Source of the DNA: Stieleria neptunia
GTDB taxonomy: Bacteria; Planctomycetota; Planctomycetia; Pirellulales; Pirellulaceae
Assembly: GCF_007754155.1 (NCBI RefSeq)
Contig: NZ_CP037423.1
Coordinates: 1,674,001-1,738,000, forward strand
Length of the DNA stretch: 64,000 bases
Reading direction: 5' to 3'
The first letter of the stretch is position 1; each line of letters opens with the position of its first letter. The notes beneath the pieces were generated by a model that saw only the letters and a program-made list of their open reading frames with translations, ran no database searches and was not told the origin of the DNA. The position numbers were made by a program, and so were the translations under genes. Below, in pieces: positions 1 through 64,000 of this stretch.

Positions 1-1434
1 CAAGACCATTTTTTCCGTGATTGCGTTGCCGATCTGGACGGCGCCGCCGGACAACGATTCCGATTCACTGGTCAGTTCCGCCGAGCTGAACGTCGCGCCG
101 TGGATGCCGTCGCGTCCGGTGCGGCCCCCGATCGAAACGATCAGATCGTTCGGATGAACTTGCTTGTCTTCCATGCCGACGGGGATCATTCCGACGTTGC
201 CGGCATAGACCAGCGGGTTGCCCAAATAGCGTTTGTCGAAATAGACCGCACCGTTGACGGTCGGGATGCCCATCCGATTGCCATAGTCGCGCACCCCGGC
301 GACGACGCCCTTCATCACGCGACGCGGATGCAGCACGCCCGGGGGCAACTGGTCGGCGGGCGTGTCCGGTGGTGCAAAGCAAAACACGTCGGTGTTGCAG
401 ACCGGTTTGGCACCCATGCCCGTCCCCATCGGATCGCGGATCACGCCGCCGATGCCCGTGTTCGCACCGCCGTAGGGTTCCAGCGCCGAAGGGTGATTGT
501 GCGTTTCGACTTTGAAACAGGCATGGAATTGGTCGTCAAAGGTCACCACGCCGGCGTTGTCTTTGAAGACACTGACGCACCAATCGTCATCGCCCAAATT
601 CTTGCGGATCGTTTGGGTCGCCGCAAAGATCGTTTCTTTGAGCATGTTGTCGTATTGCCTCTCGTCGCCGCCGGGCGTTCCGTCGGCGCCGATCCCGCGA
701 TAATGAATCCGACCGGCCAGCGTTTTGTGGCTGCAGTGTTCCGACCAGGTCTGCGCGATCGTCTCCAGTTCGATGTCCGTCGGATCGCGATCGAGCGAAA
801 CGAAATGGTCACGAATCGTCTGCATTTCGACCAGCGTCAAATAGAGCTGGCCTTCGCGCGAGAGCGTTTCCAATTCGTCATCGCTCAGGCTGCGAATCGG
901 GACGCGGACGAGCTCGAATTCGTAGGCCGTGCCGACATCCAGTTGCTCCATTTCCAGCGGTCCGGTGATCACCTGCTCGATCGAGTCGTTGGACAACGCG
1001 CGGCGGCAGATCGTTTGGAAGGTCGGCTCGTCGACTCCGCTGATCCAATACTTTCGCATCGTGCGGACCGACTGGACATCGAAACCACAATCGCGGGCGG
1101 CACCGATCGTGCTGGCGGCGACCGGGTCCATCACGCCGGGTTTGGGCAACACGTTGACCAGTCGAATGTCGCTCGATTCGGCCGGCGGCTGGCTCAACAC
1201 CGCATCGCCGGCGACCGCCACGACGGTCCGCTCGGTCACCGCGTCGGCCAGCAGGGTCTGGGCGATCTGCTGGGCCTGTTCGCCGTCGATTTCACCCTGG
1301 ACCAAAAAACCGCGTGCGAAGACGACCGGGACGTCGTCACCGATGCCCAACTCATGAATTTCCTCGCTGGTGCGGGCGCCCTCGCGGTCGATCTCGTTCT
1401 CGGCGGGATAAATGTCAATCTGCCACAGCGGCAT
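1..1434 (-). CDS. purL: Phosphoribosylformylglycinamidine synthase, N-terminal part
   Basis: Cytoplasmic enzyme of step four of purine synthesis, converting FGAR to FGAM with ATP and glutamine-derived ammonia. Reading the minus strand from the ATG at 1434 gives 478 open codons to the window edge. Residues 1 to about 80 resemble PurS, and a second PurS-like stretch follows before the synthase domain. The PurL hallmarks [20 protein letters not shown] and GAxTGxGGxxRD are all visible in order, followed by [13 protein letters not shown] and [16 protein letters not shown]. The start is preceded by AGGA at suitable spacing. The gene is truncated only by the window edge. Planctomycete PurL proteins are typically larger than the stand-alone Bacillus subunit, which would fit the fused PurS part. 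Identification is firm; the PurS fusion is my reading of the N-terminus. Confidence 0.95.
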
Positions 1435-1932
1435 CGTCGTGTCCTGGTGCGGGGAAGAAAGCGGTGCGGGGAAGAAAACTCAGCCTGCCCCGGAGTGTAT
1501 CGAAATCACTGGCGATTGCCGAGAACACTGGCGATTGCCGAGAACACTGGCTTGCTCCGCCCCCGGCTTGGGAGGACCTGCCATGAGTCGGAGTCATCCT
1601 CCCTCTGCGATCACGATTGTAAAATGGCAGCTTTTGGCGAACCATTTAGATTCTCTCCCCCTGGGAGAGAGGGCGTTTGCGCAGCAAGCAAACGCCAGAG
1701 AGGGCCGGCGCTGCAAAAGTCGTTGCACCTTGCGCTACGATCAAATCCGTCACTTAAACAATTGAGGTCCCCTGGGAGGGTCGCGGAGGAGTTGACGCTC
1801 GGAGCGGGGAGGGGCTCTGTGGCTCGGAATCGCTCAGCGACGACCGATCGACCCTCCCCTCGCTGCGCTCGACCCTCCCTGCCAGGGAGGGTGACTTTCT
1901 ATCTCTTGTTAGCGGCAGGGCGCGAGCCCTCC
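1435..1932. repeat. Repeat-rich intergenic region upstream of purL
   Basis: No convincing gene is seen on either strand. A 19-nt unit, CGATTGCCGAGAACACTGG, is duplicated in tandem around 1512-1551. At 1650-1711 lies a palindromic unit (CTCTCCCCCTGGGAGAGAG followed by GCGTTTGC and GCAAACGC arms) that recurs at 59949-60011. At 1867-1932 is a unit containing GCCAGGGAGGGTGACTT and AGCGGCAGGGCGCGAGCCC, which recurs at 3540-3597. These look like dispersed REP-like palindromes of this genome. Confidence 0.6.
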
Positions 1933-3513
1933 GAGGCTGTGAATTATTGGTTTACATCAGCACTCACCTTCGTTTTTGACGTGATTTCAAAAACGGACAG
2001 AAAAATTTCGGTCGTGTTTGCTCCTGCCGATCCGAAATTGGAGGCGGCTGAGCAGGGAGGCCTGCCAAGTTGGCTAGCGAATCGAGCTCGTTTGGCTCGA
2101 CTCGCTGCGAATCGCTCAACTTGAAGCAGGCGGCGCGCTATGCTCCCCCATTAAATGCGGTAAAAAGCCCAGATGTTGGAAGCGATTGAAGTTGTTCACC
2201 AGCACATGCCACAGTGTTTGCCCAAGGGCTTTGCGCTGGCCGCGAACGCTAAATTGATTCAGCCCACGGTTGCGACACTCCGCGTTGGGGAATTCCGCAA
2301 TGGAGGGACGTTGCTGGTAGATCGCTTGAGCTTCCTCTGTCCCCATCCGTTCGCGAAAACGCCCCATCGCGTCGCTGTCAGTGGGCTTCGCTTGATAGGG
2401 AGTTTTACCATCGGCGACGGCTTTCTCAGCACCCTGAACAGCACCATAGACCGTCGTCCCAGCGGCATCCAACGCGTCGATATCCGCAGCTTTGATAAAA
2501 CCACCATCGACTATGTACTGTCCTGGCACGACACCATACGTCGAACACACTGACTCATAGACCGGAAGCATCTGGCCCATGTCACTGCCTTGGTTGTTCA
2601 CGTCCACGCCGACAACGATTCGAGTCTGCCCATCGGTGGCAAACTGCACATTAAACGCCGGACGAAAGCCGCCATCGCCCATCTTCATCCGTACCGCTTC
2701 GGGGTCCGTCGTCGAGGCTCGCGGAGTTGATTTGCTTTTGCGAGACTTCTTTTCCCGGCGACGGCGTTCAAGCTCCTCAAGGTTGTCTTGAGCGGCTTTG
2801 ATGCGTTCGAGCCGTTCTTCGGCGGCACGCTGTCGTGCGGCTTGCTCCGCGGCCGAGACTTCGGCTTGGTTCTCTTGCTCGGATTGCTCGTTGAGTTCTT
2901 TGAGATACTTCTCCGCTTCCTCCTGCATCCGTTGCAGCGTCGGCTCGGATCGAAACGAACTGCTGCCCGCCGAAGCACGCACACGCATACCATCCTGGCC
3001 AATCGTCTCAAGCGTGATCAGTTTTTCGTTGAGCAATACGGTGATTGAATCACTTAGCAGTTGTTCCAGTTCTTCAGTGTGCTTCGTGCGAAAATCACTC
3101 AGCGTATGGTAGTTGACTGTTACTCCGCCGCAGATCCACAGGTAACAAAAATCACGCGTGGTAAGCTCCGCGATTCGCCGCGCGCTGGTGATTCCTTCGA
3201 GGGTGGCGTAGAACCACAGAGCGAAGAGAATCCTGGGATCGATGGGGTTTCGCCCACGTGTTCCTTGGAGTGATTTGATCGGTTCATAGAAGGGGGACAG
3301 ATCCAGCGATTGGCAGTAGTCCCAAACCAATCGCACGCGATGATCACTGGCGACGAGTTGGTCCAGCGAGAGCATCCGCATCTCGATCTGAGTTCGTTCG
3401 GGCCGGTTGGTACGAGCTTGGCCACGCTGAGTAGCGATGCTTGGATTATTCATGCAGAAAATTTAGCGCCAAAACCAAATCTCGCAACCATTGGTCCAAT
3501 TATTCACAGCCTC
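1933..3513 (-). mobile_element. Intact IS1182-like insertion sequence
   Basis: A 1,581-bp element bounded by near-perfect terminal inverted repeats. The left end reads GAGGCTGTGAATTATTGG (1933-1950). The right end, read on the other strand, is GAGGCTGTGAATAATTGG (3496-3513), so the two differ at one position. A TCC trinucleotide flanks both ends (1930-1932 and 3514-3516) and could be a short target duplication. The only gene inside is a full-length DDE transposase. The flanks on both sides are copies of the same dispersed repeat, so the element landed in repetitive intergenic DNA. Confidence 0.85.
2116..3453 (-). CDS. IS1182-family DDE transposase
   Basis: Transposase of 445 residues moving the surrounding insertion sequence. 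The N-terminus (MLSLDQLVASDHRVR..., residues 27-60) matches the DUF772 domain of IS1182/IS5-type transposases. The likely catalytic acidic residues are the Asp of GQDGMRVRAS, the Asp in IVVGVDVNNQGSD and the Glu of AEFPNAECRNRG. A charged, Glu/Lys/Arg-rich coiled coil (about residues 180-250) separates the first and second parts, as is usual in this family. The reading frame is unbroken, so the protein is probably functional. It starts 60 bp inside the right inverted repeat. Confidence 0.92.
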   Translation of the reverse strand: MNNPSIATQRGQARTNRPERTQIEMRMLSLDQLVASDHRVRLVWDYCQSLDLSPFYEPIKSLQGTRGRNPIDPRILFALWFYATLEGITSARRIAELTTRDFCYLWICGGVTVNYHTLSDFRTKHTEELEQLLSDSITVLLNEKLITLETIGQDGMRVRASAGSSSFRSEPTLQRMQEEAEKYLKELNEQSEQENQAEVSAAEQAARQRAAEERLERIKAAQDNLEELERRRREKKSRKSKSTPRASTTDPEAVRMKMGDGGFRPAFNVQFATDGQTRIVVGVDVNNQGSDMGQMLPVYESVCSTYGVVPGQYIVDGGFIKAADIDALDAAGTTVYGAVQGAEKAVADGKTPYQAKPTDSDAMGRFRERMGTEEAQAIYQQRPSIAEFPNAECRNRGLNQFSVRGQRKALGQTLWHVLVNNFNRFQHLGFLPHLMGEHSAPPASS

Positions 3514-3752
3514 TCCGGTCTCGCTGCGCTCGACCCTCCTTGCCAGGGAGGGTGACTTTCTATCTCTTGTTAGCGGCAGGGCGCGAGCCCTCCGGTCTAA
3601 CGCGCCGCCCCTCGGGGCGCGTTGGCGGCCGGGTACAGCGGCGCCCGCCCGGGGCCTTACGGCCAGCGGCTCACCATTGACTCAGCAGATCCTGATTAAA
3701 CCGACAGCTCGCGCCGTTCCGCTAAAAAATGCGTCACAGCGTTACCTCCCCT
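3514..3752. repeat. Dispersed palindromic repeats downstream of the TPR gene
   Basis: This stretch repeats the block seen left of the insertion sequence (GCCAGGGAGGGTGACTT, then AGCGGCAGGGCGCGAGCCC at 3576-3594). A GC-rich unit follows, ending GGCTCACCATTGACTCAGCA (about 3667-3686), which is shared with 43865-43885 and 44155-44175. No gene is seen. The TPR gene reads into this region from the right. Confidence 0.55.
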
Positions 3753-6700
3753 TCATCCACCCCCTCCCAAAAACCATCGTTTGATCGCATCGAGTTGTTG
3801 GCCCAACACGGTTTCTGAGTCGGCGTGCTGCACATCCGAGTGACCGTCTGGTTTCTCCTCCCCTGACAAGACCTTCTCGCGAATCCGCCGGACGATTTCG
3901 CGATGCCGGTTGGCCGTGTAGCTGTCCGATTCGATCAATCGCGCCGTTCTCTCGAACAGCTCCTCCGCCTGGGCCCGATGTGCTGCCGTGATGCCGTCCG
4001 TTTTCGCGATCAGGGGGACCAGCGTGCGGACCATCAGGTCGATGTTGTCACTCTTTTTGTGCGACTCCTGCTGAACCTGGCTTGAAATCGTCGACAACTG
4101 TTCGCGTGCAGTCGCCGGCGCTTCGGCACTCGGCAGGATCGGATCGACGGACTCGGTAAAACGCTCCAATGCTTCCGTCAAAGCATCACCATCGCCGTCG
4201 GCTTGAACAACACGCGCCAGTGCCGCATCGACCAAGATCGCAGCCGCCTCTTTCTTGTCGGCCGCGGATTCGATCCGTGACGCGATCAGGTCCAGCAGGG
4301 TGTCCGAGGTGCCGGCGATCGCGGCCACGCGCGACATCGCGATCGAGACCGAGTGGGGACTGAGGTCCTCGTTGCTGGAATAATTATCGTAGCTGGTGCG
4401 AGACGCGATTCGTTTGGCGTAGGGATAGACCATCCCCGGTTGGCCGCTCGGCAAGACGACCGCGCGCAACGCTTGATCGAGCGATCGCCAGATGTCCTGA
4501 TCCAATTCATCGGCATCCAATGCCAGATCGGCATTCGGTTCACGCCGCCCCAATTGTTTTCCCGTCAGATCGGAATACAAATCGACCAATTCCAACAATC
4601 GCGGTGTCAGTTCATCGGTGCCGTCATCGACGGGAGAGGGAGGAGCGTTTTGGTTGGTGTTGATCGTGAACGCGTCGGTTCCCCCGCCGATCGAACGGAT
4701 CGGCGGACCATTTTGAAGCGCCAGATTCAACGCCCTGGCGGAAGTTTGGATGTCGCCGCGTTTGGCAGCAATCCTCGCGATCTTGAGGCACGCATGGAGT
4801 TGCAGAATCGTCCGTGGGGCACCGGACTCCGAGGACGTCTGGATCGAATCCAACAGTGCCGCAAGGGACGCGTCGTCTCCGCCCAGTGATGCGATCGCGA
4901 GATTCAGTCCGGGTTTCTGCAGCGTCTCGGCCAAAACGCGAAGGTAGCTGCCGACGTTCTCTGCGATTTGCTCGGCCGTCGCTGAGTCACTTTTGGATGC
5001 GGCCGATGCAACGACGAACAATCCCGTCAGGGGTTGCAACGCGGTGGCCTGGGGTGTGTCCGTCGCGTCACGAATCGTCGCGACGTCTGGCAAGCGTTCG
5101 GTCAACGTGTCGGCCAAGCCATCCACGTCGTCGGGGCGAATCTTCAGCGCGATCAACAGCTGTGCCGCGGGGATCGACCAATCCTGCGATCGTTTCGCCG
5201 AAATCGATGCCAACGAATCGTAAAACGACTGCAGCGTCTCACGTCCCGCGTCGGATTGGGCTGCCGAATCGATTGCGATTTGTAACGCCGGATCAATGTC
5301 CGCGTTGACCATGACCTCCAGCGGCAGATCCAGCAATCGGAGGGCCAGTTCATCGTCGGGGGCATCAATTGATTCGCGGAGGACGTCCAGGTACTCGGCC
5401 GACGACTCGGGCGTGATCCTTTCCGACGCTTGTTCGGCTAGTTTCTTGGCATCGTCGATCGACAGGCCGCCGCCCCAGCGTTTCGCTTTGGCGAACCGTT
5501 CCGGGCTGGCGATCAGTTGTTGGAAAATGATCAACGCGTCGATCGGAAACCCGATCTCGTTCAACTTTTCGGCAATCGATTGATAGGCTTGGATCTCTTG
5601 ATAGTCCCCGTAGCCCGGGTTGTATTGGTCATCGGCCGAATGATCCGTTTTGGCGTAGGCGTCGAGCAAGACGTTTCGGGCCCGTGGCTTTTGACCATCC
5701 TTGGCGAGAACGTTGACGAGCCGTGCACCGACGGAAAATCGCATGTCGGTGCCGGAGACATTCGGATCGATCGCGGCGGCCTGATAAATCGAAATCAGCA
5801 AGGCGTTCTTGTCTTTGAAATCGGCGACCGACTCCAGCACCTGGCCACCCTGCCACAGCAAACCGCCGCTGATCGCCAGCGTGTCACCGCCTTTTGCGGC
5901 GACGATTGCGTCGGAACTCATCAGCTCACGAATCGACTCGACGGCCGCGTCACGTTTGTCATCGTCGGCCGCGTCCACGAGTGCCGACAAGAACCGTGAC
6001 GACGGTGCGAGCGACGTGTCTTGACGGGCTTGCTCGGCGGCTTCATCAAAACGCTCCCGCGCCTCGTCGTCGCTGCGGAGCAACGTCATGATCTCTTTCA
6101 AGGGGCCCTTCGCCGTGCCGCCGGAAGAACGGCTGGTCACACGCCACGTCGAAGACGTCGTCGTGAATGCGTCGGGGCTGCAAATCACCTCGATCATGGT
6201 CTGGCGGATTTCAGGAATCTTTTCACGGTCCGGCGCCGGGATGCTGTCGATGTAGCGATAGAAGTCTCGCTTGACCTGCGAATTCTTCAAGGCGTGAGCG
6301 ACAAACCTTCGCTTGGCGTCGGTGTACGGTTTGCGCCGCCCGACGTTGATCAGCGTATTGAATCGGTAGCTTTGAATGGCTTCGGGATCGATCTTCATCA
6401 ATCGTTCAAACATCGCGTCATAGTGACCGCCGCGTTCAACGGCACGGGTCATTTCGTAAACATGACGGCTGATCAATTGTGGTTCCTTTTCGAACGCATC
6501 CAAATACATCTCTGCCGACTTTGTGAATTGGTTGGCTTTGTAGAGTGCAGCGGCGCGCGCGAGCAATTGGTTCGGATCATTCGGTTTGGACTTCGCAATC
6601 TCACTCCACAAGGCGCTGGCGTCCTGTTGTTTCCCCGCGGCGGTGTACAGTTCGGCCAACTCCATCCTGGCCCGCACCGAGGCGGGCGCCGCGGCAACGC

Positions 6701-9700
6701 GTCGTTTCGCTTGTTCGATCAGGGGGTCGAGGCGTTTGGCGTTTTTCAGAATCGAAACGGCTTGCCGGCGGTAGTACGCCGAATTGCTGGACGATCCCCG
6801 GCCGCTGTTCAACTTTTTGAGCACCGTGTAGGCGACCTCCGCAGCGGCCTCCTGGTCGTCGTTGGCCAAAAACGCGTTCGCGATCTGCAATTCGGTGCGT
6901 TCATCGCGCGCACGCCCGCCCCGTAAACGCCGCAACATCGCGGTGGCCTTGTCGTTCATCCCGAGTCGACGCAGCTGGTCGGCCAACGCCAACTGAGTCC
7001 GGGTGTCCATCCGCATCCCGAACAGACGCTCGGCGGCCTGCTTGGCTCGTTCCACGTCGCCGAGTTGCGAAGCCAGGTTCAGCGCCGCCATCTCTTTGCG
7101 AACCAGCATCCCGCTATCGAGCGGATCGAACGAGTCGAGCGTCTCCAACGCCACCCGTGGTTGTGAAAGCTCACTCGCCAGCCGGGCCTGTTCGATTCGC
7201 AAGTCGACGTCATCGGGGAATTCACGGGCAAGCTGGCTGATGCGCGAATAACATTCCTGCGGACGCTTCATCCACCAGCAGGCGAACGCGGCCAACACCC
7301 GACGCGTCTTTTGTTCGTGCACGGACGCCCCCGCCAGCGGTCGATCCAGGTGCGCGATCACTTCGTCGCTCACGTTGATGCCCCGCGGCTGGCCGTTGCT
7401 TTGCGAGCTGGGCATCAGACTGGAAAGCTCGTTGATGATTTGTTGGTTCAACAGATGCAACGACAGGGGAGCTTTGACCTGGAACGAAGAGTAGCTGTTC
7501 TGCGAACTGCGGACGTACGTGTTGAGGGTTCCGTTGGACAGGGCGGTGCTGCGCCGCGCGGCGACGCTATTGTGCTCGATCGCTTGGGCGAGCACCGCGT
7601 CGAGAATCGCCAAGCGATGACGCTCGACAAAGTCGGCCCCGTGTGGTCCAGACGTCACCAGGTGGCCGGCCGTCCCCGATACGGTACTCCACGTCACTGA
7701 TTTTCCTGTCGTGTCGTCACGCACCGCGGGCATCAACCGTTCCACCAAAGCGTCAGCCTGATCGACTTGATTGACGTTTAAATAGTACGACATCGCGGTC
7801 AAAATTTCGTTCAGCGACGCGTCTGCTGGTGGCGGTTGCAAGGCGTATTCGTTTGCCCGCGTCGTGTCGCCCACGGCGTTAAAGTGGCTCGACAGGATCA
7901 CGCGATAGTCCGCAAGCGTCGACCACGAGGTGGATCTGCCGGAGTTGCCGCTTGCCGCAGCGTCGACCTGTGCTTGTTCGTACAGATCCAGTACCAGCTG
8001 CAACTGTTTCTCAGTCAACGTGCTGTCCGTGTCAGCGGGCGCCGCGTTGTCGCCGCTGCTGGATTCGTTTTGCGCAGCCGAGCGGATCTTCCCCGTCAAC
8101 ATGCTGCGCAGCGAGACCGCTCCCTCCTTAGGGTCCAGTTCCGCCAGTCGCCAATTCAGCTTTTCGGTGAGTTCTTTGTCGTCGCCACTGGCTGGTCTGG
8201 ATGTTGTGGTCGAGGTCACCGAACCCGCAATCGACCGGAGTGCCCGGTGCTCCCAAATCAAGTTGGCGTCTTCGATTTGGTCGACCGCCGGAAGTGCGAC
8301 GGTTTGTTCGATCAACGCATCGATTTTCGCTTTCGCTTCATCGCTCGGAAAACGTTTGGCGATCGCGACCATTTCCACGGCGGCGGCTAGGACCCGTGCG
8401 TGCCCGAACGAGGACGGGTCGGTGGTCGAGTAACTCGATGACATGCTGGAATAATTGCTGCTGGCGTAGCGACCGACGCGATAGTTTCGCGCCAACGTGT
8501 AGGAGCTGCCCGTCCAACGATTTGGACTGGTGGCGTAACCCGGTGGACGCGACGTGCTGCTTGATGTGCGGGCGGTCTGCGTTCGTGCCGTCGGAGGCAA
8601 CGCGTCCAGTGGCAGATCCAGTTTCCGAAGTTCAGCGGCCAGATCGATCGCGCGGCGGTGCGGCGCGGGGAAGGTGTTTTCGTCGCCGTCTAGCGTTTCA
8701 TCGTCACCTCGCTCGTAAAGCAACAACTGGGCGAGCATCAGTTTGACGTCCCACAGACCGGGATCCCGGCGGACGGCTTCTTCACAGATCGCGATCGCCG
8801 TCGACCGATCACCCCGCCGAACCGCCGAACGGATCATCGAACCCAACCGCGTCGGGTCGGAGGCAAGTGAGATCCGGTCGCTGAGTGCCGACTTGATGTC
8901 GATCATGCCGGCGTCGAGTTGCAGTTGAACCAGTTTGAAACGGTTCTCGGGCGTGTCTGCCAACGCGACGATGCGTTCTTGGAACTCGGCAGCCATCGCC
9001 ACATCGTCAGCCATGTCGCTCAACCGGACCATCGCTTCGAGCAACGAAACATCACGCGGCTGGCCGGCCAACAGGCGATCGATGGCTTTTCTCGCGGCAC
9101 CATAATCTTGGACCGCTTCGTGCGCGGCCGCGATCATCAACTGAAGCGTCCGATTGTCGACGTCGTCGGCGGCCGATTGTTCGATCCGCCCGATCAACGT
9201 GTCCATCTCGTTCTGGCGGTCGTACAGCGGTGCGAGTTGTTTGACCAACCCGATTCGATCGTCCGCTTCGGGCTCGTACCGCATCGCTTGCCAATACAGC
9301 TCAACCGCTTCTTCGGTACGGTAGCGGTCCGCAAAGGCCGACGCGAGCATGCGGCGTGGGCCATTGTCACGGGGAGCGACGTTCATCGCACGCCGCAGCG
9401 CCGTGAAGGCCTGGTCGTCGCGTCCGGCTCGCAAGGCCAGCCGCGCCAGAAACTGGTACGATTCCGGGCTTGCCGGATTGGCGTCGATCAACGCGTCACA
9501 GGTCTGCATCGCTTGATCGACCTGGCCCAACCGCATCTGCAGATCCGCGACACGTTGCAGATAGTTGGTTTGAAAGCGAACGTCGACGCGGGCCAATTTT
9601 TGGAACGTTGCTGCGGCATCGGCGAAGCGGTTCTGACGTTCGGAGATTTCCGCGGCGACCAACAACACGCTGGGGGCATCGGGTTGTTGTTCGATCGCGT

Positions 9701-11573
9701 CTCGGATCGCCGCCTCGGCGTCGGCCAATTGGCCCGCCGCCGCGTGCATCATCGCCAGGGTGCGCAAGTTTTGGACGGTCGGATCGGCGGATTGTTGCTG
9801 TGCGATTTGTTGCTCCAGCGTGCCGGCTTGCTGATACGTCGCGATCCGATCTTTCAACAACTGTTCTTGCTCGTCAGGCGTCTCGGCGATGTTTGCCGCC
9901 GCGTCCAGCCGAGAGATCGCTTCGTCGTAGAGCTCGGCGTCGCGCAGGTTCTGCGCGAACCGCAACTCTTGGGGAAACGTCAGATCCAGTTCCGATGCCT
10001 CGCGCCAAGCCGTCAGGGAGCGTTCGTCTTCCTTGAAGGTGGCGAAGATCTCGGCCAGGCGGACCAGCGAGTCACGGCTGCGACGGTCACCCTCGGCGAT
10101 CGAATTCCAGGTCTCGATCGCTTCGTCTTTTCTGTCCAGACGAAACAGGTATTCCCCCAAGTACTCGCGATACTGTGGTGAATCGGGATCGACCTGGATG
10201 GCTTGCTGGTAGAGCCCGATGGCATCGTCTTTTCGATCGATTCCACGCATCCGATCGGCGATCTGCGACAGCGTGACGGCGTCATCCTCGCGGCGATCGG
10301 CCAATTGTTGCCAAACCCCGGCGGCGGCATCGCGCCGCGCCGCGAGTGGTCGATCGTCGTCTTCCAGAAGTATCTGCCCCCAACGAATCAGGTAGTCGGG
10401 ATTGTCGGGATCTTGTTCGGCAAGCTGTTCGAATTGATCGGCCGCGGCGGCCATGTCGCCCTGGTTGACCAAGACGTCGATCAGCGCCAAACGCACGTCG
10501 GCGTCTTCGGGTGCCCGTTCGGCTGCCCTGCGCAACGTCTCGGCCGCTTCGTCGATGCGTCGCGCGGAAACCAGGATGCGTCCCAGTCGAACCTGCAGCG
10601 CCAAATCATCGGGCGAACCGGCCAGTTTTTGTTGGTAATAGTTCGCCAAGGCGTCGTAGTCACCGGATTTCAGGAACCCTTCCTCGATCCGGTTGCGGAC
10701 ATCGCTGTACAGCCAACTGCCCGGGCGGAGCCGTGCCAGGATTGCCTCCAGAGCTTCGGTGCACTGCTCGGTCTGTCCGAGTCGCCGTCGCATTTCGGCG
10801 GCCTGGACCGCGAACGCGATCTTCTCGTCGTCTTTCCGCGCGGTCTTGGCAAGGCGCTCGAATCGCTGCAGGGCTTCGGAGACGTTGCCTTCGTCGGCCA
10901 GCGTGCCGGCGATCTGCCCGCCGACCCGCGTGTCGCCTGGAAACAGCGCTTCGAGCTTTTGCCAAACCTCGATTGCCTTTTCGCTTTGTCCGGCGCGGCT
11001 GTAGATTCGGCCCAGTTCGGTGAAGATCGGTAGTGCTTCGTTGCGAGCGGGTTGTCGTTCGATCGCCCGCTCCAGTGCCGCGGCCGCTTTTTCGGTCTGG
11101 CCGACCGCCAGCAGCGACCGCCCCAGGAAGTAGCTGCTGGCGTAGTCATCGCCCAGCAGGGATTCGGCTTTGGCAAAGGCCTCGGCCGCGAGTGCCTGGC
11201 GACCGCGTTGAGCCTGCAGCAAACCCAAGATCATCCGCTGCCGGCCGGCGTCGGGGGCATCATCGGGGACGTCCAGCGAGGCGATGAAATCGTCCAGCGA
11301 TCCGTTTTGGACGTGGAATCCGTAAACCCGATCCAGCGCGGTTCCGGGGCGTGGACGGCGCAGCAGCACCTGCAGAAACTTTTCGGCGGTCGCACGTTCT
11401 TGATCGGAGACCCTCGTCTGTTCCGCAGGATCCGAATCCTGCGCCTGGGCGGAAGGTAGCGAGGGGGGAATTGAGGCAAAAACGAGGGTGCAAACGAAGA
11501 AAACCCAAGCACGCGGCGAACAAATTTCTGCAATCACGCTCTCTAATCTCCCGGCGAGGAATCGTTTTCGCAT
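3753..11573 (-). CDS. Giant exported tetratricopeptide-repeat protein
   Basis: A protein of about 2,606 residues. The start chosen is the ATG at 11573, because it gives a clean signal peptide: MRKRF, then a hydrophobic core (WVFFVCTLVFASI), then a PSAQAQ cleavage site. An upstream in-frame ATG at 11633 would add 20 residues. Helical TPR units occupy most of the chain; good examples are at roughly residues 90-230, 320-560 and 600-900, with patterns such as LGRIxxxxGQxxKAIExWxK. Low-complexity Ser/Thr/Tyr-rich patches interrupt them near residues 1020-1060. TPRs are protein-interaction scaffolds. No catalytic domain is recognised, so the role is unknown: probably periplasmic or cell-envelope assembly. 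The gene stands alone with no operon partner. Confidence 0.85.
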   Translation of the reverse strand: MRKRFLAGRLESVIAEICSPRAWVFFVCTLVFASIPPSLPSAQAQDSDPAEQTRVSDQERATAEKFLQVLLRRPRPGTALDRVYGFHVQNGSLDDFIASLDVPDDAPDAGRQRMILGLLQAQRGRQALAAEAFAKAESLLGDDYASSYFLGRSLLAVGQTEKAAAALERAIERQPARNEALPIFTELGRIYSRAGQSEKAIEVWQKLEALFPGDTRVGGQIAGTLADEGNVSEALQRFERLAKTARKDDEKIAFAVQAAEMRRRLGQTEQCTEALEAILARLRPGSWLYSDVRNRIEEGFLKSGDYDALANYYQQKLAGSPDDLALQVRLGRILVSARRIDEAAETLRRAAERAPEDADVRLALIDVLVNQGDMAAAADQFEQLAEQDPDNPDYLIRWGQILLEDDDRPLAARRDAAAGVWQQLADRREDDAVTLSQIADRMRGIDRKDDAIGLYQQAIQVDPDSPQYREYLGEYLFRLDRKDEAIETWNSIAEGDRRSRDSLVRLAEIFATFKEDERSLTAWREASELDLTFPQELRFAQNLRDAELYDEAISRLDAAANIAETPDEQEQLLKDRIATYQQAGTLEQQIAQQQSADPTVQNLRTLAMMHAAAGQLADAEAAIRDAIEQQPDAPSVLLVAAEISERQNRFADAAATFQKLARVDVRFQTNYLQRVADLQMRLGQVDQAMQTCDALIDANPASPESYQFLARLALRAGRDDQAFTALRRAMNVAPRDNGPRRMLASAFADRYRTEEAVELYWQAMRYEPEADDRIGLVKQLAPLYDRQNEMDTLIGRIEQSAADDVDNRTLQLMIAAAHEAVQDYGAARKAIDRLLAGQPRDVSLLEAMVRLSDMADDVAMAAEFQERIVALADTPENRFKLVQLQLDAGMIDIKSALSDRISLASDPTRLGSMIRSAVRRGDRSTAIAICEEAVRRDPGLWDVKLMLAQLLLYERGDDETLDGDENTFPAPHRRAIDLAAELRKLDLPLDALPPTARTQTARTSSSTSRPPGYATSPNRWTGSSYTLARNYRVGRYASSNYSSMSSSYSTTDPSSFGHARVLAAAVEMVAIAKRFPSDEAKAKIDALIEQTVALPAVDQIEDANLIWEHRALRSIAGSVTSTTTSRPASGDDKELTEKLNWRLAELDPKEGAVSLRSMLTGKIRSAAQNESSSGDNAAPADTDSTLTEKQLQLVLDLYEQAQVDAAASGNSGRSTSWSTLADYRVILSSHFNAVGDTTRANEYALQPPPADASLNEILTAMSYYLNVNQVDQADALVERLMPAVRDDTTGKSVTWSTVSGTAGHLVTSGPHGADFVERHRLAILDAVLAQAIEHNSVAARRSTALSNGTLNTYVRSSQNSYSSFQVKAPLSLHLLNQQIINELSSLMPSSQSNGQPRGINVSDEVIAHLDRPLAGASVHEQKTRRVLAAFACWWMKRPQECYSRISQLAREFPDDVDLRIEQARLASELSQPRVALETLDSFDPLDSGMLVRKEMAALNLASQLGDVERAKQAAERLFGMRMDTRTQLALADQLRRLGMNDKATAMLRRLRGGRARDERTELQIANAFLANDDQEAAAEVAYTVLKKLNSGRGSSSNSAYYRRQAVSILKNAKRLDPLIEQAKRRVAAAPASVRARMELAELYTAAGKQQDASALWSEIAKSKPNDPNQLLARAAALYKANQFTKSAEMYLDAFEKEPQLISRHVYEMTRAVERGGHYDAMFERLMKIDPEAIQSYRFNTLINVGRRKPYTDAKRRFVAHALKNSQVKRDFYRYIDSIPAPDREKIPEIRQTMIEVICSPDAFTTTSSTWRVTSRSSGGTAKGPLKEIMTLLRSDDEARERFDEAAEQARQDTSLAPSSRFLSALVDAADDDKRDAAVESIRELMSSDAIVAAKGGDTLAISGGLLWQGGQVLESVADFKDKNALLISIYQAAAIDPNVSGTDMRFSVGARLVNVLAKDGQKPRARNVLLDAYAKTDHSADDQYNPGYGDYQEIQAYQSIAEKLNEIGFPIDALIIFQQLIASPERFAKAKRWGGGLSIDDAKKLAEQASERITPESSAEYLDVLRESIDAPDDELALRLLDLPLEVMVNADIDPALQIAIDSAAQSDAGRETLQSFYDSLASISAKRSQDWSIPAAQLLIALKIRPDDVDGLADTLTERLPDVATIRDATDTPQATALQPLTGLFVVASAASKSDSATAEQIAENVGSYLRVLAETLQKPGLNLAIASLGGDDASLAALLDSIQTSSESGAPRTILQLHACLKIARIAAKRGDIQTSARALNLALQNGPPIRSIGGGTDAFTINTNQNAPPSPVDDGTDELTPRLLELVDLYSDLTGKQLGRREPNADLALDADELDQDIWRSLDQALRAVVLPSGQPGMVYPYAKRIASRTSYDNYSSNEDLSPHSVSIAMSRVAAIAGTSDTLLDLIASRIESAADKKEAAAILVDAALARVVQADGDGDALTEALERFTESVDPILPSAEAPATAREQLSTISSQVQQESHKKSDNIDLMVRTLVPLIAKTDGITAAHRAQAEELFERTARLIESDSYTANRHREIVRRIREKVLSGEEKPDGHSDVQHADSETVLGQQLDAIKRWFLGGGG

Positions 11574-11709
11574 CCGCCACCAGTATGACGGACCCACGGG
11601 CGGAGGGGACGCAAGACAGGGCGAATTCCGCACAAAGAAAGGGCGCCAATTGCGGAGGCTGGTTTTCCTGGCCTCACGGCCAAGGTAAAACGAGCAAAAC
11701 GACCAACAC

Positions 11710-11745
11710 GCCCCCGTAGCTCAGGGGATAGAGCACAGCTTTCCT
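11710..11745 (+). pseudogene. 5' half of host tRNA-Arg(CCU), interrupted (attL)
   Basis: GCCCCCG acceptor strand, the D arm (GCTC / GAGC), and the 5' anticodon stem and loop CAGCT-TTCCT are present. The sequence then departs from a tRNA at 11746. Joined to 26447-26483 it makes a complete 73-nt cloverleaf with anticodon CCU. This marks the left junction of the integrated element. Confidence 0.9.
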
Positions 11746-11810
11746 CAAACAGGTTTCAAGTTGCAAAGATTGCCCTGATACCCGTAAAAGCCGCCTAAAA
11801 TGGCGGTAAC

Positions 11811-11884
11811 GTCCGCGTAGCTCAGTTGGATAGAGCGGAGCTTTCCTAAAGCTTAGGTCGCGTGTTCGAGTCACGCCGTGGACG
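11811..11884 (+). tRNA. tRNA-Arg (anticodon CCU), element-borne
   Basis: A complete 74-nt cloverleaf. The acceptor is GTCCGCG / CGTGGAC, the D stem GCTC / GAGC, the anticodon stem GAGCT / AGCTT with loop TTCCTAA (anticodon CCT), the T stem GCGTG / CACGC with loop TTCGAGT, and the discriminator base G. No CCA is encoded. It lies inside the element, 66 bp from the attL core, and has the same anticodon loop as the tRNA gene the element destroyed while the acceptor and T stems differ. It therefore most likely compensates for the interrupted host gene. Confidence 0.95.
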
Positions 11885-11910
11885 CTGTGAGAGTTGATTT
11901 TTCGGCCAGT

Positions 11911-11968
11911 GGGGTAGCTCCCCGCGCGACGTGGCCGGCTGCGGTGCGAATCCTCTGCCGCGGCCGGC
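11911..11968 (+). promoter_or_regulatory. Two stable hairpins between tRNA and first element gene
   Basis: GGGG-TAGCT-CCCC (11911-11923) is followed by a long stem, GCCGGC-T-GCGG paired with CCGC-G-GCCGGC (11934-11968, 13-nt loop). They sit just downstream of the tRNA and 35 bp upstream of the first coding sequence. They could process or terminate the tRNA transcript, or control the leader of the gene at 12003. There is no U-tract. Confidence 0.4.
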
Positions 11969-12002
11969 TGCGTCAGCCGATGCTTAAAACGAGGATGATT
12001 TG

Positions 12003-12794
12003 ATGAGCGAGTTAACGAAAGTCGCACAGGCGGCGGTCAAGTGTTTTCAACTGCTGCCGATTGTCCGGCAGAAATCACGTATTTCGCTGGGCGATCTTTT
12101 CGAGCAATCGGACCTGCCCCGCATCGCGTCACTGCGGTTGCTGGAACTTAAAACCGTTGTTGCGTGCGCTGACGAGATCGCGGATTGCCTGACTGACGAT
12201 CTGGCCTATCCGATGCGAGCCGCGGTGGTTGCTGACGCATCGCAGAAACGCCCCGAAAAGCTGCCGGCGGAGTTTACATGTTGCCTGGAATCGGCGGTCC
12301 CGACTGTCAATCTGATGTTGTGGCGATTCTATGAATCCGTTTCGGATTCACCGGAATCGAAAAACGGTCTGGCATGCTTACTACTTGAACCAGTCGCGAA
12401 AGACATCGAAGAAGCGTCGACAAAGGTAGCGGCGGGAACGGTGCAACTGGCAGCGGTGATTCTCGAAAGTCTGGTTTCTGCGATCGACGCAACCGGCTAC
12501 TCCGACGATGACTTCCGCCTGTTTGCCGGAGCGGTGCAAAGAGAGTGCGCGGCGTTTGATGCAGTGGCACCCACATTAGCATTGCCGGAGCGTCCAGCAA
12601 AAAACAGCAGTCGCAAGCGATACGACTGGAATAAGGTTTACGCTGAGGCGCTGGTCATCATTCAGAACGAGCCCGAAGCGCTCGGCATGGATTGTGCGAA
12701 GTGGGCACGCAAACTGGGCGTCAAAAGGACGACTTTTGGCGAGTCCCCTGCATGGAAACAGATCCAGGGGCTTCAACTCGCTCACAGAATGTGA
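12003..12794 (+). CDS. Hypothetical element protein
   Basis: 263 residues from the ATG at 12003 (a TTG codon lies one codon upstream; GAGG is at 11991). I do not recognise a family. The first half is helical and moderately hydrophobic. The C-terminus contains NKVYAEALVIIQNEP followed by a segment (CAKWARKLGVKRTTFGESPAWK) that reads like a helix-turn-helix for DNA binding. As the first gene after the left attachment site, it could be a regulator or accessory factor. The stop codon lies inside the first arm of a hairpin. Confidence 0.6.
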   Translation: MSELTKVAQAAVKCFQLLPIVRQKSRISLGDLFEQSDLPRIASLRLLELKTVVACADEIADCLTDDLAYPMRAAVVADASQKRPEKLPAEFTCCLESAVPTVNLMLWRFYESVSDSPESKNGLACLLLEPVAKDIEEASTKVAAGTVQLAAVILESLVSAIDATGYSDDDFRLFAGAVQRECAAFDAVAPTLALPERPAKNSSRKRYDWNKVYAEALVIIQNEPEALGMDCAKWARKLGVKRTTFGESPAWKQIQGLQLAHRM

Positions 12795-12840
12795 CGGCAT
12801 TTTCTAACCGTCACTTTTCAATCGTAACCGTCACTTTTTT
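12791..12840 (+). terminator. Hairpin with two alternative 3' arms and T-runs
   Basis: GTGACGG (12791-12797) can pair with CCGTCAC at 12808-12814, followed by TTTT, or with a second CCGTCAC at 12828-12834, followed by TTTTTT. The 11-nt unit CCGTCACTTTT is thus repeated in tandem behind the first gene of the element. It looks like a duplicated intrinsic terminator, or a short iterated binding site. Confidence 0.5.
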
Positions 12841-12874
12841 AGCGGCTTCTCTTATAAGGAAAAGCCGCTTTTTT
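12841..12874. terminator. Intrinsic terminator
   Basis: AGCGGCTT (12841-12848) pairs with AAGCCGCT (12862-12869) and is followed by TTTTTT. A T-run also precedes the stem, so it could act weakly in both directions. Confidence 0.7.
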
Positions 12875-12927
12875 CGTTTTTTACCGTCCGTCACCGGAAT
12901 TCGATAGGGAGACACCTTCACTCGAAT

Positions 12928-13113
12928 TTGGACGGAGCAATGGGAACGACATACAGCGAAACGCCCGCCGGCTTAGTGGCGGTGCTGGTCGCAGCCAAAC
13001 GGACGGGAGACGCAACGCTAGCCGCTGCGATCACGGCCGAACTCAAGACCCGGTTCGACATCACGATAAAGGTCGGCCCGAAGTTTCTGACCCTGGCAGG
13101 GTCGCACAAGTGA
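12928..13113 (+). CDS. Small hypothetical protein
   Basis: Up to 61 residues from a TTG at 12928, or 57 from the ATG at 12940. The GGAG at 12934-12937 is too close to that ATG, so the start is uncertain. Composition is ordinary for a coding sequence. It overlaps the next start by four bases (GTGA), which supports translation of both in one operon. No family is recognised. Confidence 0.45.
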   Translation: MDGAMGTTYSETPAGLVAVLVAAKRTGDATLAAAITAELKTRFDITIKVGPKFLTLAGSHK

Positions 13114-13310
13114 TCCGGCTGGCACAGGACACCCAGGAAAGCAGCGTCCGGTTCTCGGTTGTTGAATCGCAGACTGACGCCCCGACGCCGCAAGCCTTCA
13201 TAGACGCCGCTGTCGCGGTGCTGCGTGCAGCACGGGAGCGACGGGAAGCGAAAGGCAAGACGACCACCAAGATACCACCGGCGACGGACTGCCGGCGGAA
13301 AGGAGTTTGA
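13110..13310 (+). CDS. Small hypothetical protein
   Basis: 66 residues from a GTG that overlaps the previous stop (GTGA). It has a helical Ala/Arg-rich middle (DAAVAVLRAARERREAKGK) and a basic tail. No family is recognised. It is supported mainly by the overlap and by its position in a run of small element genes. Confidence 0.4.
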   Translation: MIRLAQDTQESSVRFSVVESQTDAPTPQAFIDAAVAVLRAARERREAKGKTTTKIPPATDCRRKGV

Positions 13311-13395
13311 AAGCTGCCACACCGGCGAGGATGCCGGCGGGCAGCGTGTTGGTCAAGTTGTGGTGACTGGGACCAACAGAGCAAAGGAACCACCA

Positions 13396-13731
13396 ATGAG
13401 TCTATCACCATCATCCATCGCGGCAAGTCAAACGCCACTTTTTGACCACGGCCGACACGCCAAAGCGACCCGAGCCGCCGCGGCATCGGCCGCAAAAGAA
13501 AAGGCCCCGAATCGGCGAGAACAAATCTTGGCGTATGTCAAATCATGCGGCCCGGAGGGCTGTATTCGACATTCGATCGCAGATCACTTGCCGTGCCCAC
13601 TGTCCGGCGTCTGCGCCCCCGTGCTGGATCTTCTCCGTGATGGCGTCCTGATCGAGGACGGACGCAAGCGGATGTCGCCCTATGGCAGCATGGCAGCGGT
13701 GATCGTCTGCAAGGAGGCCGCGGAAAGATGA
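13396..13731 (+). CDS. Hypothetical winged-helix-like protein
   Basis: 111 residues from the ATG at 13396, preceded by AAAGGA. Residues 45-100 (REQILAYVKSCGPEGCIRHSIADHLPCPLS..., then VLDLLRDGVLIEDGRKR) have the spacing of a winged-helix domain: a helix, a recognition-helix region, and a beta wing ending in DGRKR. This suggests DNA binding, although the call is structural and not based on a named family. It overlaps the next gene (ATGA). Confidence 0.6.
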   Translation: MSLSPSSIAASQTPLFDHGRHAKATRAAAASAAKEKAPNRREQILAYVKSCGPEGCIRHSIADHLPCPLSGVCAPVLDLLRDGVLIEDGRKRMSPYGSMAAVIVCKEAAER

Positions 13732-14180
13732 TCGCACTACCGAACGACCAGCCCGAGCGGCACTTCCTGACCGTGGAAGAGATCCGCACCCAGGCGGCCG
13801 ACTATCCGACCGTCCGCATGGTCACGGGTGAGCAATTCCACGTCGATCAAAACGGTCTGCTGATGTTCGGCAATCCGTATCGCATCCGCGAAAAACCGTC
13901 TCCCGAATTGGTCGCGATCTGCCTGCGATGGTTGGAACGTGCGGAAAAGATCAAAACGCCGGGACTCAATTCATACGGACTGAAACATGCGGTTGAGCGG
14001 TGGGCCGGTGAATACGTGAGCAATGGCGCGTTCATTCTTGCCGCCCATGAACTCGGCTTCCGAATGATCCCCGATGATCGCACCTGGCGTGCGACGCTGA
14101 ACGTCGACGTCGGGATCAGCCGGCGTTGGTATCACAAGCAACCGGAATCTTTGTATTACAGTGATGGAGTAGGAGCGTGA
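13728..14180 (+). CDS. Hypothetical element protein
   Basis: 150 residues, translationally coupled on both sides (ATGA overlap upstream, GTGA overlap downstream). The chain is mixed alpha/beta with no signal or membrane segment. The segment from about residue 78 (KTPGLNSYGLKHAVERWA, then YVSNGAFILAAHELGF) resembles proteins that accompany primase-helicases in mobile elements, which I infer from position only. Function is unknown, possibly replication-associated. Confidence 0.65.
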   Translation: MIALPNDQPERHFLTVEEIRTQAADYPTVRMVTGEQFHVDQNGLLMFGNPYRIREKPSPELVAICLRWLERAEKIKTPGLNSYGLKHAVERWAGEYVSNGAFILAAHELGFRMIPDDRTWRATLNVDVGISRRWYHKQPESLYYSDGVGA

Positions 14181-16495
14181 GCACCGTATCAAACACGCCG
14201 GCCAATGCCTCGCCGCGACGTTCAACCGACGTTGCGGAGTTTCTTAAAGCGATTCACCCCGACGGCGTTTACGAAATTCGCATTTTCGAGACGCCGGACA
14301 AAAAAGGCGGATCGTTCAAGGCAACGGCAAGCGGCTATTACAACGATGCTGACGCAGCTGCGTCCCACGTCCGGCAATGGTCCCGCGTTGAACCGCCGGG
14401 AATTTATGTCACCATCAATCCAGTCGATGACTCACTGCTGGCGAGATCGGCCAACAAGATCGTCTTTCGAGCAAAACACGCAACCGCTGACGGTGACATC
14501 CAACGCCGGCGTTGGATCTTCATTGACATTGACCCGGTTCGACCGTCGGGAATCTCCGCAACTAAAGAAGAGTCTGACGCGGCTGTTGCGAAATGCCGCG
14601 AAATCTACGACTGGCTGAAAGGCCGCGACTGGCCAGAGCCTATTCGGGCAATGTCGGGCAACGGCACCTACCTTTTCTATCGTGTCGATCTGCCGAACGA
14701 CAATGAATCAGAGAAGCTAGTTCAATCATTCATCAATGCGGTTGCCGATCGTTTTACAGATGAGTTTGTTGACATCGACCGCAAGGTGTTCAACGCCTCG
14801 CGAGTGGCGAAGATCGGCGGAACGTGGGCACGCAAAGGTGAGAACCTGGCGGGCATCGATGGCATTGAAGATCGCCCGCACCGCCAATCGGTGTTCGTCA
14901 CTCCCGAAACGATCGAAACCGTTGAGCGTGATCTGATTCAATCAGTGATCGACGAGACCGCCGCACAGAAACCAGGTGGCACGTTGACGTTTGACGCTCC
15001 GCAATCACTTTCGGCGAATGTTTCGCAGTCGCCCGAATCGGTGAAACCGATTGCTTCCAATCAGCTGCGATGCCAACGCTACGTTGACAGGATCGACGGT
15101 GCAATTGAAGGGCAGAGCGGATCTAGTCAAACGCTAAAGGTCGCCTGCGTTATCGCACGCTTCGGATTGGACGAATCGCTCGGCTGGCCAATCATGCAAA
15201 CATTCAACCAGCGATGCCAGCCACCGTGGGATGAGAAGGACCTACGCCGAAAGCTTCAAGAAGGAATCAAGAAGGTCTGCGAAGAAGGTGTGTTTGGGAA
15301 GTTCGACGGAGAACCATCGCCAAGTGATCCAAGCGAGGCCAACAAAGAGAACCGCGGACCCTATTTCAAACTGATCGGCGCGGCCGAATTGGCAAACGGT
15401 GATTTCAAGCTGAACTATCTAATCCCCGGCATCATCGCCGAACGTCAACCGCTGATTATCGCCGGCCAATTCAAGTCGCTCAAAACGTCGATTGCGCTCG
15501 AGGTCGCGTTGTCGCTGGCATCGGGCACAAAATTTCTTGGTCGGTTCGAGATCCCAGAAAAGAAGCGTGTCTTGGTTCTCACTGCTGAAAGCGGGATGGC
15601 GACGGTTCAAGAAAGTTGTTTGCGGATTGCAAAGAGCCACTTTTTCGATTTGGCTGGACTTGAAGGAATGTTCACGGTCACTGATCGCGTCCCACGCCTG
15701 GCGAGTCTCGATCACGTCGGGGAACTCGGCCAGATTCTGCGGGATGGACAATTCGACGTTGTCATCGCGGACCCGGCGTACCTGATGATTGAAGGCGAGC
15801 AGGCCGGCAACCTGTTTTCGATGGGTGAGCAGCTGCGGGTCTTCTCGGAAATGGCCGCGGGGGCGAATTGCACCCCAGTACTGGTTCACCACGCCAAGAA
15901 AAACAACGTCAACGCCAGCGAATTCCAGCCGCTTGAATTGGTCGACATCGCATGGGCCGGGTTTGCTGAGTTTGCGCGCCAATGGCTCTTGCTGTCGCGA
16001 CAAGGCCGCTATGTCGAAGGATCGGGCGAACACCGATTGTGGATGAGCGTAGGCGGCTCTGCGGGGCATAACGGGTGCTGGGGGCTCGACATTGCCGAAG
16101 GCCACCCAGACGACGAAGGCGGCCGGCGATGGGACGTGACGGTGAGCAACGCCAGCGAATCCCGAGAACTTGCCGAGCAGCGAAAGGAAGAGGCCAAGGA
16201 ATCGAAAAAGCGGAAGGCCAACGAAAAAAATGCTCAAAAATTGCGAGATGCGTTTATCGGCGTTGGCCGCAATGGGCTCACCAAATCGGACGCATTCGAT
16301 CGAGCGGGGCTCAGTCACGGGGTGGCCGGCAAGAACGCATTGGCGTTCCTGATCGGCGACGACGTTCTGGAATCGTGCCAGGTCAAAAAAGCAAACGGCC
16401 AAGAATACGACGGCTACCGATTGACCACAAAAGAACGCGAGCGAGCCGACCGGGAGGAAAAAGAGAATGCTGATTTGCTCTCTCAGATGTCCTGA
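14177..16495 (+). CDS. Primase-helicase (AEP-like primase plus RecA-fold ATPase)
   Basis: 772 residues from a GTG overlapping the previous gene. The N-terminal third has the archaeo-eukaryotic primase pattern: the metal-binding FIDID (D117, D119), then MSGNGTYLFYRV near 159-170, then FNASRVAKIGGT near 205-216. A linker domain follows (about 296-372, ending WDEKDLRRKLQEGIKK). The C-terminal half is an AAA_25/RepA-like ATPase with a variant Walker A, GQFKSLKTS (430-438), where Leu replaces the usual Gly, and a Walker B-like VVIADP around 528-533. The tail is Lys/Glu-rich. The protein probably primes and unwinds element DNA at the iteron region directly downstream, so the element is likely to replicate after excision. 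Confidence 0.85.
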   Translation: MSTVSNTPANASPRRSTDVAEFLKAIHPDGVYEIRIFETPDKKGGSFKATASGYYNDADAAASHVRQWSRVEPPGIYVTINPVDDSLLARSANKIVFRAKHATADGDIQRRRWIFIDIDPVRPSGISATKEESDAAVAKCREIYDWLKGRDWPEPIRAMSGNGTYLFYRVDLPNDNESEKLVQSFINAVADRFTDEFVDIDRKVFNASRVAKIGGTWARKGENLAGIDGIEDRPHRQSVFVTPETIETVERDLIQSVIDETAAQKPGGTLTFDAPQSLSANVSQSPESVKPIASNQLRCQRYVDRIDGAIEGQSGSSQTLKVACVIARFGLDESLGWPIMQTFNQRCQPPWDEKDLRRKLQEGIKKVCEEGVFGKFDGEPSPSDPSEANKENRGPYFKLIGAAELANGDFKLNYLIPGIIAERQPLIIAGQFKSLKTSIALEVALSLASGTKFLGRFEIPEKKRVLVLTAESGMATVQESCLRIAKSHFFDLAGLEGMFTVTDRVPRLASLDHVGELGQILRDGQFDVVIADPAYLMIEGEQAGNLFSMGEQLRVFSEMAAGANCTPVLVHHAKKNNVNASEFQPLELVDIAWAGFAEFARQWLLLSRQGRYVEGSGEHRLWMSVGGSAGHNGCWGLDIAEGHPDDEGGRRWDVTVSNASESRELAEQRKEEAKESKKRKANEKNAQKLRDAFIGVGRNGLTKSDAFDRAGLSHGVAGKNALAFLIGDDVLESCQVKKANGQEYDGYRLTTKERERADREEKENADLLSQMS

Positions 16496-16503
16496 CCCCC
16501 CGT

Positions 16504-16768
16504 CACTCGGACACTCGGACTCACTCGGACACCAGTCGGACTTTTTCGCGTTGTCCGACTCATTCCACTCACTCGGACAACAACCCTATAGGGGTTGTCC
16601 GAGTGGTGTGTGTGAGAGTGTGTGAATCCGAGTGGTGTAAGGGTGGCGGTTTTTGTCCGAGTGAACGCAGGTAAATCAGAAACACTTTTTCAAAACGAAA
16701 AAGCAAAAACTGAAATCGCAAAAACGAAAAAACGGTTTTGCAAAAACGAAAACTGAAAAGCAAAAACA
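16504..16768. other. Candidate replication origin: iterons plus AT-rich tract
   Basis: The 9-mer CACTCGGAC occurs directly at 16504, 16512, 16522 and 16570, and inverted (GTCCGAGTG) at 16597 and 16655; shorter relatives are at 16534, 16553 and 16627. Two copies form an 11-bp dyad, CACTCGGACAA / TTGTCCGAGTG (16570-16605). From about 16675 to 16768 follows an A-rich stretch with repeated CAAAAAC / GAAAAA units, resembling a DNA-unwinding element. The order primase-helicase, iterons, AT-rich DNA matches plasmid and phage origins. This is inference from architecture. Confidence 0.6.
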
Positions 16769-16770
16769 CG

Positions 16771-17028
16771 ATGAGCGAAACCCGAGCACCTTATCGAACG
16801 CGCCGTGCGACACCACCGGAATCGATCCGTGTCGACGTCTCGTTGGCCCGCATCCAGCCGTTGATCGCGTCGGGCGACATCACAGCGGCATACCTGGCCC
16901 GACGCATCCACGGGGCGATTGTCGACACGCTGGCTGACGTGGCAGGCTCGGCGGTCGATGGCATCCCGCCCGATGACGTGGTTGTGAGCGTGAAGCCTGA
17001 CGACGCAGGTGAGGCCGGAGAGGCGTAG
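16771..17028 (+). CDS. Small hypothetical protein
   Basis: 85 residues from the ATG at 16771; no strong ribosome-binding site is visible in the A-rich leader. The N-terminus is Arg-rich, a helical middle (RIQPLIASGDITAAYLARRIHGAIVD) follows, and the tail is acidic. It is the first gene after the candidate origin and could be a small accessory or regulatory protein. No family is recognised. Confidence 0.5.
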   Translation: MSETRAPYRTRRATPPESIRVDVSLARIQPLIASGDITAAYLARRIHGAIVDTLADVAGSAVDGIPPDDVVVSVKPDDAGEAGEA

Positions 17029-17115
17029 GTACTACTTTGAGGTCCAACGCTCGGGCCTCCAAAGGGAACAGTCACAAAAATTAGTACTGTTGACCACTAA
17101 GAAGGAATTAACCCA

Positions 17116-17505
17116 ATGGCAAGACCGAAAGGGAAACAAATCGCCGTCACCTGCGGAGTTTGCGGCACGATTCGACACTGGCCCCCATCGAAAGCGGCGG
17201 GCAAAAAATACTGCTCGACCAAATGCCGGGACCGAGGGCGCGAGCTCGTCACAGATTGGGACTGGATCGCCGGCGGGGCGTCGGTGATTTACCGGATGCC
17301 CGACCGTTCCGATCCGATGGGGCGGGGTGTCATCGCCGATGACCGGGTGTTCCTACGGGTTGATGACGGCTGGCAAGAACTGGTTTTGCAGCGAAATACC
17401 CACTCCGCGGGATTTCGCGTTGTCGAGCGTGTTCCCATCGATGCGGCCGAGATCCCGGCCCCGACCGCCGAAACGCCACACGCGACGACTGAGGCGACGG
17501 AATGA
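17116..17505 (+). CDS. Zinc-ribbon hypothetical protein
   Basis: 129 residues, with AAGGAA just upstream of the ATG. The N-terminal 35 residues carry four cysteines in CGVCG and CSTKC, a treble-clef or zinc-ribbon pattern preceded by an AT-hook-like MARPKGK. The middle contains GRGVIADDRVFLRVDDGWQELVL, which looks like a small beta-barrel. The tail is Pro/Thr-rich. Nucleic-acid binding is likely. It overlaps the next gene by four bases. Confidence 0.65.
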   Translation: MARPKGKQIAVTCGVCGTIRHWPPSKAAGKKYCSTKCRDRGRELVTDWDWIAGGASVIYRMPDRSDPMGRGVIADDRVFLRVDDGWQELVLQRNTHSAGFRVVERVPIDAAEIPAPTAETPHATTEATE

Positions 17506-17768
17506 CCGATTTTGAAGCCGCCGCCCAGTGCACCATCGACCACAACCGCCGGCTATGGGCGTCGCGCCGTTTTCTGGCCGAACAGGCCGCCGCCCACCTG
17601 GACGACGCCGCGGCGATCCTGGCCGAGATCGACGACGAATGGGAGGCGATGGAAAACAACCACGCCCGATTGCGGCATCACGTCCGACGGTTGCAGCAAA
17701 AGTTGGCGACCGACGACAAGCCGCTGAGCGTCGGCGAACGGTTCGACATCATCACCCGAAAAAAGTAA
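17502..17768 (+). CDS. Small coiled-coil hypothetical protein
   Basis: 88 residues, starting in an ATGA overlap. Almost the entire chain is predicted helix with heptad-like spacing (AAAHLDDAAAILAEIDDEWEAMENNHARLRHHVRRLQQKL). No family is recognised. It is coupled to the zinc-ribbon protein upstream and could be its partner. Confidence 0.55.
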   Translation: MTDFEAAAQCTIDHNRRLWASRRFLAEQAAAHLDDAAAILAEIDDEWEAMENNHARLRHHVRRLQQKLATDDKPLSVGERFDIITRKK

Positions 17769-17806
17769 TTCCGCAGATCACACAACCGACTGATTTTGTT
17801 TTTCAG

Positions 17807-18055
17807 ATGACCGCTAAAGTTCAAAACATCAACCGGGCAAAGGTGACCGTCCACACGTTCGGCGATGCCCGCCGCTGTCCAACATGCGGAAGCACGCAGC
17901 GCGGCAAGTATGGGCATTCCCGGACGTCTCGGTTGACGCCGACGAAGTTGGAGCCGTGGACCCACTTGGTCGCGAGGCGTTGCAAGTGTGCGAAATGCGA
18001 GACACCCCGAATCGATTATTTCCGAGAGATCCGAACCGATGACCAAAGCAACTAA
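17807..18055 (+). CDS. Com-like zinc-ribbon protein
   Basis: 82 residues from the ATG at 17807. Two cysteine pairs (CPTCG near residue 24 and CKCAKC near residue 64) make a zinc ribbon, with a basic segment between them. The layout is reminiscent of phage Com-type and small zinc-ribbon proteins. The gene overlaps the next one by 17 bases. No clear ribosome-binding site is seen, so the start is tentative. Confidence 0.5.
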   Translation: MTAKVQNINRAKVTVHTFGDARRCPTCGSTQRGKYGHSRTSRLTPTKLEPWTHLVARRCKCAKCETPRIDYFREIRTDDQSN

Positions 18056-18815
18056 CCATCCAAACCCAATGGCGGGAATCCTGAGCGTCGGCGATGCCGC
18101 TGAAATGCTGGGGGCCAATCCGATCGACGTTCAGCGTGTAATCGCACTCGGCGAACTGGACGACAACCGCAACAAAGACGGCAACGTCGTGATGCGTGGC
18201 GACCTGGAACGATTCATGGGCCGTCGGGCACCGAACTTGAAGTCACTTCGAACCCGTGACGGATGGTTTGCACATGACCCCACCCTCGTCCAGCGTGACG
18301 AGTTTCAGCGTCGAATCCGTCGTCATGCCGGCGAACTGGCCCAAGTCACTGACGAGCAGATTGACGCGGCATACAAAGCCAACCCGCGGCAACGCCCCCT
18401 GACGTTCACGGTTGCCCCAACGAAATCGATGCGGGACTGTTTCGCAGCGGATTCAACAGGCACCCTGTTTGCCCGCAAGCCCTCTGGCGTTCCGTTGGGC
18501 GTGTCCGCAATGGCGGCAGTCTTGCGGGACGGAGCGTTGCGAGAAGTGAACCGACGTCTCGGCCGGCGCGGCATGAGCAAGGGCGGAGTCGGCAGCCGCC
18601 ACGCGCTCGAGGCGCTGTACGAATCACCCGAGGCGTTCAAGGGCATCGCTGAAGCTGCCAAGTCTGCACTGACCGCCCTGGACGTGGCATTCCACGAATC
18701 CCGAAAGCCGGCATCGGCACCCGGTGAAGTCTCCATTCTGACCACCGTGAAGCTGTCGTCACTGTCGACGAACTTTGACCGTCATGTCGCGATGGCGGTT
18801 GACCTGGCGTTCTAA
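18039..18815 (+). CDS. Hypothetical protein with N-terminal excisionase-like HTH
   Basis: 258 residues from the ATG at 18039. Residues 14-60 (LSVGDAAEMLGANPIDVQRVIALGEL, then GDLERFM) match the helix-turn-helix of MerR/excisionase-type domains. The remaining 200 residues are unrecognised and end in a beta-rich part (VSILTTVKLSSLSTNFDRHVAMAVDL). A regulatory role is plausible; a structural phage role cannot be excluded because tail-like genes follow. Confidence 0.6.
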   Translation: MTKATNHPNPMAGILSVGDAAEMLGANPIDVQRVIALGELDDNRNKDGNVVMRGDLERFMGRRAPNLKSLRTRDGWFAHDPTLVQRDEFQRRIRRHAGELAQVTDEQIDAAYKANPRQRPLTFTVAPTKSMRDCFAADSTGTLFARKPSGVPLGVSAMAAVLRDGALREVNRRLGRRGMSKGGVGSRHALEALYESPEAFKGIAEAAKSALTALDVAFHESRKPASAPGEVSILTTVKLSSLSTNFDRHVAMAVDLAF

Positions 18816-18866
18816 CTTTGACCATCCGATTCTGACCCCACCCCAACCAGCAAATAAGGCAAACCC

Positions 18867-19457
18867 ATGACTTCACTACTGGCCCGAATTCGAGGCATCC
18901 GCGAAGACGACGCAAAGGCAGTTTATGAAGACCTGCAACCCGAGCGTGACGAGTTTTTTCAGATCGCGTTGCGTGACTATCTCGGCAAGTCGAAAGACGA
19001 TGACGCCGACGATCTGCTGCGTTGCATGGAGTTTCTGGAACTCGGCGACGAAGACTACCAGGATTTAGTGAGAGGCATCGGCCAAGCGATCAGTGCTCTG
19101 TCGCAACAGCAATTCCACGACGAACAAACGAAAGGCTCTGACGTGCGGTTTGTCGAAACGCAGCGGCAAATGTTCACGGCGAAAGCCCAGGCGGATCGAT
19201 GCCAAAAGAAGCTGCGCGAGCTCCAAGCCCTGGCGGCGCGTGGCTCTGGCATCATCAAACAGGTAAACGAGATCACCAAAGAGCAACCGTTGATTTTCGA
19301 CGACGCCGGCAAGCCTCACAAGTCGCTCAAATCGGTGATCGACGCCAGCGTCAAGCAACTGCGTGAAGCGGCGAAAGAACACGAAGCCAAAGCCGATGCA
19401 GCGATGGAAGACTGGATCACGGCGAGGCTACGCACTGCCGGCATCGAACAAGAATGA
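18867..19457 (+). CDS. Hypothetical coiled-coil element protein
   Basis: 196 residues from the ATG at 18867. The first 70 residues are acidic and helical. Residues 90-185 form a long amphipathic, Gln/Lys/Glu-rich helical stretch. There is no signal peptide and no known motif. Located upstream of the tape-measure-like gene, it may belong to the same functional block. A strong terminator follows. Confidence 0.6.
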   Translation: MTSLLARIRGIREDDAKAVYEDLQPERDEFFQIALRDYLGKSKDDDADDLLRCMEFLELGDEDYQDLVRGIGQAISALSQQQFHDEQTKGSDVRFVETQRQMFTAKAQADRCQKKLRELQALAARGSGIIKQVNEITKEQPLIFDDAGKPHKSLKSVIDASVKQLREAAKEHEAKADAAMEDWITARLRTAGIEQE

Positions 19458-19514
19458 ACCACGCCTAGCTCCTTTTCGGTCCCGCTCGTAGCGGGTTGGC
19501 GTGGGAACAAGGGG

Positions 19515-19551
19515 ACGGCGGGTTGGGCGTAAGCTTGGCCCGCCGTTTTTT
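19515..19551 (+). terminator. Intrinsic terminator
   Basis: ACGGCGGG (19515-19522) pairs with CCCGCCGT (19539-19546), followed by a T-run to 19551. It closes the transcription unit ending at 19457. Confidence 0.8.
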
Positions 19552-19669
19552 GCAAATGACGATCAAAAGAACAATCGGCCGGGACGTCACCGGATCGGTT
19601 GCCCGGTGATCCGGCAGTGTCGAGCGGGCGTTGTCGTTCACCGGGATTCAAACAACGGAAACCAGAAAG

Positions 19670-19924
19670 ATGGCCGACCCCTTCGAAGAAATGAACCAGC
19701 AACTTGACGCGATGCGTGACAAGTTGGTCGATGGCGGAATCAAGCAAGTCGAAACCGGCGAGCTTGCTGTCATGTTTTACGAGTCGACGCAGATGATTGA
19801 CGCATTGGAAGAAATCTCATTGCGAGGCACACAATTAACCGAGGCGATTACCGCGATCGGGAAGGCGATCAACGCCGAGTGTGAACGGCGAGAACACAAA
19901 CAACCAACCCGAGGGGAAAAGTAA
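19670..19924 (+). CDS. Small acidic protein upstream of tape-measure-like gene
   Basis: 84 residues from the ATG at 19670. Almost wholly helical (EEMNQQLDAMRDKLVDGG, then ALEEISLRGTQLTEAITAIGKAI) and acidic. It ends one base before the next start. In tailed phages, small helical assembly chaperones sit directly before the tape measure gene, so a chaperone role is possible. This is inferred from position only. Confidence 0.55.
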   Translation: MADPFEEMNQQLDAMRDKLVDGGIKQVETGELAVMFYESTQMIDALEEISLRGTQLTEAITAIGKAINAECERREHKQPTRGEK

Positions 19925-19925
19925 C

Positions 19926-22379
19926 ATGACCAGCAGCCAAAACATCGACGCGGGCGGAGCGAGTTTTGCGTTATCGCTGAAAGACGACCTGACCCGTGAT
20001 CTACAATCGTCGCTGTCCAACGCGGTCAAAGCGGTGCGTGGCGTGGTCGGGGAGATCGACCGGGAGATCAAGGCCCTTGGCCGGACCATCACGGACACCG
20101 GGAAGCAAATCGCCAAGATCGGGGCTGGCGCGAGTGCGTTGGGTGCTGGCGTGACTTTCGGTTTTGCTCGTGCGACCATTGCCGCCGGCGACTTTGCCGA
20201 AACGCTTTCGATGTTTGACGCGGTGTTCAAGGATCAATCTGAATCCGTCCGGCGATGGGGCGAGAACTACGCCAAGACCGTTGGCCGATCACGGGGGCAA
20301 CTGTTGCAGTTTTTGGCAGACGCCCAAGATACGTTTGTGCCGCTGGGATTCGACCGCAAGGAGGCCACCGAGCTATCTAAAACCGTCGCGAAGCTGGCGA
20401 TCGACTTGGGAAGCTTTAAGAACATCGATGACGCCGACGCACTGCGTAGCCTGTTGGGCGGCATCATCGGGAACACTGAAAACTTGCGCCGGTTTGGAGT
20501 GGTCGCACAAGAGGCTCAAATCAAGGCCCAGGCGTTATCGATGGGTTTCGACCCGTCAAACCTCACAGCGTATCAAAAGGCGTTGGCCATCTTGGAACTG
20601 ACGCTAGCGGGCACCCAGGACGCACAGGGTGATGCGATCAAGACCGCTGGCAGTTTCGCTAACAGCGTGCGAGCGTTGAAAGCCGCATTCGGTGATCTGA
20701 AAAACGCAATCGGCCAACCGCTCTTGGAAATCGGCACGTCGTTCGTCCAAGGGATGGCGGCGGTTATCCAGTCGATCAACACGGTACTTGAAAAGTTCCC
20801 CCTGCTGACGAAGTTTGCCGCGGGTACGGCGTTGGCCGTTGGTGCTGTCGGTGCAGCGGCGACCGGGTTGGGCGTGGCGTTGGCAACGATGGGGACGTCC
20901 CTGGCGACGTCTGGGGCGTTGCTGCTGGTCTGGACGGTGCGAGCCCAGGGTTTAACCGCAACGATGGGGAAGATGGCAGTAGCGGCCAAGACCGCCGGAC
21001 CAGCGATCGCAGCGGCAACGGCAGAAGCCGGTAAGGGTGCCGCGGCGATGGCGGCGGGCGAATCGGGGGCTATGTCGTTTGGTGCTGCGTTGCGAGCCGT
21101 GGGGGCGCGTATCGCTCACGTCGCCGAGGCTATCGTCCTGGCGTTTCGGTCGAACATCTTCAAGGCCGCAATGGGCGGCATCATTCGCGGTCTGCGTAAC
21201 ATCGTCACAGTCGGCCGGCTTGCGGGATCTGCCATCATCGGCATCGCCAAGACTGGACTGATGGCGTTGGGGCGTCTGCTCGTTTCGCCGATCGGCCTAA
21301 TCGCCGCTGCGACCGCCGCGGCGATGAAGGGGTTAGAACTGTACTACCGTCGCGCCGAACAACTGGCGAACAAACGCGGGAAGCAACTGGACATTGAGCG
21401 GGTTAAGTTGGTGCGTCAGTCGTTCATCGATGCCGGCCAAACGCCACCGCATGACCTGTTCAAAACCTTCAATCCAAACGGTGCCCGCGTCGTCAAGAAT
21501 CCGGCCCCTGAGCTTGCCGCACTGACCGCGGCCCAGCGTGGTCTGGTCGATGAGATCAACGCGATGCGTTCCCCGCTGGAAACCTTCCGGGAGCGGATCA
21601 AGGCGGCAAGTGAATTGCTTAACCGGGGCGAGATCAGCAAAGATCAATTCAATGCGTTTTCTCGCCAAGAGTTTGATCGGTTCCAACAATCCGACCCGGC
21701 GACCCAGGCACGCAACAGTCTTGCCGATCAACTGCGAACGCCGGCGGAAACGCTCCGCAAGTCAATTGCCGACGCCCGAAAGTTGTTTGCCGACGATGCA
21801 CAGATGATGCGTCGCGCGGTCCAGGCCGCTATCGAAACCTTTAAGGCGACCGATCCGGCGGAGCAATTGAAACAGCAACTTATGACGCCGATCGAGCGGA
21901 TGCGGCAATCCATCGCCAACGCTCACAAGTTGTTCGCAGGCCAACCGGAGTTTCTTCGCCGCGCGATTGCCGCGTCCGTGAAAGAGTTTAAGGCAAGCCA
22001 ACCAAGCGCCGCTGACGATCCCGGCGTGAAAGCCGCTGAGGGGATCAGGGACGCGATCAAAACCGACGCCCAACGAGTCGCCGAGAAAATGGCCGAAGCG
22101 GTTAAGTTGGTACAATCTGGCCACCTGACGAAAGCAGAGGCCCAGGCGTTCAACCGGCAATTGCGTGACGACTTTTTAGGCGATGCCCCCGGCAAGCCAA
22201 GTTTCCAGCAGATGGCGGCACAAAGTGCTCACGTAGCTGCAAACATCGGCAAGTTCGCCCCAAGCTTCGACAACACGTCATCGGAAGAAAAAGCCTACAG
22301 GCGGAAGACAATCGAACTGCAACAGGAAATGCGAAAGGAACTGAGGGACATTCGACGACGACGCCCTGCGTTTATCTGA
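19926..22379 (+). CDS. Tape-measure-like phage tail protein
   Basis: 817 residues from the ATG at 19926, with GAGGGG upstream. Residues 85-280 match the conserved N-terminal part of tail tape measure proteins (TMP_TP901-like): GDFAETLSMFDAVFKDQSESV, then RSRGQLLQFLADAQDTFVPLGF, then a segment ending RRFGVVAQEAQIKAQA. A glycine/alanine-rich hydrophobic stretch (about 295-480) contains several possible membrane-spanning helices, typical of tape measures. The C-terminal 300 residues contain three near-repeats of the pattern LxTPxExxRxSIAxAxKLF, ending in a basic tail. It would set tail length and form the ejection channel in a phage, but no other tail, capsid or packaging gene accompanies it. 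Confidence 0.7.
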   Translation: MTSSQNIDAGGASFALSLKDDLTRDLQSSLSNAVKAVRGVVGEIDREIKALGRTITDTGKQIAKIGAGASALGAGVTFGFARATIAAGDFAETLSMFDAVFKDQSESVRRWGENYAKTVGRSRGQLLQFLADAQDTFVPLGFDRKEATELSKTVAKLAIDLGSFKNIDDADALRSLLGGIIGNTENLRRFGVVAQEAQIKAQALSMGFDPSNLTAYQKALAILELTLAGTQDAQGDAIKTAGSFANSVRALKAAFGDLKNAIGQPLLEIGTSFVQGMAAVIQSINTVLEKFPLLTKFAAGTALAVGAVGAAATGLGVALATMGTSLATSGALLLVWTVRAQGLTATMGKMAVAAKTAGPAIAAATAEAGKGAAAMAAGESGAMSFGAALRAVGARIAHVAEAIVLAFRSNIFKAAMGGIIRGLRNIVTVGRLAGSAIIGIAKTGLMALGRLLVSPIGLIAAATAAAMKGLELYYRRAEQLANKRGKQLDIERVKLVRQSFIDAGQTPPHDLFKTFNPNGARVVKNPAPELAALTAAQRGLVDEINAMRSPLETFRERIKAASELLNRGEISKDQFNAFSRQEFDRFQQSDPATQARNSLADQLRTPAETLRKSIADARKLFADDAQMMRRAVQAAIETFKATDPAEQLKQQLMTPIERMRQSIANAHKLFAGQPEFLRRAIAASVKEFKASQPSAADDPGVKAAEGIRDAIKTDAQRVAEKMAEAVKLVQSGHLTKAEAQAFNRQLRDDFLGDAPGKPSFQQMAAQSAHVAANIGKFAPSFDNTSSEEKAYRRKTIELQQEMRKELRDIRRRRPAFI

Positions 22380-22813
22380 TGGATCAATTTAGAACTCGGA
22401 CGGAGCTTGATCGAATCCGCGTCAAGCATCGGCTACCGCACTCCACTCTCGGCGAAATGCAGGCCGAAGTGTCGGCGTTTGTCTCCGCCGGCATGGACGT
22501 TGACGAAGCGTGTCAACTGGTTGGATTGCCCCGCCGGCTGTATCGGATCGGTGCCGCCGGCAATGAGCGGATCACGCATCTACCGACGCCGGCGGAGATC
22601 GAAGCGTTGACAATTCGCATCCGTGCGGGCGAGCGTATCTGTACCCGCCGAAGTCAAGAACGGTGGTTGAAGTACAATGAAATGATCGAAGCTGGCGACC
22701 CGGATTGCGAATCGTTCGACCTGGCCGGCCAGATCGCCGAGGATGCGTGCACCCTCCCGCCCTGGCTCTATTCCGCCGATGAAGAAAAAGAAACGCGATC
22801 GCGTGGTCGATGA
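22379..22813 (+). CDS. Hypothetical protein with HTH-like segment
   Basis: 144 residues. Its ATG overlaps the stop of the tape-measure-like gene (TGATG), so the two are coupled. Residues 38-60 (GMDVDEACQLVGLPRRLYRIGA) resemble a helix-turn-helix. The rest contains RRSQERWLKYNEMI and an acidic C-terminal half. No named family is recognised. Confidence 0.55.
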   Translation: MDQFRTRTELDRIRVKHRLPHSTLGEMQAEVSAFVSAGMDVDEACQLVGLPRRLYRIGAAGNERITHLPTPAEIEALTIRIRAGERICTRRSQERWLKYNEMIEAGDPDCESFDLAGQIAEDACTLPPWLYSADEEKETRSRGR

Positions 22814-22988
22814 TTCAAACCACCTTTTGACGCTGGCCGAAGTTGCCAGAATCGCAAACGTCAAACGCGATGACGTTGACCGATGGATTGAGACGGGAGG
22901 TTTGAAGTCGTTCCCGATGCCGGGGTCCACTCGGCGACGTGTGAGGCGTCGAACGTTGAATGCGTTCCTGGCCGAGCTGCGGGAGTGA
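22779..22988 (+). CDS. Excisionase-like small DNA-binding protein
   Basis: 69 residues from the ATG at 22779, overlapping the end of the previous gene by 35 bases. It has a basic N-terminus (MKKKKRDR), then the helix-turn-helix LLTLAEVARIANVKRDDVDRW, then a wing-like PMPGSTRRRVRRRTL, which is the layout of excisionase/MerR-type HTH_17 proteins. It is a good candidate for the recombination directionality factor or an early regulator of the element. The short length matches the family. Confidence 0.65.
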   Translation: MKKKKRDRVVDDSNHLLTLAEVARIANVKRDDVDRWIETGGLKSFPMPGSTRRRVRRRTLNAFLAELRE

Positions 22989-23055
22989 AGTACTCCGCCG
23001 CCGGATCCGGTGACGCGGCCGGCGGTGACGCGATGGCGGCAAAATGCGATTTGTG

Positions 23056-23085
23056 TTGACACCCGCCGCGGATCTGGCGTAGATT
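23056..23085 (+). promoter_or_regulatory. Sigma70-type promoter
   Basis: TTGACA (23056-23061), an 18-nt spacer, and TAGATT (23080-23085). Transcription would start near 23092 and run through the structured RNA region into the gene at 23346. Confidence 0.6.
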
Positions 23086-23091
23086 GTTGGT

Positions 23092-23345
23092 GCTGTTGAT
23101 CGGGCCTAGTAACCCGGTCGACTTGGCCCTGACTTGTGAATGTCAGTGGCGACGAAGCAAAGAACTACCATTCTGAAACCATTGAGAAATGATTAAGCCG
23201 CAAGATTTGGGGGAGTCATCCCGAGCTTTGAACCAGCATAGGCTGGCGAGCGACGGACCCGACCGGGAGTAGTTCCCCGGTTACTACCAGGTCTTGCGGC
23301 TTAATCGTGCGCGGTCCGAGAGGTCCGCAAGGAGTCATCGAATCG
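23092..23345 (+). ncRNA. Candidate structured RNA or long structured 5' leader
   Basis: About 250 nt between a promoter and a coding sequence. A 15-bp perfect stem (23191-23205 with 23292-23306; core TTAAGCCGCAAGA) encloses three hairpins: GGGA-GTCA-TCCC (23211-23222), CCAGC-ATAG-GCTGG (23233-23246) and ACCGGG / CCCGGT (23262-23281). The result is a cloverleaf-like four-way junction. Upstream are GATCGGG / CCCGGTC and CTGAC / GTCAG hairpins. Downstream is GCGGTCC-GAGA-GGTCCGC, a stem with a T-T mismatch and GNRA loop, immediately before the AAGGAG ribosome-binding site. No reverse transcriptase or known riboswitch partner is present. Confidence 0.6.
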
Positions 23346-23768
23346 ATGGCCTATTTATCCCTTACCGAGGGTGCCCGGCGTGCAGGCGTTCATACCGATC
23401 GCGTCCGCAAGCTTGTCAAAGCCGGCATCATCCAGCGGTATCGCGTCCCCGGTTATTTGTATCCGGTAATCCGTGAATCAGACGTGGCCACCATCCGGCG
23501 GGAATGCCCTGCCCGGTATCTGCCACCGGTCGAAGTTGTGATCGGCGTTCCCTTTCGCGATCCGACGCCCCAAGAGATCCGGGAGCGTTGCCGCGTAATC
23601 CGCGAAGCGGCGCTACAGCGTATCCCGGACCCACGAACTACGCATTACGCCGACACGCCAAAGCCGCCGGCCATCCCATCGGCCGATGCGATCCTACGGC
23701 GTTTCCGTGAGCGTGCGGTGCGTCATGTACGGCGACGATCACGACGGCAACTGCGGATTGCCGGTTGA
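23346..23768 (+). CDS. MerR/excisionase-like DNA-binding protein
   Basis: 140 residues from the ATG at 23346, with AAGGAG 11 nt upstream; the in-frame GTG further upstream lies inside the leader hairpins. Residues 4-55 (LSLTEGARRAGVHTDRVRKLVKAGII, then a wing ending PVIRESDV) form a winged helix-turn-helix of the excisionase type. The C-terminus is strongly basic (RHVRRRSRRQLR). It is likely a regulator of the element or a recombination directionality factor, and its expression may be controlled by the structured leader. Confidence 0.65.
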   Translation: MAYLSLTEGARRAGVHTDRVRKLVKAGIIQRYRVPGYLYPVIRESDVATIRRECPARYLPPVEVVIGVPFRDPTPQEIRERCRVIREAALQRIPDPRTTHYADTPKPPAIPSADAILRRFRERAVRHVRRRSRRQLRIAG

Positions 23769-23881
23769 GTTGCTTGTGCGCAATCGTGCACATTCCAAAA
23801 GTTGCCGCCGGTGACAACTTTCAAAACTTCACCGGCATCACGTCCCAAACCAAAAACAAACTGATTCATAAGGCCGAAACT

Positions 23882-24373
23882 ATGCAAGCCACTGTTGAAC
23901 TCAAAAATCTGTCCCAAATCCGCCAACGCCGCATCGACATGCACAAGGAGCGGCAAGCGATCGCAGCCGAAGCAAAGAAGCCAACCCGCCCGTTGGCCGT
24001 TAAAGTCGCCGAGGCGAAGAAACCCAAGGTCAAACTGGTCTACACGGTCGAGCGTCTGGAACGCTACGACGTCGTGCTCGGCACCCTGGAACGCCTGGCG
24101 ATCGATCAGCCATTGGACGCCCAGCCGTTGGCCAAAGCGTTGCTGGCAAGCTTGCTGCGTCTGTCATGGGCGCGAGTGTCGGGCAAGCCTGCGACCAATC
24201 CCGACCCCTGCGACGTCCCGCACAAGTTGTTCCTCCGCCAAGCGATCACCAAGCCGGCGCTTAAGCGGCTGCAATTCGCGATCAAGAAGAACGCCACGAC
24301 ATCGAATCTGCTGGAATGCTGCAAAGGTCTGTTGATCTGGTTGGCGTCCGATCCTGACGCCGTGCTGGCGTGA
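23882..24373 (+). CDS. Hypothetical element protein
   Basis: 163 residues from the ATG at 23882. A basic Lys/Ala-rich N-terminal half precedes a helical domain (VYTVERLERYDVVLGTLERLAID, then LLASLLRLSWARVSG). No signal, membrane segment or recognised motif is seen. The basic character suggests nucleic-acid association, without further support. Confidence 0.55.
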   Translation: MQATVELKNLSQIRQRRIDMHKERQAIAAEAKKPTRPLAVKVAEAKKPKVKLVYTVERLERYDVVLGTLERLAIDQPLDAQPLAKALLASLLRLSWARVSGKPATNPDPCDVPHKLFLRQAITKPALKRLQFAIKKNATTSNLLECCKGLLIWLASDPDAVLA

Positions 24374-24499
24374 TGACAACAAGCCCCTGACCTGAGACGG
24401 GGGCACGGGACCGGCGGGATCTGGTCGCACTGTTGCCGCACTGCGAACGCTCCGCCGGTCTTTTCTCCGAACACTGAAACCGATCACCAAGGCGAACCC

Positions 24500-24733
24500 A
24501 TGAAGATCACCGAAACGCGAAACGGCTACCGGGTCCAGGCCAGCACCCAACGAGAGAACCCCGCCATTGCCGCTATGGTCGCGTTGCTGGCGATGGCTCC
24601 CGAGATCACCGACGACGAACGCCATCGGCACAGCGAGCTAGCAGACGGCCAAACGTGGCGGAATTGGTGCGAGATCCCGGCGCGGATCTGGTCGGGACCG
24701 ATGGCGGCGATGGCTGGCGGATTGGACAACTGA
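24500..24733 (+). CDS. Small hypothetical protein
   Basis: 77 residues from the ATG at 24500. A short beta-like start (MKITETRNGYRVQAS) and a helical Ala/Met-rich stretch follow each other; no family is recognised. Upstream, ACCGGCGG (24410) and CCGCCGGT (24452) with a downstream T-rich stretch form a weak, large-loop terminator candidate separating it from the previous gene. Confidence 0.45.
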   Translation: MKITETRNGYRVQASTQRENPAIAAMVALLAMAPEITDDERHRHSELADGQTWRNWCEIPARIWSGPMAAMAGGLDN

Positions 24734-24752
24734 CGAAAAAACGTAATAATCC

Positions 24753-24815
24753 AAGCGGGCTAGGCTTAGCGGCCGAACCGCCGGAAACCTTCACCGGCTT
24801 GCCCCGCTTTTTTTT
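24753..24815 (+). terminator. Terminator-like hairpin directly before the integrase
   Basis: AAGCGGG (24753-24759) pairs with CCCGCTT (24803-24809), followed by eight T residues. Two smaller hairpins (GCGG / CCGC and CCGG / CCGG) lie inside the loop. It ends only 28 nt before the integrase start, so integrase transcription must read through it or initiate within it. Confidence 0.65.
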
Positions 24816-24843
24816 GAAGGGACAACATGAAGGGGTTGTCACA

Positions 24844-26448
24844 GTGAAGATCAAAAAACAGGGCGGACAGAAGCGGGCCGCTATCTATCTGCGTATGTCA
24901 TCGAGTCCACAAAAGGACTCAATTTCTCAACAGCGTGAAGCGTGTCTCTTATACGCCAGCGACACCGGCTATCAGATTGTTGGCGAGTACGCAGACGAAG
25001 CGATCAGCGGCGTATCGTCCGAGCACAAGCGGAACGGTTTTCAAAAGCTGGTCACGGATGCCGAAGCGGGGCAGTTTGAATACGTCGTCTGCTGGTCGCA
25101 AAGCCGCGCGAGTCGATCGAAACCACGTCAATTCGTCGCCGAGATGAACCCCTTGGCTGACGCTGGCGTGAAGTTGGTTTTCACCGATCGCGGTGTCGTG
25201 GACATGGACGACCTACCGGGGTTCCTTATGTCGACGATCGACGCGCACAGTAACAACGACTACGTGATGAAGATGGCCCGTGAAGTGGTCCGCGGCCAGA
25301 ACGACAAGCGAGCCGCCAAGGGGCTTTGGGTTGCTGGTCGCCCTCCATTCGGTTTGGCGACCGTGAAGGGTGGCAAAATCATTGTCGGAGATCCTGACGA
25401 CGCCGAGACAATCCGCCTTATGTTCAAGTGGTACGCCGAGGGATTCAGCGACCGGAGTATCGTTCACAAGCTTGCCGATGAACGGGGCGTCACCAAAACG
25501 CAGCGATTCGTTCAAAAGGTTCTGACCAACCCGCTTTACGCCGGCGACTACCGTTGGAACGCCAATAGCAGCGGGCGGTTCTTTGCACTGCGTGACGGTC
25601 GGGTCACAAAAGACTTTGAAACCGGCAAGAACGCCGAAGCTGACGTCGTGTTCATCCCGAACAATCACGAAGCCATCGTCGACCGGGAGCTATTCACTCG
25701 CGTTCAAATGATGCGTGCCGAGCGATCGACCAAGACAACCCCGTTCCGCAACGGCGGCGAGCACCTGTTGACCGGATTGTGCCGATGCTCAAAGTGCGGG
25801 CAGAAATTCACCGGGCACCGATACAAGGGCAAGAACGGCAACCCCGACCGGCTTACCCTGTCATGCAATGGATACCGGCAAGGCACCTGCCAAGCTAACT
25901 ACGTAAATCAGCGCGACGTCGTGGCGTCAGTGGTCGCGTCATTCGATCAACTGATTGATCAGGACAAGGCCGATGCACTGCGGGAGGCCTACGCCGATTC
26001 ATTGCGAGACGATCGCCCTAGCGTCAACGTGAAGGCCCTGAGAGCGTCTCTCGCGACCGCACAAGCCGACTACGACAATCTACGCGGCAAGCTGGCGAAA
26101 CTTCCTGACGATCTGCTGGCAGACTTCACCGACGATCTGCGAAAGAAGAAAGCCCAGATTGAAAAACTACAATCGCGAATCGACGCGGCAAGCGTGCCCG
26201 AAGTCGATCAGTTAAGCCGATTCGATGAACAGCTAGACATGCTCGGCGACGTCGTGGGAGAACTGAAAGCCGCTATCGCCGAAATAGCCGATACCGAACC
26301 GAGGTTAGTTCGAAACTTGCTGGCGACGATCTGCGAGTCGATCAAGCTGGATGTGACCGACCGAGGAAAGGGCAAGTCGCCAAGGTTCGAATTGATTGAT
26401 GGTGAAATCACCGTGAAACCTGGATTTAACTTGATACCCGCTTCCTAA
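24844..26448 (+). CDS. Large serine recombinase (element integrase)
   Basis: 534 residues from a GTG at 24844, preceded by GAAGGGG; the longer open frame has no plausible start. The N-terminal resolvase domain contains YLRMSS with catalytic Ser19, then DSISQQ and a DEAISG..R pattern. A Recombinase (PF07508-type) domain follows (GRPPFGLATV, EGFSDRSIVHKLADERG, NPLYAGDYRWN). A zinc ribbon comes next (CRCSKCG, then CNGYRQGTC), then a coiled coil near residues 385-500. The enzyme would join attP and attB through a covalent Ser-DNA intermediate. The last codons are ...CCCGCTTCCTAA, so the stop codon is formed by the attR core plus two bases of the host tRNA. In the excised circle the frame would continue for 17 residues. 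Confidence 0.95.
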   Translation: MKIKKQGGQKRAAIYLRMSSSPQKDSISQQREACLLYASDTGYQIVGEYADEAISGVSSEHKRNGFQKLVTDAEAGQFEYVVCWSQSRASRSKPRQFVAEMNPLADAGVKLVFTDRGVVDMDDLPGFLMSTIDAHSNNDYVMKMAREVVRGQNDKRAAKGLWVAGRPPFGLATVKGGKIIVGDPDDAETIRLMFKWYAEGFSDRSIVHKLADERGVTKTQRFVQKVLTNPLYAGDYRWNANSSGRFFALRDGRVTKDFETGKNAEADVVFIPNNHEAIVDRELFTRVQMMRAERSTKTTPFRNGGEHLLTGLCRCSKCGQKFTGHRYKGKNGNPDRLTLSCNGYRQGTCQANYVNQRDVVASVVASFDQLIDQDKADALREAYADSLRDDRPSVNVKALRASLATAQADYDNLRGKLAKLPDDLLADFTDDLRKKKAQIEKLQSRIDAASVPEVDQLSRFDEQLDMLGDVVGELKAAIAEIADTEPRLVRNLLATICESIKLDVTDRGKGKSPRFELIDGEITVKPGFNLIPAS

Positions 26449-26483
26449 AGCTGGTGTCGCAGGTTCGAATCCTGCCGGGGGTG
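26442..26483 (+). pseudogene. 3' half of host tRNA-Arg(CCU), interrupted (attR)
   Basis: TTCCTAA loop, AGCTG 3' anticodon stem, variable GTGTC, T arm GCAGG-TTCGAAT-CCTGC, acceptor CGGGGGT and discriminator G. It pairs exactly with the 5' half at 11710-11745 (anticodon stem CAGCT / AGCTG; acceptor with a terminal G-U pair). No promoter or 5' half is adjacent, so it cannot be a functional tRNA here. Confidence 0.9.
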
Positions 26484-26818
26484 CTGAGGATGGCAGGTGT
26501 TGGCAGCAAGACAAGAAAATGGGTGACAGGAAAATGGCGTGCGTGTGCCCCGCATCGTTTTCCATTGGCAGGCCCATTCCGCCAGCCGGCCCTCTCGTTT
26601 CAGCAACCCATTTTCTTGTCACCTATTTTCCTGTCTCTCGAATTCTGACCCGACGCCTCATTTTTCTGCCCACCATTTTTCTGCCATCTCTGAGCAGCGG
26701 TTTCGCTGGACGAAAGGCCATGCAAAATGCCCGGACGTTAAGATTGGTTGCAGGATTGCCGCGTTGGCGGATAGGCTTGATCGGTCGGGTTTACGTCTCA
26801 CAGGTGGGTGTGTCATTG
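26484..26818. repeat. Short inverted tandem repeats of the 14-nt family
   Basis: Two forward units (GACAAGAAAATGGGT and GACAGGAAAATGG, 26510-26536) face reverse copies (ACCCATTTTCTTGTC then ATTTTCCTGTC at 26607-26636, and two CATTTTTCTGCC at 26662-26690). These are variants of the CAGAATGATGGGG repeats found at 32963 and 34907. No gene is seen in the interval. Confidence 0.55.
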
Positions 26819-27667
26819 ATGTATCACGGGTCTTTTGTCGGTCTGTTGACCGTCTTGCTTTGCAGCGCCGGTTCTTTGCGCGCCCAAGAAAATGACGTCG
26901 GGTCGGATTCCACAGACGTAACGCTGGTCACGCAGCGAATGCAAGTGATGCGCGATCATGCGATGGCGATTCAGTTTCGTTCGAGTAACGCTTCGCATGC
27001 CAAACAAGTTCGTCCAGAACCGTTGTTCCGGTACGACGATATTCCTCGCGGCTATTTGGATGGTGCGGTTTGGCGCTGGGGGGAAACCGGGCGACCGTTA
27101 GCGATCGTCACGACGGAACTTCATCCGAAGTACTTGGGTGCCGGGCCACGCATCGTTTACGATTTTCTGTCGTTGGCAGACTTTCCGTTTACGGCGACGT
27201 CAAGCCATTGCCAGTGGCAACCGTCCATGTCCGCGGTCCAGTTCAAACAAATGGCCGATGCACCGTCCCCCGTGGCGACCGCGGCGGGTCGAAAGATTCA
27301 AATGAATCGGCTGATCCAAGGCTTCGTCGCGTCGCAGGTCGTCAGCGCAGAGACGTCCGATACCAAACGGTTGAAATTGCGACTGCTGCCCCGACCGATC
27401 GACGTCTACCAACCAGACGGACCGGACAGCAACGGTGCGGTCTACTTGTTTGTCGCAGGACGAATGCCCGGTGTGATCGTGTTTCTCGAAACCGACGGTC
27501 AAACATGGACGTACGGTATCGGTCGCCTGTCCGCTCCCAGCACCTTGGTCGTCACTCTTGACCAAACCGAGGTTTACCGGGTGCCACCGAACTTCGGGAC
27601 TTGGAGCGGTGGCTACAACGCAAGCAATGCGCCGGTCGACATCCCTGGGATCGATCGATCACGCTAA
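26819..27667 (+). CDS. Exported protein of unknown function
   Basis: 282 residues from the ATG at 26819, chosen because it starts a good signal peptide (MYHGSFVGLLTVLLCSAGSLRAQ, cleavage after RAQ); a longer upstream reading lacks sense. The mature part contains FRYDDIPRGYLDGAVWRWGETGRP and a later beta-rich half (RLKLRLLPRPIDVYQ...). It resembles uncharacterised secreted planctomycete proteins; I cannot name a family. It is convergent with opgG, 47 bp apart. Confidence 0.7.
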   Translation: MYHGSFVGLLTVLLCSAGSLRAQENDVGSDSTDVTLVTQRMQVMRDHAMAIQFRSSNASHAKQVRPEPLFRYDDIPRGYLDGAVWRWGETGRPLAIVTTELHPKYLGAGPRIVYDFLSLADFPFTATSSHCQWQPSMSAVQFKQMADAPSPVATAAGRKIQMNRLIQGFVASQVVSAETSDTKRLKLRLLPRPIDVYQPDGPDSNGAVYLFVAGRMPGVIVFLETDGQTWTYGIGRLSAPSTLVVTLDQTEVYRVPPNFGTWSGGYNASNAPVDIPGIDRSR

Positions 27668-27714
27668 CGAACGATTTGCAAATCTGATTTGATTTCTGAC
27701 AGGTCGATCGCATG

Positions 27715-29352
27715 TCATTCCGTGCGTGTATAAACAGCCGGGTACACAAACTCGGGCTGCTTGGGCGGACACAGATACGTGAATCGTTCGCTCACCGGTT
27801 TCCCCTCGTCGACGAGTTGGACGGCCAGTTCAGGCGGTGATTCGCCCTCCAGCTGGAAAGTCAAACCGACCAGCAGGTCGCCCGATTCAGTTCGTTCTAC
27901 CGACTTGCGTAACAGCGATGCGCGCATCAGTTGAACATCCACACCCATGTGGGCAAGCACATGGGCTTTGTCGAGCGGTGTTCCTGAGAATCGAATCGTC
28001 ATGTCAATCGACTGCTCATCGGAATCACGCTTGACGTCAAAATGAGTCGCACGGGCAACGTTGACTTGACGGCCGTAGTCCCCGGCAAAGAAACTCACCG
28101 TGTAGTTCAATTGGACCGGCTCGTCCACCGTCGGCTTCGAATCGGGGACCCAGTAGGCGGCAATATTGTCGACGCCTTCATGCGCTCCCGGCAACTCCAA
28201 CAATTCAATCACGCCATCGGTCCATGCTTCGTCCGTCGTTACCCACACGCTGGGACGAAGGTCATAACGTGCATTGTGATCATCATAGTGGTAGAAGGAT
28301 CGATTTCGCTGCATCAATCCGAATCCGATCAATTGATCAACGGCGATGCGGCTGACCGAGGGATAACTTTGTCGCGCAAAGGCGCGCCAGGTCCACTCGC
28401 TCGCATCGTCTGACGACGACGCGTCTGGATCTAACTGATTGGAGTGCCGCCGGTTTGTGGTTGCGTTTCGATGTTGCACGAGCAATCCGTCGCTGTCGTG
28501 GACGGCCGGGCGAGCATCCTTGGGCGGTCCGTCCAGCCCGTCACCCCAGATCCACATGCTGGTCAACGGAGCCAGCGCGACCTTGTCCGGGGTGCTGCGA
28601 AAGTGAAGCGTTGATTCGACCTGCAATTGGGATTCGTGCATGCCCGGTGTCAGTTCAAACTTGTACGCACCCGCCACACTGGGGCTGTCCAACAGTGCAA
28701 GCACGGTCACACGATGTTGGTCGTGCTGTGGTCGGATCACCCAAAAGCCGCGAAAGAAGGGGAACTCTTCCTCACGGTTCATCGCGATGTCGATTGCCAA
28801 CGCTCTTGCGGAGGCCCCATAGTGGGTTGCACCGCTGCGGCCGCGAAAATAGCTGGCCCCGAGAAACGTCAATAATTCCTGACCGCCGCTCATCCCATCG
28901 ATGGTGCTGACCAATTTCAATCCTGCATGTCCCGCATCGCAGGGAATGGCATCCGGAATCAAGGGTGGTTGATACTGGAAATCTGACTTCGAAAACATCA
29001 CCTCCTGTGTTTCGCCATTGCTGATTGTGAAGATGCGAACCTTGTCGCGTTGGACAAATCCGCGGTGAAAGGTTTCCAGTGAGGTCGGCCGTTCGTTCCA
29101 CCAGACGGCATGCTTGGGCCGGAATGAGATCCGCCGATAGTCATCGTACTGCATGCTCGCCAAAACCTCCGGCAGGACCGATCGCGGTGTCGCCGGACCG
29201 TCAGCAACCTGCCGAGCGAGGGTGCACAAACTGCCATAGTCGACGACATCTGTCCATTGGCCAATCGATCGGTCGGACGCTTGTGACATGGGGGGGCAAC
29301 CGATCGTGACCAAGAGGATGAGTGGGACCATGACGAAACGCAGATGAACCAT
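27715..29352 (-). CDS. opgG: Periplasmic glucan biosynthesis protein OpgG/MdoG
   Basis: 545 residues from the ATG at 29352, giving a signal sequence (MVHLRFVMVPLILLVTIG, then CPPMSQA); an ATG at 29364 is an alternative. The MdoG/OpgG domain spans nearly the whole chain, with characteristic segments SFRPKHAVWW, GYKSxExT-like SLETFHRGFVQRDKV, ASYFRGRSGATHYGASARALAID and NREEEFPFFRGFWV. It acts in the periplasm on osmoregulated glucans made by OpgH. Family length is about 510, so the protein is full length. In Proteobacteria opgG precedes opgH in one operon; here they are divergent. Confidence 0.9.
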   Translation of the reverse strand: MVHLRFVMVPLILLVTIGCPPMSQASDRSIGQWTDVVDYGSLCTLARQVADGPATPRSVLPEVLASMQYDDYRRISFRPKHAVWWNERPTSLETFHRGFVQRDKVRIFTISNGETQEVMFSKSDFQYQPPLIPDAIPCDAGHAGLKLVSTIDGMSGGQELLTFLGASYFRGRSGATHYGASARALAIDIAMNREEEFPFFRGFWVIRPQHDQHRVTVLALLDSPSVAGAYKFELTPGMHESQLQVESTLHFRSTPDKVALAPLTSMWIWGDGLDGPPKDARPAVHDSDGLLVQHRNATTNRRHSNQLDPDASSSDDASEWTWRAFARQSYPSVSRIAVDQLIGFGLMQRNRSFYHYDDHNARYDLRPSVWVTTDEAWTDGVIELLELPGAHEGVDNIAAYWVPDSKPTVDEPVQLNYTVSFFAGDYGRQVNVARATHFDVKRDSDEQSIDMTIRFSGTPLDKAHVLAHMGVDVQLMRASLLRKSVERTESGDLLVGLTFQLEGESPPELAVQLVDEGKPVSERFTYLCPPKQPEFVYPAVYTRTE

Positions 29353-29400
29353 AGCGGACTCCATAGAACGAAAGCGGCAGAACGTGAGCGGCCAATGCAT

Positions 29401-29890
29401 TGCGATAGCAAACCCGATTCAGTCAATCGACCGCCGCCAGAACGGCGAACGACATTTGAATCGGTTCACAAAGAATGTGAGCCAGCCACGGCTTTGCAAT
29501 CCCCATGCCGATGTTGAAACGACCGATGGCCATCGGTGTTGGTTGAGATTCGAGCAGGCGTTGCTCGTTTGTCGTCCACCCGACGCAGCCTGCCCGACGG
29601 CAAACGATTCCATCTCAGTGAAATTGAAATGAAGCTTCCGCGCGGAAAGAAATTGGAGCAGGGTCACTCTTCCGCTGCAGGCGGTTAGACGGGGACTTAG
29701 TTTCCCCTAGCAAGTGAACTTTCTTTCGTCTCGGCCTGTGTCGTTAGGCGATGTGCCGCGGAAACAATATCAATGCTCGCGATCGGCACGCCGTTTGAAG
29801 TTGGGGGCAACAAGTGTGTCGAACTTTTCCACCCGTGTCCCCGTCGATCGGCGGACACCTTGTCTTGACTTTGTCTTTGGAACTGAACCC
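29401..29890. other. Intergenic region between opgG and the opgH side
   Basis: No convincing gene. A small hairpin (CGAGCAG-GCG-TTGCTCG) lies near 29550. The region should contain the opgG promoter and the promoter of the rightward unit, but no strong consensus pair was recognised. Confidence 0.4.
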
Positions 29891-30292
29891 ATGTTCGTTG
29901 CTTTTGATACGAATCTGAATCCTCAACCTGTTGTCTTCTTAAGCCACCCGGCAGAGATTCAACAACCGGTTTCGCTTGTCACGTTGATTGAACGATACCT
30001 TGATGCCAGCGGATCTGCTGATCGCCGGTCGAACCACTCGATCGCCGTTCTGATCGCCGAGCGAACAGAGCGAGTTTGCGGTGAGCAAGGTGATCTGATT
30101 CGTACCGCACTTCGATTGGCCGCCGACCAGGTTGCCAGCACGGGAAACCGGCAGGTCGTGCCGTCGCCACAATGCAGTGTGATGCAACCGGCGCAACCCG
30201 TTCGCCGCGCCGCACCGCTGCGACTGAGTTGGTGGACAGGTTTGATTCTGTCGTACCGCTTCACCGCGTCTACGAGTGCCGGTACGCGATAG
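29891..30292 (+). CDS. Hypothetical protein upstream of opgH
   Basis: 133 residues from the ATG at 29891; the frame is open further upstream without a better start. It has ordinary coding composition: a beta-rich start (FVAFDTNLNPQPVVFLSHPAE), then helices around residues 35-85, and a tail with WWTGLILSYRF. It lies 56 bp before opgH on the same strand. No family is recognised. It may be a small regulator of glucan synthesis or a spurious frame. Confidence 0.4.
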   Translation: MFVAFDTNLNPQPVVFLSHPAEIQQPVSLVTLIERYLDASGSADRRSNHSIAVLIAERTERVCGEQGDLIRTALRLAADQVASTGNRQVVPSPQCSVMQPAQPVRRAAPLRLSWWTGLILSYRFTASTSAGTR

Positions 30293-30348
30293 CGTTGCTG
30301 CCTTGACGGTTTTCAGCGTTCGGCTAAGTCTCTCGGTCTAGGTGAAGT

Positions 30349-32397
30349 ATGGATAACTCAGTGAAAACTTCCAACTCATCCGTTCGCGTCACGGTCATCA
30401 TGTTGTCGCTCGGGTTGACTGCGGTTGCGACGGCTAGCGACCTCGTGATCGTGGGACGCAGCAGCGGGATCAATCTGTTCGAAGCATTCAGCGCAGCAAT
30501 CTTCGCGTTGTTGTTTGGTTGGATTGCATTTTCGTTCGTGCTCGCAACGCTCGGGTTTCTCTCGCTGCACGGTCGGCGTCGCGCGTCGACGAAGTTAACG
30601 CTGCCAAACGCGTCGAGCCTCGATCCGGATAAAAAAGAGGACGCCCAATCGCTGCGTACTGCGGTGTTGATGCCGGTGTACAACGAAGCGCCGGAACGCG
30701 TGATCGCAGGGATCGAAGCGATGATTGGTGATCTGCGCACGTACGATGCGACGGATCAATTCGACTTTTATCTGCTCAGCGACACCACGCAATCAGAAGT
30801 CTGGTTGCAAGAGGAGTTGGTGTGGTCTCAGTTTGTCCAACGCGTTCCCGATTGCCGGGTGTTTTATCGGCACCGGCCGCACAACAAGTCGCGCAAGGCA
30901 GGTAATATCGCTGACTTTTGTATCCGCTGGGGAGCGAGTTATCCGTACATGATCGTTTTGGATGCGGACAGTTTGATGTCGGCTGCAACAATGCTGGAGA
31001 TGGTCGCGCGCATGCGAGCGGACACCCAGTTGGGAATTCTTCAAGTTCCCCCGGCGCCGGTCGGGCGAAATTCCTTGTTCGCGCGTCTGCAACAGTTTGC
31101 GGCGCACGCGTACGGTCCGATTTTTGTCGCCGGATTCGCCAGGTGGGCAGGTGATGACGGAAACTATTGGGGACACAACGCGATCATCCGTGTGCGAGCT
31201 TTTTTGGAGCACTGTGATTTGCCGGTGTTGCCAGGAAAAGAGCCATTGGGTGGAGCGATCCTCAGTCACGATTTCGTCGAAGCGGCGTTGATGGTGCGAT
31301 CGGGATGGAAGGTGCAGATCGCGACAGACTTGCAAGGAAGCTTTGAGGAATGTCCGACCACGCTGGCAGATTATGCCCAACGCGATCAACGATGGTGCCA
31401 GGGAAATTTGCAGCACGCTAAATTGTTGACGGCCGAAAACTATCGGACGCTCAGCCGATTTCACTTTGCCAGTGGTGTGTTGTCCTACGCCGCATCGCCG
31501 ATTTGGATTGCATTCATGATGCTGTGTGTCTCTGGGATGCTTTATGACCACTGGATCCACCAGGCGGGCGCCATTGCCGACGATGCCGTGTCGATCGGGG
31601 CGATCACGCTGTTTTCGATTTCCATGATCGTGTTGTTCCTGCCCAAACTGTGGGCCGTGATCCATGTCTTGTCGGACCACGCTCGGGTCAAAGCGGTCGG
31701 AGGGGCAATGCGTCTGATCTCAAGTACGGTATTGGAGTCGATGTTTTCCGTTTTGTTGTCCCCGATTATGGCTCTCTATCATAGTTGGTTCGTGTTCGCA
31801 GCCTTGATGGGAACGAGTGTGAGTTGGTCGACGCAGAATCGCAACGAACATTGTTTGCGGTGGGAAGAGGTCACGCGACAGTTCTGGACCTTCACCGCAA
31901 TGGGCTTGGCATTGACCGCTTTGATCGCATGGTGGATGCCGCCCTTGCTGGTTTGGTTTTCACCGGTGTTGATCGGGCTGGTTGTGTCGATTCCGTTGGC
32001 GAAACTCGCGGCAAGTGTCTCAGCGGGCAAGGCACTCAAACGTGCCGGGCTGTTGCTGATTCCTCAAGAGACGGAGCCCTGCGACGTCATTCGGAATCAC
32101 CGCCACGCCCTGGAGCGATTGGAGGCCGAACGCGCCTCGACCGGCGAGTTGTTTGAGAGGTTTATTAGCGAACCCTCGCTGCATGCACTGCATCAACGGA
32201 TCCAACTCGCAAGCGACGCCAGTGTGACCATGCACGCCGACGATGCGCGTGAGCTTCGCCATGTGATCGATGTGGGCGGCGTGCGGTCGATTCCCCCGTC
32301 GTTGCAGCGTGCATTGCTGTTGGATTGTGAGGCGTTTCGTGAATTGCATTTGGACGTCGTGCAACAATGGCAACTCCAGGCCGCTGACCACGAATGA
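30349..32397 (+). CDS. opgH: Glucan biosynthesis glucosyltransferase OpgH/MdoH
   Basis: 682 residues. Membrane glycosyltransferase (GT2 family) that polymerises beta-1,2-linked glucan from UDP-glucose across the inner membrane. Two membrane helices lie near residues 14-75. The cytosolic catalytic domain has MPVYNEAPERV near 105, the DADS motif (D205, D207), SHDFVEAALM near 305 and QRDQRW (344-349). At least five more helices follow from about residue 380 to 565. The length is shorter than E. coli OpgH (about 850) because the long N- and C-terminal extensions are reduced. It pairs functionally with the divergent opgG. Confidence 0.93.
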   Translation: MDNSVKTSNSSVRVTVIMLSLGLTAVATASDLVIVGRSSGINLFEAFSAAIFALLFGWIAFSFVLATLGFLSLHGRRRASTKLTLPNASSLDPDKKEDAQSLRTAVLMPVYNEAPERVIAGIEAMIGDLRTYDATDQFDFYLLSDTTQSEVWLQEELVWSQFVQRVPDCRVFYRHRPHNKSRKAGNIADFCIRWGASYPYMIVLDADSLMSAATMLEMVARMRADTQLGILQVPPAPVGRNSLFARLQQFAAHAYGPIFVAGFARWAGDDGNYWGHNAIIRVRAFLEHCDLPVLPGKEPLGGAILSHDFVEAALMVRSGWKVQIATDLQGSFEECPTTLADYAQRDQRWCQGNLQHAKLLTAENYRTLSRFHFASGVLSYAASPIWIAFMMLCVSGMLYDHWIHQAGAIADDAVSIGAITLFSISMIVLFLPKLWAVIHVLSDHARVKAVGGAMRLISSTVLESMFSVLLSPIMALYHSWFVFAALMGTSVSWSTQNRNEHCLRWEEVTRQFWTFTAMGLALTALIAWWMPPLLVWFSPVLIGLVVSIPLAKLAASVSAGKALKRAGLLLIPQETEPCDVIRNHRHALERLEAERASTGELFERFISEPSLHALHQRIQLASDASVTMHADDARELRHVIDVGGVRSIPPSLQRALLLDCEAFRELHLDVVQQWQLQAADHE

Positions 32398-32560
32398 TCA
32401 CCGCCCACGCTATTCCTCTCTCGGAGCGACACGTTCATCGTCCACTTCGACGAACGTGACCGACCGAACCATCTGATCCACGAACATGCCGCCGGCGCGT
32501 CGTGCTGGTATATTCTTGTTGATCAATCTCGCACGCATTTCGTTCTAAGCATCGCAACCC

Positions 32561-32965
32561 ATGGAACATTACGACTTTACCGAACTCGACTCCCAAGGCC
32601 GTCAACCGCAGGTCGTGCATCGCTCGGACTGGGGATCGCATGCTGATTTGTGGAGGGGCGTGTTGGAAGGCAAGGACATCGGGACAGGCGTCACGGTGCT
32701 GTTTTACGCAACCGATGAAATCGGCAAGGGGCCACTCTGGCACGTTCATCCGTACGATGAATTGTTCATCGTTCGCAAGGGAAGGGCCCTGTTCACCATC
32801 GGTGACAAGAAAATCGAGGCAGAGACCGGCGATGTGCTCCTCGGACCCGCCAACATCCCCCACAAGTATCACAGCATCGGCCCCGGCCGGCTTGAAACAA
32901 CCGACATCCACCTATCGGATCGATGGATCCAAACAAACCTCGATGACCCGGAACTGGCAAGGTGA
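32561..32965 (+). CDS. Cupin-domain protein
   Basis: 134 residues, cytoplasmic. A single conserved beta-barrel cupin: motif 1 is GPLWHVHPYDELFIVRKG (His-x-His plus Glu as metal ligands), and motif 2 is AETGDVLLGPANIPHKY with the fourth ligand His. Such small cupins may be isomerases, dioxygenases or sensors; the substrate cannot be predicted. Its stop codon is the first base triplet of the 14-nt repeat array. Confidence 0.85.
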   Translation: MEHYDFTELDSQGRQPQVVHRSDWGSHADLWRGVLEGKDIGTGVTVLFYATDEIGKGPLWHVHPYDELFIVRKGRALFTIGDKKIEAETGDVLLGPANIPHKYHSIGPGRLETTDIHLSDRWIQTNLDDPELAR

Positions 32966-33303
32966 TGGGGGCAAAACGATGGGGGCAAAACGATGGGGGC
33001 AAAACGATGGGGGCAAAACGATGGGGGCAGAATGATGGGGGCAGAATGATGGGGGCAGAATGATGGGGGCAGAATGATGGGGCAGAATGATGGGGGCAGA
33101 ATGATGGGGGCAGAATGATGGGGGCAGAATGATGGGGGCAGAATGATGGGGGCAGAATGATGGGGGCAGAATGATGGGGGCAGAATGATGGGGGCAGAAT
33201 GATGGGGGCAGAATGATGGAGGCAGAATGATGGGGTGGCAGAACGATGGGGTGGCAGAACGATGGGGTGGCAGAATGATGGGGTGGCAGAATGATGGGGT
33301 GGC
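32963..33303 (+). repeat. 14-nt tandem repeat array (about 25 units)
   Basis: Four copies of GATGGGGGCAAAAC are followed by about fifteen of GATGGGGGCAGAAT (one copy is 13 nt, one has GATGGAGG), then five expanded 16-nt copies of GATGGGGTGGCAGAA(C/T). All face the same way. The array runs from the stop codon of the cupin gene into the putative leader of the next gene. The unit is too short and has no spacers, so it is not a CRISPR. Confidence 0.95.
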
Positions 33304-33329
33304 TGGTGAATTTTCTGGTTTTATTGTGC

Positions 33330-34895
33330 ATGCGTTCGGGACACGACGACCGGTTGCTGATCAGCCGGTCCCGTTTGGCTTTGGTTCTGGTGTTCCAGTT
33401 GGTCGCTTCCGGCGTCGCCGTTGCCCAGGTCCAGTTGGCAAATGTGTTTGCCGATCGGATGGTGCTGCAACGCGAGTTGCCGGTCCCGGTCTGGGGGACC
33501 GCGGATCCGGGGGCGAGTGTCCAGGTGGCGTTCGATGGCCAGTCCCACACCACGATCGCCGATGAACAGGGTCGGTGGCGGGTGACGCTGGCGGCGATGA
33601 AGGCATCGGCGTCTCCGCGTGAGTTGGTCGTGCAGTCTGAAGCAGATCGAGTCGTTCGCAAGAACGTTTGGGTCGGCGAGGTTTGGTTGGCTGCCGGTCA
33701 GTCGAATATGGCCTACACGACACGAGCCATGGCAAGTCGACTCGCCAAGGGACAAGACTTGGTGTCAGCCGCGGACTTTCCCGCGATTCGGTTCTGCAGA
33801 ATCAACGAACCGGATTCCCCCCAGCCGCTTGACGACCTTCCCGCGATCGCACAGTGGGATGTCTGCACGCCGCAAAACGTGCTCCAGCACTCCGCCGTGG
33901 CCTTTGTCTTCGCCCGCCGATTGCATCAAGCATTGCAAGTTCCCATCGGTGTGATCGACTGTTCCTGGGGCGGCAAGCCGATCGAGCCGTTCATTCCGGT
34001 GGACGCCTTCGTCGGCCATCCCACCCTGGTTGAACTGGCCGCCCGGGCAAAGACGGGCGATTTTGAAGGCATCCAAACCATGCCCGGAGGAACGTACGTT
34101 CGCAGTTCCAGTTGGCTGGCGGGGACGATTTACAACGGACGCATCGCGCCGCTTGTGCCCTACGCGATTCGTGGGGCCATTTGGTACCAGGGTGAATCCA
34201 ATAGTGGAAAGGGCGAGGACCCGCGTGACTATGAACACAAAATGCGAGCGTTGGTCGAAGGCTGGCGTCACGCCTGGGATCGCGACCGTTTGCCGGTTTA
34301 CTTTGTCCAGTTGCCGCAATGGTCCAGTTACGCCTGGACGTATCTGCGGGAGCAGCAGCGGCGTGCACAACGCCTGCCTCACACCGGCATGGTTGTGACC
34401 ATCGACTTGGACAACGGCAATGACATCCACCCGCCGAACAAGATCGACGTCGGAGAGCGACTGGCGAGATGGCCGTTGGCCAATGTTTACGGACGAGAAA
34501 TCGAAGCCAGTGGGCCGATGTTTCGCGAGGCAAAGATCCGGGACGGTACGGCCACGGTTTCATTCGAACATGCCGAATCGGGCCTGATGGTCGGACGTGT
34601 CGCGGGCGTGCAATCGATCCAGCCGAGTCACGAGGATCGGCTCAACGGGTTCGAATTGATCGGTCCAGAGGGACGGTGGTACGCCGCGGAAGCTCGGATC
34701 GAAGGGGGCACGGTGGTTGTGTCCAGCCCCGAAGTGACGCAGCCGATCGCCGTACGCTATGCCTGTCATCCGGAAGCCGAAGCGGGCCGGGCGTGGAATC
34801 TGTATTCGCGGGAAGGGTTGCCGGCGTCACCGTTTTGTTCTGATTGGAACCTGATGCCCTACGATCCCGATGAGAATCCGATGCCGAAGAAGTGA
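33330..34895 (+). CDS. Sialate O-acetylesterase family protein, exported
   Basis: 521 residues from the ATG at 33330; an earlier ATG at 33291 lies inside the repeat array and would add residues encoded by repeats. The signal peptide is SRLALVLVFQLVASGVAVAQ. The SGNH-hydrolase domain (SASA) has the nucleophile in GQSNM (Ser125) and the catalytic Asp/His pair in NDIHPPNK (D365, H367), with WYQGESN around residue 289. It would remove acetyl groups from sialic acid or other glycans outside the cytoplasm, fitting the polysaccharide-degrading habit of planctomycetes. Confidence 0.9.
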   Translation: MRSGHDDRLLISRSRLALVLVFQLVASGVAVAQVQLANVFADRMVLQRELPVPVWGTADPGASVQVAFDGQSHTTIADEQGRWRVTLAAMKASASPRELVVQSEADRVVRKNVWVGEVWLAAGQSNMAYTTRAMASRLAKGQDLVSAADFPAIRFCRINEPDSPQPLDDLPAIAQWDVCTPQNVLQHSAVAFVFARRLHQALQVPIGVIDCSWGGKPIEPFIPVDAFVGHPTLVELAARAKTGDFEGIQTMPGGTYVRSSSWLAGTIYNGRIAPLVPYAIRGAIWYQGESNSGKGEDPRDYEHKMRALVEGWRHAWDRDRLPVYFVQLPQWSSYAWTYLREQQRRAQRLPHTGMVVTIDLDNGNDIHPPNKIDVGERLARWPLANVYGREIEASGPMFREAKIRDGTATVSFEHAESGLMVGRVAGVQSIQPSHEDRLNGFELIGPEGRWYAAEARIEGGTVVVSSPEVTQPIAVRYACHPEAEAGRAWNLYSREGLPASPFCSDWNLMPYDPDENPMPKK

Positions 34896-35170
34896 GGTCG
34901 GTAAACAATGGGGGCAAAACAATGGGGGCAAAACAATGGGGGCAAAACAATGGGGGCAAAACAATGGGGGCAAAACAATGGGGGCAAAACAATGGGGGCA
35001 AAACGATGGAGGGGAAGGAGAGGCAGAGGAGGGGAAGGAGAGGCAGAATGATCCGGGGCAGAATGATGGTGGTCTAGGGGGTGGGAGACGATGCGGAAGT
35101 GAGTGCTTCTTATCATTCTGCCACCTATCATTCTGCCTTTATCGTTTTGCCCCCATCGTTTTGCCCCTAC
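34896..35170. repeat. 14-nt repeats in inverted arrangement
   Basis: Seven tandem copies of AATGGGGGCAAAAC (34907-35004) lead into a purine-rich stretch with GGCAGAATGATCC and GGCAGAATGATGG units (about 35040-35070). Reverse-strand copies follow (ATCATTCTGCC twice, CATCGTTTTGCCCC twice, 35112-35167). Forward and reverse arms could fold into a long hairpin between the convergent sialate esterase and pccA genes. No gene is seen. Confidence 0.9.
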
Positions 35171-35175
35171 CCCCG

Positions 35176-37173
35176 TCAATCCGCCAGCGGTTCGAATTCG
35201 AGGATCGGTTGATCGACCGCCAGCGTTTCGCCGATGTTTGCCGTGATCTTTGAAACCCGTCCCTCGCGTTCGGCTCGCAGGACGTTTTCCATCTTCATCG
35301 CTTCGATCACCGCCAAGTCCTGCCCCGCGTGCACTTCGGTTCCCTCTTCGACTCTCAATTGCGTCAGCAGGCCGGGCATCGGCGAGAGCAGGAAGCGGCT
35401 CGTGTCCGGCGGTTCTTTGATCGGCATGCAGGCCAGTAGGTCTGCCGCCCGCGGGGTCAAGACCATGATGTCGATTTGGGATCCCCAGTGGAACAGGCTG
35501 TAGTGCATGTTGCGACGTTCGACCTGGATGCAAATCGTTTCGCCGTTGACCGTGCCGCGGAACAGCGGTTGGCCGAATTGCCAGTCGCTGGTCACACGAT
35601 AGGTGTCCGTTCCGTAGGTGATCTCATGGCCGCCGGGTAGCGGGCGCATCGCCACCGGAGACTGCTGGCCGTCGAGCATGATGACCCAGTGATCGTCGAT
35701 GTTGCGTTCGTAGCCCGGCAATTGACCGCTGATCCCGGCGGCCCGGTCCATGTAGCGTCGATGGATCGCTGCGGCGACGACGATCAGCAACGCGGGATTC
35801 TCGTGCACCAAGTCCGACGGATGGAAACCGTCGGGATACTCCTCGGCGATCAGATTGGTGCTGATGTTACCGGAGCGAAAACGGGGGTGTTCGATCAGCG
35901 CGGCCAGAAAGCTGATGTTGTGTGACACGCCGCGGATGTAGAACTCGTTGAGCGCCTCGCGCATGTGTCCGATCGCGGCGTCACGCGTCGCTCCATAGGT
36001 GATCAATTTGGCGATCATCGGGTCATAGTGCATCGAAATCTCTGCGCCTTCATAGACACCGGTGTCGACGCGAACGACCTCGTTTTCTGGCGGCGGACAA
36101 TAGCGAACGAGTCGACCGATCGACGGCAGGAATCCGCGGAGTGGATCTTCCGCATAGACCCTCGATTCGATCGCCGATCCGTTGAGTTGGACGTCGGACT
36201 GGGACAACGGCAACACCTCACCGGCTGCGCTGCGGATCATCAATTCGACCAAGTCCAACCCGGTCACGTATTCGGTGACCGGATGCTCGACCTGCAACCG
36301 CGTGTTCATTTCCAGAAAATAGAAATTGCGGTCATTGTCGACGATGAATTCGACGGTGCCCGCCGACTCGTATTGGACCGCGCGGGCGAGCGCGACCGCC
36401 TGGTCACCCATCGCCGAACGGGTTTGGGCGTCCAGGAACGGCGAGGGCGCTTCTTCGATCACCTTTTGATGGCGTCGTTGGAGTGAGCATTCGCGTTCAC
36501 CGAGATGGATCACGTTGCCGTGTTTGTCGGCGATGACTTGGATTTCGATGTGCCGCGGTTGTTCGATGAACTTTTCGATGAACACCCGGTCGTCGCCGAA
36601 GGACGTTTTCGCTTCGCCGCTGGCGCGTTGGAATCCGTCACGGCATTCGTCGTCGTCGCGTGCAATCCGCATCCCTTTGCCGCCTCCGCCGGCGCTGGCT
36701 TTGATCATCACCGGGTACCCGATTTCCTGGGCAATGGTGACGGCAACGTCCGGGGACTCGATGATGTCGGCATGACCGGGAACGGTGTTGACGCCGGCCT
36801 CTTGGGCCAGTTTCTTGGACGTGATCTTGTCGCCCATGTTCTTGATCGCATGGACGTTGGGACCGATGAACGCGATGCCGGCTTCTGCCAACTGTTCGGC
36901 GAAGGCAGCGTTCTCGGAGACGAAACCGTAGCCCGGGTGGACGGCCTGGGCGCCGGTGTCGCGGCAGGCCTGGACGAGTTTTTCGATCACGAGATAGCTT
37001 TCGGCCGAGGGCGGTGGGCCGATCAGCACCGCCTCGTCGGCCATCGAGACGTGGAGCGCATCACGATCCGCTTCCGAATAAACGGCGACCGTTTGGATGC
37101 CCATCTTGCGGGCGGTCTTGATGACGCGGCAAGCGATCTCGCCGCGATTTGCGATCAGTATTTTAGTGAACAT
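35176..37173 (-). CDS. pccA: Propionyl-CoA carboxylase alpha (biotin carboxylase + carrier)
   Basis: 665 residues from the ATG at 37173 (a TTG six codons upstream is less likely). Biotin carboxylase domain: FTKILIANRGEIACRVI at the start, ATP-grasp loop KASAGGGGKGMRIA near 160, ERECSLQRRHQKVIEEAPS near 230, and EMNTRLQVEHPVTE near 288. A PCC-type BT linker domain follows (about 500-590). The C-terminal biotinyl domain has EAMKMEN with biotinylated Lys627. It carboxylates biotin with ATP and bicarbonate, then passes the carboxyl group to the beta subunit. The beta gene lies 22 bp upstream. The BT domain and neighbours favour propionyl-CoA over acetyl-CoA as substrate. Confidence 0.92.
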   Translation of the reverse strand: MFTKILIANRGEIACRVIKTARKMGIQTVAVYSEADRDALHVSMADEAVLIGPPPSAESYLVIEKLVQACRDTGAQAVHPGYGFVSENAAFAEQLAEAGIAFIGPNVHAIKNMGDKITSKKLAQEAGVNTVPGHADIIESPDVAVTIAQEIGYPVMIKASAGGGGKGMRIARDDDECRDGFQRASGEAKTSFGDDRVFIEKFIEQPRHIEIQVIADKHGNVIHLGERECSLQRRHQKVIEEAPSPFLDAQTRSAMGDQAVALARAVQYESAGTVEFIVDNDRNFYFLEMNTRLQVEHPVTEYVTGLDLVELMIRSAAGEVLPLSQSDVQLNGSAIESRVYAEDPLRGFLPSIGRLVRYCPPPENEVVRVDTGVYEGAEISMHYDPMIAKLITYGATRDAAIGHMREALNEFYIRGVSHNISFLAALIEHPRFRSGNISTNLIAEEYPDGFHPSDLVHENPALLIVVAAAIHRRYMDRAAGISGQLPGYERNIDDHWVIMLDGQQSPVAMRPLPGGHEITYGTDTYRVTSDWQFGQPLFRGTVNGETICIQVERRNMHYSLFHWGSQIDIMVLTPRAADLLACMPIKEPPDTSRFLLSPMPGLLTQLRVEEGTEVHAGQDLAVIEAMKMENVLRAEREGRVSKITANIGETLAVDQPILEFEPLAD

Positions 37174-37195
37174 GATTTTCTTCTTGACCAATCTT

Positions 37196-38728
37196 TTAAA
37201 GCGGAATGTTTCCGTGCTTCCGCCAAGGGTTCTCCAGTTTCTTGCTGCGCAGCATGGCCAACGATCGGCAAATCCGCTTGCGTGACATCCGCGGCATCAC
37301 GACGTCATCGATGAAGCCTCGCCGCCCGGCGATGAACGGGTTGGCGAACTTGACGCGGTATTCTTCGGTCAGCGCGGCGATTTTTTCGGGGTCGCCCAAG
37401 TCTTTGCGGAAGATGATCTCGACCGCACCCTTGGGGCCCATGACGGCGATTTCCGCACTCGGCCATGCCAGGTTCACGTCACCGCGAAGGTGCTTGGACG
37501 ACATCACGTCATAGGCACCGCCGTAGGCTTTGCGGGTGATCAACGTCACCTTGGGGACGGTGGCTTCGGCATAGGCGAACAACAATTTCGCACCATGCTT
37601 GATGATCCCGCCGTATTCCTGGGCGGTTCCCGGCATGAACCCGGGAACGTCGACCAATGTCAAAATGGGGATGTTGAACGCATCACAAAAGCGAACGAAA
37701 CGCGCCGCTTTGATCGACGATTTGATGTCCAAACAACCGGCCAACACCAACGGCTGGTTGGCGACAATGCCGATCGGATAACCATCCATCCGGGCCAGCC
37801 CGACGACGATGTTCTTTGCATGCTCGGGCTGCAGTTCAAAGAAATCGGTGTCGTCGACAATCTTGAGGATTAGCTCTTTCATGTCGTACGGCATGGTCGG
37901 CGAATCGGGAACGAGCGTATCGAGCGAGGGTTCGACGCGATCGGACGGATCCGGGGTGGGGCGATGCGGCGCGTCGACTCGGTTGTTGGCCGGCAGGTAG
38001 TTGATGAAACGCCGCACCATCGCCAGCGCTTCCACGTCGTTTTCGAAGGCGCGGTCGGCAACACCGGACACGGTCGAGTGCGTCACCGCTCCGCCGAGTT
38101 GCTCGTGCGTGACCTCTTCGTGGGTCACGGTTTTGACCACATCGGGCCCGGTCACAAACATGTAGGAACTGTCTTTGACCATGAAGATGAAATCCGTCAT
38201 GGCCGGCGAGTAGACGGCGCCGCCGGCGCAGGGGCCCATCACCAACGAGATTTGCGGGACGACGCCGGAGGCCAGGACGTTGCGTTGAAAGACATCGGCG
38301 TAGCCGCCGAGTGACGCGACGCCTTCCTGGATCCGCGCGCCGCCGGAATCATTGATGCCGATGACCGGTGCGCCGACCTTGATCGCATGGTCCATGACCT
38401 TGCAGATCTTTTCGGCGTGGGCTTCGGACAACGAGCCTCCGAAGACGGTGAAGTCTTGGCTGAAGACGAACACGACGCGACCGTTGATCGTCCCGTAGCC
38501 GGTCACCACGCCGTCGCCCGGAATGCCTTGCTGGTCCATCCCGAAGTCTTTGCAACGATGTTCGACGAACATGTCCCATTCTTCGAACATCCCGGGATCC
38601 AACAGCAGTTCGATCCGTTCCCGTGCCGTAAGCTTGCCTTTTTTGTGCTGCGCATCGATCCGTTTCTGTCCGCCGCCCATTTCGGCGGCCTTGCGCATTT
38701 CTTCAAGGCGTTTGACTATATCCTGCAT
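37196..38728 (-). CDS. pccB: Propionyl-CoA carboxylase beta (carboxyltransferase)
   Basis: 510 residues, the normal length. Carboxyltransferase crotonase-fold domains: [74 protein letters not shown], and in the second half [23 protein letters not shown] and [17 protein letters not shown]. It transfers the carboxyl group from biotin on PccA to propionyl-CoA, giving (S)-methylmalonyl-CoA. The gene is cotranscribed with phaC upstream (57 bp) and pccA downstream (22 bp), so carboxylase and polyester synthase are expressed together. Confidence 0.93.
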
Positions 38729-38785
38729 GATGCTTCTCGTTCAATTGCGTCGAACCCCGGTGAAGGCGTTCGCGTGACCAGGTTT

Positions 38786-40201
38786 TTATCGCTGTGTGGA
38801 GTGACTTGCTATCCATTCCGCCGCCAAGGGCCAGAGATTCCGCTGGGCCTGTGAGCCCACCGCCAAACCGATGTGCCCGGCTTCGATCGATAAGGACGTG
38901 ACATCCCCCGAACTGACACGTTCTTTGATCGCCAGTGTCGATTCTGGCGGTACCAAGTGATCCCGCTGGGCGACCAGCAGCAGGATCGGACAAGTGATCG
39001 CTGCCAATCGGATCGTTTGACCGGCGAGAACCATTTGGTTGTTCACCAGCCGATTCTCTTGATAGAGCATCGAAACAAATTCGCGAAACGTCTCCCCGGC
39101 GATGGGGATCGTATCGCCGGACCAACGCTCGATGGTTTCGAAATCGTCCAAGAATTCCGTATTGTTCGAATTCTCCATGAAGGACAGTTGCTTTTCCGCA
39201 AAGTTCTGCACGGGTTTCATCAACTGGAAAACGAGTTGCAAAAATTCACCGGGGCAATTCCCAAACGCGTCGATCAGTCCATCGACGTCGAACGTTTCCG
39301 GTCGTGCCCACAAATTCAATAATCCGCTCTCTCCGTCAAACTCGATCGGCGCCGCCATCAGAATCAGATTGCCAATCCGTTCGGGATGCAACGCGGTATA
39401 GAGGGTCGACATCGTGCCGCCCATACAATAACCGAGCAGGCTGAGTCGTGGGCTGTGGGAACGCTGACAAATGAAGTCGACGGCGTTGTTCAACATCGAA
39501 CAGACGTAGTCTTCCAGCCGCAACGCCGAGTCCGAATCGTCGGGGTTGCCCCAGTCGATGACATAGACGTCGAAGCCGCGATCGAGTAACCGCCGGACCA
39601 CGCTGCGGTTGGCTTTCAGATCCAGGATGTAGGGGCGATTGACCAACGCAAAACAGATCAGGACGGGTTCGGCGAAGCGGACCTTGGCAGGTTGGAAGTG
39701 CAGCAACTTCAGCGGTGTTGCTTCGTAAACGACTTCGAACGGCGTGGCCCATTTTGACGGTCGATCCGGAGTCTGTGGTGAAACGCCGCCGCCGCCGCCA
39801 CCGCCGGGGCCACCACCGTGGATTCGGTTCGGCACGCTTTTGGTTTCGGGAAAGAGTTGCCCAAAACTCATCGCCAGTGCCCGGACATCGCTGCTCAATC
39901 TGCCCGCTTTCACTCGGGTGTCCGCCGGGTCGAAGTCGCCGGCCAGCTTTGCGTCGATCAGGGTATCGATGTGTCGTTTCAGCAGTTTCAAAAAATCGGA
40001 GCTGCGGAGATAGGCTTCGGTTGCCTGGCCCCACAGACCAAACCACTGGCGTCGGTGGGTCTTCGGGTCGGCATGGGGATGGGACGCCTGTTGCAGTTGA
40101 TGTGCGTTCTCGGCCGCCTGTTTCACAGCCCGGGTCCAACACGCCACCAGGGGTGGCCAGGTTCGTTCGGTCGCACTCGGTTCGTCGATCGGTTCGTTCA
40201 T
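38786..40201 (-). CDS. phaC: PHA synthase-like protein (first copy)
   Basis: 471 residues from the ATG at 40201; longer starts would overlap the biotin ligase gene. Alpha/beta hydrolase of the PhaC family: the lipase-like box is GYCMGG with nucleophile Cys259, and the likely partners are Asp414 (AQRDHLVP) and His443 (EAGHIG). An N-terminal helical extension of about 125 residues ends in a glycine-rich linker (residues 129-139). It polymerises 3-hydroxyacyl-CoA to polyester on granules. A second, shorter PhaC lies at 47191. The placement between biotin ligase and propionyl-CoA carboxylase is unusual and points to propionyl-derived monomers. Confidence 0.85.
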   Translation of the reverse strand: MNEPIDEPSATERTWPPLVACWTRAVKQAAENAHQLQQASHPHADPKTHRRQWFGLWGQATEAYLRSSDFLKLLKRHIDTLIDAKLAGDFDPADTRVKAGRLSSDVRALAMSFGQLFPETKSVPNRIHGGGPGGGGGGGVSPQTPDRPSKWATPFEVVYEATPLKLLHFQPAKVRFAEPVLICFALVNRPYILDLKANRSVVRRLLDRGFDVYVIDWGNPDDSDSALRLEDYVCSMLNNAVDFICQRSHSPRLSLLGYCMGGTMSTLYTALHPERIGNLILMAAPIEFDGESGLLNLWARPETFDVDGLIDAFGNCPGEFLQLVFQLMKPVQNFAEKQLSFMENSNNTEFLDDFETIERWSGDTIPIAGETFREFVSMLYQENRLVNNQMVLAGQTIRLAAITCPILLLVAQRDHLVPPESTLAIKERVSSGDVTSLSIEAGHIGLAVGSQAQRNLWPLAAEWIASHSTQR

Positions 40202-40263
40202 GCACGGCTCGAACTGCGTTGGGTTGCGCAGGCGTTGACGGAATGGATGCACGGCGTTGCCGT

Positions 40264-41109
40264 TTAGAACAGGGTAACCGTTCCCGCGTAACAGGGTTCT
40301 AACCCGGTTGGGGTTTCGATGACCAGAGCACCCTCGTCGTTGATGCCCCGACATCGTCCCGAAACGGTGCGTGTTCCGAGGTCGACTTGGACGGTGCGGT
40401 TGGTCAGTAAACATCGTTCTCGCCACATGGTTCGTAGTTCATCGTCGCGGCAACCGATCGATTCCAGCCGATGCTGCAATCGATTCAGCACAGCAATCAG
40501 TACATCAGTCAGCGGAAACGGGTGTCCGGCGACGTCACACAGGGCAATTGCGGTCGCCTGCAATTCCTGCGGTGCCCGCGACAGGGAGTTGTTGACGTTG
40601 ATCCCGATGCCGATGGCCAACCGTCGTGGATCGGCCGTCGGCAATTCGATCAAAATGCCGCTCAGTTTGCGTCGCCGGCAGTAGACATCGTTGGGCCATT
40701 TGAGTTGCATCGGGGACGGAGCACCCATTTCCTCGAGCGCCTCGCAGACGGCCAGGCCGACGGTCAGCGATGCTTGGGGCAAACGCCGTTGGGGCAGCCC
40801 GGTGTCGAGCAGCAGCGTCAACGTGAGCGCCCCCGAGTCGGCCCACCAGTGATTCGCGCCGCGGCCACGACCAGCGGTCTGGGACTCGGTCAGAATCAAC
40901 ACGGGGCCTGCGGGGAGGCGGTTGCGGGCAAGTTCCTGGGCGCGACGATTGGTGGAATCAATCGCGGGATGAAAATCGACCCGCTCAACGAACGTCGACT
41001 TGGTCAGACGATCCAAGTCGGCGTCCGAGAACAGAACGTCCCGTCGGGGAGATTCCCGCGAGGGGGCTTCCCGCAATGCTGCGTCCTGCGACTTGATACC
41101 TCGATGCAT
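40264..41109 (-). CDS. birA: Biotin-[carboxylase] ligase
   Basis: 281 residues, cytoplasmic. Catalytic core of biotin protein ligase without an N-terminal DNA-binding domain. The biotin/ATP loop is visible as TESQTAGRGRGANHWW, then QLKWPNDVYCRRRKLSGIL, GIGINVNNS, and an SH3-like C-terminal domain (VDLGTRTVSGRCRGINDEGALVI). It would biotinylate PccA and the biotin carrier at 57270. The ribosome-binding site GAAGGAAG is present. It sits between the phasin and PHA synthase genes, 24 bp after the phasin, so enzyme and substrates are coexpressed. Confidence 0.9.
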   Translation of the reverse strand: MHRGIKSQDAALREAPSRESPRRDVLFSDADLDRLTKSTFVERVDFHPAIDSTNRRAQELARNRLPAGPVLILTESQTAGRGRGANHWWADSGALTLTLLLDTGLPQRRLPQASLTVGLAVCEALEEMGAPSPMQLKWPNDVYCRRRKLSGILIELPTADPRRLAIGIGINVNNSLSRAPQELQATAIALCDVAGHPFPLTDVLIAVLNRLQHRLESIGCRDDELRTMWRERCLLTNRTVQVDLGTRTVSGRCRGINDEGALVIETPTGLEPCYAGTVTLF

Positions 41110-41133
41110 CGCTCTTCCTTCGCGTCTTGATCG

Positions 41134-41565
41134 TTACGATCCTGCTTGGGTGACCAACTCGCTCAGTTTACCCATCGCCTCTTGGTACTCTTTCATTTGA
41201 GCTTCGGAGGCTTCGCGCATGCAGTCGAGCGTCTTTCGGAAGAACTGCTCGGTGCGTTTGCGAAACTCTTCGGGATCGCTGGACTCGCCGACCTGCAAGG
41301 CTTCTTCGAAGGACTCCAAAGCGGCTTCGTACTGCTGATCCAGAGTGGTGCGATGTCGATGCGCCAATTCGGAGAGGACAGCGCCCCACTGCTTTTGGAA
41401 TTCACGCACTTTGTCGACCCACACGGATTGCGGCGAGGGAACTCCCGGCCATAATGCAGTCCACTGGGCAATCGCTTCCTGTTGCATCTTCAATCCGGCA
41501 TCGGCTGCCTTCTTCATGTTGTCAAAGACTTGATCGTACACGTTCGTTTCTGTTTTCGTAGTCAT
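41134..41565 (-). CDS. Phasin-like granule protein
   Basis: 143 residues, all-helical, with AGGAG upstream. Pattern NVYDQVFDNMKKAADAGLKMQQEAIAQW at the start, then a long amphipathic coiled coil to the end, matching the phasin (PHA granule-associated) family in length and character. Residues 8-40 are clearly related to the N-terminus of the reductase fusion at 43479 (same NV.D....M..A......QQ......W....WPG pattern). It probably coats polyester granules. It is the first gene of the leftward PHA-carboxylase operon, divergent from phaR. Confidence 0.8.
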   Translation of the reverse strand: MTTKTETNVYDQVFDNMKKAADAGLKMQQEAIAQWTALWPGVPSPQSVWVDKVREFQKQWGAVLSELAHRHRTTLDQQYEAALESFEEALQVGESSDPEEFRKRTEQFFRKTLDCMREASEAQMKEYQEAMGKLSELVTQAGS

Positions 41566-41636
41566 TGCATTCGCTCCTTTTTGTAAGCGTCGGTTCCAAA
41601 CTGATGCCTGTCGGACGATCGGTCCGGCGGACGTCC

Positions 41637-41664
41637 CTGCAGCGGTAACAACGCTGCAGTTTTT
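41637..41664. promoter_or_regulatory. Palindrome in the phasin-phaR intergenic region
   Basis: CTGCAGCG (41637-41644) and CGCTGCAG (41652-41659) form a perfect 8-bp dyad around GTAACAA, followed by TTTTT. TGC-rich sites are recorded as PhaR targets in Paracoccus, so it is a good operator candidate. The T-run also allows a terminator or attenuator reading on the plus strand. Confidence 0.5.
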
Positions 41665-41701
41665 CTAAGTGGCTTTGTTGTCCGGGAGGATCACGGTTCT
41701 G

Positions 41702-42199
41702 ATGACCGACCAACCGATCTTGATCAAGCGGTATCCCAATCGCCGTTATTATGCCAGTCACACCAGCAAGTACGTGTCACTCAGGGACATCGAAGAGATG
41801 GTGATCGACGGCCACACGGTGGAGATCCGTGACAGTCAGTCGGGCGAGGACATGACCCAAGCGGTTTTGATTCAAATCATCATGGAACGGCATCCGGATA
41901 AAATTTCGTTGTTTCCCGCCGAGATGTTGCATTTCATTCTTCGGTCCAATGACCTGATGTCGGGCTTCTTCGGCGACTACTTTCGACATTCTCTGACCTA
42001 TCTCGATTACTTGCGGCGGCACAATCCTGCCGCCACATCTCTGGCTCCCATGCAGTGGATTAAATCCTGGTTGGACAATGTTTCGGCGACCAACAAGGCC
42101 GACCCGGCCAACCCTCCGTCGTCCGAGTCCGCTCAACTGGCGCTTCGCGTGAAGCAGCTCGAAGAGCGGATCGAACAGTTGGAATCCGAAGACGACTAG
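41702..42199 (+). CDS. phaR: PHA synthesis regulator PhaR
   Basis: 165 residues from the ATG at 41702. The N-terminal PHB_acc_N DNA-binding domain is unmistakable: ILIKRYPNRRYYASHTSKYVSLRDIEEMV, followed by the PHB-accumulation domain (VLIQIIMERH, then LLHFILR-type and GDYFRHSLTYL). The C-terminus is a Glu-rich coiled coil. PhaR represses phasin and PHA genes and is released by binding to polymer. It is divergent from the phasin operon, with a palindrome between them, and overlaps tail-to-tail by four bases with the reductase gene. Confidence 0.92.
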   Translation: MTDQPILIKRYPNRRYYASHTSKYVSLRDIEEMVIDGHTVEIRDSQSGEDMTQAVLIQIIMERHPDKISLFPAEMLHFILRSNDLMSGFFGDYFRHSLTYLDYLRRHNPAATSLAPMQWIKSWLDNVSATNKADPANPPSSESAQLALRVKQLEERIEQLESEDD

Positions 42200-43479
42200 G
42201 CGGGGCCGTGCCATCCGGCGTCTGCCCACAGCTCGCCGCTGACCGCCGAGTTGGAGATCATGAAGCAAATCGCATCGGCAATCTCTTCGGGTTTGATCAG
42301 TCGTCGCAGCTGGGTGTAGGGCAACACGTTCTTGTCCAAGAAATCTTGTCCCAACGCCCGGGCCATCGGAGTGTCGGTGAATCCGGGGTGGATGATGCCA
42401 CAGCGGACGCCGTGGAAGATCGCTTCTTTGGTCAACGTCGCCGCGGCACCTTCCAAGCCCGCTTTGGCGACGGCGTAAGAGATCTGTCCCTTGTTCCCTT
42501 GCGACGACACCGAACCCAGGAAGACGACAACGCCTTGGATCAGCTCGTCCGGATCCCAACGCTTCAGTCCACGCTGGCGGCGATCTTCGGCGATCCGGGC
42601 CACCATCTCGATGCCCCAATAGATCGGCGCGATCAAGTTCACCTCGGTGACTTGGCGGAAGGTTTCCGTCGGATAGATCTGGGCCCGGCCGGTCTCTTTG
42701 TTGATCGTCACGGCGAGCGCATCACGGGTGATCCCGGCTGCCGGAACACAGATGCTGACGATGCCGTATTTTTCAGCCGCCTCGTTGAAGACGCGTTTGC
42801 GGAATGCCTCGTCCGTCGTGTCGCCCATCTTCGCTTCGGCCACTTCACGGCCGGCCGACTCGTTGATCGACTTGGCCAACTCCTGGACGCTGTCGCTGCG
42901 GTCGACCAGCATCACGGCTTTGGCGCCGCGGGCAGCTAATTCCCGCGCCACCGCTTCACCGATCCCGCTGGCCGCACCGGTCACGACGGCGACTTTTTCA
43001 CGGATGTTTTTGTAAACGCCCATCGGCAGTTCCGGGGCTGCTTGCAGTTCGGGTTCGGGTGCTTTCGTGATCATCTCGGTTTGTCCCTGTTCGCTGGTGT
43101 TGGTCGTTTCGTTTGGTGGTTGCACTGCACCGGACGGTGGCACTGCAGTCTTCGTTGGCGTTTCCGATGCCGGAGCAGCACTGCCCGCCTCGGCCTCTTC
43201 GGTGAGCCCCAGCACCGAGTCCATCGCAGCCAGCGCGCCGTCATAGCGTTGCATCGCCAACTGACGTTGGGCTTTGGCCAGACGCAGGGCGGCTGCGGAG
43301 ATCGGGTTGGCAAGCCCGCTCTCTGGATCCACCATCGGGGCAACGGGCCGAGCGGTGAAGCCTGGCCAATAACGCGTCCAACCCCGCAGCAGATCCTGCT
43401 GCAGTTTGAAGTTCGCTTCGGTGGCTTGACGCATGCCTTGGAGCATCACATCAAGCACGTTGCTGTCTGTTTTGAACAT
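42196..43479 (-). CDS. Phasin-SDR reductase fusion protein
   Basis: 427 residues, with GGAG at good spacing before the ATG. Residues 1-95 are phasin-like (NVLDVMLQGMRQATEANFKLQQDLLRGW, then helices). A Pro/Thr/Glu linker spans about 96-155. Residues 160-427 form a short-chain dehydrogenase: NAD(P)-binding TGAASGIG (167-174), and the active-site Ser325, Tyr335 and Lys339 in SSQGNKGQISYAVAKAG. The best guess is a PhaB-like 3-ketoacyl-CoA reductase tethered to granules by its phasin domain. The NNAG motif is replaced by VPAAG, so activity is likely but cofactor preference is unclear. Confidence 0.8.
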   Translation of the reverse strand: MFKTDSNVLDVMLQGMRQATEANFKLQQDLLRGWTRYWPGFTARPVAPMVDPESGLANPISAAALRLAKAQRQLAMQRYDGALAAMDSVLGLTEEAEAGSAAPASETPTKTAVPPSGAVQPPNETTNTSEQGQTEMITKAPEPELQAAPELPMGVYKNIREKVAVVTGAASGIGEAVARELAARGAKAVMLVDRSDSVQELAKSINESAGREVAEAKMGDTTDEAFRKRVFNEAAEKYGIVSICVPAAGITRDALAVTINKETGRAQIYPTETFRQVTEVNLIAPIYWGIEMVARIAEDRRQRGLKRWDPDELIQGVVVFLGSVSSQGNKGQISYAVAKAGLEGAAATLTKEAIFHGVRCGIIHPGFTDTPMARALGQDFLDKNVLPYTQLRRLIKPEEIADAICFMISNSAVSGELWADAGWHGPA

Positions 43480-44765
43480 AGGAGAGCCTCCGGGATATCA
43501 GTGGTGGTGCTATTCCAAGGACAAACAGGCTCCTTGCAACGCCCGATTGCTGCAATCGCAGCAAAGTGGCAGCGTGCAAACGTCGTGCCGCGGCAAAAAA
43601 CACGCTAAAACGGCAAAACGCTCTAGCGCAGCTGCGTCAAAAGTGTGCGGTTGCACACCCGGGCGCTGCATACCGCCCACTTTCGACGGCCTTGCGGGCC
43701 GGGTGCAGCGGCGGAAGATTTTCGGCGGCGCAAAAAGTTCCGATTCGTGTTGTTCCGCCGCTACAACCGAACGGTCCGGCGGAGCGGCGCGAGCGGTCTG
43801 TCGATTGAGTGAGCCGCGGGCGCGCAAGCGGCCGGGCATCCCGGCGCCTGCCCGAGGCCTTACGGCCGGCGGCTCACCATTGCCTTGCATCCCTTGTCCC
43901 TTGTTCCCGGGCTCCGCCTGGGAACACACTGTCATGGAGGCTCCCGCCTCCTGGCCGCCGTCGGCGTGTGGCGAGCGGCCACACCCGGCCTTGCGTTCCA
44001 AGGAGTAATGGAAGGTGTTAGCGGAACGGCGCGAGCCGTCCGGTGTGGGCTTGGGAGCAGCTTGCAAGACCGGAGGGCTCGCGGGCTGTCGGTTTTGTGA
44101 GCCGCGGGCGCGTAAGCGGCCGGGCATCCCGGCGCCTGCCCGAGGCCTTACGGCCGGCGGCTCACCATTAACTCAGCAGAACCCGACTCAATCGATAGCC
44201 CGCTCGCGCCCTGCCGCTAACAAGTAGCACCCCGATCGGTGCCAACGTCCGACGGGAGAGCGGCAGCGATTTCAGGATCCTGGGGGGAATTCAGCGAGTC
44301 GCCGGAGGTCTGCGCAGCGCCACCCGCGGAGCGCACCACATGGACCGCTGGTGACGGCGAGTGGCAGAGCGACGTTGCAGAGCGTGCGATGGTAGCCACA
44401 AAACGAGCGATTACGCACGAAACAACGGAACGCACATCGCGAGCGCCACGCCACCGCACAGTTTGATCGGAATCGGTCGGAACAGGTACCGATCAATGGC
44501 TAGAAAGTCTGGATGATTCCGCGCGCCAGTGCGCTTGAATGCGTGTTTGCAGATCGCTTGTGTCTGCGGGTTTACCCGTCGTCGATTCACGCTGTCGGGC
44601 ACGGTGCGTCCCCCATGATTGGTATAGCGTTTGCTCAAGCTGACGCCATTGCCCACCGAGGAGTTGATTCTTTGAAGTGGCAAGTCTGGTGTCCTTGTTC
44701 CCGCACTCGGTGCGAATCATCAAGGTGCCGTGTTTATCAACGTGTTGTAGAGGAGAGCCAGCGAG
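43480..44765. repeat. Repeat-rich intergenic region
   Basis: About 1.3 kb without a convincing gene. Two near-identical 75-bp palindromic units (43807-43883 and 44097-44173) start GTGAGCCGCGGGCGCG and end GGCGGCTCACCATT; each can fold into one long hairpin. Copies of the CGCGAGCCCTCC family are scattered between them (43785-43800, 44028-44060, 44195-44220). The last 250 bp should contain the promoter of the rightward PHA operon; no clear consensus was recognised. Confidence 0.6.
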
Positions 44766-45947
44766 ATGACGCGTGAAGTGGTGGTACTCAGTGGCGTGCG
44801 GACACCGATCGGAGGATACGGCGGCAGTTTGAAAGACACCCCGCCGTGCGACTTGGCCGCAAGGTGTGTGAAGGAAGCGGTGAAGCGTTCGGGCGTGAAG
44901 CCGAACGATGTCGGACATGCGGTGTTTGGAAACATCATCCATACCGATGCCCATGATCATTATCTGGCTCGCGTGGCGGCGATCAAAGGCGGCTTGCCGC
45001 ATGAGACGCCCGCGCTGACCTTGAATCGGCTGTGCGGCAGCGGATTGCAAGCCGTCATCACGGCGGCCCATGCGATCATGTTGGGAGATGCCGATGTGAC
45101 GGTTGCCGGCGGTGCCGAGAACATGAGTCGTTCGCCGTACAGCTCTGCCGCGATGCGGTTCGGGGCGCGGATGAACGACACCACGTTGGTCGACATGATG
45201 GTCGGTGCGCTCAGCGACCCCTTCGATGACTGTCACATGGGCGTCACGGCGGAAAACGTCGCCAAGAAGTACGGGATCTCGCGTGAAGACCAGGATGCGT
45301 TGGCCGTGGAGAGTCACCGCCGGGCGGGGGCTGCGATCGACCACGGGTACTTCAAAGCACAGATTGTCCCGGTCGACATCAAGGTCAAACGCGACGTGGT
45401 TCCGTTTGAAGTCGACGAAACGGTGCGTTACGGCGTGACGACCGAAAAGCTGGCGCGGCTGCCCACGGTGTTTGATCGCGAAGGCACGGTGACGCCCGGC
45501 AACGCTTCGAGCATCAACGATGCCGCGGCCGCCCTGGTGTTGGCCGACGCGGAAGTCGCCGAGAGCCGCGGGCTCAAACCGATGGGCAAGTTGGTCGATT
45601 ACGCCTATGCCGGTGTGGATCCCAAGTACATGGGGATGGGGCCGGTCCCGGCGGTTCGCAAGCTGCTCGAAAAGACCGGCTTTGGACTCGACGACATCGA
45701 CGTCTTTGAAGTCAACGAAGCGTTCGCCTCGCAAGCCTTGGCGGTGTGCCGCGAATTGGAGCTGCCGATGGATCGTACGAATCCCAACGGCAGCGGGATT
45801 TCACTCGGCCACCCGATCGGCGCGACCGGTGCGATCCTGGTGATCAAGGCGCTCTACGAACTCAATCGGACTGGCAAGAAACGAGCCCTGGTGACGATGT
45901 GCATCGGCGGCGGACAAGGCATTGCGGCCATTTTTGAGCACATCTAA
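44766..45947 (+). CDS. phaA: Acetyl-CoA acetyltransferase (beta-ketothiolase)
   Basis: 393 residues, the standard thiolase length. Nucleophile Cys90 in NRLCGSG, GHPIGATG with His349, and CIGGGQG with Cys379. It condenses two acetyl-CoA molecules, or acetyl-CoA with propionyl-CoA, to the 3-ketoacyl-CoA used by the adjacent reductase. First gene of a rightward run of thirteen genes. GAGGAG-like ribosome-binding site (GAGGAGAGCC) just upstream of the ATG. Confidence 0.93.
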   Translation: MTREVVVLSGVRTPIGGYGGSLKDTPPCDLAARCVKEAVKRSGVKPNDVGHAVFGNIIHTDAHDHYLARVAAIKGGLPHETPALTLNRLCGSGLQAVITAAHAIMLGDADVTVAGGAENMSRSPYSSAAMRFGARMNDTTLVDMMVGALSDPFDDCHMGVTAENVAKKYGISREDQDALAVESHRRAGAAIDHGYFKAQIVPVDIKVKRDVVPFEVDETVRYGVTTEKLARLPTVFDREGTVTPGNASSINDAAAALVLADAEVAESRGLKPMGKLVDYAYAGVDPKYMGMGPVPAVRKLLEKTGFGLDDIDVFEVNEAFASQALAVCRELELPMDRTNPNGSGISLGHPIGATGAILVIKALYELNRTGKKRALVTMCIGGGQGIAAIFEHI

Positions 45948-45999
45948 CGGCATCACTGGAACTGTACATCACAATTGAATTGACACGGAGCACAAGACA

Positions 46000-46743
46000 A
46001 TGGGAAGGGTCGACGGAAGAACGGCATTGATCACCGGCGGGTCACGTGGGATCGGACGCGCGATCGCGTTGGAACTCGCCCGCGAGGGTGCCAGGGTCGC
46101 CATCAATTTCTCCAGCAATGAGGCCAAGGCCCAAGAAGTGGCCGACGAGATCAATCGCGAAGGGGGGACGTGCATTTTGGCGCAGGCCAACATCGGGGAC
46201 CCCAAATCGGCGCGGGCGATGGTGCAAAAGATCGCCGATGAATTCACCCATCTGGACATTCTGGTCAACAACGCCGGCATCACCCGCGATGCGATGTTGC
46301 CCCGCATGACCGACGAGCAATGGATGGAAGTGATTCAAACGAATCTGGGCGGTTGCTTTTTCTGCACCTCGGCCGCGATCCCGATCATGACGACACAAAG
46401 TTATGGCCGGATCGTCAACATCAGCTCGATGAACGGTCAGTTGCCGGCGATCGGCCAGGCCAACTATAGCGCCAGTAAGGGTGGCATCATCGCTTTCACC
46501 CGCACGGCCGCCGCGGAACTCGTTCACTCGGGCATCACGGTCAACACGATCGCGCCGGGGTACACCGACACGGACATGTTTGAAGCGGTCCCGCCGGTGA
46601 TTCAAGCCAAGATCCGCGGTGGGATTCCGATGGGACGATTTGCCCATCCCGAAGAGATTGCCAAAGCCGTGACCTTCCTGGTCGCCGACGGCGACTACAT
46701 CACGGGGCAACAAATCAACGTCAATGGTGGAGCCTTCATGTAA
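46000..46743 (+). CDS. phaB: Acetoacetyl-CoA reductase
   Basis: 247 residues, a classical SDR. TGGSRGIG near residue 12, NNAGITRD near 90, catalytic Ser around 143, Tyr156 and Lys160 (YSASK), and a C-terminal NVNGGAFM as in PhaB/FabG proteins. It reduces 3-ketoacyl-CoA to (R)-3-hydroxyacyl-CoA with NADPH. It follows the thiolase by 52 bp and precedes the PHA synthase subunits, completing the phaA-phaB-phaEC set. Confidence 0.9.
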   Translation: MGRVDGRTALITGGSRGIGRAIALELAREGARVAINFSSNEAKAQEVADEINREGGTCILAQANIGDPKSARAMVQKIADEFTHLDILVNNAGITRDAMLPRMTDEQWMEVIQTNLGGCFFCTSAAIPIMTTQSYGRIVNISSMNGQLPAIGQANYSASKGGIIAFTRTAAAELVHSGITVNTIAPGYTDTDMFEAVPPVIQAKIRGGIPMGRFAHPEEIAKAVTFLVADGDYITGQQINVNGGAFM

Positions 46744-46822
46744 GGCCGACCGCGCGCGTCGCAGCAGACGCCACGATCGAAGAGGTTTTTTCGCGAAGTT
46801 TATAGGAGCCAATAGAACCAAG

Positions 46823-47179
46823 ATGTCGCAATCCAAAGACAATCAAACATTCGACCCCTTCGATCCGACGGGCATGCTGAAACAAATGCGCGATTCCAAC
46901 ATGGAATCGTGGTCGAAGATCATGACGGACTTCGTCAATACCGAGGCCTACGCCGAATCGACCGGCGCCATGCTGGACGCCTGGCTGACGACCAGCGGGC
47001 CGTTTCGCAAAGCCATGGAATCCAGCATGGCTCAGGCGATGGCTCAACTGAACATGCCCACTCGCGATGACATCACACGTCTGGCCGAGCGTCTGACCAA
47101 TATCGAAATGCGGTTGGACGACCTCGACGCACGTCTGAGCGAAGGGGCTTCATCCAACGACACGCAAGCAACCAACTGA
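46823..47179 (+). CDS. phaE: PhaE-like PHA synthase subunit or phasin
   Basis: 118 residues from the ATG at 46823, with TAGGAG 15 nt upstream. Helical throughout, with the PhaE-like C-terminal signature MPTRDDITRLAERLTNIEMRLDDLDARL (residues 77-104). Class III synthases need such a partner for activity; classical PhaE is about 350 residues, so this is a strongly shortened version, or a phasin of the PhaM/PhaE type. It lies 11 bp before phaC, which supports a partnership. Confidence 0.7.
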   Translation: MSQSKDNQTFDPFDPTGMLKQMRDSNMESWSKIMTDFVNTEAYAESTGAMLDAWLTTSGPFRKAMESSMAQAMAQLNMPTRDDITRLAERLTNIEMRLDDLDARLSEGASSNDTQATN

Positions 47180-47190
47180 AGGGGAATGAC

Positions 47191-48300
47191 ATGACCACGA
47201 AAGAATCGACCCAAGCGGTGGACGCCGGCATGCCATCCTTCTCCGACGTTTGCGAAGGCTGGCATCGGGCCGCCGAGAACCTGGACCGGTTCAACCGGAT
47301 GCTCACCACCGACGCCAAAATCGCCCAAACGCCGAAGGAAGTGGTTTGGACGCTCAACAAGGCCAAACTGTATCACTACATCCCGGTCGTACCCGAACAG
47401 GATCGCAAGCCGGTGCCGTTGTTCATGGTGTTCGCCATCATGAACCGGCCGCACGTCTTGGATCTGCGGCCCGGCCACAGTTTCGTCGAGTACATGCTGC
47501 GGCACGGTTACGATCTCTATTTGATGGACTGGGGGGAACCCGGTCCCGAAGACAAGAACATGTGCTTCGATGATTACACGCTGGAATACCTGCCGCGTGC
47601 GATTCGCAAGTTCAAGAGCATTTCGGGGGCGGAGGAGTTCAGCATGCTGGGCTGGTGCTTGGGCGCCTTGATCAGCACGATGTACGCGGCGCTGCGACCC
47701 GATGATGGGCTGAAAAACCTGATGCTGCTGACCGCACCACTGGACTTCAGCGACCAAGAGGCCGGAGGTTTTACCCGTTGGTCCAGCAACCCGGCGTTTA
47801 ATGCCAACACGATCGTCGAAAAACTAGGCAACGTCCCGGGTGAGATGATCGATTCGGGCGCCAAGATGCTCAAGCCGATCGAAAACTACTTCGGCAGCTA
47901 CAGCATGTTGTGGGACAAGATCGAAAACCCCGGAACCGTGGAAGCCTGGCACGCCATGAACACCTGGGTCCGCGACATCATCCCGATGGCCGGTGGCGCG
48001 TACAAGCAGTTGATCAATGAGCTTTACAAAGAAAACAAGCTGGTCAAAGGAACGCTGCAACTGCGCGGCGAAACGGTCGACTTGAAAAAACTGAAAGCCA
48101 ATTTGTTCAACGTGATTGCCGAAGCCGATCACATCACACCCCCGTGCCAGTCCGAGTCGATCATGGACTTGGTGGGCAGCGAAGACAAGGAACTGTTTCG
48201 AGTGCGAGGTGGGCACATCGGCATCATGGCCGGACGCGGCGCCGAGAAAAACACCTGGCCGCACATGGAAGCCTGGCTGTCGGAAAGGTCGGGTGGCTGA
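47191..48300 (+). CDS. phaC: PHA synthase, class III-like (second copy)
   Basis: 369 residues, the size of class III PhaC (about 355). Nucleophile Cys156 in GWCLGA, Asp313 (AEADHITPP) and His342 (RGGHIGI) make the catalytic triad. Conserved MNRPHVLDLRPG and DWGEPGPED segments are present. GAAGGGGAA precedes the ATG. The G-x-C-x-G-A box differs from the usual G-x-C-x-G-G. It polymerises (R)-3-hydroxyacyl-CoA, probably with the small PhaE-like protein encoded just upstream. Confidence 0.9.
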   Translation: MTTKESTQAVDAGMPSFSDVCEGWHRAAENLDRFNRMLTTDAKIAQTPKEVVWTLNKAKLYHYIPVVPEQDRKPVPLFMVFAIMNRPHVLDLRPGHSFVEYMLRHGYDLYLMDWGEPGPEDKNMCFDDYTLEYLPRAIRKFKSISGAEEFSMLGWCLGALISTMYAALRPDDGLKNLMLLTAPLDFSDQEAGGFTRWSSNPAFNANTIVEKLGNVPGEMIDSGAKMLKPIENYFGSYSMLWDKIENPGTVEAWHAMNTWVRDIIPMAGGAYKQLINELYKENKLVKGTLQLRGETVDLKKLKANLFNVIAEADHITPPCQSESIMDLVGSEDKELFRVRGGHIGIMAGRGAEKNTWPHMEAWLSERSGG

Positions 48301-48301
48301 A

Positions 48302-49822
48302 ATGATCCCCCGTTGGGAATTCCTGCTCGATGAAGCCTCGTTCCGGTCGATCCTGCCTCCCGAACACGCGCAATTTTCGCGTCCGATTCGGGAGGGGTTG
48401 AGTCTGTTCCTGGGCGGTCTGCCGCCGGAGCAACAGATTGCGATTGTGCGGGCTCAAGCCCAATTGCCACCGTCGGCGTCGTTTTCACAGCGGCTGGGGG
48501 TTCTCGCCCGCAGTTCGCCGGTGTTGCACAAGGTCGGCCAGATTCTGGCGCGTGACAAACGTCTGCCGCTGGAATTGCGTGGCTATTTGAGCGAGTTGGA
48601 AAGTCTACCGCCGGTGGTTTCGCAACCGGTGCTCGAGCAGGCGATCACCCAAGAACTCGGGCCGCTGGACCGTCTGGGCATCACGCTCGGACCGGCGATT
48701 GCCGAAGCCAGCGTCGCGGTGGTCGTCCCGTTTGATTGCGATCGGCCGCTTGACGGCACGACGACGACCGCGGGCGTGTTCAAGATTCTCAAACCCGGTA
48801 TCGAACAACAACTCGATCACGAACTGCGTCTGCTCACACAGGTCGGCGAACAATTGGATCGCCGTTGCGAAGCGTTGCAGATCCCCGAGCTCGACTATGA
48901 AGACGCCTTCAGTCAGACGCACGTCAAACTGCTGGACGAAGTGCAGTTGGAAAACGAACAGCGGCATCTGGTGGAAGCCAAGGCGTTTTTTGCCGATGAA
49001 CCACGGGTCCAGATCCCCGAACTGCTGGAGCACTGCACCAAACGCGTGACCGCAATGGAACGTCTCAGCGGCGGCAAGGTCACTGACCACGGACTGTTCG
49101 GCGGGCGTGAAAAACGGGAGCTTGCCGCGTTGATCGGCGAAGCGTTGATCGCGGCGCCGGTGTTTTCCAAACGCGATGCCCCGATCTTTCACGGCGATCC
49201 ACATGCCGGCAATCTGTTTCTGACCGACGACGGTCGCCTGGGAATCCTGGATTGGAGTCTGGTCGGACGATTGGGGACCGACGTCAGGCGAATGATCGTG
49301 CAAATCTCACTGGCCGCGGTGACACTCGATGCACGCGGCGTCGCCCTGCGGATGGCGGAACTGGCGGGGCCGCAAACGCCCGATGAAACCGCACTGAAGG
49401 CAGTCGCCGAAAAATGGGTCGCGTGCGTTCGTCGCGGTCGATTCCCCGGATTGAGTTGGCTGGTCGCGATGCTGGACGAGGCGGTCCAGCAGGCCAGATT
49501 GCGAGTGCCCGAGGATTTGATGCTGCTGCGCAAATCGCTGTTGGCACTCGAGGGAGTCGTGATGGACGTCGGCGATCGGACGGGATTGATCGATCGGACA
49601 CTGAACATGGAATTCATGCGACACTTCGCGGTGGAACTGCCCCAGCGTTGGTTCCACCCACCGTTCTCCAATCGCTTTGCCACACAGCTTTCGAATTTCG
49701 ATATAACCCAAGCCCTGCTCGGCGCCCCCACCGCGTTGGCAAGTTTCCTGACCGGTCACGCCTTGGACGCGATCGAAAGTTGCCAAGGCAAGGCATCCAA
49801 CACGATGAATGTTTCCCATTAA
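48302..49822 (+). CDS. UbiB/ABC1-like atypical kinase
   Basis: 506 residues from the ATG at 48302, one base after the phaC stop. Contains the family hallmarks: a KxGQ-type motif (LHKVGQILARD, near residue 80), a lysine-bearing strand (VFKILKPGI), and FHGDPHAGNLFLTDDGRLGILDWSLVGRL near residue 300 with the metal-binding Asn and Asp. ABC1/UbiB proteins are atypical kinases or ATPases known from ubiquinone synthesis and lipid handling. No ubiquinone gene is near. The tight link with phaC suggests a role at the hydrophobic granule surface or in precursor supply, which is inference. Confidence 0.8.
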   Translation: MIPRWEFLLDEASFRSILPPEHAQFSRPIREGLSLFLGGLPPEQQIAIVRAQAQLPPSASFSQRLGVLARSSPVLHKVGQILARDKRLPLELRGYLSELESLPPVVSQPVLEQAITQELGPLDRLGITLGPAIAEASVAVVVPFDCDRPLDGTTTTAGVFKILKPGIEQQLDHELRLLTQVGEQLDRRCEALQIPELDYEDAFSQTHVKLLDEVQLENEQRHLVEAKAFFADEPRVQIPELLEHCTKRVTAMERLSGGKVTDHGLFGGREKRELAALIGEALIAAPVFSKRDAPIFHGDPHAGNLFLTDDGRLGILDWSLVGRLGTDVRRMIVQISLAAVTLDARGVALRMAELAGPQTPDETALKAVAEKWVACVRRGRFPGLSWLVAMLDEAVQQARLRVPEDLMLLRKSLLALEGVVMDVGDRTGLIDRTLNMEFMRHFAVELPQRWFHPPFSNRFATQLSNFDITQALLGAPTALASFLTGHALDAIESCQGKASNTMNVSH

Positions 49823-49828
49823 CAACGG

Positions 49829-50251
49829 ATGATCAAAATGGCGGTCAAGTCTTTGAATCACATCGGCATCGCGGTGCAGTCGATCGATGCCCACAAAACC
49901 TTTTACGAAGGGGCGCTAGGATTGGAATTCGAAGGGTTGGAAGATGTGCCCAGCCAAAAGGTGCGTGTCGCATTTTTCCGCGCCGGCGACGTTCGACTCG
50001 AATTGCTGGAACCGACGTCCGAGGACAGCACGGTCGCCAAGTTCATCGAAAAACGCGGCGAAGGCTTGCACCATTTGGCCTACACCGTCGAAGACATCCA
50101 GGCCCGTATCGCTGAATTGCAAGAATCGGGTTTGCGGATGATCGATGAAAAACCGCGTGGGGGTTCGCATCAGATGCAGATCGCGTTCCTGCACCCCAAA
50201 AGTTCCGGCGGTGTGCTGACCGAACTTTGTGAACCGGCTGGTGGAAGTTAG
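49829..50251 (+). CDS. mce: Methylmalonyl-CoA epimerase
   Basis: 140 residues from the ATG at 49829 (a second ATG three codons later is possible). Vicinal-oxygen-chelate fold with the metal ligands in LNHIGIAV, GLHHLAYTV and the C-terminal TELCEP, plus the family segments PTSEDSTVAKFIEKRGEG and GAHG-type GGSHQMQIAFLHPK. It interconverts (S)- and (R)-methylmalonyl-CoA, connecting propionyl-CoA carboxylase or the decarboxylase with the mutase encoded next. Confidence 0.93.
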   Translation: MIKMAVKSLNHIGIAVQSIDAHKTFYEGALGLEFEGLEDVPSQKVRVAFFRAGDVRLELLEPTSEDSTVAKFIEKRGEGLHHLAYTVEDIQARIAELQESGLRMIDEKPRGGSHQMQIAFLHPKSSGGVLTELCEPAGGS

Positions 50252-50321
50252 GGGAGGGGGCGAGCTGGGAGCTCGCCACTCGCAAGCTTAGGCCACTTTA
50301 CTCGAATTGAACGAAAGCACG

Positions 50322-52457
50322 ATGACGGTTACGTTTCCCCGTGAATTTAGTATTCAAGATGATTTCCCTGCGGTCGACTACGATCAATGGCGGGCGCTGG
50401 TCGACAAGGCGCTGGCCGGCGCGCCGTTTGAAAAGAAGCTTGTCTTAAAGACCTATGACGGGCTGGGCATTCAACCGATCTACAGTCGCCGCGATGACAG
50501 TGGCCGAGACGACCCGATGGGTTTCCCGGGTTTGGCGACCCGGGTTCGCGGGGGACGTCCGCTGGGATCGGTCCAATTCGGCTGGGATCTGCGTCAGGAA
50601 TTCACCGCCCCCTGCCCGGCCGCCTGCAACCAGGCGATCCTGGCGGACCTCGGCGGCGGTGTGACGTCGATCCAGATCCGGCTGGACCAAGCCGCCCGCC
50701 AGGGGCTCGATCCCGATGACACGGCGAGCGGCGGTTGCGTCGGTCGCGATGGCGTGATGGTCTACGGCGTGGACGACTGGGAGAAACTGCTCGGTGACGT
50801 TCAACTGGAAATGATCACGGTGGCGTTGGACGCCGGCGCGGCATACTTTCCGGCCGCGACGACCCTGATGGCCACTTGGAAGCGGCGCGGCGTCTCGCCG
50901 GAAACCGCGCGGGCGGCGTTCAATGCCGATCCGCTAGGCGAACTTGCCCGCCAGGGATCATTGCCGTCGGATCCCCAGTCGGCGCTGTCCCAGTTGTCGG
51001 ATTTGGCCCGTTGGACGTCCCAGCATTACCCACGCGTCACTGCGGTCGGCGTGGATAGTTCGCCGTACCATGACGGCGGCGCGAGCGCCGCCCAGGACAT
51101 CGCGCTGAGTTTGGCGACGGGTGTGGAATACTTGCGGGCGATGACCGACGCCGGGATGGACGTGGAAGCGGCGGCCAAGCAGATTCTGTTCCGATTCAGC
51201 CTTGGCACCGAGCACTTTCAAGCGATCGCAAAACTGCGGGCCGCGCGATGGCTGTGGTCTCGCGTGCTGGAATCGTGCGACGTGCCGGAAGCCTCTCGGT
51301 CGATGCAAATTCATGCCCGAACCGGCAACCGCGTGCTGACCAAACATGATCCCTACGTCAATCTGTTGCGCAACTCGGTGGCGGTGTTCGCCGCGGGCAT
51401 CGGTGGTGCGGATGCGATCACGTCGGTCTCGTTCGATGTGATGGCCGGATTGCCCAGCGACTTCAGTCGCCGCGTCGCACGCAACAGCGCGTTGGTGTTG
51501 CAAGAGGAATCGCACCTGCATCGCGTCATCGACCCGGCCGGCGGCAGTTGGTTTTTGGATCAGCTGACCGAAGACGTGGCCGGCAAGGCGTGGGAGATTT
51601 TCCAGGAAACCGAACGCCAGGGTGGCATGCTGTCGGCGTTGACCAGCGGTTGGGTGGCGAAAGAAATTGCGGCCACCGCCGCGGCCCGGGCCAAGGATGT
51701 GGCCACTCGCAAACGCGGGATCACGGGCGTCAGCGAATTCGCCAACGTCGCCGAAGAGCCCGTCGTTCGCGATGCACCGGACCTGGATTCCCTTGCCGGG
51801 GAGGCCGCCGATCGGATTCGCGATGCTCGACCGGCCGCCCATCAAAGCCTATCGCTTGATGCGGCGGAGGACCGTGTTGCCGCGGCGGTTGCGGCGGCAT
51901 CCGATGGAGCGACGTTGGGGCAGATCGCCGCCGCGATTGGACTGGGACGCGGCCAGAGTCCATCGATCACAGCGATTGAGCCGCACCGCCTGGCGGAACC
52001 GTTTGATCAATTGCGTGACGCCTGCGATGCCTGGCAAGACGCCCATGGCAAACGGCCAAGCGTGTTCTTGGCCAACCTCGGTCCCGTGTCCCACTACAGC
52101 GGCCGGGCCACCTGGTCGAGTAATTTCTTTGCCGCGGGCGGTTTCGAAGTGCTCGACAGCGGAGGCTTTGCGGACGCGGACGCTGCCGCGACGGCGTTTG
52201 GCCAATCCGGCGCGTCGATCGCCGTGATCTGTTCCTCGGACAAACTTTACGCCGACGTGGTTCCCGCGGCGGCGGCCAAACTGAAACAAGCGGGGGCCGG
52301 CTCGGTCGTGCTGGCGGGAAACCCGGGTGACCATGAACAAGCATGGCGAGCAGCGGGCGTCGACCGCTTTATCTTCATGCGTTGTGATGTGCTCGAGACG
52401 CTGCGCAGTCTGTTGACACAAGTCGGTGTGATTGAAGAAGGAGAGCCGGTACGATGA
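50322..52457 (+). CDS. mutA: Methylmalonyl-CoA mutase small subunit
   Basis: 711 residues from the ATG at 50322; a TTG five codons upstream is possible. Shows the mutase barrel domain ([57 protein letters not shown]) and a degenerate cobalamin-binding domain lacking the D-x-H-x-x-G box, as expected for the non-catalytic MutA. It forms the heterodimer with MutB. The stop overlaps the mutB start (ATGA), so translation is coupled. Confidence 0.92.
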
Positions 52458-54658
52458 CCTTGATTCCAAACTTTTCCGATGTGCCTTTCGAAAGCGAACA
52501 CCGCGCCGCGGGTTCGATCGACGACTGGCAAGCGAAGGTCGCAGACCGCGCGGAGCAACTCCGCTGGCAGACGCCCGAGCAGATTCCCGTCCAGCCGTTG
52601 TACACCTCGGCCGATCGCGCGGGGCTGGACCACTTGGACACGATGCCGGGGCTGGCGCCGTTCTTGCGTGGGCCTTATGCGACGATGTACGTGCAGCGTC
52701 CCTGGACCGTGCGTCAGTACGCGGGGTTTTCAACCGCCAAGGACTCCAACGCGTTTTACCGTCGTAATCTGGCGGCGGGGCAGATGGGGTTGAGCATCGC
52801 CTTCGATCTGGCCACGCACCGCGGTTACGATTCGGATCACCCCCGCGTCAGCGGCGACGTCGGCATGGCCGGTGTGGCGATCGACAGCATCCAAGACATG
52901 CGGACGCTGTTCGAAGGCATCCCGCTGGACCGGATGAGTGTTTCGATGACCATGAACGGAGCGGTGCTTCCCATCATGGCGTTGTACATCGTGGCCGCGG
53001 AAGAACAGGGGGTGAAACCCGAACAACTGGCCGGCACGATCCAGAACGACATCTTGAAGGAATTCATGGTTCGCAATACCTACATCTATCCGCCCGCCCC
53101 GAGCATGCGGATCATCGCCTCAATTTTCGAGTACACCAGCCAGCGGATGCCTAAATTCAACAGCATCAGCATCAGCGGTTATCACATGCAGGAAGCGGGC
53201 GCGACCGCGGACTTGGAATTGGCCTACACCCTTGCCGACGGACTGGAGTATGTCCGCACGGGCATCGCATCCGGCTTGGACGTCGACGCCTTTTGCCCAC
53301 GACTGTCCTTCTTCTGGGCGATCGGCATGAATTATTTCATGGAAATCGCCAAGCTGCGGGCCGCCCGGATGATCTGGGCCAAGCTGATCAAACAGTTCAA
53401 CCCCAAGAACCCCAAGAGTTTGTCGCTGCGGACCCACAGCCAAACCAGCGGCTGGAGTTTGACCGCTCAAGACGTTTACAACAACGTCACGCGGACCTGT
53501 ATCGAAGCGATGGCGGCGACGCACGGCCACACCCAATCGTTGCACACCAACGCGCTCGATGAAGCCCTCGCCCTGCCGACCGATTTCTCGGCCCGGATCG
53601 CGCGGAACACGCAACTGTTTTTACAACAGGAAACCGACACGTGCAAAGTCGTTGATCCGTGGGCAGGCAGCTACTACGTCGAACGATTGACACACGATTT
53701 GGCCCAGCGTGCCTGGAGCCACTTGGTTGAAATCGAAGAACTCGGCGGGATGACCCAGGCGATTCAAGCCGGGATTCCCAAGATGCGGATCGAGGAGGCA
53801 TCGGCACGCACCCAAGCCCGCATCGATTCGGGGCAACAAACCTTGATCGGCGTCAACAAGTATCGGTTGGCGACCGAAGATGACATGCGTGTGCTGCACG
53901 TCGACAACTCGGCGGTGCGCAAGTCACAGATCGCGGGTTTGAAACAATTACGATCCGAACGTGATTCGTCCGACGTCGATGCGGCGTTGGATGCATTGAC
54001 CGAAGCGGCGCGCAGCGAACAGGGCAACCTGTTGGAACTGGCCGTCAATGCGGCGCGTGCCAAAGCGACGGTGGGGGAGATTAGCGCGGCGTTGGAAAAG
54101 GTTTACAATCGATACGAAGCGCCCGTGCAATCCGTCCGCGGCGTCTATGCCGCTGCACTTGAGAGTGAATCCATGACAACGGAAGTGGGCCAAATCGTGG
54201 AGGCGTTTGAACGCAACGAAGGCCGTCGGCCGCGAATCTTGGTGGCCAAAATGGGGCAAGACGGTCACGACCGTGGACAAAAAGTCATCGCCAGCGCGTT
54301 CGCCGACTTGGGCTTTGACGTGGACATCGGCCCGCTGTTTCGCACACCGGCCGAAACGGCACGGCAAGCGGTTGAAAACGACGTGCACCTGGTGGGCGTC
54401 AGCTCGTTGGCGGCCGGTCACCTGACCCTGATCCCGGAACTCCGCAAAGCGTTGGCGGATCTGGGCCGCGAGGACATCATGATTGTCGCCGGTGGTGTGA
54501 TCCCGCCGGAGGATTACGACGCGTTGTACGCGGCCGGCGCCGCCGAAGTGTTCGGCCCCGGAACGGTGATCAGCGAGGCGGCGATTCGAGTGGTTCGAGA
54601 CCTCGCCGATCGACTCGGGTTCACGGTGGACGAAGCAGTCGAGACTCAAGATGCCTGA
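52454..54658 (+). CDS. mutB: Methylmalonyl-CoA mutase large subunit
   Basis: 734 residues. Catalytic subunit isomerising succinyl-CoA and (R)-methylmalonyl-CoA with adenosylcobalamin. Barrel domain signatures [36 protein letters not shown] and [12 protein letters not shown] are followed by a C-terminal B12 domain with [10 protein letters not shown], where His605 is the lower cobalt ligand, then SSLAAGH and [10 protein letters not shown]. All key residues are present. The following gene encodes the MeaB chaperone. Confidence 0.96.
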
Positions 54659-54670
54659 TCGGAATTCAGC

Positions 54671-55687
54671 ATGAAGCGTGATGTTCCACGACGCCGTCAA
54701 TTGACGACGGAGGATTACTTTGTCGGGGTCCGCGACTGTGACATCACGGTACTGCCGCGAGCGTTGACGTTGATTGAATCCAACAATCCCGAGCACCAGC
54801 GGCAAGCCGAGACGCTGTTGACGCGACTGTTGCCCTACACCGGCAACGCCATCCGCGTCGGCATCAGCGGCGCCCCGGGAGCAGGCAAGAGCACCTTCAT
54901 CGAGGCGCTCGGATTGCAATTGACCGCGCAGGGGCGACGGGTGGCGGTCTTGGCGGTGGATCCATCGAGCGGCATCAGCGGTGGCAGCATCCTGGGTGAC
55001 AAAACCAGGATGTCGCGACTGGCGGCCGAACCCAACGCCTACATCCGTCCCTCCCCTTCGGCGGGAACGCTCGGCGGCGTGGCCAGCAAGACGCGTGAAA
55101 GTTTACTCGTGTGCGAAGCGGCCGGTTACGAAATCGTGTTGGTTGAAACCGTCGGCGTGGGGCAATCCGAAACCATGGTGGCGGAAATGACCGATTGCTT
55201 TTTAGCGTTGATGTTGCCCGGCGCCGGAGACGATCTACAGGGAATCAAACGCGGGCTGTTGGAACTGGTGGATGTGATCGCGGTGAACAAAGCCGACTCC
55301 GCGACATTGAAAGCCGCCGAACTGGCCGCCCACCAATACGAAATGGCCATCCATTCGATTTTGGGAAAACAAGATCATCCGCCGCAGGTGCTGACCTGCA
55401 GCGCGCTACACGACCAGCGGGTCGATGCCGTCTGGCAGGCCGTCCAGCAGCGTTACACGGCGATGAAATCCGGTGGCGACTTGGCCGCCAAGCGAAGTCG
55501 ACAACAAGTCCGCTGGTTGTGGGCGATCATCGAAGACCGAATGAAGCAAGCCCTCCGCAAGCATCCCGGCGTCCGCCGCATCCGCGAAGGACTGGAATCC
55601 GAAGTGCTTGCCGGCAGCCTGCCGCCCGAAGCAGCGGCCAGCAAAATCCTACAGACGTTCGGCATGCAGGAACCTTGCGGCATTTAA
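54671..55687 (+). CDS. meaB: MeaB/ArgK GTPase, methylmalonyl-CoA mutase chaperone
   Basis: 338 residues, 12 bp after mutB. G3E-type P-loop GTPase with Walker A SGAPGAGKST (Lys73), VDPSSGISGGSILGDKTRM, ETVGVGQSE, and VNKAD as the guanine-specificity motif. It loads adenosylcobalamin into the mutase and protects it from inactivation. Its C-terminal dimerisation part is complete. Confidence 0.94.
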   Translation: MKRDVPRRRQLTTEDYFVGVRDCDITVLPRALTLIESNNPEHQRQAETLLTRLLPYTGNAIRVGISGAPGAGKSTFIEALGLQLTAQGRRVAVLAVDPSSGISGGSILGDKTRMSRLAAEPNAYIRPSPSAGTLGGVASKTRESLLVCEAAGYEIVLVETVGVGQSETMVAEMTDCFLALMLPGAGDDLQGIKRGLLELVDVIAVNKADSATLKAAELAAHQYEMAIHSILGKQDHPPQVLTCSALHDQRVDAVWQAVQQRYTAMKSGGDLAAKRSRQQVRWLWAIIEDRMKQALRKHPGVRRIREGLESEVLAGSLPPEAAASKILQTFGMQEPCGI

Positions 55688-55719
55688 TTTAGACCTGACG
55701 GAAATAGAACTGCAGTACC

Positions 55720-57273
55720 ATGAGTATTCGAAAAGAGTTTTTGACTGGGCTAGAAGAACGCCGCGCAAAACTGCGTGCGGGCGGTGGCGAAAGCCGGCAC
55801 GCCAAACGCCGCGAAAAGGGAATGCTTTCGGCACGCGAGCGACTGGATAACTTTTTCGACGCCGACACGTTTCAAGAATGGGGAATGCACGTCGATCATT
55901 CCTGTCATGAATTCGGGATGGAGAACAAACCGATGCCCTGTGACGGCGTGGTCACCGGAGTGGGACGCGTCGGCGGTCGGCCGGCCGCTTCGTTCAGCCA
56001 GGATGCGACCGTCGGCGGCGGCGCGTTGGGCATGCGTCACTCCAAGAAGATTTGCGACATCATGGATTACGCGCTCGAAAGCGGGATGCCGTTTGTCGCG
56101 ATCAACGATTCCGGCGGTGCACGGATCCAAGAGGCCGTCGACTCGTTGTCGGGATACGGGCAGGTTTTCTATCGCAACGTCATGCTTTCCGGCTGTGTCC
56201 CGCAAATCGGGGTGATCGCCGGCAACTGTGCCGGCGGAGCGGCTTACTCGCCGGCGCTGATGGATTTCTTGGTGATGACGCGTGAGAACGCCAACATGTT
56301 CATCTGCGGGCCGCAGGTCATCAAGGCGGCAACGGGCGTCGATTGCACGATGGAGGAAATCGGCAGCGCGGCGGCCAACGCCAGCATCAGTGGAAACGTT
56401 CACTTCGTCGCCGATGACGACCAGCACGCCATGCAGATCGTCCAGCAATTGCTGTCCTACTTGCCCCAGAACAACGCAGAGAACCCGCCGCACGCCCTCG
56501 TGGAAGACCTGTGTCTGGATCCGGATCTGTCGATGAACGACGTGGTGCCGGAGAACATCAAAGACCCGATGGACATGTACGCGGTGATCGAGCGAATCGC
56601 GGACAAAGACAGTTTCTTGGAGGTCCATCGCGAATTTGCCCCCAACATTATCGTGGGTTTTGCACGAGTCGATGGTGTGGTCGCGGGCATCATTGCTAAC
56701 CAGCCCAACGTGAAAGCGGGCACGCTGGACATCGACGCTTCGGACAAAGCGGCCCGGTTCATTCGTTTTTGCAACGCGTTCAACATCCCGCTGTTGACCT
56801 TGGTCGACGTCCCTGGGTTCCTGCCCGGCGTGGGCCAGGAACAGGGCGGCATCATTCGTCACGGGGCCAAGATGTTGTTCGCCTACGCATCGGCGACCGT
56901 GCCCAAGATCACCGTCATCATCCGCAAGGCCTACGGCGGATCGTACCTGGCGATGTGCAGCCGCGATTTGAAAGCCGACATGGTGTTTGCCTGGCCGACC
57001 GCCGAGATCGCGGTGATGGGTGCCGAAGGTGCGGTCAACGTGCTGTACCGCAAAGAGCTGGCCGCGGCAGACGACAAAGCGGCGATGCGTGAACAATTCA
57101 TCCAAGAGTACCGTGACCGATTTGCGTCGCCCTATTTGGCGGCGTCCCACGGAATGATCACCGATGTGATCGTCCCGGCGCAGACCCGAGCGGTCGTGTC
57201 ACTTGCACTGCAGAACACGCTGAACAAAAGCGAGACCCGTCCTCCTAAGAAGCATGGTTTGATTCCGCTATGA
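55720..57273 (+). CDS. mmdA: Methylmalonyl-CoA decarboxylase carboxyltransferase (alpha)
   Basis: 517 residues. Same fold as PccB but a distinct sequence: [97 protein letters not shown]. Followed directly by a biotin carrier and OadG/OadB-type membrane subunits, so it most likely transfers the carboxyl group of methylmalonyl-CoA to biotin, releasing propionyl-CoA. A role as a second propionyl-CoA carboxylase beta subunit is the alternative. Confidence 0.88.
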   Translation: MSIRKEFLTGLEERRAKLRAGGGESRHAKRREKGMLSARERLDNFFDADTFQEWGMHVDHSCHEFGMENKPMPCDGVVTGVGRVGGRPAASFSQDATVGGGALGMRHSKKICDIMDYALESGMPFVAINDSGGARIQEAVDSLSGYGQVFYRNVMLSGCVPQIGVIAGNCAGGAAYSPALMDFLVMTRENANMFICGPQVIKAATGVDCTMEEIGSAAANASISGNVHFVADDDQHAMQIVQQLLSYLPQNNAENPPHALVEDLCLDPDLSMNDVVPENIKDPMDMYAVIERIADKDSFLEVHREFAPNIIVGFARVDGVVAGIIANQPNVKAGTLDIDASDKAARFIRFCNAFNIPLLTLVDVPGFLPGVGQEQGGIIRHGAKMLFAYASATVPKITVIIRKAYGGSYLAMCSRDLKADMVFAWPTAEIAVMGAEGAVNVLYRKELAAADDKAAMREQFIQEYRDRFASPYLAASHGMITDVIVPAQTRAVVSLALQNTLNKSETRPPKKHGLIPL

Positions 57274-57659
57274 AAAGATTACGCATCACCGTCGGAAATA
57301 AATCCTACGACGTCACCGTGGAGGATCTCAGCGAGACCGAAGCGTATCCGGTTCCGACGCGGCCTGCGCCCGCGGCGGCTCCGAGCGCCGCAGCGCCCGC
57401 GCCGATCGCCCGCCAGACGCCGACGAAAGCCCAGCCGCCCGCCGGTAGCGGCGCGGTCACCAGCCCGATGGCGGGCGCGATTCGATCGATCCTGGTCAAG
57501 CCCGGTGACGCGGTCGAGCGGGGACAAGGCATGGTCATCCTGGAAGCGATGAAGATGGAAAACCAGATCACCGCGCCGGTCGCCGGCACGGTGAAAAGTG
57601 TCGATGTCGCGGAGGGTGATTCTGTCGCCGAAGGCCAAACCCTTGTCGTCCTGGAGTAA
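57270..57659 (+). CDS. mmdC: Biotin carboxyl carrier subunit (gamma)
   Basis: 129 residues, starting in an ATGA overlap with mmdA. A short N-terminal beta part (RLRITVGNKSYDVTVEDL), then a long Ala/Pro-rich flexible linker (about residues 28-62), then the biotinyl domain with EAMKMEN (biotinylated Lys95). It shuttles CO2 from the carboxyltransferase to the membrane beta subunit. The Pro/Ala linker is typical of sodium-pump decarboxylase gamma subunits. Confidence 0.9.
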   Translation: MKRLRITVGNKSYDVTVEDLSETEAYPVPTRPAPAAAPSAAAPAPIARQTPTKAQPPAGSGAVTSPMAGAIRSILVKPGDAVERGQGMVILEAMKMENQITAPVAGTVKSVDVAEGDSVAEGQTLVVLE

Positions 57660-57662
57660 GTG

Positions 57663-58058
57663 ATGTTGCTGCTCGCTCAAGAGGAAAGCAAACGGCTGAT
57701 CGAGTTTTCGTGGGCGCCCCTGACAGAAGAACATGGGATTCCGATGGCCATCATGGGCATCGTCGTGGTCTTTTCGGCGCTCGTGCTGATCGTCGTTTTT
57801 ATCACCGTCCTGCCGCGTCTGGTTGCACCCTTCATTCAACCCGAACTCGCACCCCAAGCCGCGTCACCGGTCGTTCACGACGATGAACTGCCGGAAGAGA
57901 TTTTGGTGGTTATCGCCGCCGCGGTCGCCGAAGCGTTGGATCGACCGCACCGGATCGTCAAGATCCGTGGCTTGGGAACCGGCGAGTATGCCTGGTCCCT
58001 GGAAGGACGCATGAAGCATCACATGTCGCACCGCATTCAACATCGAGACCCCAAATGA
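57663..58058 (+). CDS. mmdD: OadG-like membrane subunit of the Na+ decarboxylase
   Basis: 131 residues from the ATG at 57663; the GTG just before it is also possible. One membrane helix (IPMAIMGIVVVFSALVLIVVFITVL), then a cytosolic tail with EEILVVIAAAVAEAL and HRIVKIR, the pattern of OadG/MmdD proteins that anchor the complex. Its stop overlaps the next start (ATGA). Confidence 0.85.
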   Translation: MLLLAQEESKRLIEFSWAPLTEEHGIPMAIMGIVVVFSALVLIVVFITVLPRLVAPFIQPELAPQAASPVVHDDELPEEILVVIAAAVAEALDRPHRIVKIRGLGTGEYAWSLEGRMKHHMSHRIQHRDPK

Positions 58059-59200
58059 ACGTCATGGAATACCTGAGCCAGAAAGTGGTCCAGCTGTACG
58101 AGACGACGGCCTTTGCAGGGCTGGAACTGGGCAACGTGGTGATGATGGTGATCGCCCTGGGATTCATCTATCTGGCGATCACCAAACGCTACGAACCCCT
58201 GTTGTTGATCCCGATCGGTTTCGGTGTCATCGTCGGCAACATGCCGACCGAGTCCGGTGTGCCGCTGGTCTACGCCGAAGACAGCGTACTTCGATTTCTG
58301 TATTTCGGGGTCGAGAAAGAGATCTACCCGCCGTTGATCTTCTTAGGCATCGGCGCGATGACCGATTTTTCCACGATGCTCTCCAATCCCAAACTGGTGC
58401 TGTTGGGTGCCGCGGCACAAGTCGGCGTCTTCCTGACGTACCTGGGCGCGCTGTGTCTGGCGTTTACACCCCAGCAGGCCGGCGCGATCGGGATCATCGG
58501 TGGCGCCGACGGTCCCACGGCGATTTTCCTCGCATCGAATCTGGCCCCCGAACTGTTGGGGGCGATCGCGATCGCGGCGTATTCCTACATGGCGCTGGTG
58601 CCCGTGATTCAGCCGCCGATCATGAGATTGCTGACGACGAAAAAGGAACGTTTGATTCGGATGAAACCGTCGCGCAAGGTGACGCGTCAGGAACTGATCA
58701 TGTTTCCGATCGTCGCCTTTCTGATTTGCACCTTGTTGGCGCCCGGCTCGATCGTGCTGATGGGCATGCTGTTCTTCGGAAACCTGTTGAAAGAATGCGC
58801 GGTCACCGACCGGCTGGCGCTGACGGCACGCACGGCGATGATCGACATCGTCACCATCCTGCTCGGGTTTTGTGTCGGCGCGAGCACGACCGCCCAGTAC
58901 TTTTTGAAGGGCGAGTCAATCTTGATCTTCGTGCTCGGTGCCGTTTCGTTTGCGATTGCGACCGGGTGCGGCGTGTTGTTCGCCAAGTTGATGAACGTGT
59001 TTTTGAAAGAAAAGATCAATCCGCTGGTCGGTGCCGCCGGCGTGTCCGCGGTCCCCGGATCAGCTCGCGTGGTGCAATTGGTCGGCCAAGAAGAAGACCC
59101 CGGCAACTATCTGTTGATGCACGCGATGGCACCCAACGTCGCCGGCGTGATCGGTTCAGCCATCGCCGCCGGTGTGTTGTGGTCACAGTTGGCGAATTAG
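58055..59200 (+). CDS. mmdB: Na+-translocating decarboxylase beta subunit
   Basis: 381 residues, about nine or more membrane helices. Carries the family signatures: GADGPTAIF preceded by IGIIGG, IGAMTDFSTMLSNPK, and GVSAVPGSARVVQ near the end. It decarboxylates carboxybiotin and exports Na+, conserving the free energy of methylmalonyl-CoA decarboxylation. With mmdA, mmdC and mmdD it makes a complete pump. Last gene of the operon that starts with phaA, as far as spacing shows. Confidence 0.94.
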   Translation: MNVMEYLSQKVVQLYETTAFAGLELGNVVMMVIALGFIYLAITKRYEPLLLIPIGFGVIVGNMPTESGVPLVYAEDSVLRFLYFGVEKEIYPPLIFLGIGAMTDFSTMLSNPKLVLLGAAAQVGVFLTYLGALCLAFTPQQAGAIGIIGGADGPTAIFLASNLAPELLGAIAIAAYSYMALVPVIQPPIMRLLTTKKERLIRMKPSRKVTRQELIMFPIVAFLICTLLAPGSIVLMGMLFFGNLLKECAVTDRLALTARTAMIDIVTILLGFCVGASTTAQYFLKGESILIFVLGAVSFAIATGCGVLFAKLMNVFLKEKINPLVGAAGVSAVPGSARVVQLVGQEEDPGNYLLMHAMAPNVAGVIGSAIAAGVLWSQLAN

Positions 59201-59215
59201 TGGACGAGAAGCAAG

Positions 59216-59410
59216 GAGGCAGAATGATACGGGGCAGAATGATGGGAAACCTGGATGCATTCTACGCTGTGAAGGATTTTTTAGCGGTAGGGCGCGAGCC
59301 CTCCGGTGTTTTGGCAAAGATGAAGAACCGGAGGGCTCGCGCCCTGCCGGTAAAACCTAAAGAAACACAGGGAAAAGATGCTTCCTAGCGTTCCCCATCA
59401 TTCTGCCAAC
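59216..59410. repeat. Nested inverted repeats behind mmdB, possible terminator
   Basis: Outer arms are the 14-nt family: GGCAGAATGATACGGGGCAG (59219-59238) against CATCATTCTGCC (59396-59407). Inside is a perfect 19-bp inverted repeat, AGGGCGCGAGCCCTCCGGT (59289-59307) with its complement at 59327-59345. It lies directly downstream of the decarboxylase operon and could terminate it. The inner unit belongs to the repeat family seen at 1911 and 3576. Confidence 0.75.
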
Positions 59411-59424
59411 CCGATCGCAACGGA

Positions 59425-59694
59425 TCACGGCGTCGTCTCGATCAGAATCAGTTCCGGATGGAACCAGTGCAACACGAACAACACGATCGGTGGTGAAACG
59501 GACAGAATCAACAACGGTAGCAGGAGCAGGAGGATCCGCAGCTCTTCACGGCTGAGCAGTCCCGGAGGATCCAGATCGGCTTGTTGAACGGCAGTGGATT
59601 CCCGCCGCGTTTGGTTCGGCGACGGATCCGTCACCGCTGGTCGATCTGGCGGATGGGGCTTCGAATTGCAGTTGGCGATCAGTGCATGAATCAT
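59425..59694 (-). CDS. Small single-span membrane protein
   Basis: 89 residues, with GAGGG eight bases upstream of the ATG on the minus strand. The N-terminal half is polar. A strongly hydrophobic stretch (about 52-75: LRILLLLLPLLILSV, then PPIVLFVLHW) makes one or two membrane helices. No family is recognised. Convergent with mmdB. The ribosome-binding site and hydrophobic segment make it more than a random frame. Confidence 0.5.
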   Translation of the reverse strand: MIHALIANCNSKPHPPDRPAVTDPSPNQTRRESTAVQQADLDPPGLLSREELRILLLLLPLLILSVSPPIVLFVLHWFHPELILIETTP

Positions 59695-60076
59695 CGTGGT
59701 GCCCTCTCATGGTTACCCTCACCACCAGAGCAACATTTGGACCGACGGCGAAAGGATTGCCAAAACCGCTGTTCGGGCACAAAAACCGTCAACCCAGGTT
59801 GACGCCGGCAACGCGGGTTGCCACCCCAGCGGGACGCGTGGGCGACCGGCATCCCAGCGGGACGCGTGGGCGAGCGGCGTGGTGAATCCACAATCAGCAC
59901 GCGCCATGGGACGTCGATTCTTTTACTGCAGGATTTGGCAACCGATTTAGATTCTCTCCCTCTGGGAGAGACGGCGTTTGCACAGCAAGCAAACGCCAGA
60001 GAGGGCCGGCGGCTCGCGAAAGGCTTAGCGACTTCAGCGACGATCGATGTGGACTGCATAACCGATCACCAGCCCC
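59695..60076. repeat. Intergenic tandem and palindromic repeats
   Basis: A 27-nt unit containing CAGCGGGACGCGTGGGCGA is duplicated around 59824-59880. At 59949-60011 is the second copy of the CTCTGGGAGAG / GCAAACGCC palindromic unit found at 1650-1711. No gene is seen. Confidence 0.55.
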
Positions 60077-60079
60077 CTA

Positions 60080-61318
<1,239 letters not shown>

Positions 61319-61762
61319 GACCGTAGTCGCCATACGTGCTCGATGCGTCATTGACACACCGGCGACTGAGTTATCCCTGGCACGGTTGCATCTCTGCAGA
61401 GCCCTGTTGCGTTTCACCCAGCGGCTCAAGTTTACTGCTGCGCAACAATCGCGTCACCCAAATTTCCAAAAATCATTGAACACCGGCGCAATGCCTAAGA
61501 AAATCTCGGGGGTTCGGGGGCTGGCCCCTGACCACACTGGATCTCGGAATCGAAAAATCCAAGATTTTCGATCTGACCTCTTGCCACAATTTAAGACCGT
61601 CGCTCATCCCCAGCCCTTCTCCCCCACAAATCGACAAGCAAGCTTGTTGCGATTTGTGGGGGAGAAGGGAGCCATGATTCTTGCAGTAATAAAATCGACG
61701 CCCCTTGGCGAACGCCACGTGCTGGAATGCTCCTTTCGGGCGGATTTTGCTACACTTGAAAC
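61319..61762. repeat. Intergenic region with a 20-bp hairpin
   Basis: Downstream end of the IS110 element, then CCCTTCTCCCCCACAAATCG (61614-61633), which is perfectly complementary to 61650-61669 around a 16-nt loop that itself contains CAAGC / GCTTG. It is probably a small palindromic repeat element. No gene is seen. Confidence 0.7.
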
Positions 61763-61975
61763 ATGAATTGTGACCTCGACAGCAGCATTCCCGAATGGAT
61801 CATCGAGCATCCAGAAACCACGGGAGTCTTCGGTGATTTGAGATTGGACATCAGCTGTGCCGGCAAATCGTTGCGGTACGTATGCGTCCATCAAGGCCTC
61901 AGTCCGCCGGAGGTGCTTGAGCGACTGCGTCAGGCCATCACGACCGCGCGGTCCGTTGACCGAAATACCCGTTAG
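61763..61975 (+). CDS. Stand-alone ScdA_N (DUF542) domain protein
   Basis: 70 residues. Matches the N-terminal domain of RIC/ScdA iron-sulfur repair proteins: an IPEWIIEHPETTGVFGDLRLDISCAGK stretch with Cys32 and the following GK, then a second Cys41 and GLSPPEVLERL. The di-iron haemerythrin domain is absent, so it is either a regulator or carrier form. Next to an NsrR-type regulator, which fits nitric-oxide or nitrosative stress response. Confidence 0.75.
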   Translation: MNCDLDSSIPEWIIEHPETTGVFGDLRLDISCAGKSLRYVCVHQGLSPPEVLERLRQAITTARSVDRNTR

Positions 61976-62059
61976 GTTTAGGCTTACCGAAACAAGTATC
62001 TTTTGTACAGCTTAGGCGACCTCTAAGAGCGGGGGGGACGCGTTGCGATTGCGAATCCC

Positions 62060-62491
62060 ATGAAGCTCACCACCCAGACCGACTATGCCTTGCGGACGTT
62101 GATGTTCCTGGCAACACGCACGGAGCGAGCCAACGTGGCGGATGTTGCCACGTTATTCGGTATTTCGACGAATCACGTCGCCAAGGTCGTCAATCTGCTC
62201 GCCCGGGCGGGCTATGTCCAAAGCACACGCGGCATCGGCGGCGGAATTGAATTGGCGCGTGCTCCGGAAGAAATATCGGTCGGTGATGTGATCGCGACCA
62301 TGGAATCCGACACCCATCTGCTGTCATGCGTCGGCAGCGATGACTCCTGTGTGATCCACTCGTTCTGCAAACTCAAGGGGGTGTTGGCAGAGGCCGAGCG
62401 TCTGCAGCAGGAGTATCTCCAAGGCATCACGCTCGCAGAGGTGATTCCGACGCGGCGACAACTCAATCGCGTCGAAGCGTCGATTGAATAA
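62060..62491 (+). CDS. nsrR: Rrf2-family NO-sensing regulator NsrR
   Basis: 143 residues. N-terminal winged helix MKLTTQTDYALRTLMFLA, then SxNHVxKVVxxLxRAGYV. The iron-sulfur cluster cysteines are C90, C97 and C103 (CVGSDDSCVIHSFC), the NsrR spacing. It probably represses NO-detoxification genes until NO damages the cluster. Neighbours (a DUF542 protein upstream, a nitrite/sulfite reductase at the window edge) are consistent. A convergent gene follows with a hairpin between. Confidence 0.85.
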   Translation: MKLTTQTDYALRTLMFLATRTERANVADVATLFGISTNHVAKVVNLLARAGYVQSTRGIGGGIELARAPEEISVGDVIATMESDTHLLSCVGSDDSCVIHSFCKLKGVLAEAERLQQEYLQGITLAEVIPTRRQLNRVEASIE

Positions 62492-62547
62492 GTGGCGTAA
62501 GCTTCCAGTTTGCGTTGCCTGGATCGCAAGCTGGAAGCTTACGCCAC
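62492..62547. terminator. 17-bp hairpin between convergent genes
   Basis: GTGGCGTAAGCTTCCAG (62492-62508) pairs perfectly with 62531-62547. It sits between nsrR and the convergent GyrI-like gene and may terminate both. The same AAGCTGGAAGCTTACGCC-type unit is likely a dispersed repeat of this lineage. Confidence 0.6.
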
Positions 62548-62559
62548 GTTATGGATCCG

Positions 62560-62994
62560 TCATTGCACACCGATGTAGATGGCGACTTCATCCGGTTGGG
62601 ATGGGTCATGGACTTCGAAGTCCGCGAGGTAGCTGCGCGGCAGGTCGCTCTGCCAGATTTGCTGCCACGATTCGATCAGCGTTTTCGGCATCGGGCCACG
62701 AGCCTGGACGGCGGCATAGCGTCCGGCCGGCAACGAACGCAGTGCAAAACCCTCGGGAGCGCAATCGACGTCGATCACTTCGCATCCGAGGAAGAACGTG
62801 TACGGCTGAGTGTGATCGCCCTGGTAGTCGAAGTAGGCCGCGATCAGTCGATCGTCGGCCCGCTCTGGGATCTCGTCGGCGATGCCGTCGGCCATGAATC
62901 GCTGCCAAAGCGCCGCGATCTCATGCGGCGTCTCGTTGGAGGTCCGCGTTTGGATGCCGTACAACGTTCGGGAGGGGTGCGTTTCGGTGTTCAT
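62560..62994 (-). CDS. GyrI-like effector-binding domain protein
   Basis: 144 residues, cytoplasmic. The single GyrI/AraC-effector-binding fold is visible in EIAALWQRFM, RLIAAYFDYQGDHTQPYTFFLGCEV, LPAGRYAAVQARGP and LADFEVHDP...VAIYIGV. Such proteins bind small hydrophobic molecules or act as hydrolases. There is no DNA-binding domain. It is likely a stand-alone sensor or binding protein; the ligand is unknown. Confidence 0.75.
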   Translation of the reverse strand: MNTETHPSRTLYGIQTRTSNETPHEIAALWQRFMADGIADEIPERADDRLIAAYFDYQGDHTQPYTFFLGCEVIDVDCAPEGFALRSLPAGRYAAVQARGPMPKTLIESWQQIWQSDLPRSYLADFEVHDPSQPDEVAIYIGVQ

Positions 62995-63042
62995 CAGGGC
63001 TCAAGGCTACTCGTTTTGATGCGATTGAGAGGGCGAGGTCGG

Positions 63043-63624
63043 CTACTCGATCGGCACGGTGTAACTGATCGCCCCGATCGGCTCGCCCTCGGCGACATCT
63101 TCATAGTGTGCGTGACACATCACGCATTTTTGCATGACGACAGGTACCGGTGTCAAGGCGCGCAAGTAATGCTTGCCGTCCAGCGTGACGACCTCGTCGA
63201 CCCCCTTGGCCCCGGCCTTCAACTTCTTGATGCCCTGCTTTTCAAATTCATCCTTGGCGACATTGTCGGATTCATAGGGATCCCCCGTCGCGTCGATCAA
63301 CCGAATCGTGTTGTCGCTGGCATCAGAAATTTTCTTGAACAACAACACCGCTGCACTGCCGGCCGCAAAATCGTCATCGTCGTTGACGTACTTGTCGGTC
63401 ACCAAGACGATCGTTTGCTTAAAAATGTTGTCCAACGTTTGCACCGTCTTGCGCGATCGCTCGACCGCTTTTCTGCCTGGCTTCTTCGCAGCGTTGGCAG
63501 CGTCGGCCCGCGCGGTGGCAGCTGGTTCTTGTGCGTCAACCGGCCGGATCATCCAGGGGAATTCGCTGGCCAGCGAGAGGGCCAGCGTCGCGACAAAACA
63601 GGCAAGCAGGGGAAGGCGTTTCAT
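63043..63624 (-). CDS. Exported DUF3365 (Tll0287-like) haem protein
   Basis: 193 residues from the ATG at 63624, preceded by AGGAA; the upstream TTG is less likely. Signal peptide MKRLPLLACFVATLALSLAS. The Tll0287-like domain contains NTIRLIDATGDPYESDNVAKDEFEKQG and ends with CVMCHAHYEDVAEGEPIGAISYTVP, where CxxCH binds haem covalently. A periplasmic redox or gas-sensing role is plausible. It is encoded just downstream of a nitrite/sulfite reductase on the same strand. Confidence 0.85.
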   Translation of the reverse strand: MKRLPLLACFVATLALSLASEFPWMIRPVDAQEPAATARADAANAAKKPGRKAVERSRKTVQTLDNIFKQTIVLVTDKYVNDDDDFAAGSAAVLLFKKISDASDNTIRLIDATGDPYESDNVAKDEFEKQGIKKLKAGAKGVDEVVTLDGKHYLRALTPVPVVMQKCVMCHAHYEDVAEGEPIGAISYTVPIE

Positions 63625-63797
63625 GGGGATTTCCTGAATCAAGGGTGGGGAATGGACGAGGTGCTTAAATCTGCACGTCGGTGTGCATTATTGATTGGCG
63701 GAGCTGCCCTTGTCAATTCTTCAGTTCTCGCTTTCGCGATCCGCTTGCCGCACGTTGCCGGCACCATCGCCGCGTTGTGCCGATGAACCGGCGCCGG

Positions 63798-64000
63798 TCA
63801 GACCGCTTGTCCGACCTTCGCCAAGGCTTCCACCCCGATCCGATCGCAGAAGTCGCCGAAGGTCTCCTCGCCTTGACGATTCTCTTGAAAGTGGATGAAC
63901 ACGGGACGCAACGTCGCAACGATTTCTCCGCGTGGGACTTGGTCCTTGAACACCGCATTCATTCGCGTGCCGATCAGATTCCCGCCCAGGAAAACGGTGT
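63798..64000 (-). CDS. Nitrite/sulfite reductase, C-terminal end
   Basis: 66 codons plus stop on the minus strand, cut by the window edge. The visible part (FLGGN, LIGTRM, LRPVFIHFQENRQGEETFGDFCDRIGVE) matches the extreme C-terminus of ferredoxin-type nitrite or sulfite reductases (sirohaem family). The cluster cysteines lie outside the window, so nitrite and sulfite cannot be distinguished. Confidence 0.8.
   Translation of the reverse strand, partial: TVFLGGNLIGTRMNAVFKDQVPRGEIVATLRPVFIHFQENRQGEETFGDFCDRIGVEALAKVGQAV

Follow-up and report, generated by a model that had tools for sequence, protein, structure and literature searches.

A phage-related element that splits the tRNA-Arg(CCU) gene of Stieleria neptunia and carries a candidate replacement tRNA

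The usual explanation of why integrases so often target tRNA genes is that insertion can leave such a gene whole, and published accounts describe genes restored in this way. In M. abscessus, tRNA or tmRNA genes overlap 16 of the 23 attB sites of tyrosine integrases, the sites of serine integrases being tabulated separately (PMC10654092). The prophage-like tmk genomic island of Pseudomonas putida KT2440, as described from genetics, splits an essential gene and encodes the enzyme that replaces it (PMC10653934). In mycobacteriophage BPs, attP lies within a phage reading frame, and integration strips the product of its C-terminal part (PMC4557955). Durrant et al. 2022 grouped recombinase targets by protein-gene clusters, and the word 'tRNA' has 0 occurrences in the main text of that paper (PMC10083194). 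Among the matches listed in PMC full texts (subscription papers and bioRxiv lie outside this coverage), we found no report of a serine integrase that splits a tRNA gene and carries a replacement.

Within the 64,000-nucleotide stretch of DNA analysed here (the window), from the Pirellulaceae planctomycete Stieleria neptunia, the host tRNA-Arg(CCU) gene is cut in its anticodon by a 14.7-kb element, 11746-26446 (Table 1). TTCCT at 26442-26446 starts the 3′ part, and host sequence then runs to 26484. Given either half plus 60-150 bp of flanking DNA, ARAGORN called no tRNA, whereas the joined halves gave tRNA-Arg(CCT); in the whole window its sole call was the complete tRNA-Arg(CCT) at 11811-11885. 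The joined 74 bases are, letter for letter, an intact tRNA in 7 of 13 congeneric genomes searched, and in two of these seven (G005 and G012) the gene lies uninterrupted in a syntenic locus (88.7-89.4% across the 3 kb upstream), with the window's flanks continuing on both sides of it. The reconstructed tRNA is thus not a product of chance. In relatives the two fragments make up a single gene, at this very locus in some of them, and are not unrelated sequences, which upholds the original prediction that the two pieces, joined through TTCCT, make a tRNA with anticodon CCU that insertion splits in the anticodon loop. Loss of the element would restore the host gene, as follows from conservative recombination together with the empty sites.

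Table 1. Features of the element and its junctions, in window coordinates.
Feature	Position	Strand	Basis
Upstream block of the split tRNA gene, likely promoter (TTTTCC, 17 bp, TAAAAC)	11661..11692	+	Conservation; putative promoter role
attL host side: 5′ half of tRNA-Arg(CCU), to base 36	11710..11745	+	ARAGORN on halves and joined, relatives' intact loci
Element left end: right attP arm, TCAAGTT 10 bp from CT core; recombinase-tail codons and stop	11746..11798	+	attP frame, inverted repeat, tail conservation
Replacement tRNA-Arg(CCU), no other intact CCU tRNA found in this genome	11811..11884	+	ARAGORN, Rfam, genome tRNA survey
AAA_25 ATPase-domain protein, 772 aa	14177..16495	+	PF13481; best phrog_3123 (unknown function), weaker phrog_906 polymerase/primase
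832-aa protein like long uncharacterised phage families	19881..22379	+	phrog_28918, phrog_28083 (both unknown function)
HTH_17 excisionase-like protein	22743..22988	+	PF12728 2.7e-9; phrog_66 4.8e-8
int-alpA RNA motif, directly 5′ of the recombinase	24754..24821	+	RF02996, 49.4 bits against gathering 35.8
Large serine recombinase, 534 aa (integrated form)	24844..26448	+	PF00239, PF07508, PF13408; phrog_95 integrase 3.1e-87
attR element side: left arm of attP, AACTTGA 10 bp from CT	26428..26446	+	attP reconstruction, inverted-repeat test
attR host side: 3′ half of tRNA-Arg(CCU), from anticodon CT on	26445..26484	+	ARAGORN, relatives' intact loci

The tRNA inside the element scored 62.8 bits with Rfam, against a gathering score of 29. 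It was the only one with anticodon CCU among 95 tRNA genes called by ARAGORN in the stretches fetched from this genome, which include all 88 of its covariance matches; neither search yielded a second tRNA-Arg(CCU). Neither end of the element, where the shared core is 3-5 bp, holds a complete restored copy of the target, so that no complete target tRNA is left after integration, and to either side of the anticodon the element's own tRNA has differences from the host gene. The claim that the gene is left unrestored and that the element instead brings a different tRNA-Arg(CCU), with no other intact host copy found in the stretches read, therefore stood, and two further elements described below likewise leave the gene split and bring a different tRNA-Arg(CCU). 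Parts of the upstream block (GGTTTTCCTGGC and AAGGTAAAACG) are kept in the window and five syntenic relatives; the block, a likely promoter, is now positioned to read into the element's tRNA. Besides two large arrays that encode other tRNAs, the host genome has tRNA-Arg(UCU), which could read AGG by wobble. AGG is seldom used, 9 times among the 3872 codons of three host ORFs. The replacement may be essential cargo, as originally proposed; given Arg(UCU) and the rarity of AGG, loss of the CCU tRNA might be survivable. A CCU tRNA pattern had at least one match in 52 of 60 genomes (the window's own included), some by chance, since a reversed control pattern also matched a few times, and this frequency suggests that the gene is generally kept.

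Rubripirellula lacrimiformis K227x has the same arrangement in a 30.5-kb prophage, and so, pieced together from two contigs, does Rhodopirellula maiorica SM1. There, too, ARAGORN saw no tRNA in the halves and tRNA-Arg(CCT) in the joined sequence. All three elements with a readable left end (window, K227x and SM1, the whole sample for this comparison) carry a different tRNA-Arg(CCU) that lies 65, 66 and 68 bp inward from the left junction, of the same isoacceptor type and in the same orientation, so that each has, judged from sequence alone, the tmk-type layout of a split gene and a carried substitute. Its recurrence in related elements of two related bacteria makes the arrangement look like a recurrent way of life, not a one-off accident. 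The K227x element carries terminase, portal, capsid and tail genes, none of which was recognised in the window element by Pfam and PHROG profile searches.

The TTCCT overlap is peculiar to the window element, the core common to all three being CCT. Rebuilt from the element ends, attP reads AACTTGA-N10-CT-N10-TCAAGTT in every case. Its inverted repeat, centred on CT, scored 15, 15 and 17 of 25 bp (window, K227x and SM1), reached by 11, 1 and 0 of 20,000 arm shuffles. The whole-arm score of 15 obtained for the window and K227x barely exceeds that of the best other position in 800 bp (14). attB is without such symmetry (9, 2 and 3 of 25). The rebuilt attP thus has inverted arms around a dinucleotide shared with attB, as expected of a serine integrase, and because its symmetry centres there the crossover dinucleotide is probably CT, tRNA bases 35-36.

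The recombinase, whose start was chosen from an alignment of relatives, has resolvase catalytic, recombinase and zinc ribbon domains, all Pfam matches being above cut-off; R17 and S19 (the latter we take to be the catalytic serine) are nearly invariant in alignment A3. In a scan of genome contigs, R. maiorica gave the best match (54%), and the others were at ≤28% among the best 80 of 214. Relatives on plasmids and isolated phages were all below 60% identity (≤31% among the matches listed, 20 each), and those on viral contigs at ≤28% (41 loci).

The TAA stop of this gene, 26446-26448, falls in the anticodon loop of the host tRNA (CCTAA). The reading frame runs across attP, and integration takes off a conserved C-terminal tail of 17-19 residues, whose codons (SNRFQVAKIALIPVKAA) are in frame with the recombinase solely in the rebuilt, excised circle; as in the BPs-type switch, attP lies inside an ORF and the product is shorter once integrated. 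Eleven of 17 relatives in alignment A1 end exactly four residues past NL, which is what a stop within the tRNA predicts. As deposited, two relatives (P0005 and P0007) read through into the tail, and a third (P0013) continues into a longer extension that shares the QV motif. Conservation of QV needs no explanation beyond the attP arm DNA; the nine tail residues after it are conserved as well (for three overlapping sets, 0 of 20,000 order shuffles each), and tail DNA differences summed over three pairs number 12, 8 and 21 at codon positions 1, 2 and 3. Of the five tailed forms, three end in AA, one in VA and one in IA, and the host tmRNA tag is ADENLQLAA, so a degron is a possible role; the tail might also be without function.

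As to the other genes, the AAA_25 protein is perhaps a replication helicase or primase, and the HTH_17 protein is a candidate directionality factor. The 832-aa protein had no Pfam match over cut-off, and our guess is that it is tape-measure-like; a weak ZorA-like match to it was the only defence-gene match among 9 proteins scanned. The int-alpA motif was not found at the K227x locus (L253) or the SM1 locus (L132), where just 360 bp precede the match.

We propose that a phage-related element integrates by its large serine recombinase into the host's one tRNA-Arg(CCU) gene, whose anticodon arm serves as attB, and that strand exchange at CT would break this gene. The complete tRNA-Arg(CCU) ~65 bp inside the left end would make the split tolerable: the host tRNA promoter would reach it, and, unlike the host gene around the crossover, it may be spared by the element's own recombinase. 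The excised circle would encode the tailed recombinase, whereas after integration UAA from U36-A37-A38 of the host tRNA gene would stop the protein early, making the tail a state-dependent switch. We give this reading as a whole a probability of roughly 0.87. It combines the observed split, empty sites, lack of another CCU tRNA, three parallel elements, symmetric attP and conserved tail with the expectation that the replacement is transcribed and functions in translation and that the element excises.

Phages often carry tRNAs, and one might have come to lie near the end by chance, unrelated to the insertion, with loss of the CCU tRNA harmless because Arg(UCU) reads AGG. The presence of tRNA-Arg(UCU), the rarity of AGG and the two tRNA arrays would suit such a coincidence; we nevertheless consider it unlikely, since isoacceptor, orientation and a distance of 65-68 bp from the junction are shared by all three elements and the gene is generally kept among the genomes. 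tRNA introns lie in the anticodon loop, just where this insertion sits, and the halves might be joined at the RNA level, intron-like or trans-split, so that the tRNA is not truly lost. An insert of 14.7 kb with a phage-type recombinase, and intact related loci without it, make this highly improbable. An Rfam search of 11400-26800 with E up to 1 gave the complete tRNA and int-alpA only, and no intron family.

An ordinary island whose attachment overlap restores the gene is known at this very tRNA: in three genomes (G044, G031 and G033) elements or remnants leave the gene intact with its 3′ half duplicated, and in G044, the only one tested for a tyrosine integrase and found to have it, that integrase belongs to the element. 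For the window this account has hardly any chance, being contradicted by the junctions, with their 3-5-bp core and no restored copy at either end, and by the divergence of replacement and host gene to either side of the anticodon.

Beyond the split-and-substitute reading itself, phages may cyclically replace a core tRNA, each killing the resident tRNA-Arg(CCU) and installing a copy that its own integrase ignores, which after prophage decay becomes host gene and next target; the anticodon loop would meanwhile be a switch giving the integrase its stop, the two forms differing in activity or stability. This wider idea is tentative, and we hold it to have clearly less than an even chance. For the resident tRNA of K227x, leader and terminator alike match sequence at the left end of the phage itself (0 of 1000 shuffles in either case), the leader scoring 59 vs 12-19 at 18 other CCU tRNA loci of the genus, hinting that phage tRNAs may become host genes; phage capture of the unit is an alternative to turnover. 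It speaks against turnover that in the window and SM1 the replacement leader had no match to the host leader.

Under the split-and-substitute reading, a serine integrase breaks the tRNA gene and the element pays with a substitute. If true, the element would be bound to its host in an addiction-like way, and tRNA genes could be replaced by phage copies, which might help to explain the variation of tRNA-Arg(CCU) among close relatives. A recombinase frame laid over attP would be a simple route to two integrase forms, before and after integration, and the defined attB (the anticodon arm) and attP may serve as an integration tool.

Tyrosine-integrase islands share with the window element a tRNA gene as attB (PMC10654092). 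In such islands the gene stays whole, G044 with its duplicated 3′ half being an example, whereas the window element leaves it split. The SSV-type archaeal suicidal integrases, as described, likewise combine an attP in the integrase gene with a tRNA target; they are tyrosine recombinases whose gene is split in two and whose tRNA is reconstituted, whereas here the enzyme is a serine recombinase and not a tyrosine one, only its tail is exchanged and the tRNA stays unrestored (PMC8371274, PMC3293823). BPs resembles the window element in having attP in an ORF and in C-terminal loss on integration, although its protein is a repressor whose tail bears an ssrA-like degradation tag, and here a serine integrase receives its stop from a host tRNA (PMC4557955). 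In the tmk island, too, the target gene is split and a substitute carried, an arrangement seen here only at the level of DNA; its substitute is a protein enzyme structurally related to T4 kinase, whereas here it is a tRNA of the same isoacceptor type beside the junction, in three elements (PMC10653934).

The host genome, a single contig of 10.98 Mb from a planctomycete of the family Pirellulaceae, holds a tRNA-Arg(CCU) gene in two parts, the 5′ half terminating with TTCCT, which recurs before the 3′ half. Indeed, as the original prediction held, the halves make one tRNA with anticodon CCU (ARAGORN called tRNA-Arg(CCT) on the joined halves and nothing on either half), and the element carries a whole, different tRNA-Arg(CCU), the sole complete tRNA in the window. 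A covariance search gave 88 tRNA matches genome-wide (150 of 282 first-look candidates were scored). ARAGORN, run on fetched stretches spanning all 88, called 95 genes; 85 of them fall on covariance matches and 10 are absent from the covariance list. No CCT anticodon was seen by eye at the three matches where ARAGORN called no gene. Arginine anticodons among the 95 were ACG (1), GCG (2), TCG (4), TCT (2) and CCT (1), and the check for other CCU tRNAs proposed earlier found the single CCT gene to be the replacement. A whole-genome scan with a CCU tRNA pattern returned the replacement, the split 3′ half and nothing else. Neither of the two large tRNA arrays of this genome contains a CCU tRNA; arrays of another genome, G032, include one. 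Three host ORFs together use AGG for 9 of their 3872 codons, and it is plausible that the host would need a CCU tRNA. From sequence, we infer promoter reading at the host tRNA and function of the replacement.

Coordinates of features in the window and at related loci
Feature	Location	Remarks
5′ half of host tRNA-Arg(CCU)	11710-11745	window
Element	11746-26446	14.7 kb
Replacement tRNA-Arg(CCU)	11811-11884	window
int-alpA RNA motif (RF02996)	24754-24821	directly 5′ of the recombinase
Serine recombinase	24844-26448	window
Second TTCCT, then 3′ tRNA half	from 26442	window
14-bp tandem repeat	32963-33299	23.6 copies of TGATGGGGGCAGAA, 96%
14-bp tandem repeat	34903-35009	7.6 copies of AAACAATGGGGGCA, 98%
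tRNA array L035	C1:582500-596500	host genome (G000), 28 tRNAs
tRNA array L036	C1:7773500-7781500	host genome (G000), 23 tRNAs
K227x element	8199359-8229821	30.5 kb
G002 CCU tRNA (L121)	G002:C355, 197-270	minus strand

An uninterrupted copy, which was to be sought in relatives, exists. The identical 3′ half is present in 7 of the other 13 congeneric genomes that were searched, each time as part of an intact tRNA identical to the joined one over 74 bases. The sequence preceding the window's 5′ half aligns over 3 kb with G005 at 89.4% and with G012 at 88.7%, as far as the intact tRNA's first base; past the tRNA the flank aligns at 81.5% (227 bp, G005) and 79.0% (210 bp, G012). For G001 and G013 the upstream alignment is at 77%, with little or none downstream, and in G006, G009 and G010 the identical intact tRNA has different surroundings. 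At the syntenic locus of G002 (90.3% upstream, 88.3% over 179 bp downstream) the occupant is a CCU tRNA of another type. Its anticodon arm is like that of the window's replacement and its host leader is the same; it may be left over from an earlier replacement, or gene conversion may have produced it.

The recombinase has the three-domain architecture of a large serine recombinase. A profile built from close relatives matched 5 of 241 Pirellulaceae genomes (E up to 1e-90) and, over 392 genomes sampled across the phylum (1e-60), only the window's own. The gene ends in a tRNA in three of the five: the window's, Rubripirellula lacrimiformis K227x (G491, with protein P0006) and G480, which is taken to be Rhodopirellula maiorica SM1 (G524) since contig number and place agree; in G178 and G377 its end adjoins other sequence. 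The int-alpA motif was not found in any of the 7 other recombinase loci searched, nor in SM1 locus L132. Sister recombinases at L084 (G377:C90) and L086 (G264:C9) end in the early part or start of another gene (...GGYYRAVESAAELGMNVVQLFTK), whose product resembles endonuclease IV; at L084 that gene's frame stops at the junction, and both loci end close to contig ends. In more distant serine recombinases (L094, L096) the stop codon falls within an intact tRNA-Pro(CGG) encoded on the opposite strand, in its T-loop.

K227x and SM1 have the host tRNA-Arg(CCU) split at the same place as in the window, and a complete, different tRNA-Arg(CCU) lies inside the left junction, at distances of 66 and 68 bp versus 65 bp in the window. 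The K227x element is a prophage, because terminase, portal, major capsid and tape-measure proteins are present among those scanned of 29 selected ORFs; the SM1 ends lie on separate contigs. By eye, a loose pattern search found no further similar-looking CCU tRNA in K227x or in SM1, whose genome (G524) is a draft.

Joining the ends of each of the three elements gives AACTTGA-N10-CT-N10-TCAAGTT, a putative attP, in which CT corresponds to tRNA bases 35-36. Inverted-repeat matches centred on CT number 15, 15 and 17 of 25 bp for the three elements, against at most 10 for four alternative centres within the core; attB lacks comparable symmetry (9, 2 and 3 of 25). Since other positions in 800 bp score up to 14, 14 and 13, the whole-arm score alone barely exceeds the best background for two of the three elements, and arm shuffles reached it in 11, 1 and 0 of 20,000 cases. 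The motif common to the three is stronger evidence for the predicted attP than that score. The element is predicted to excise.

The integrated recombinases end in ...NLIPAS, ...NLIASP and ...NLICAS, the stop codon of each being U36-A37-A38 of the host tRNA gene. The reading frame would continue past attP in the circle, as SNRFQVAKIALIPVKAA (window), SRADQVTRIRLIVVKHSAA (SM1) and WRVVQVTRLPLTIVKFVA (K227x), the window's stopping 12 bp short of the replacement tRNA. Such tails occur in the deposited proteins P0005 (SKRFQVTGVPLVIVKAA) and P0007 (WRAVQVPNLQLKITKHIA, from a contig of 31 kb), and P0013 as deposited has a longer extension. Among 17 aligned relatives, 11 end at the tRNA stop. P0014 and P0017 have different ends; P0016 stops at the distance seen in the tRNA-stop proteins, but after a tryptophan, and therefore probably sits in another target. 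The attP arm dictates the tail residues QV, not the nine that follow. These nine are conserved: none of 20,000 order shuffles reached the observed level in any of the three overlapping sets. The result stands when K227x and P0007, a close relative of it, are left out, and differences in the tail DNA are biased to third codon positions. The last K227x tail codons fall in a stretch common to its host leader. The tail may act as a switch.

The K227x replacement differs from the host gene at four bases, three of them at positions 27, 43 and 44; the window and SM1 replacements differ more widely. The 27-43 pair, with positions read by eye from the alignment, is altered in all three. The replacement may be immune to the element's recombinase. 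Among 37 other CCU tRNAs compared, the nearest relatives of the replacements are Pirellulaceae tRNAs, which suggests that the replacements come from hosts. In K227x, the leader and terminator of the resident tRNA match the element's left end and the terminator of the replacement, with local scores of 59 and 43 that none of 1000 shuffles reached in either case. The window and SM1 have no such match. Leaders of 18 CCU tRNA loci from congeners of K227x (L268-L271 and L273-L286; scores given without shuffle control) score 12-19 against the resident leader. We read the K227x resident gene as a former phage tRNA that may have turned resident; the alternative is that the phage captured the K227x tRNA unit.

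Other elements, or remnants, occupy the same tRNA-Arg(CCU) at L125, L126 and L124 (in G044, G031 and G033), with an intact gene and a duplicated 3′ half. A tyrosine integrase was sought in G044; G031 and G033 are similar to it in layout. The intact CCU tRNA of G044 is followed by an ORF whose product has a tyrosine integrase domain (PF00589, 2.6e-8), and the duplicated 3′ half lies 7.6 kb beyond that tRNA; this layout is the ordinary solution.
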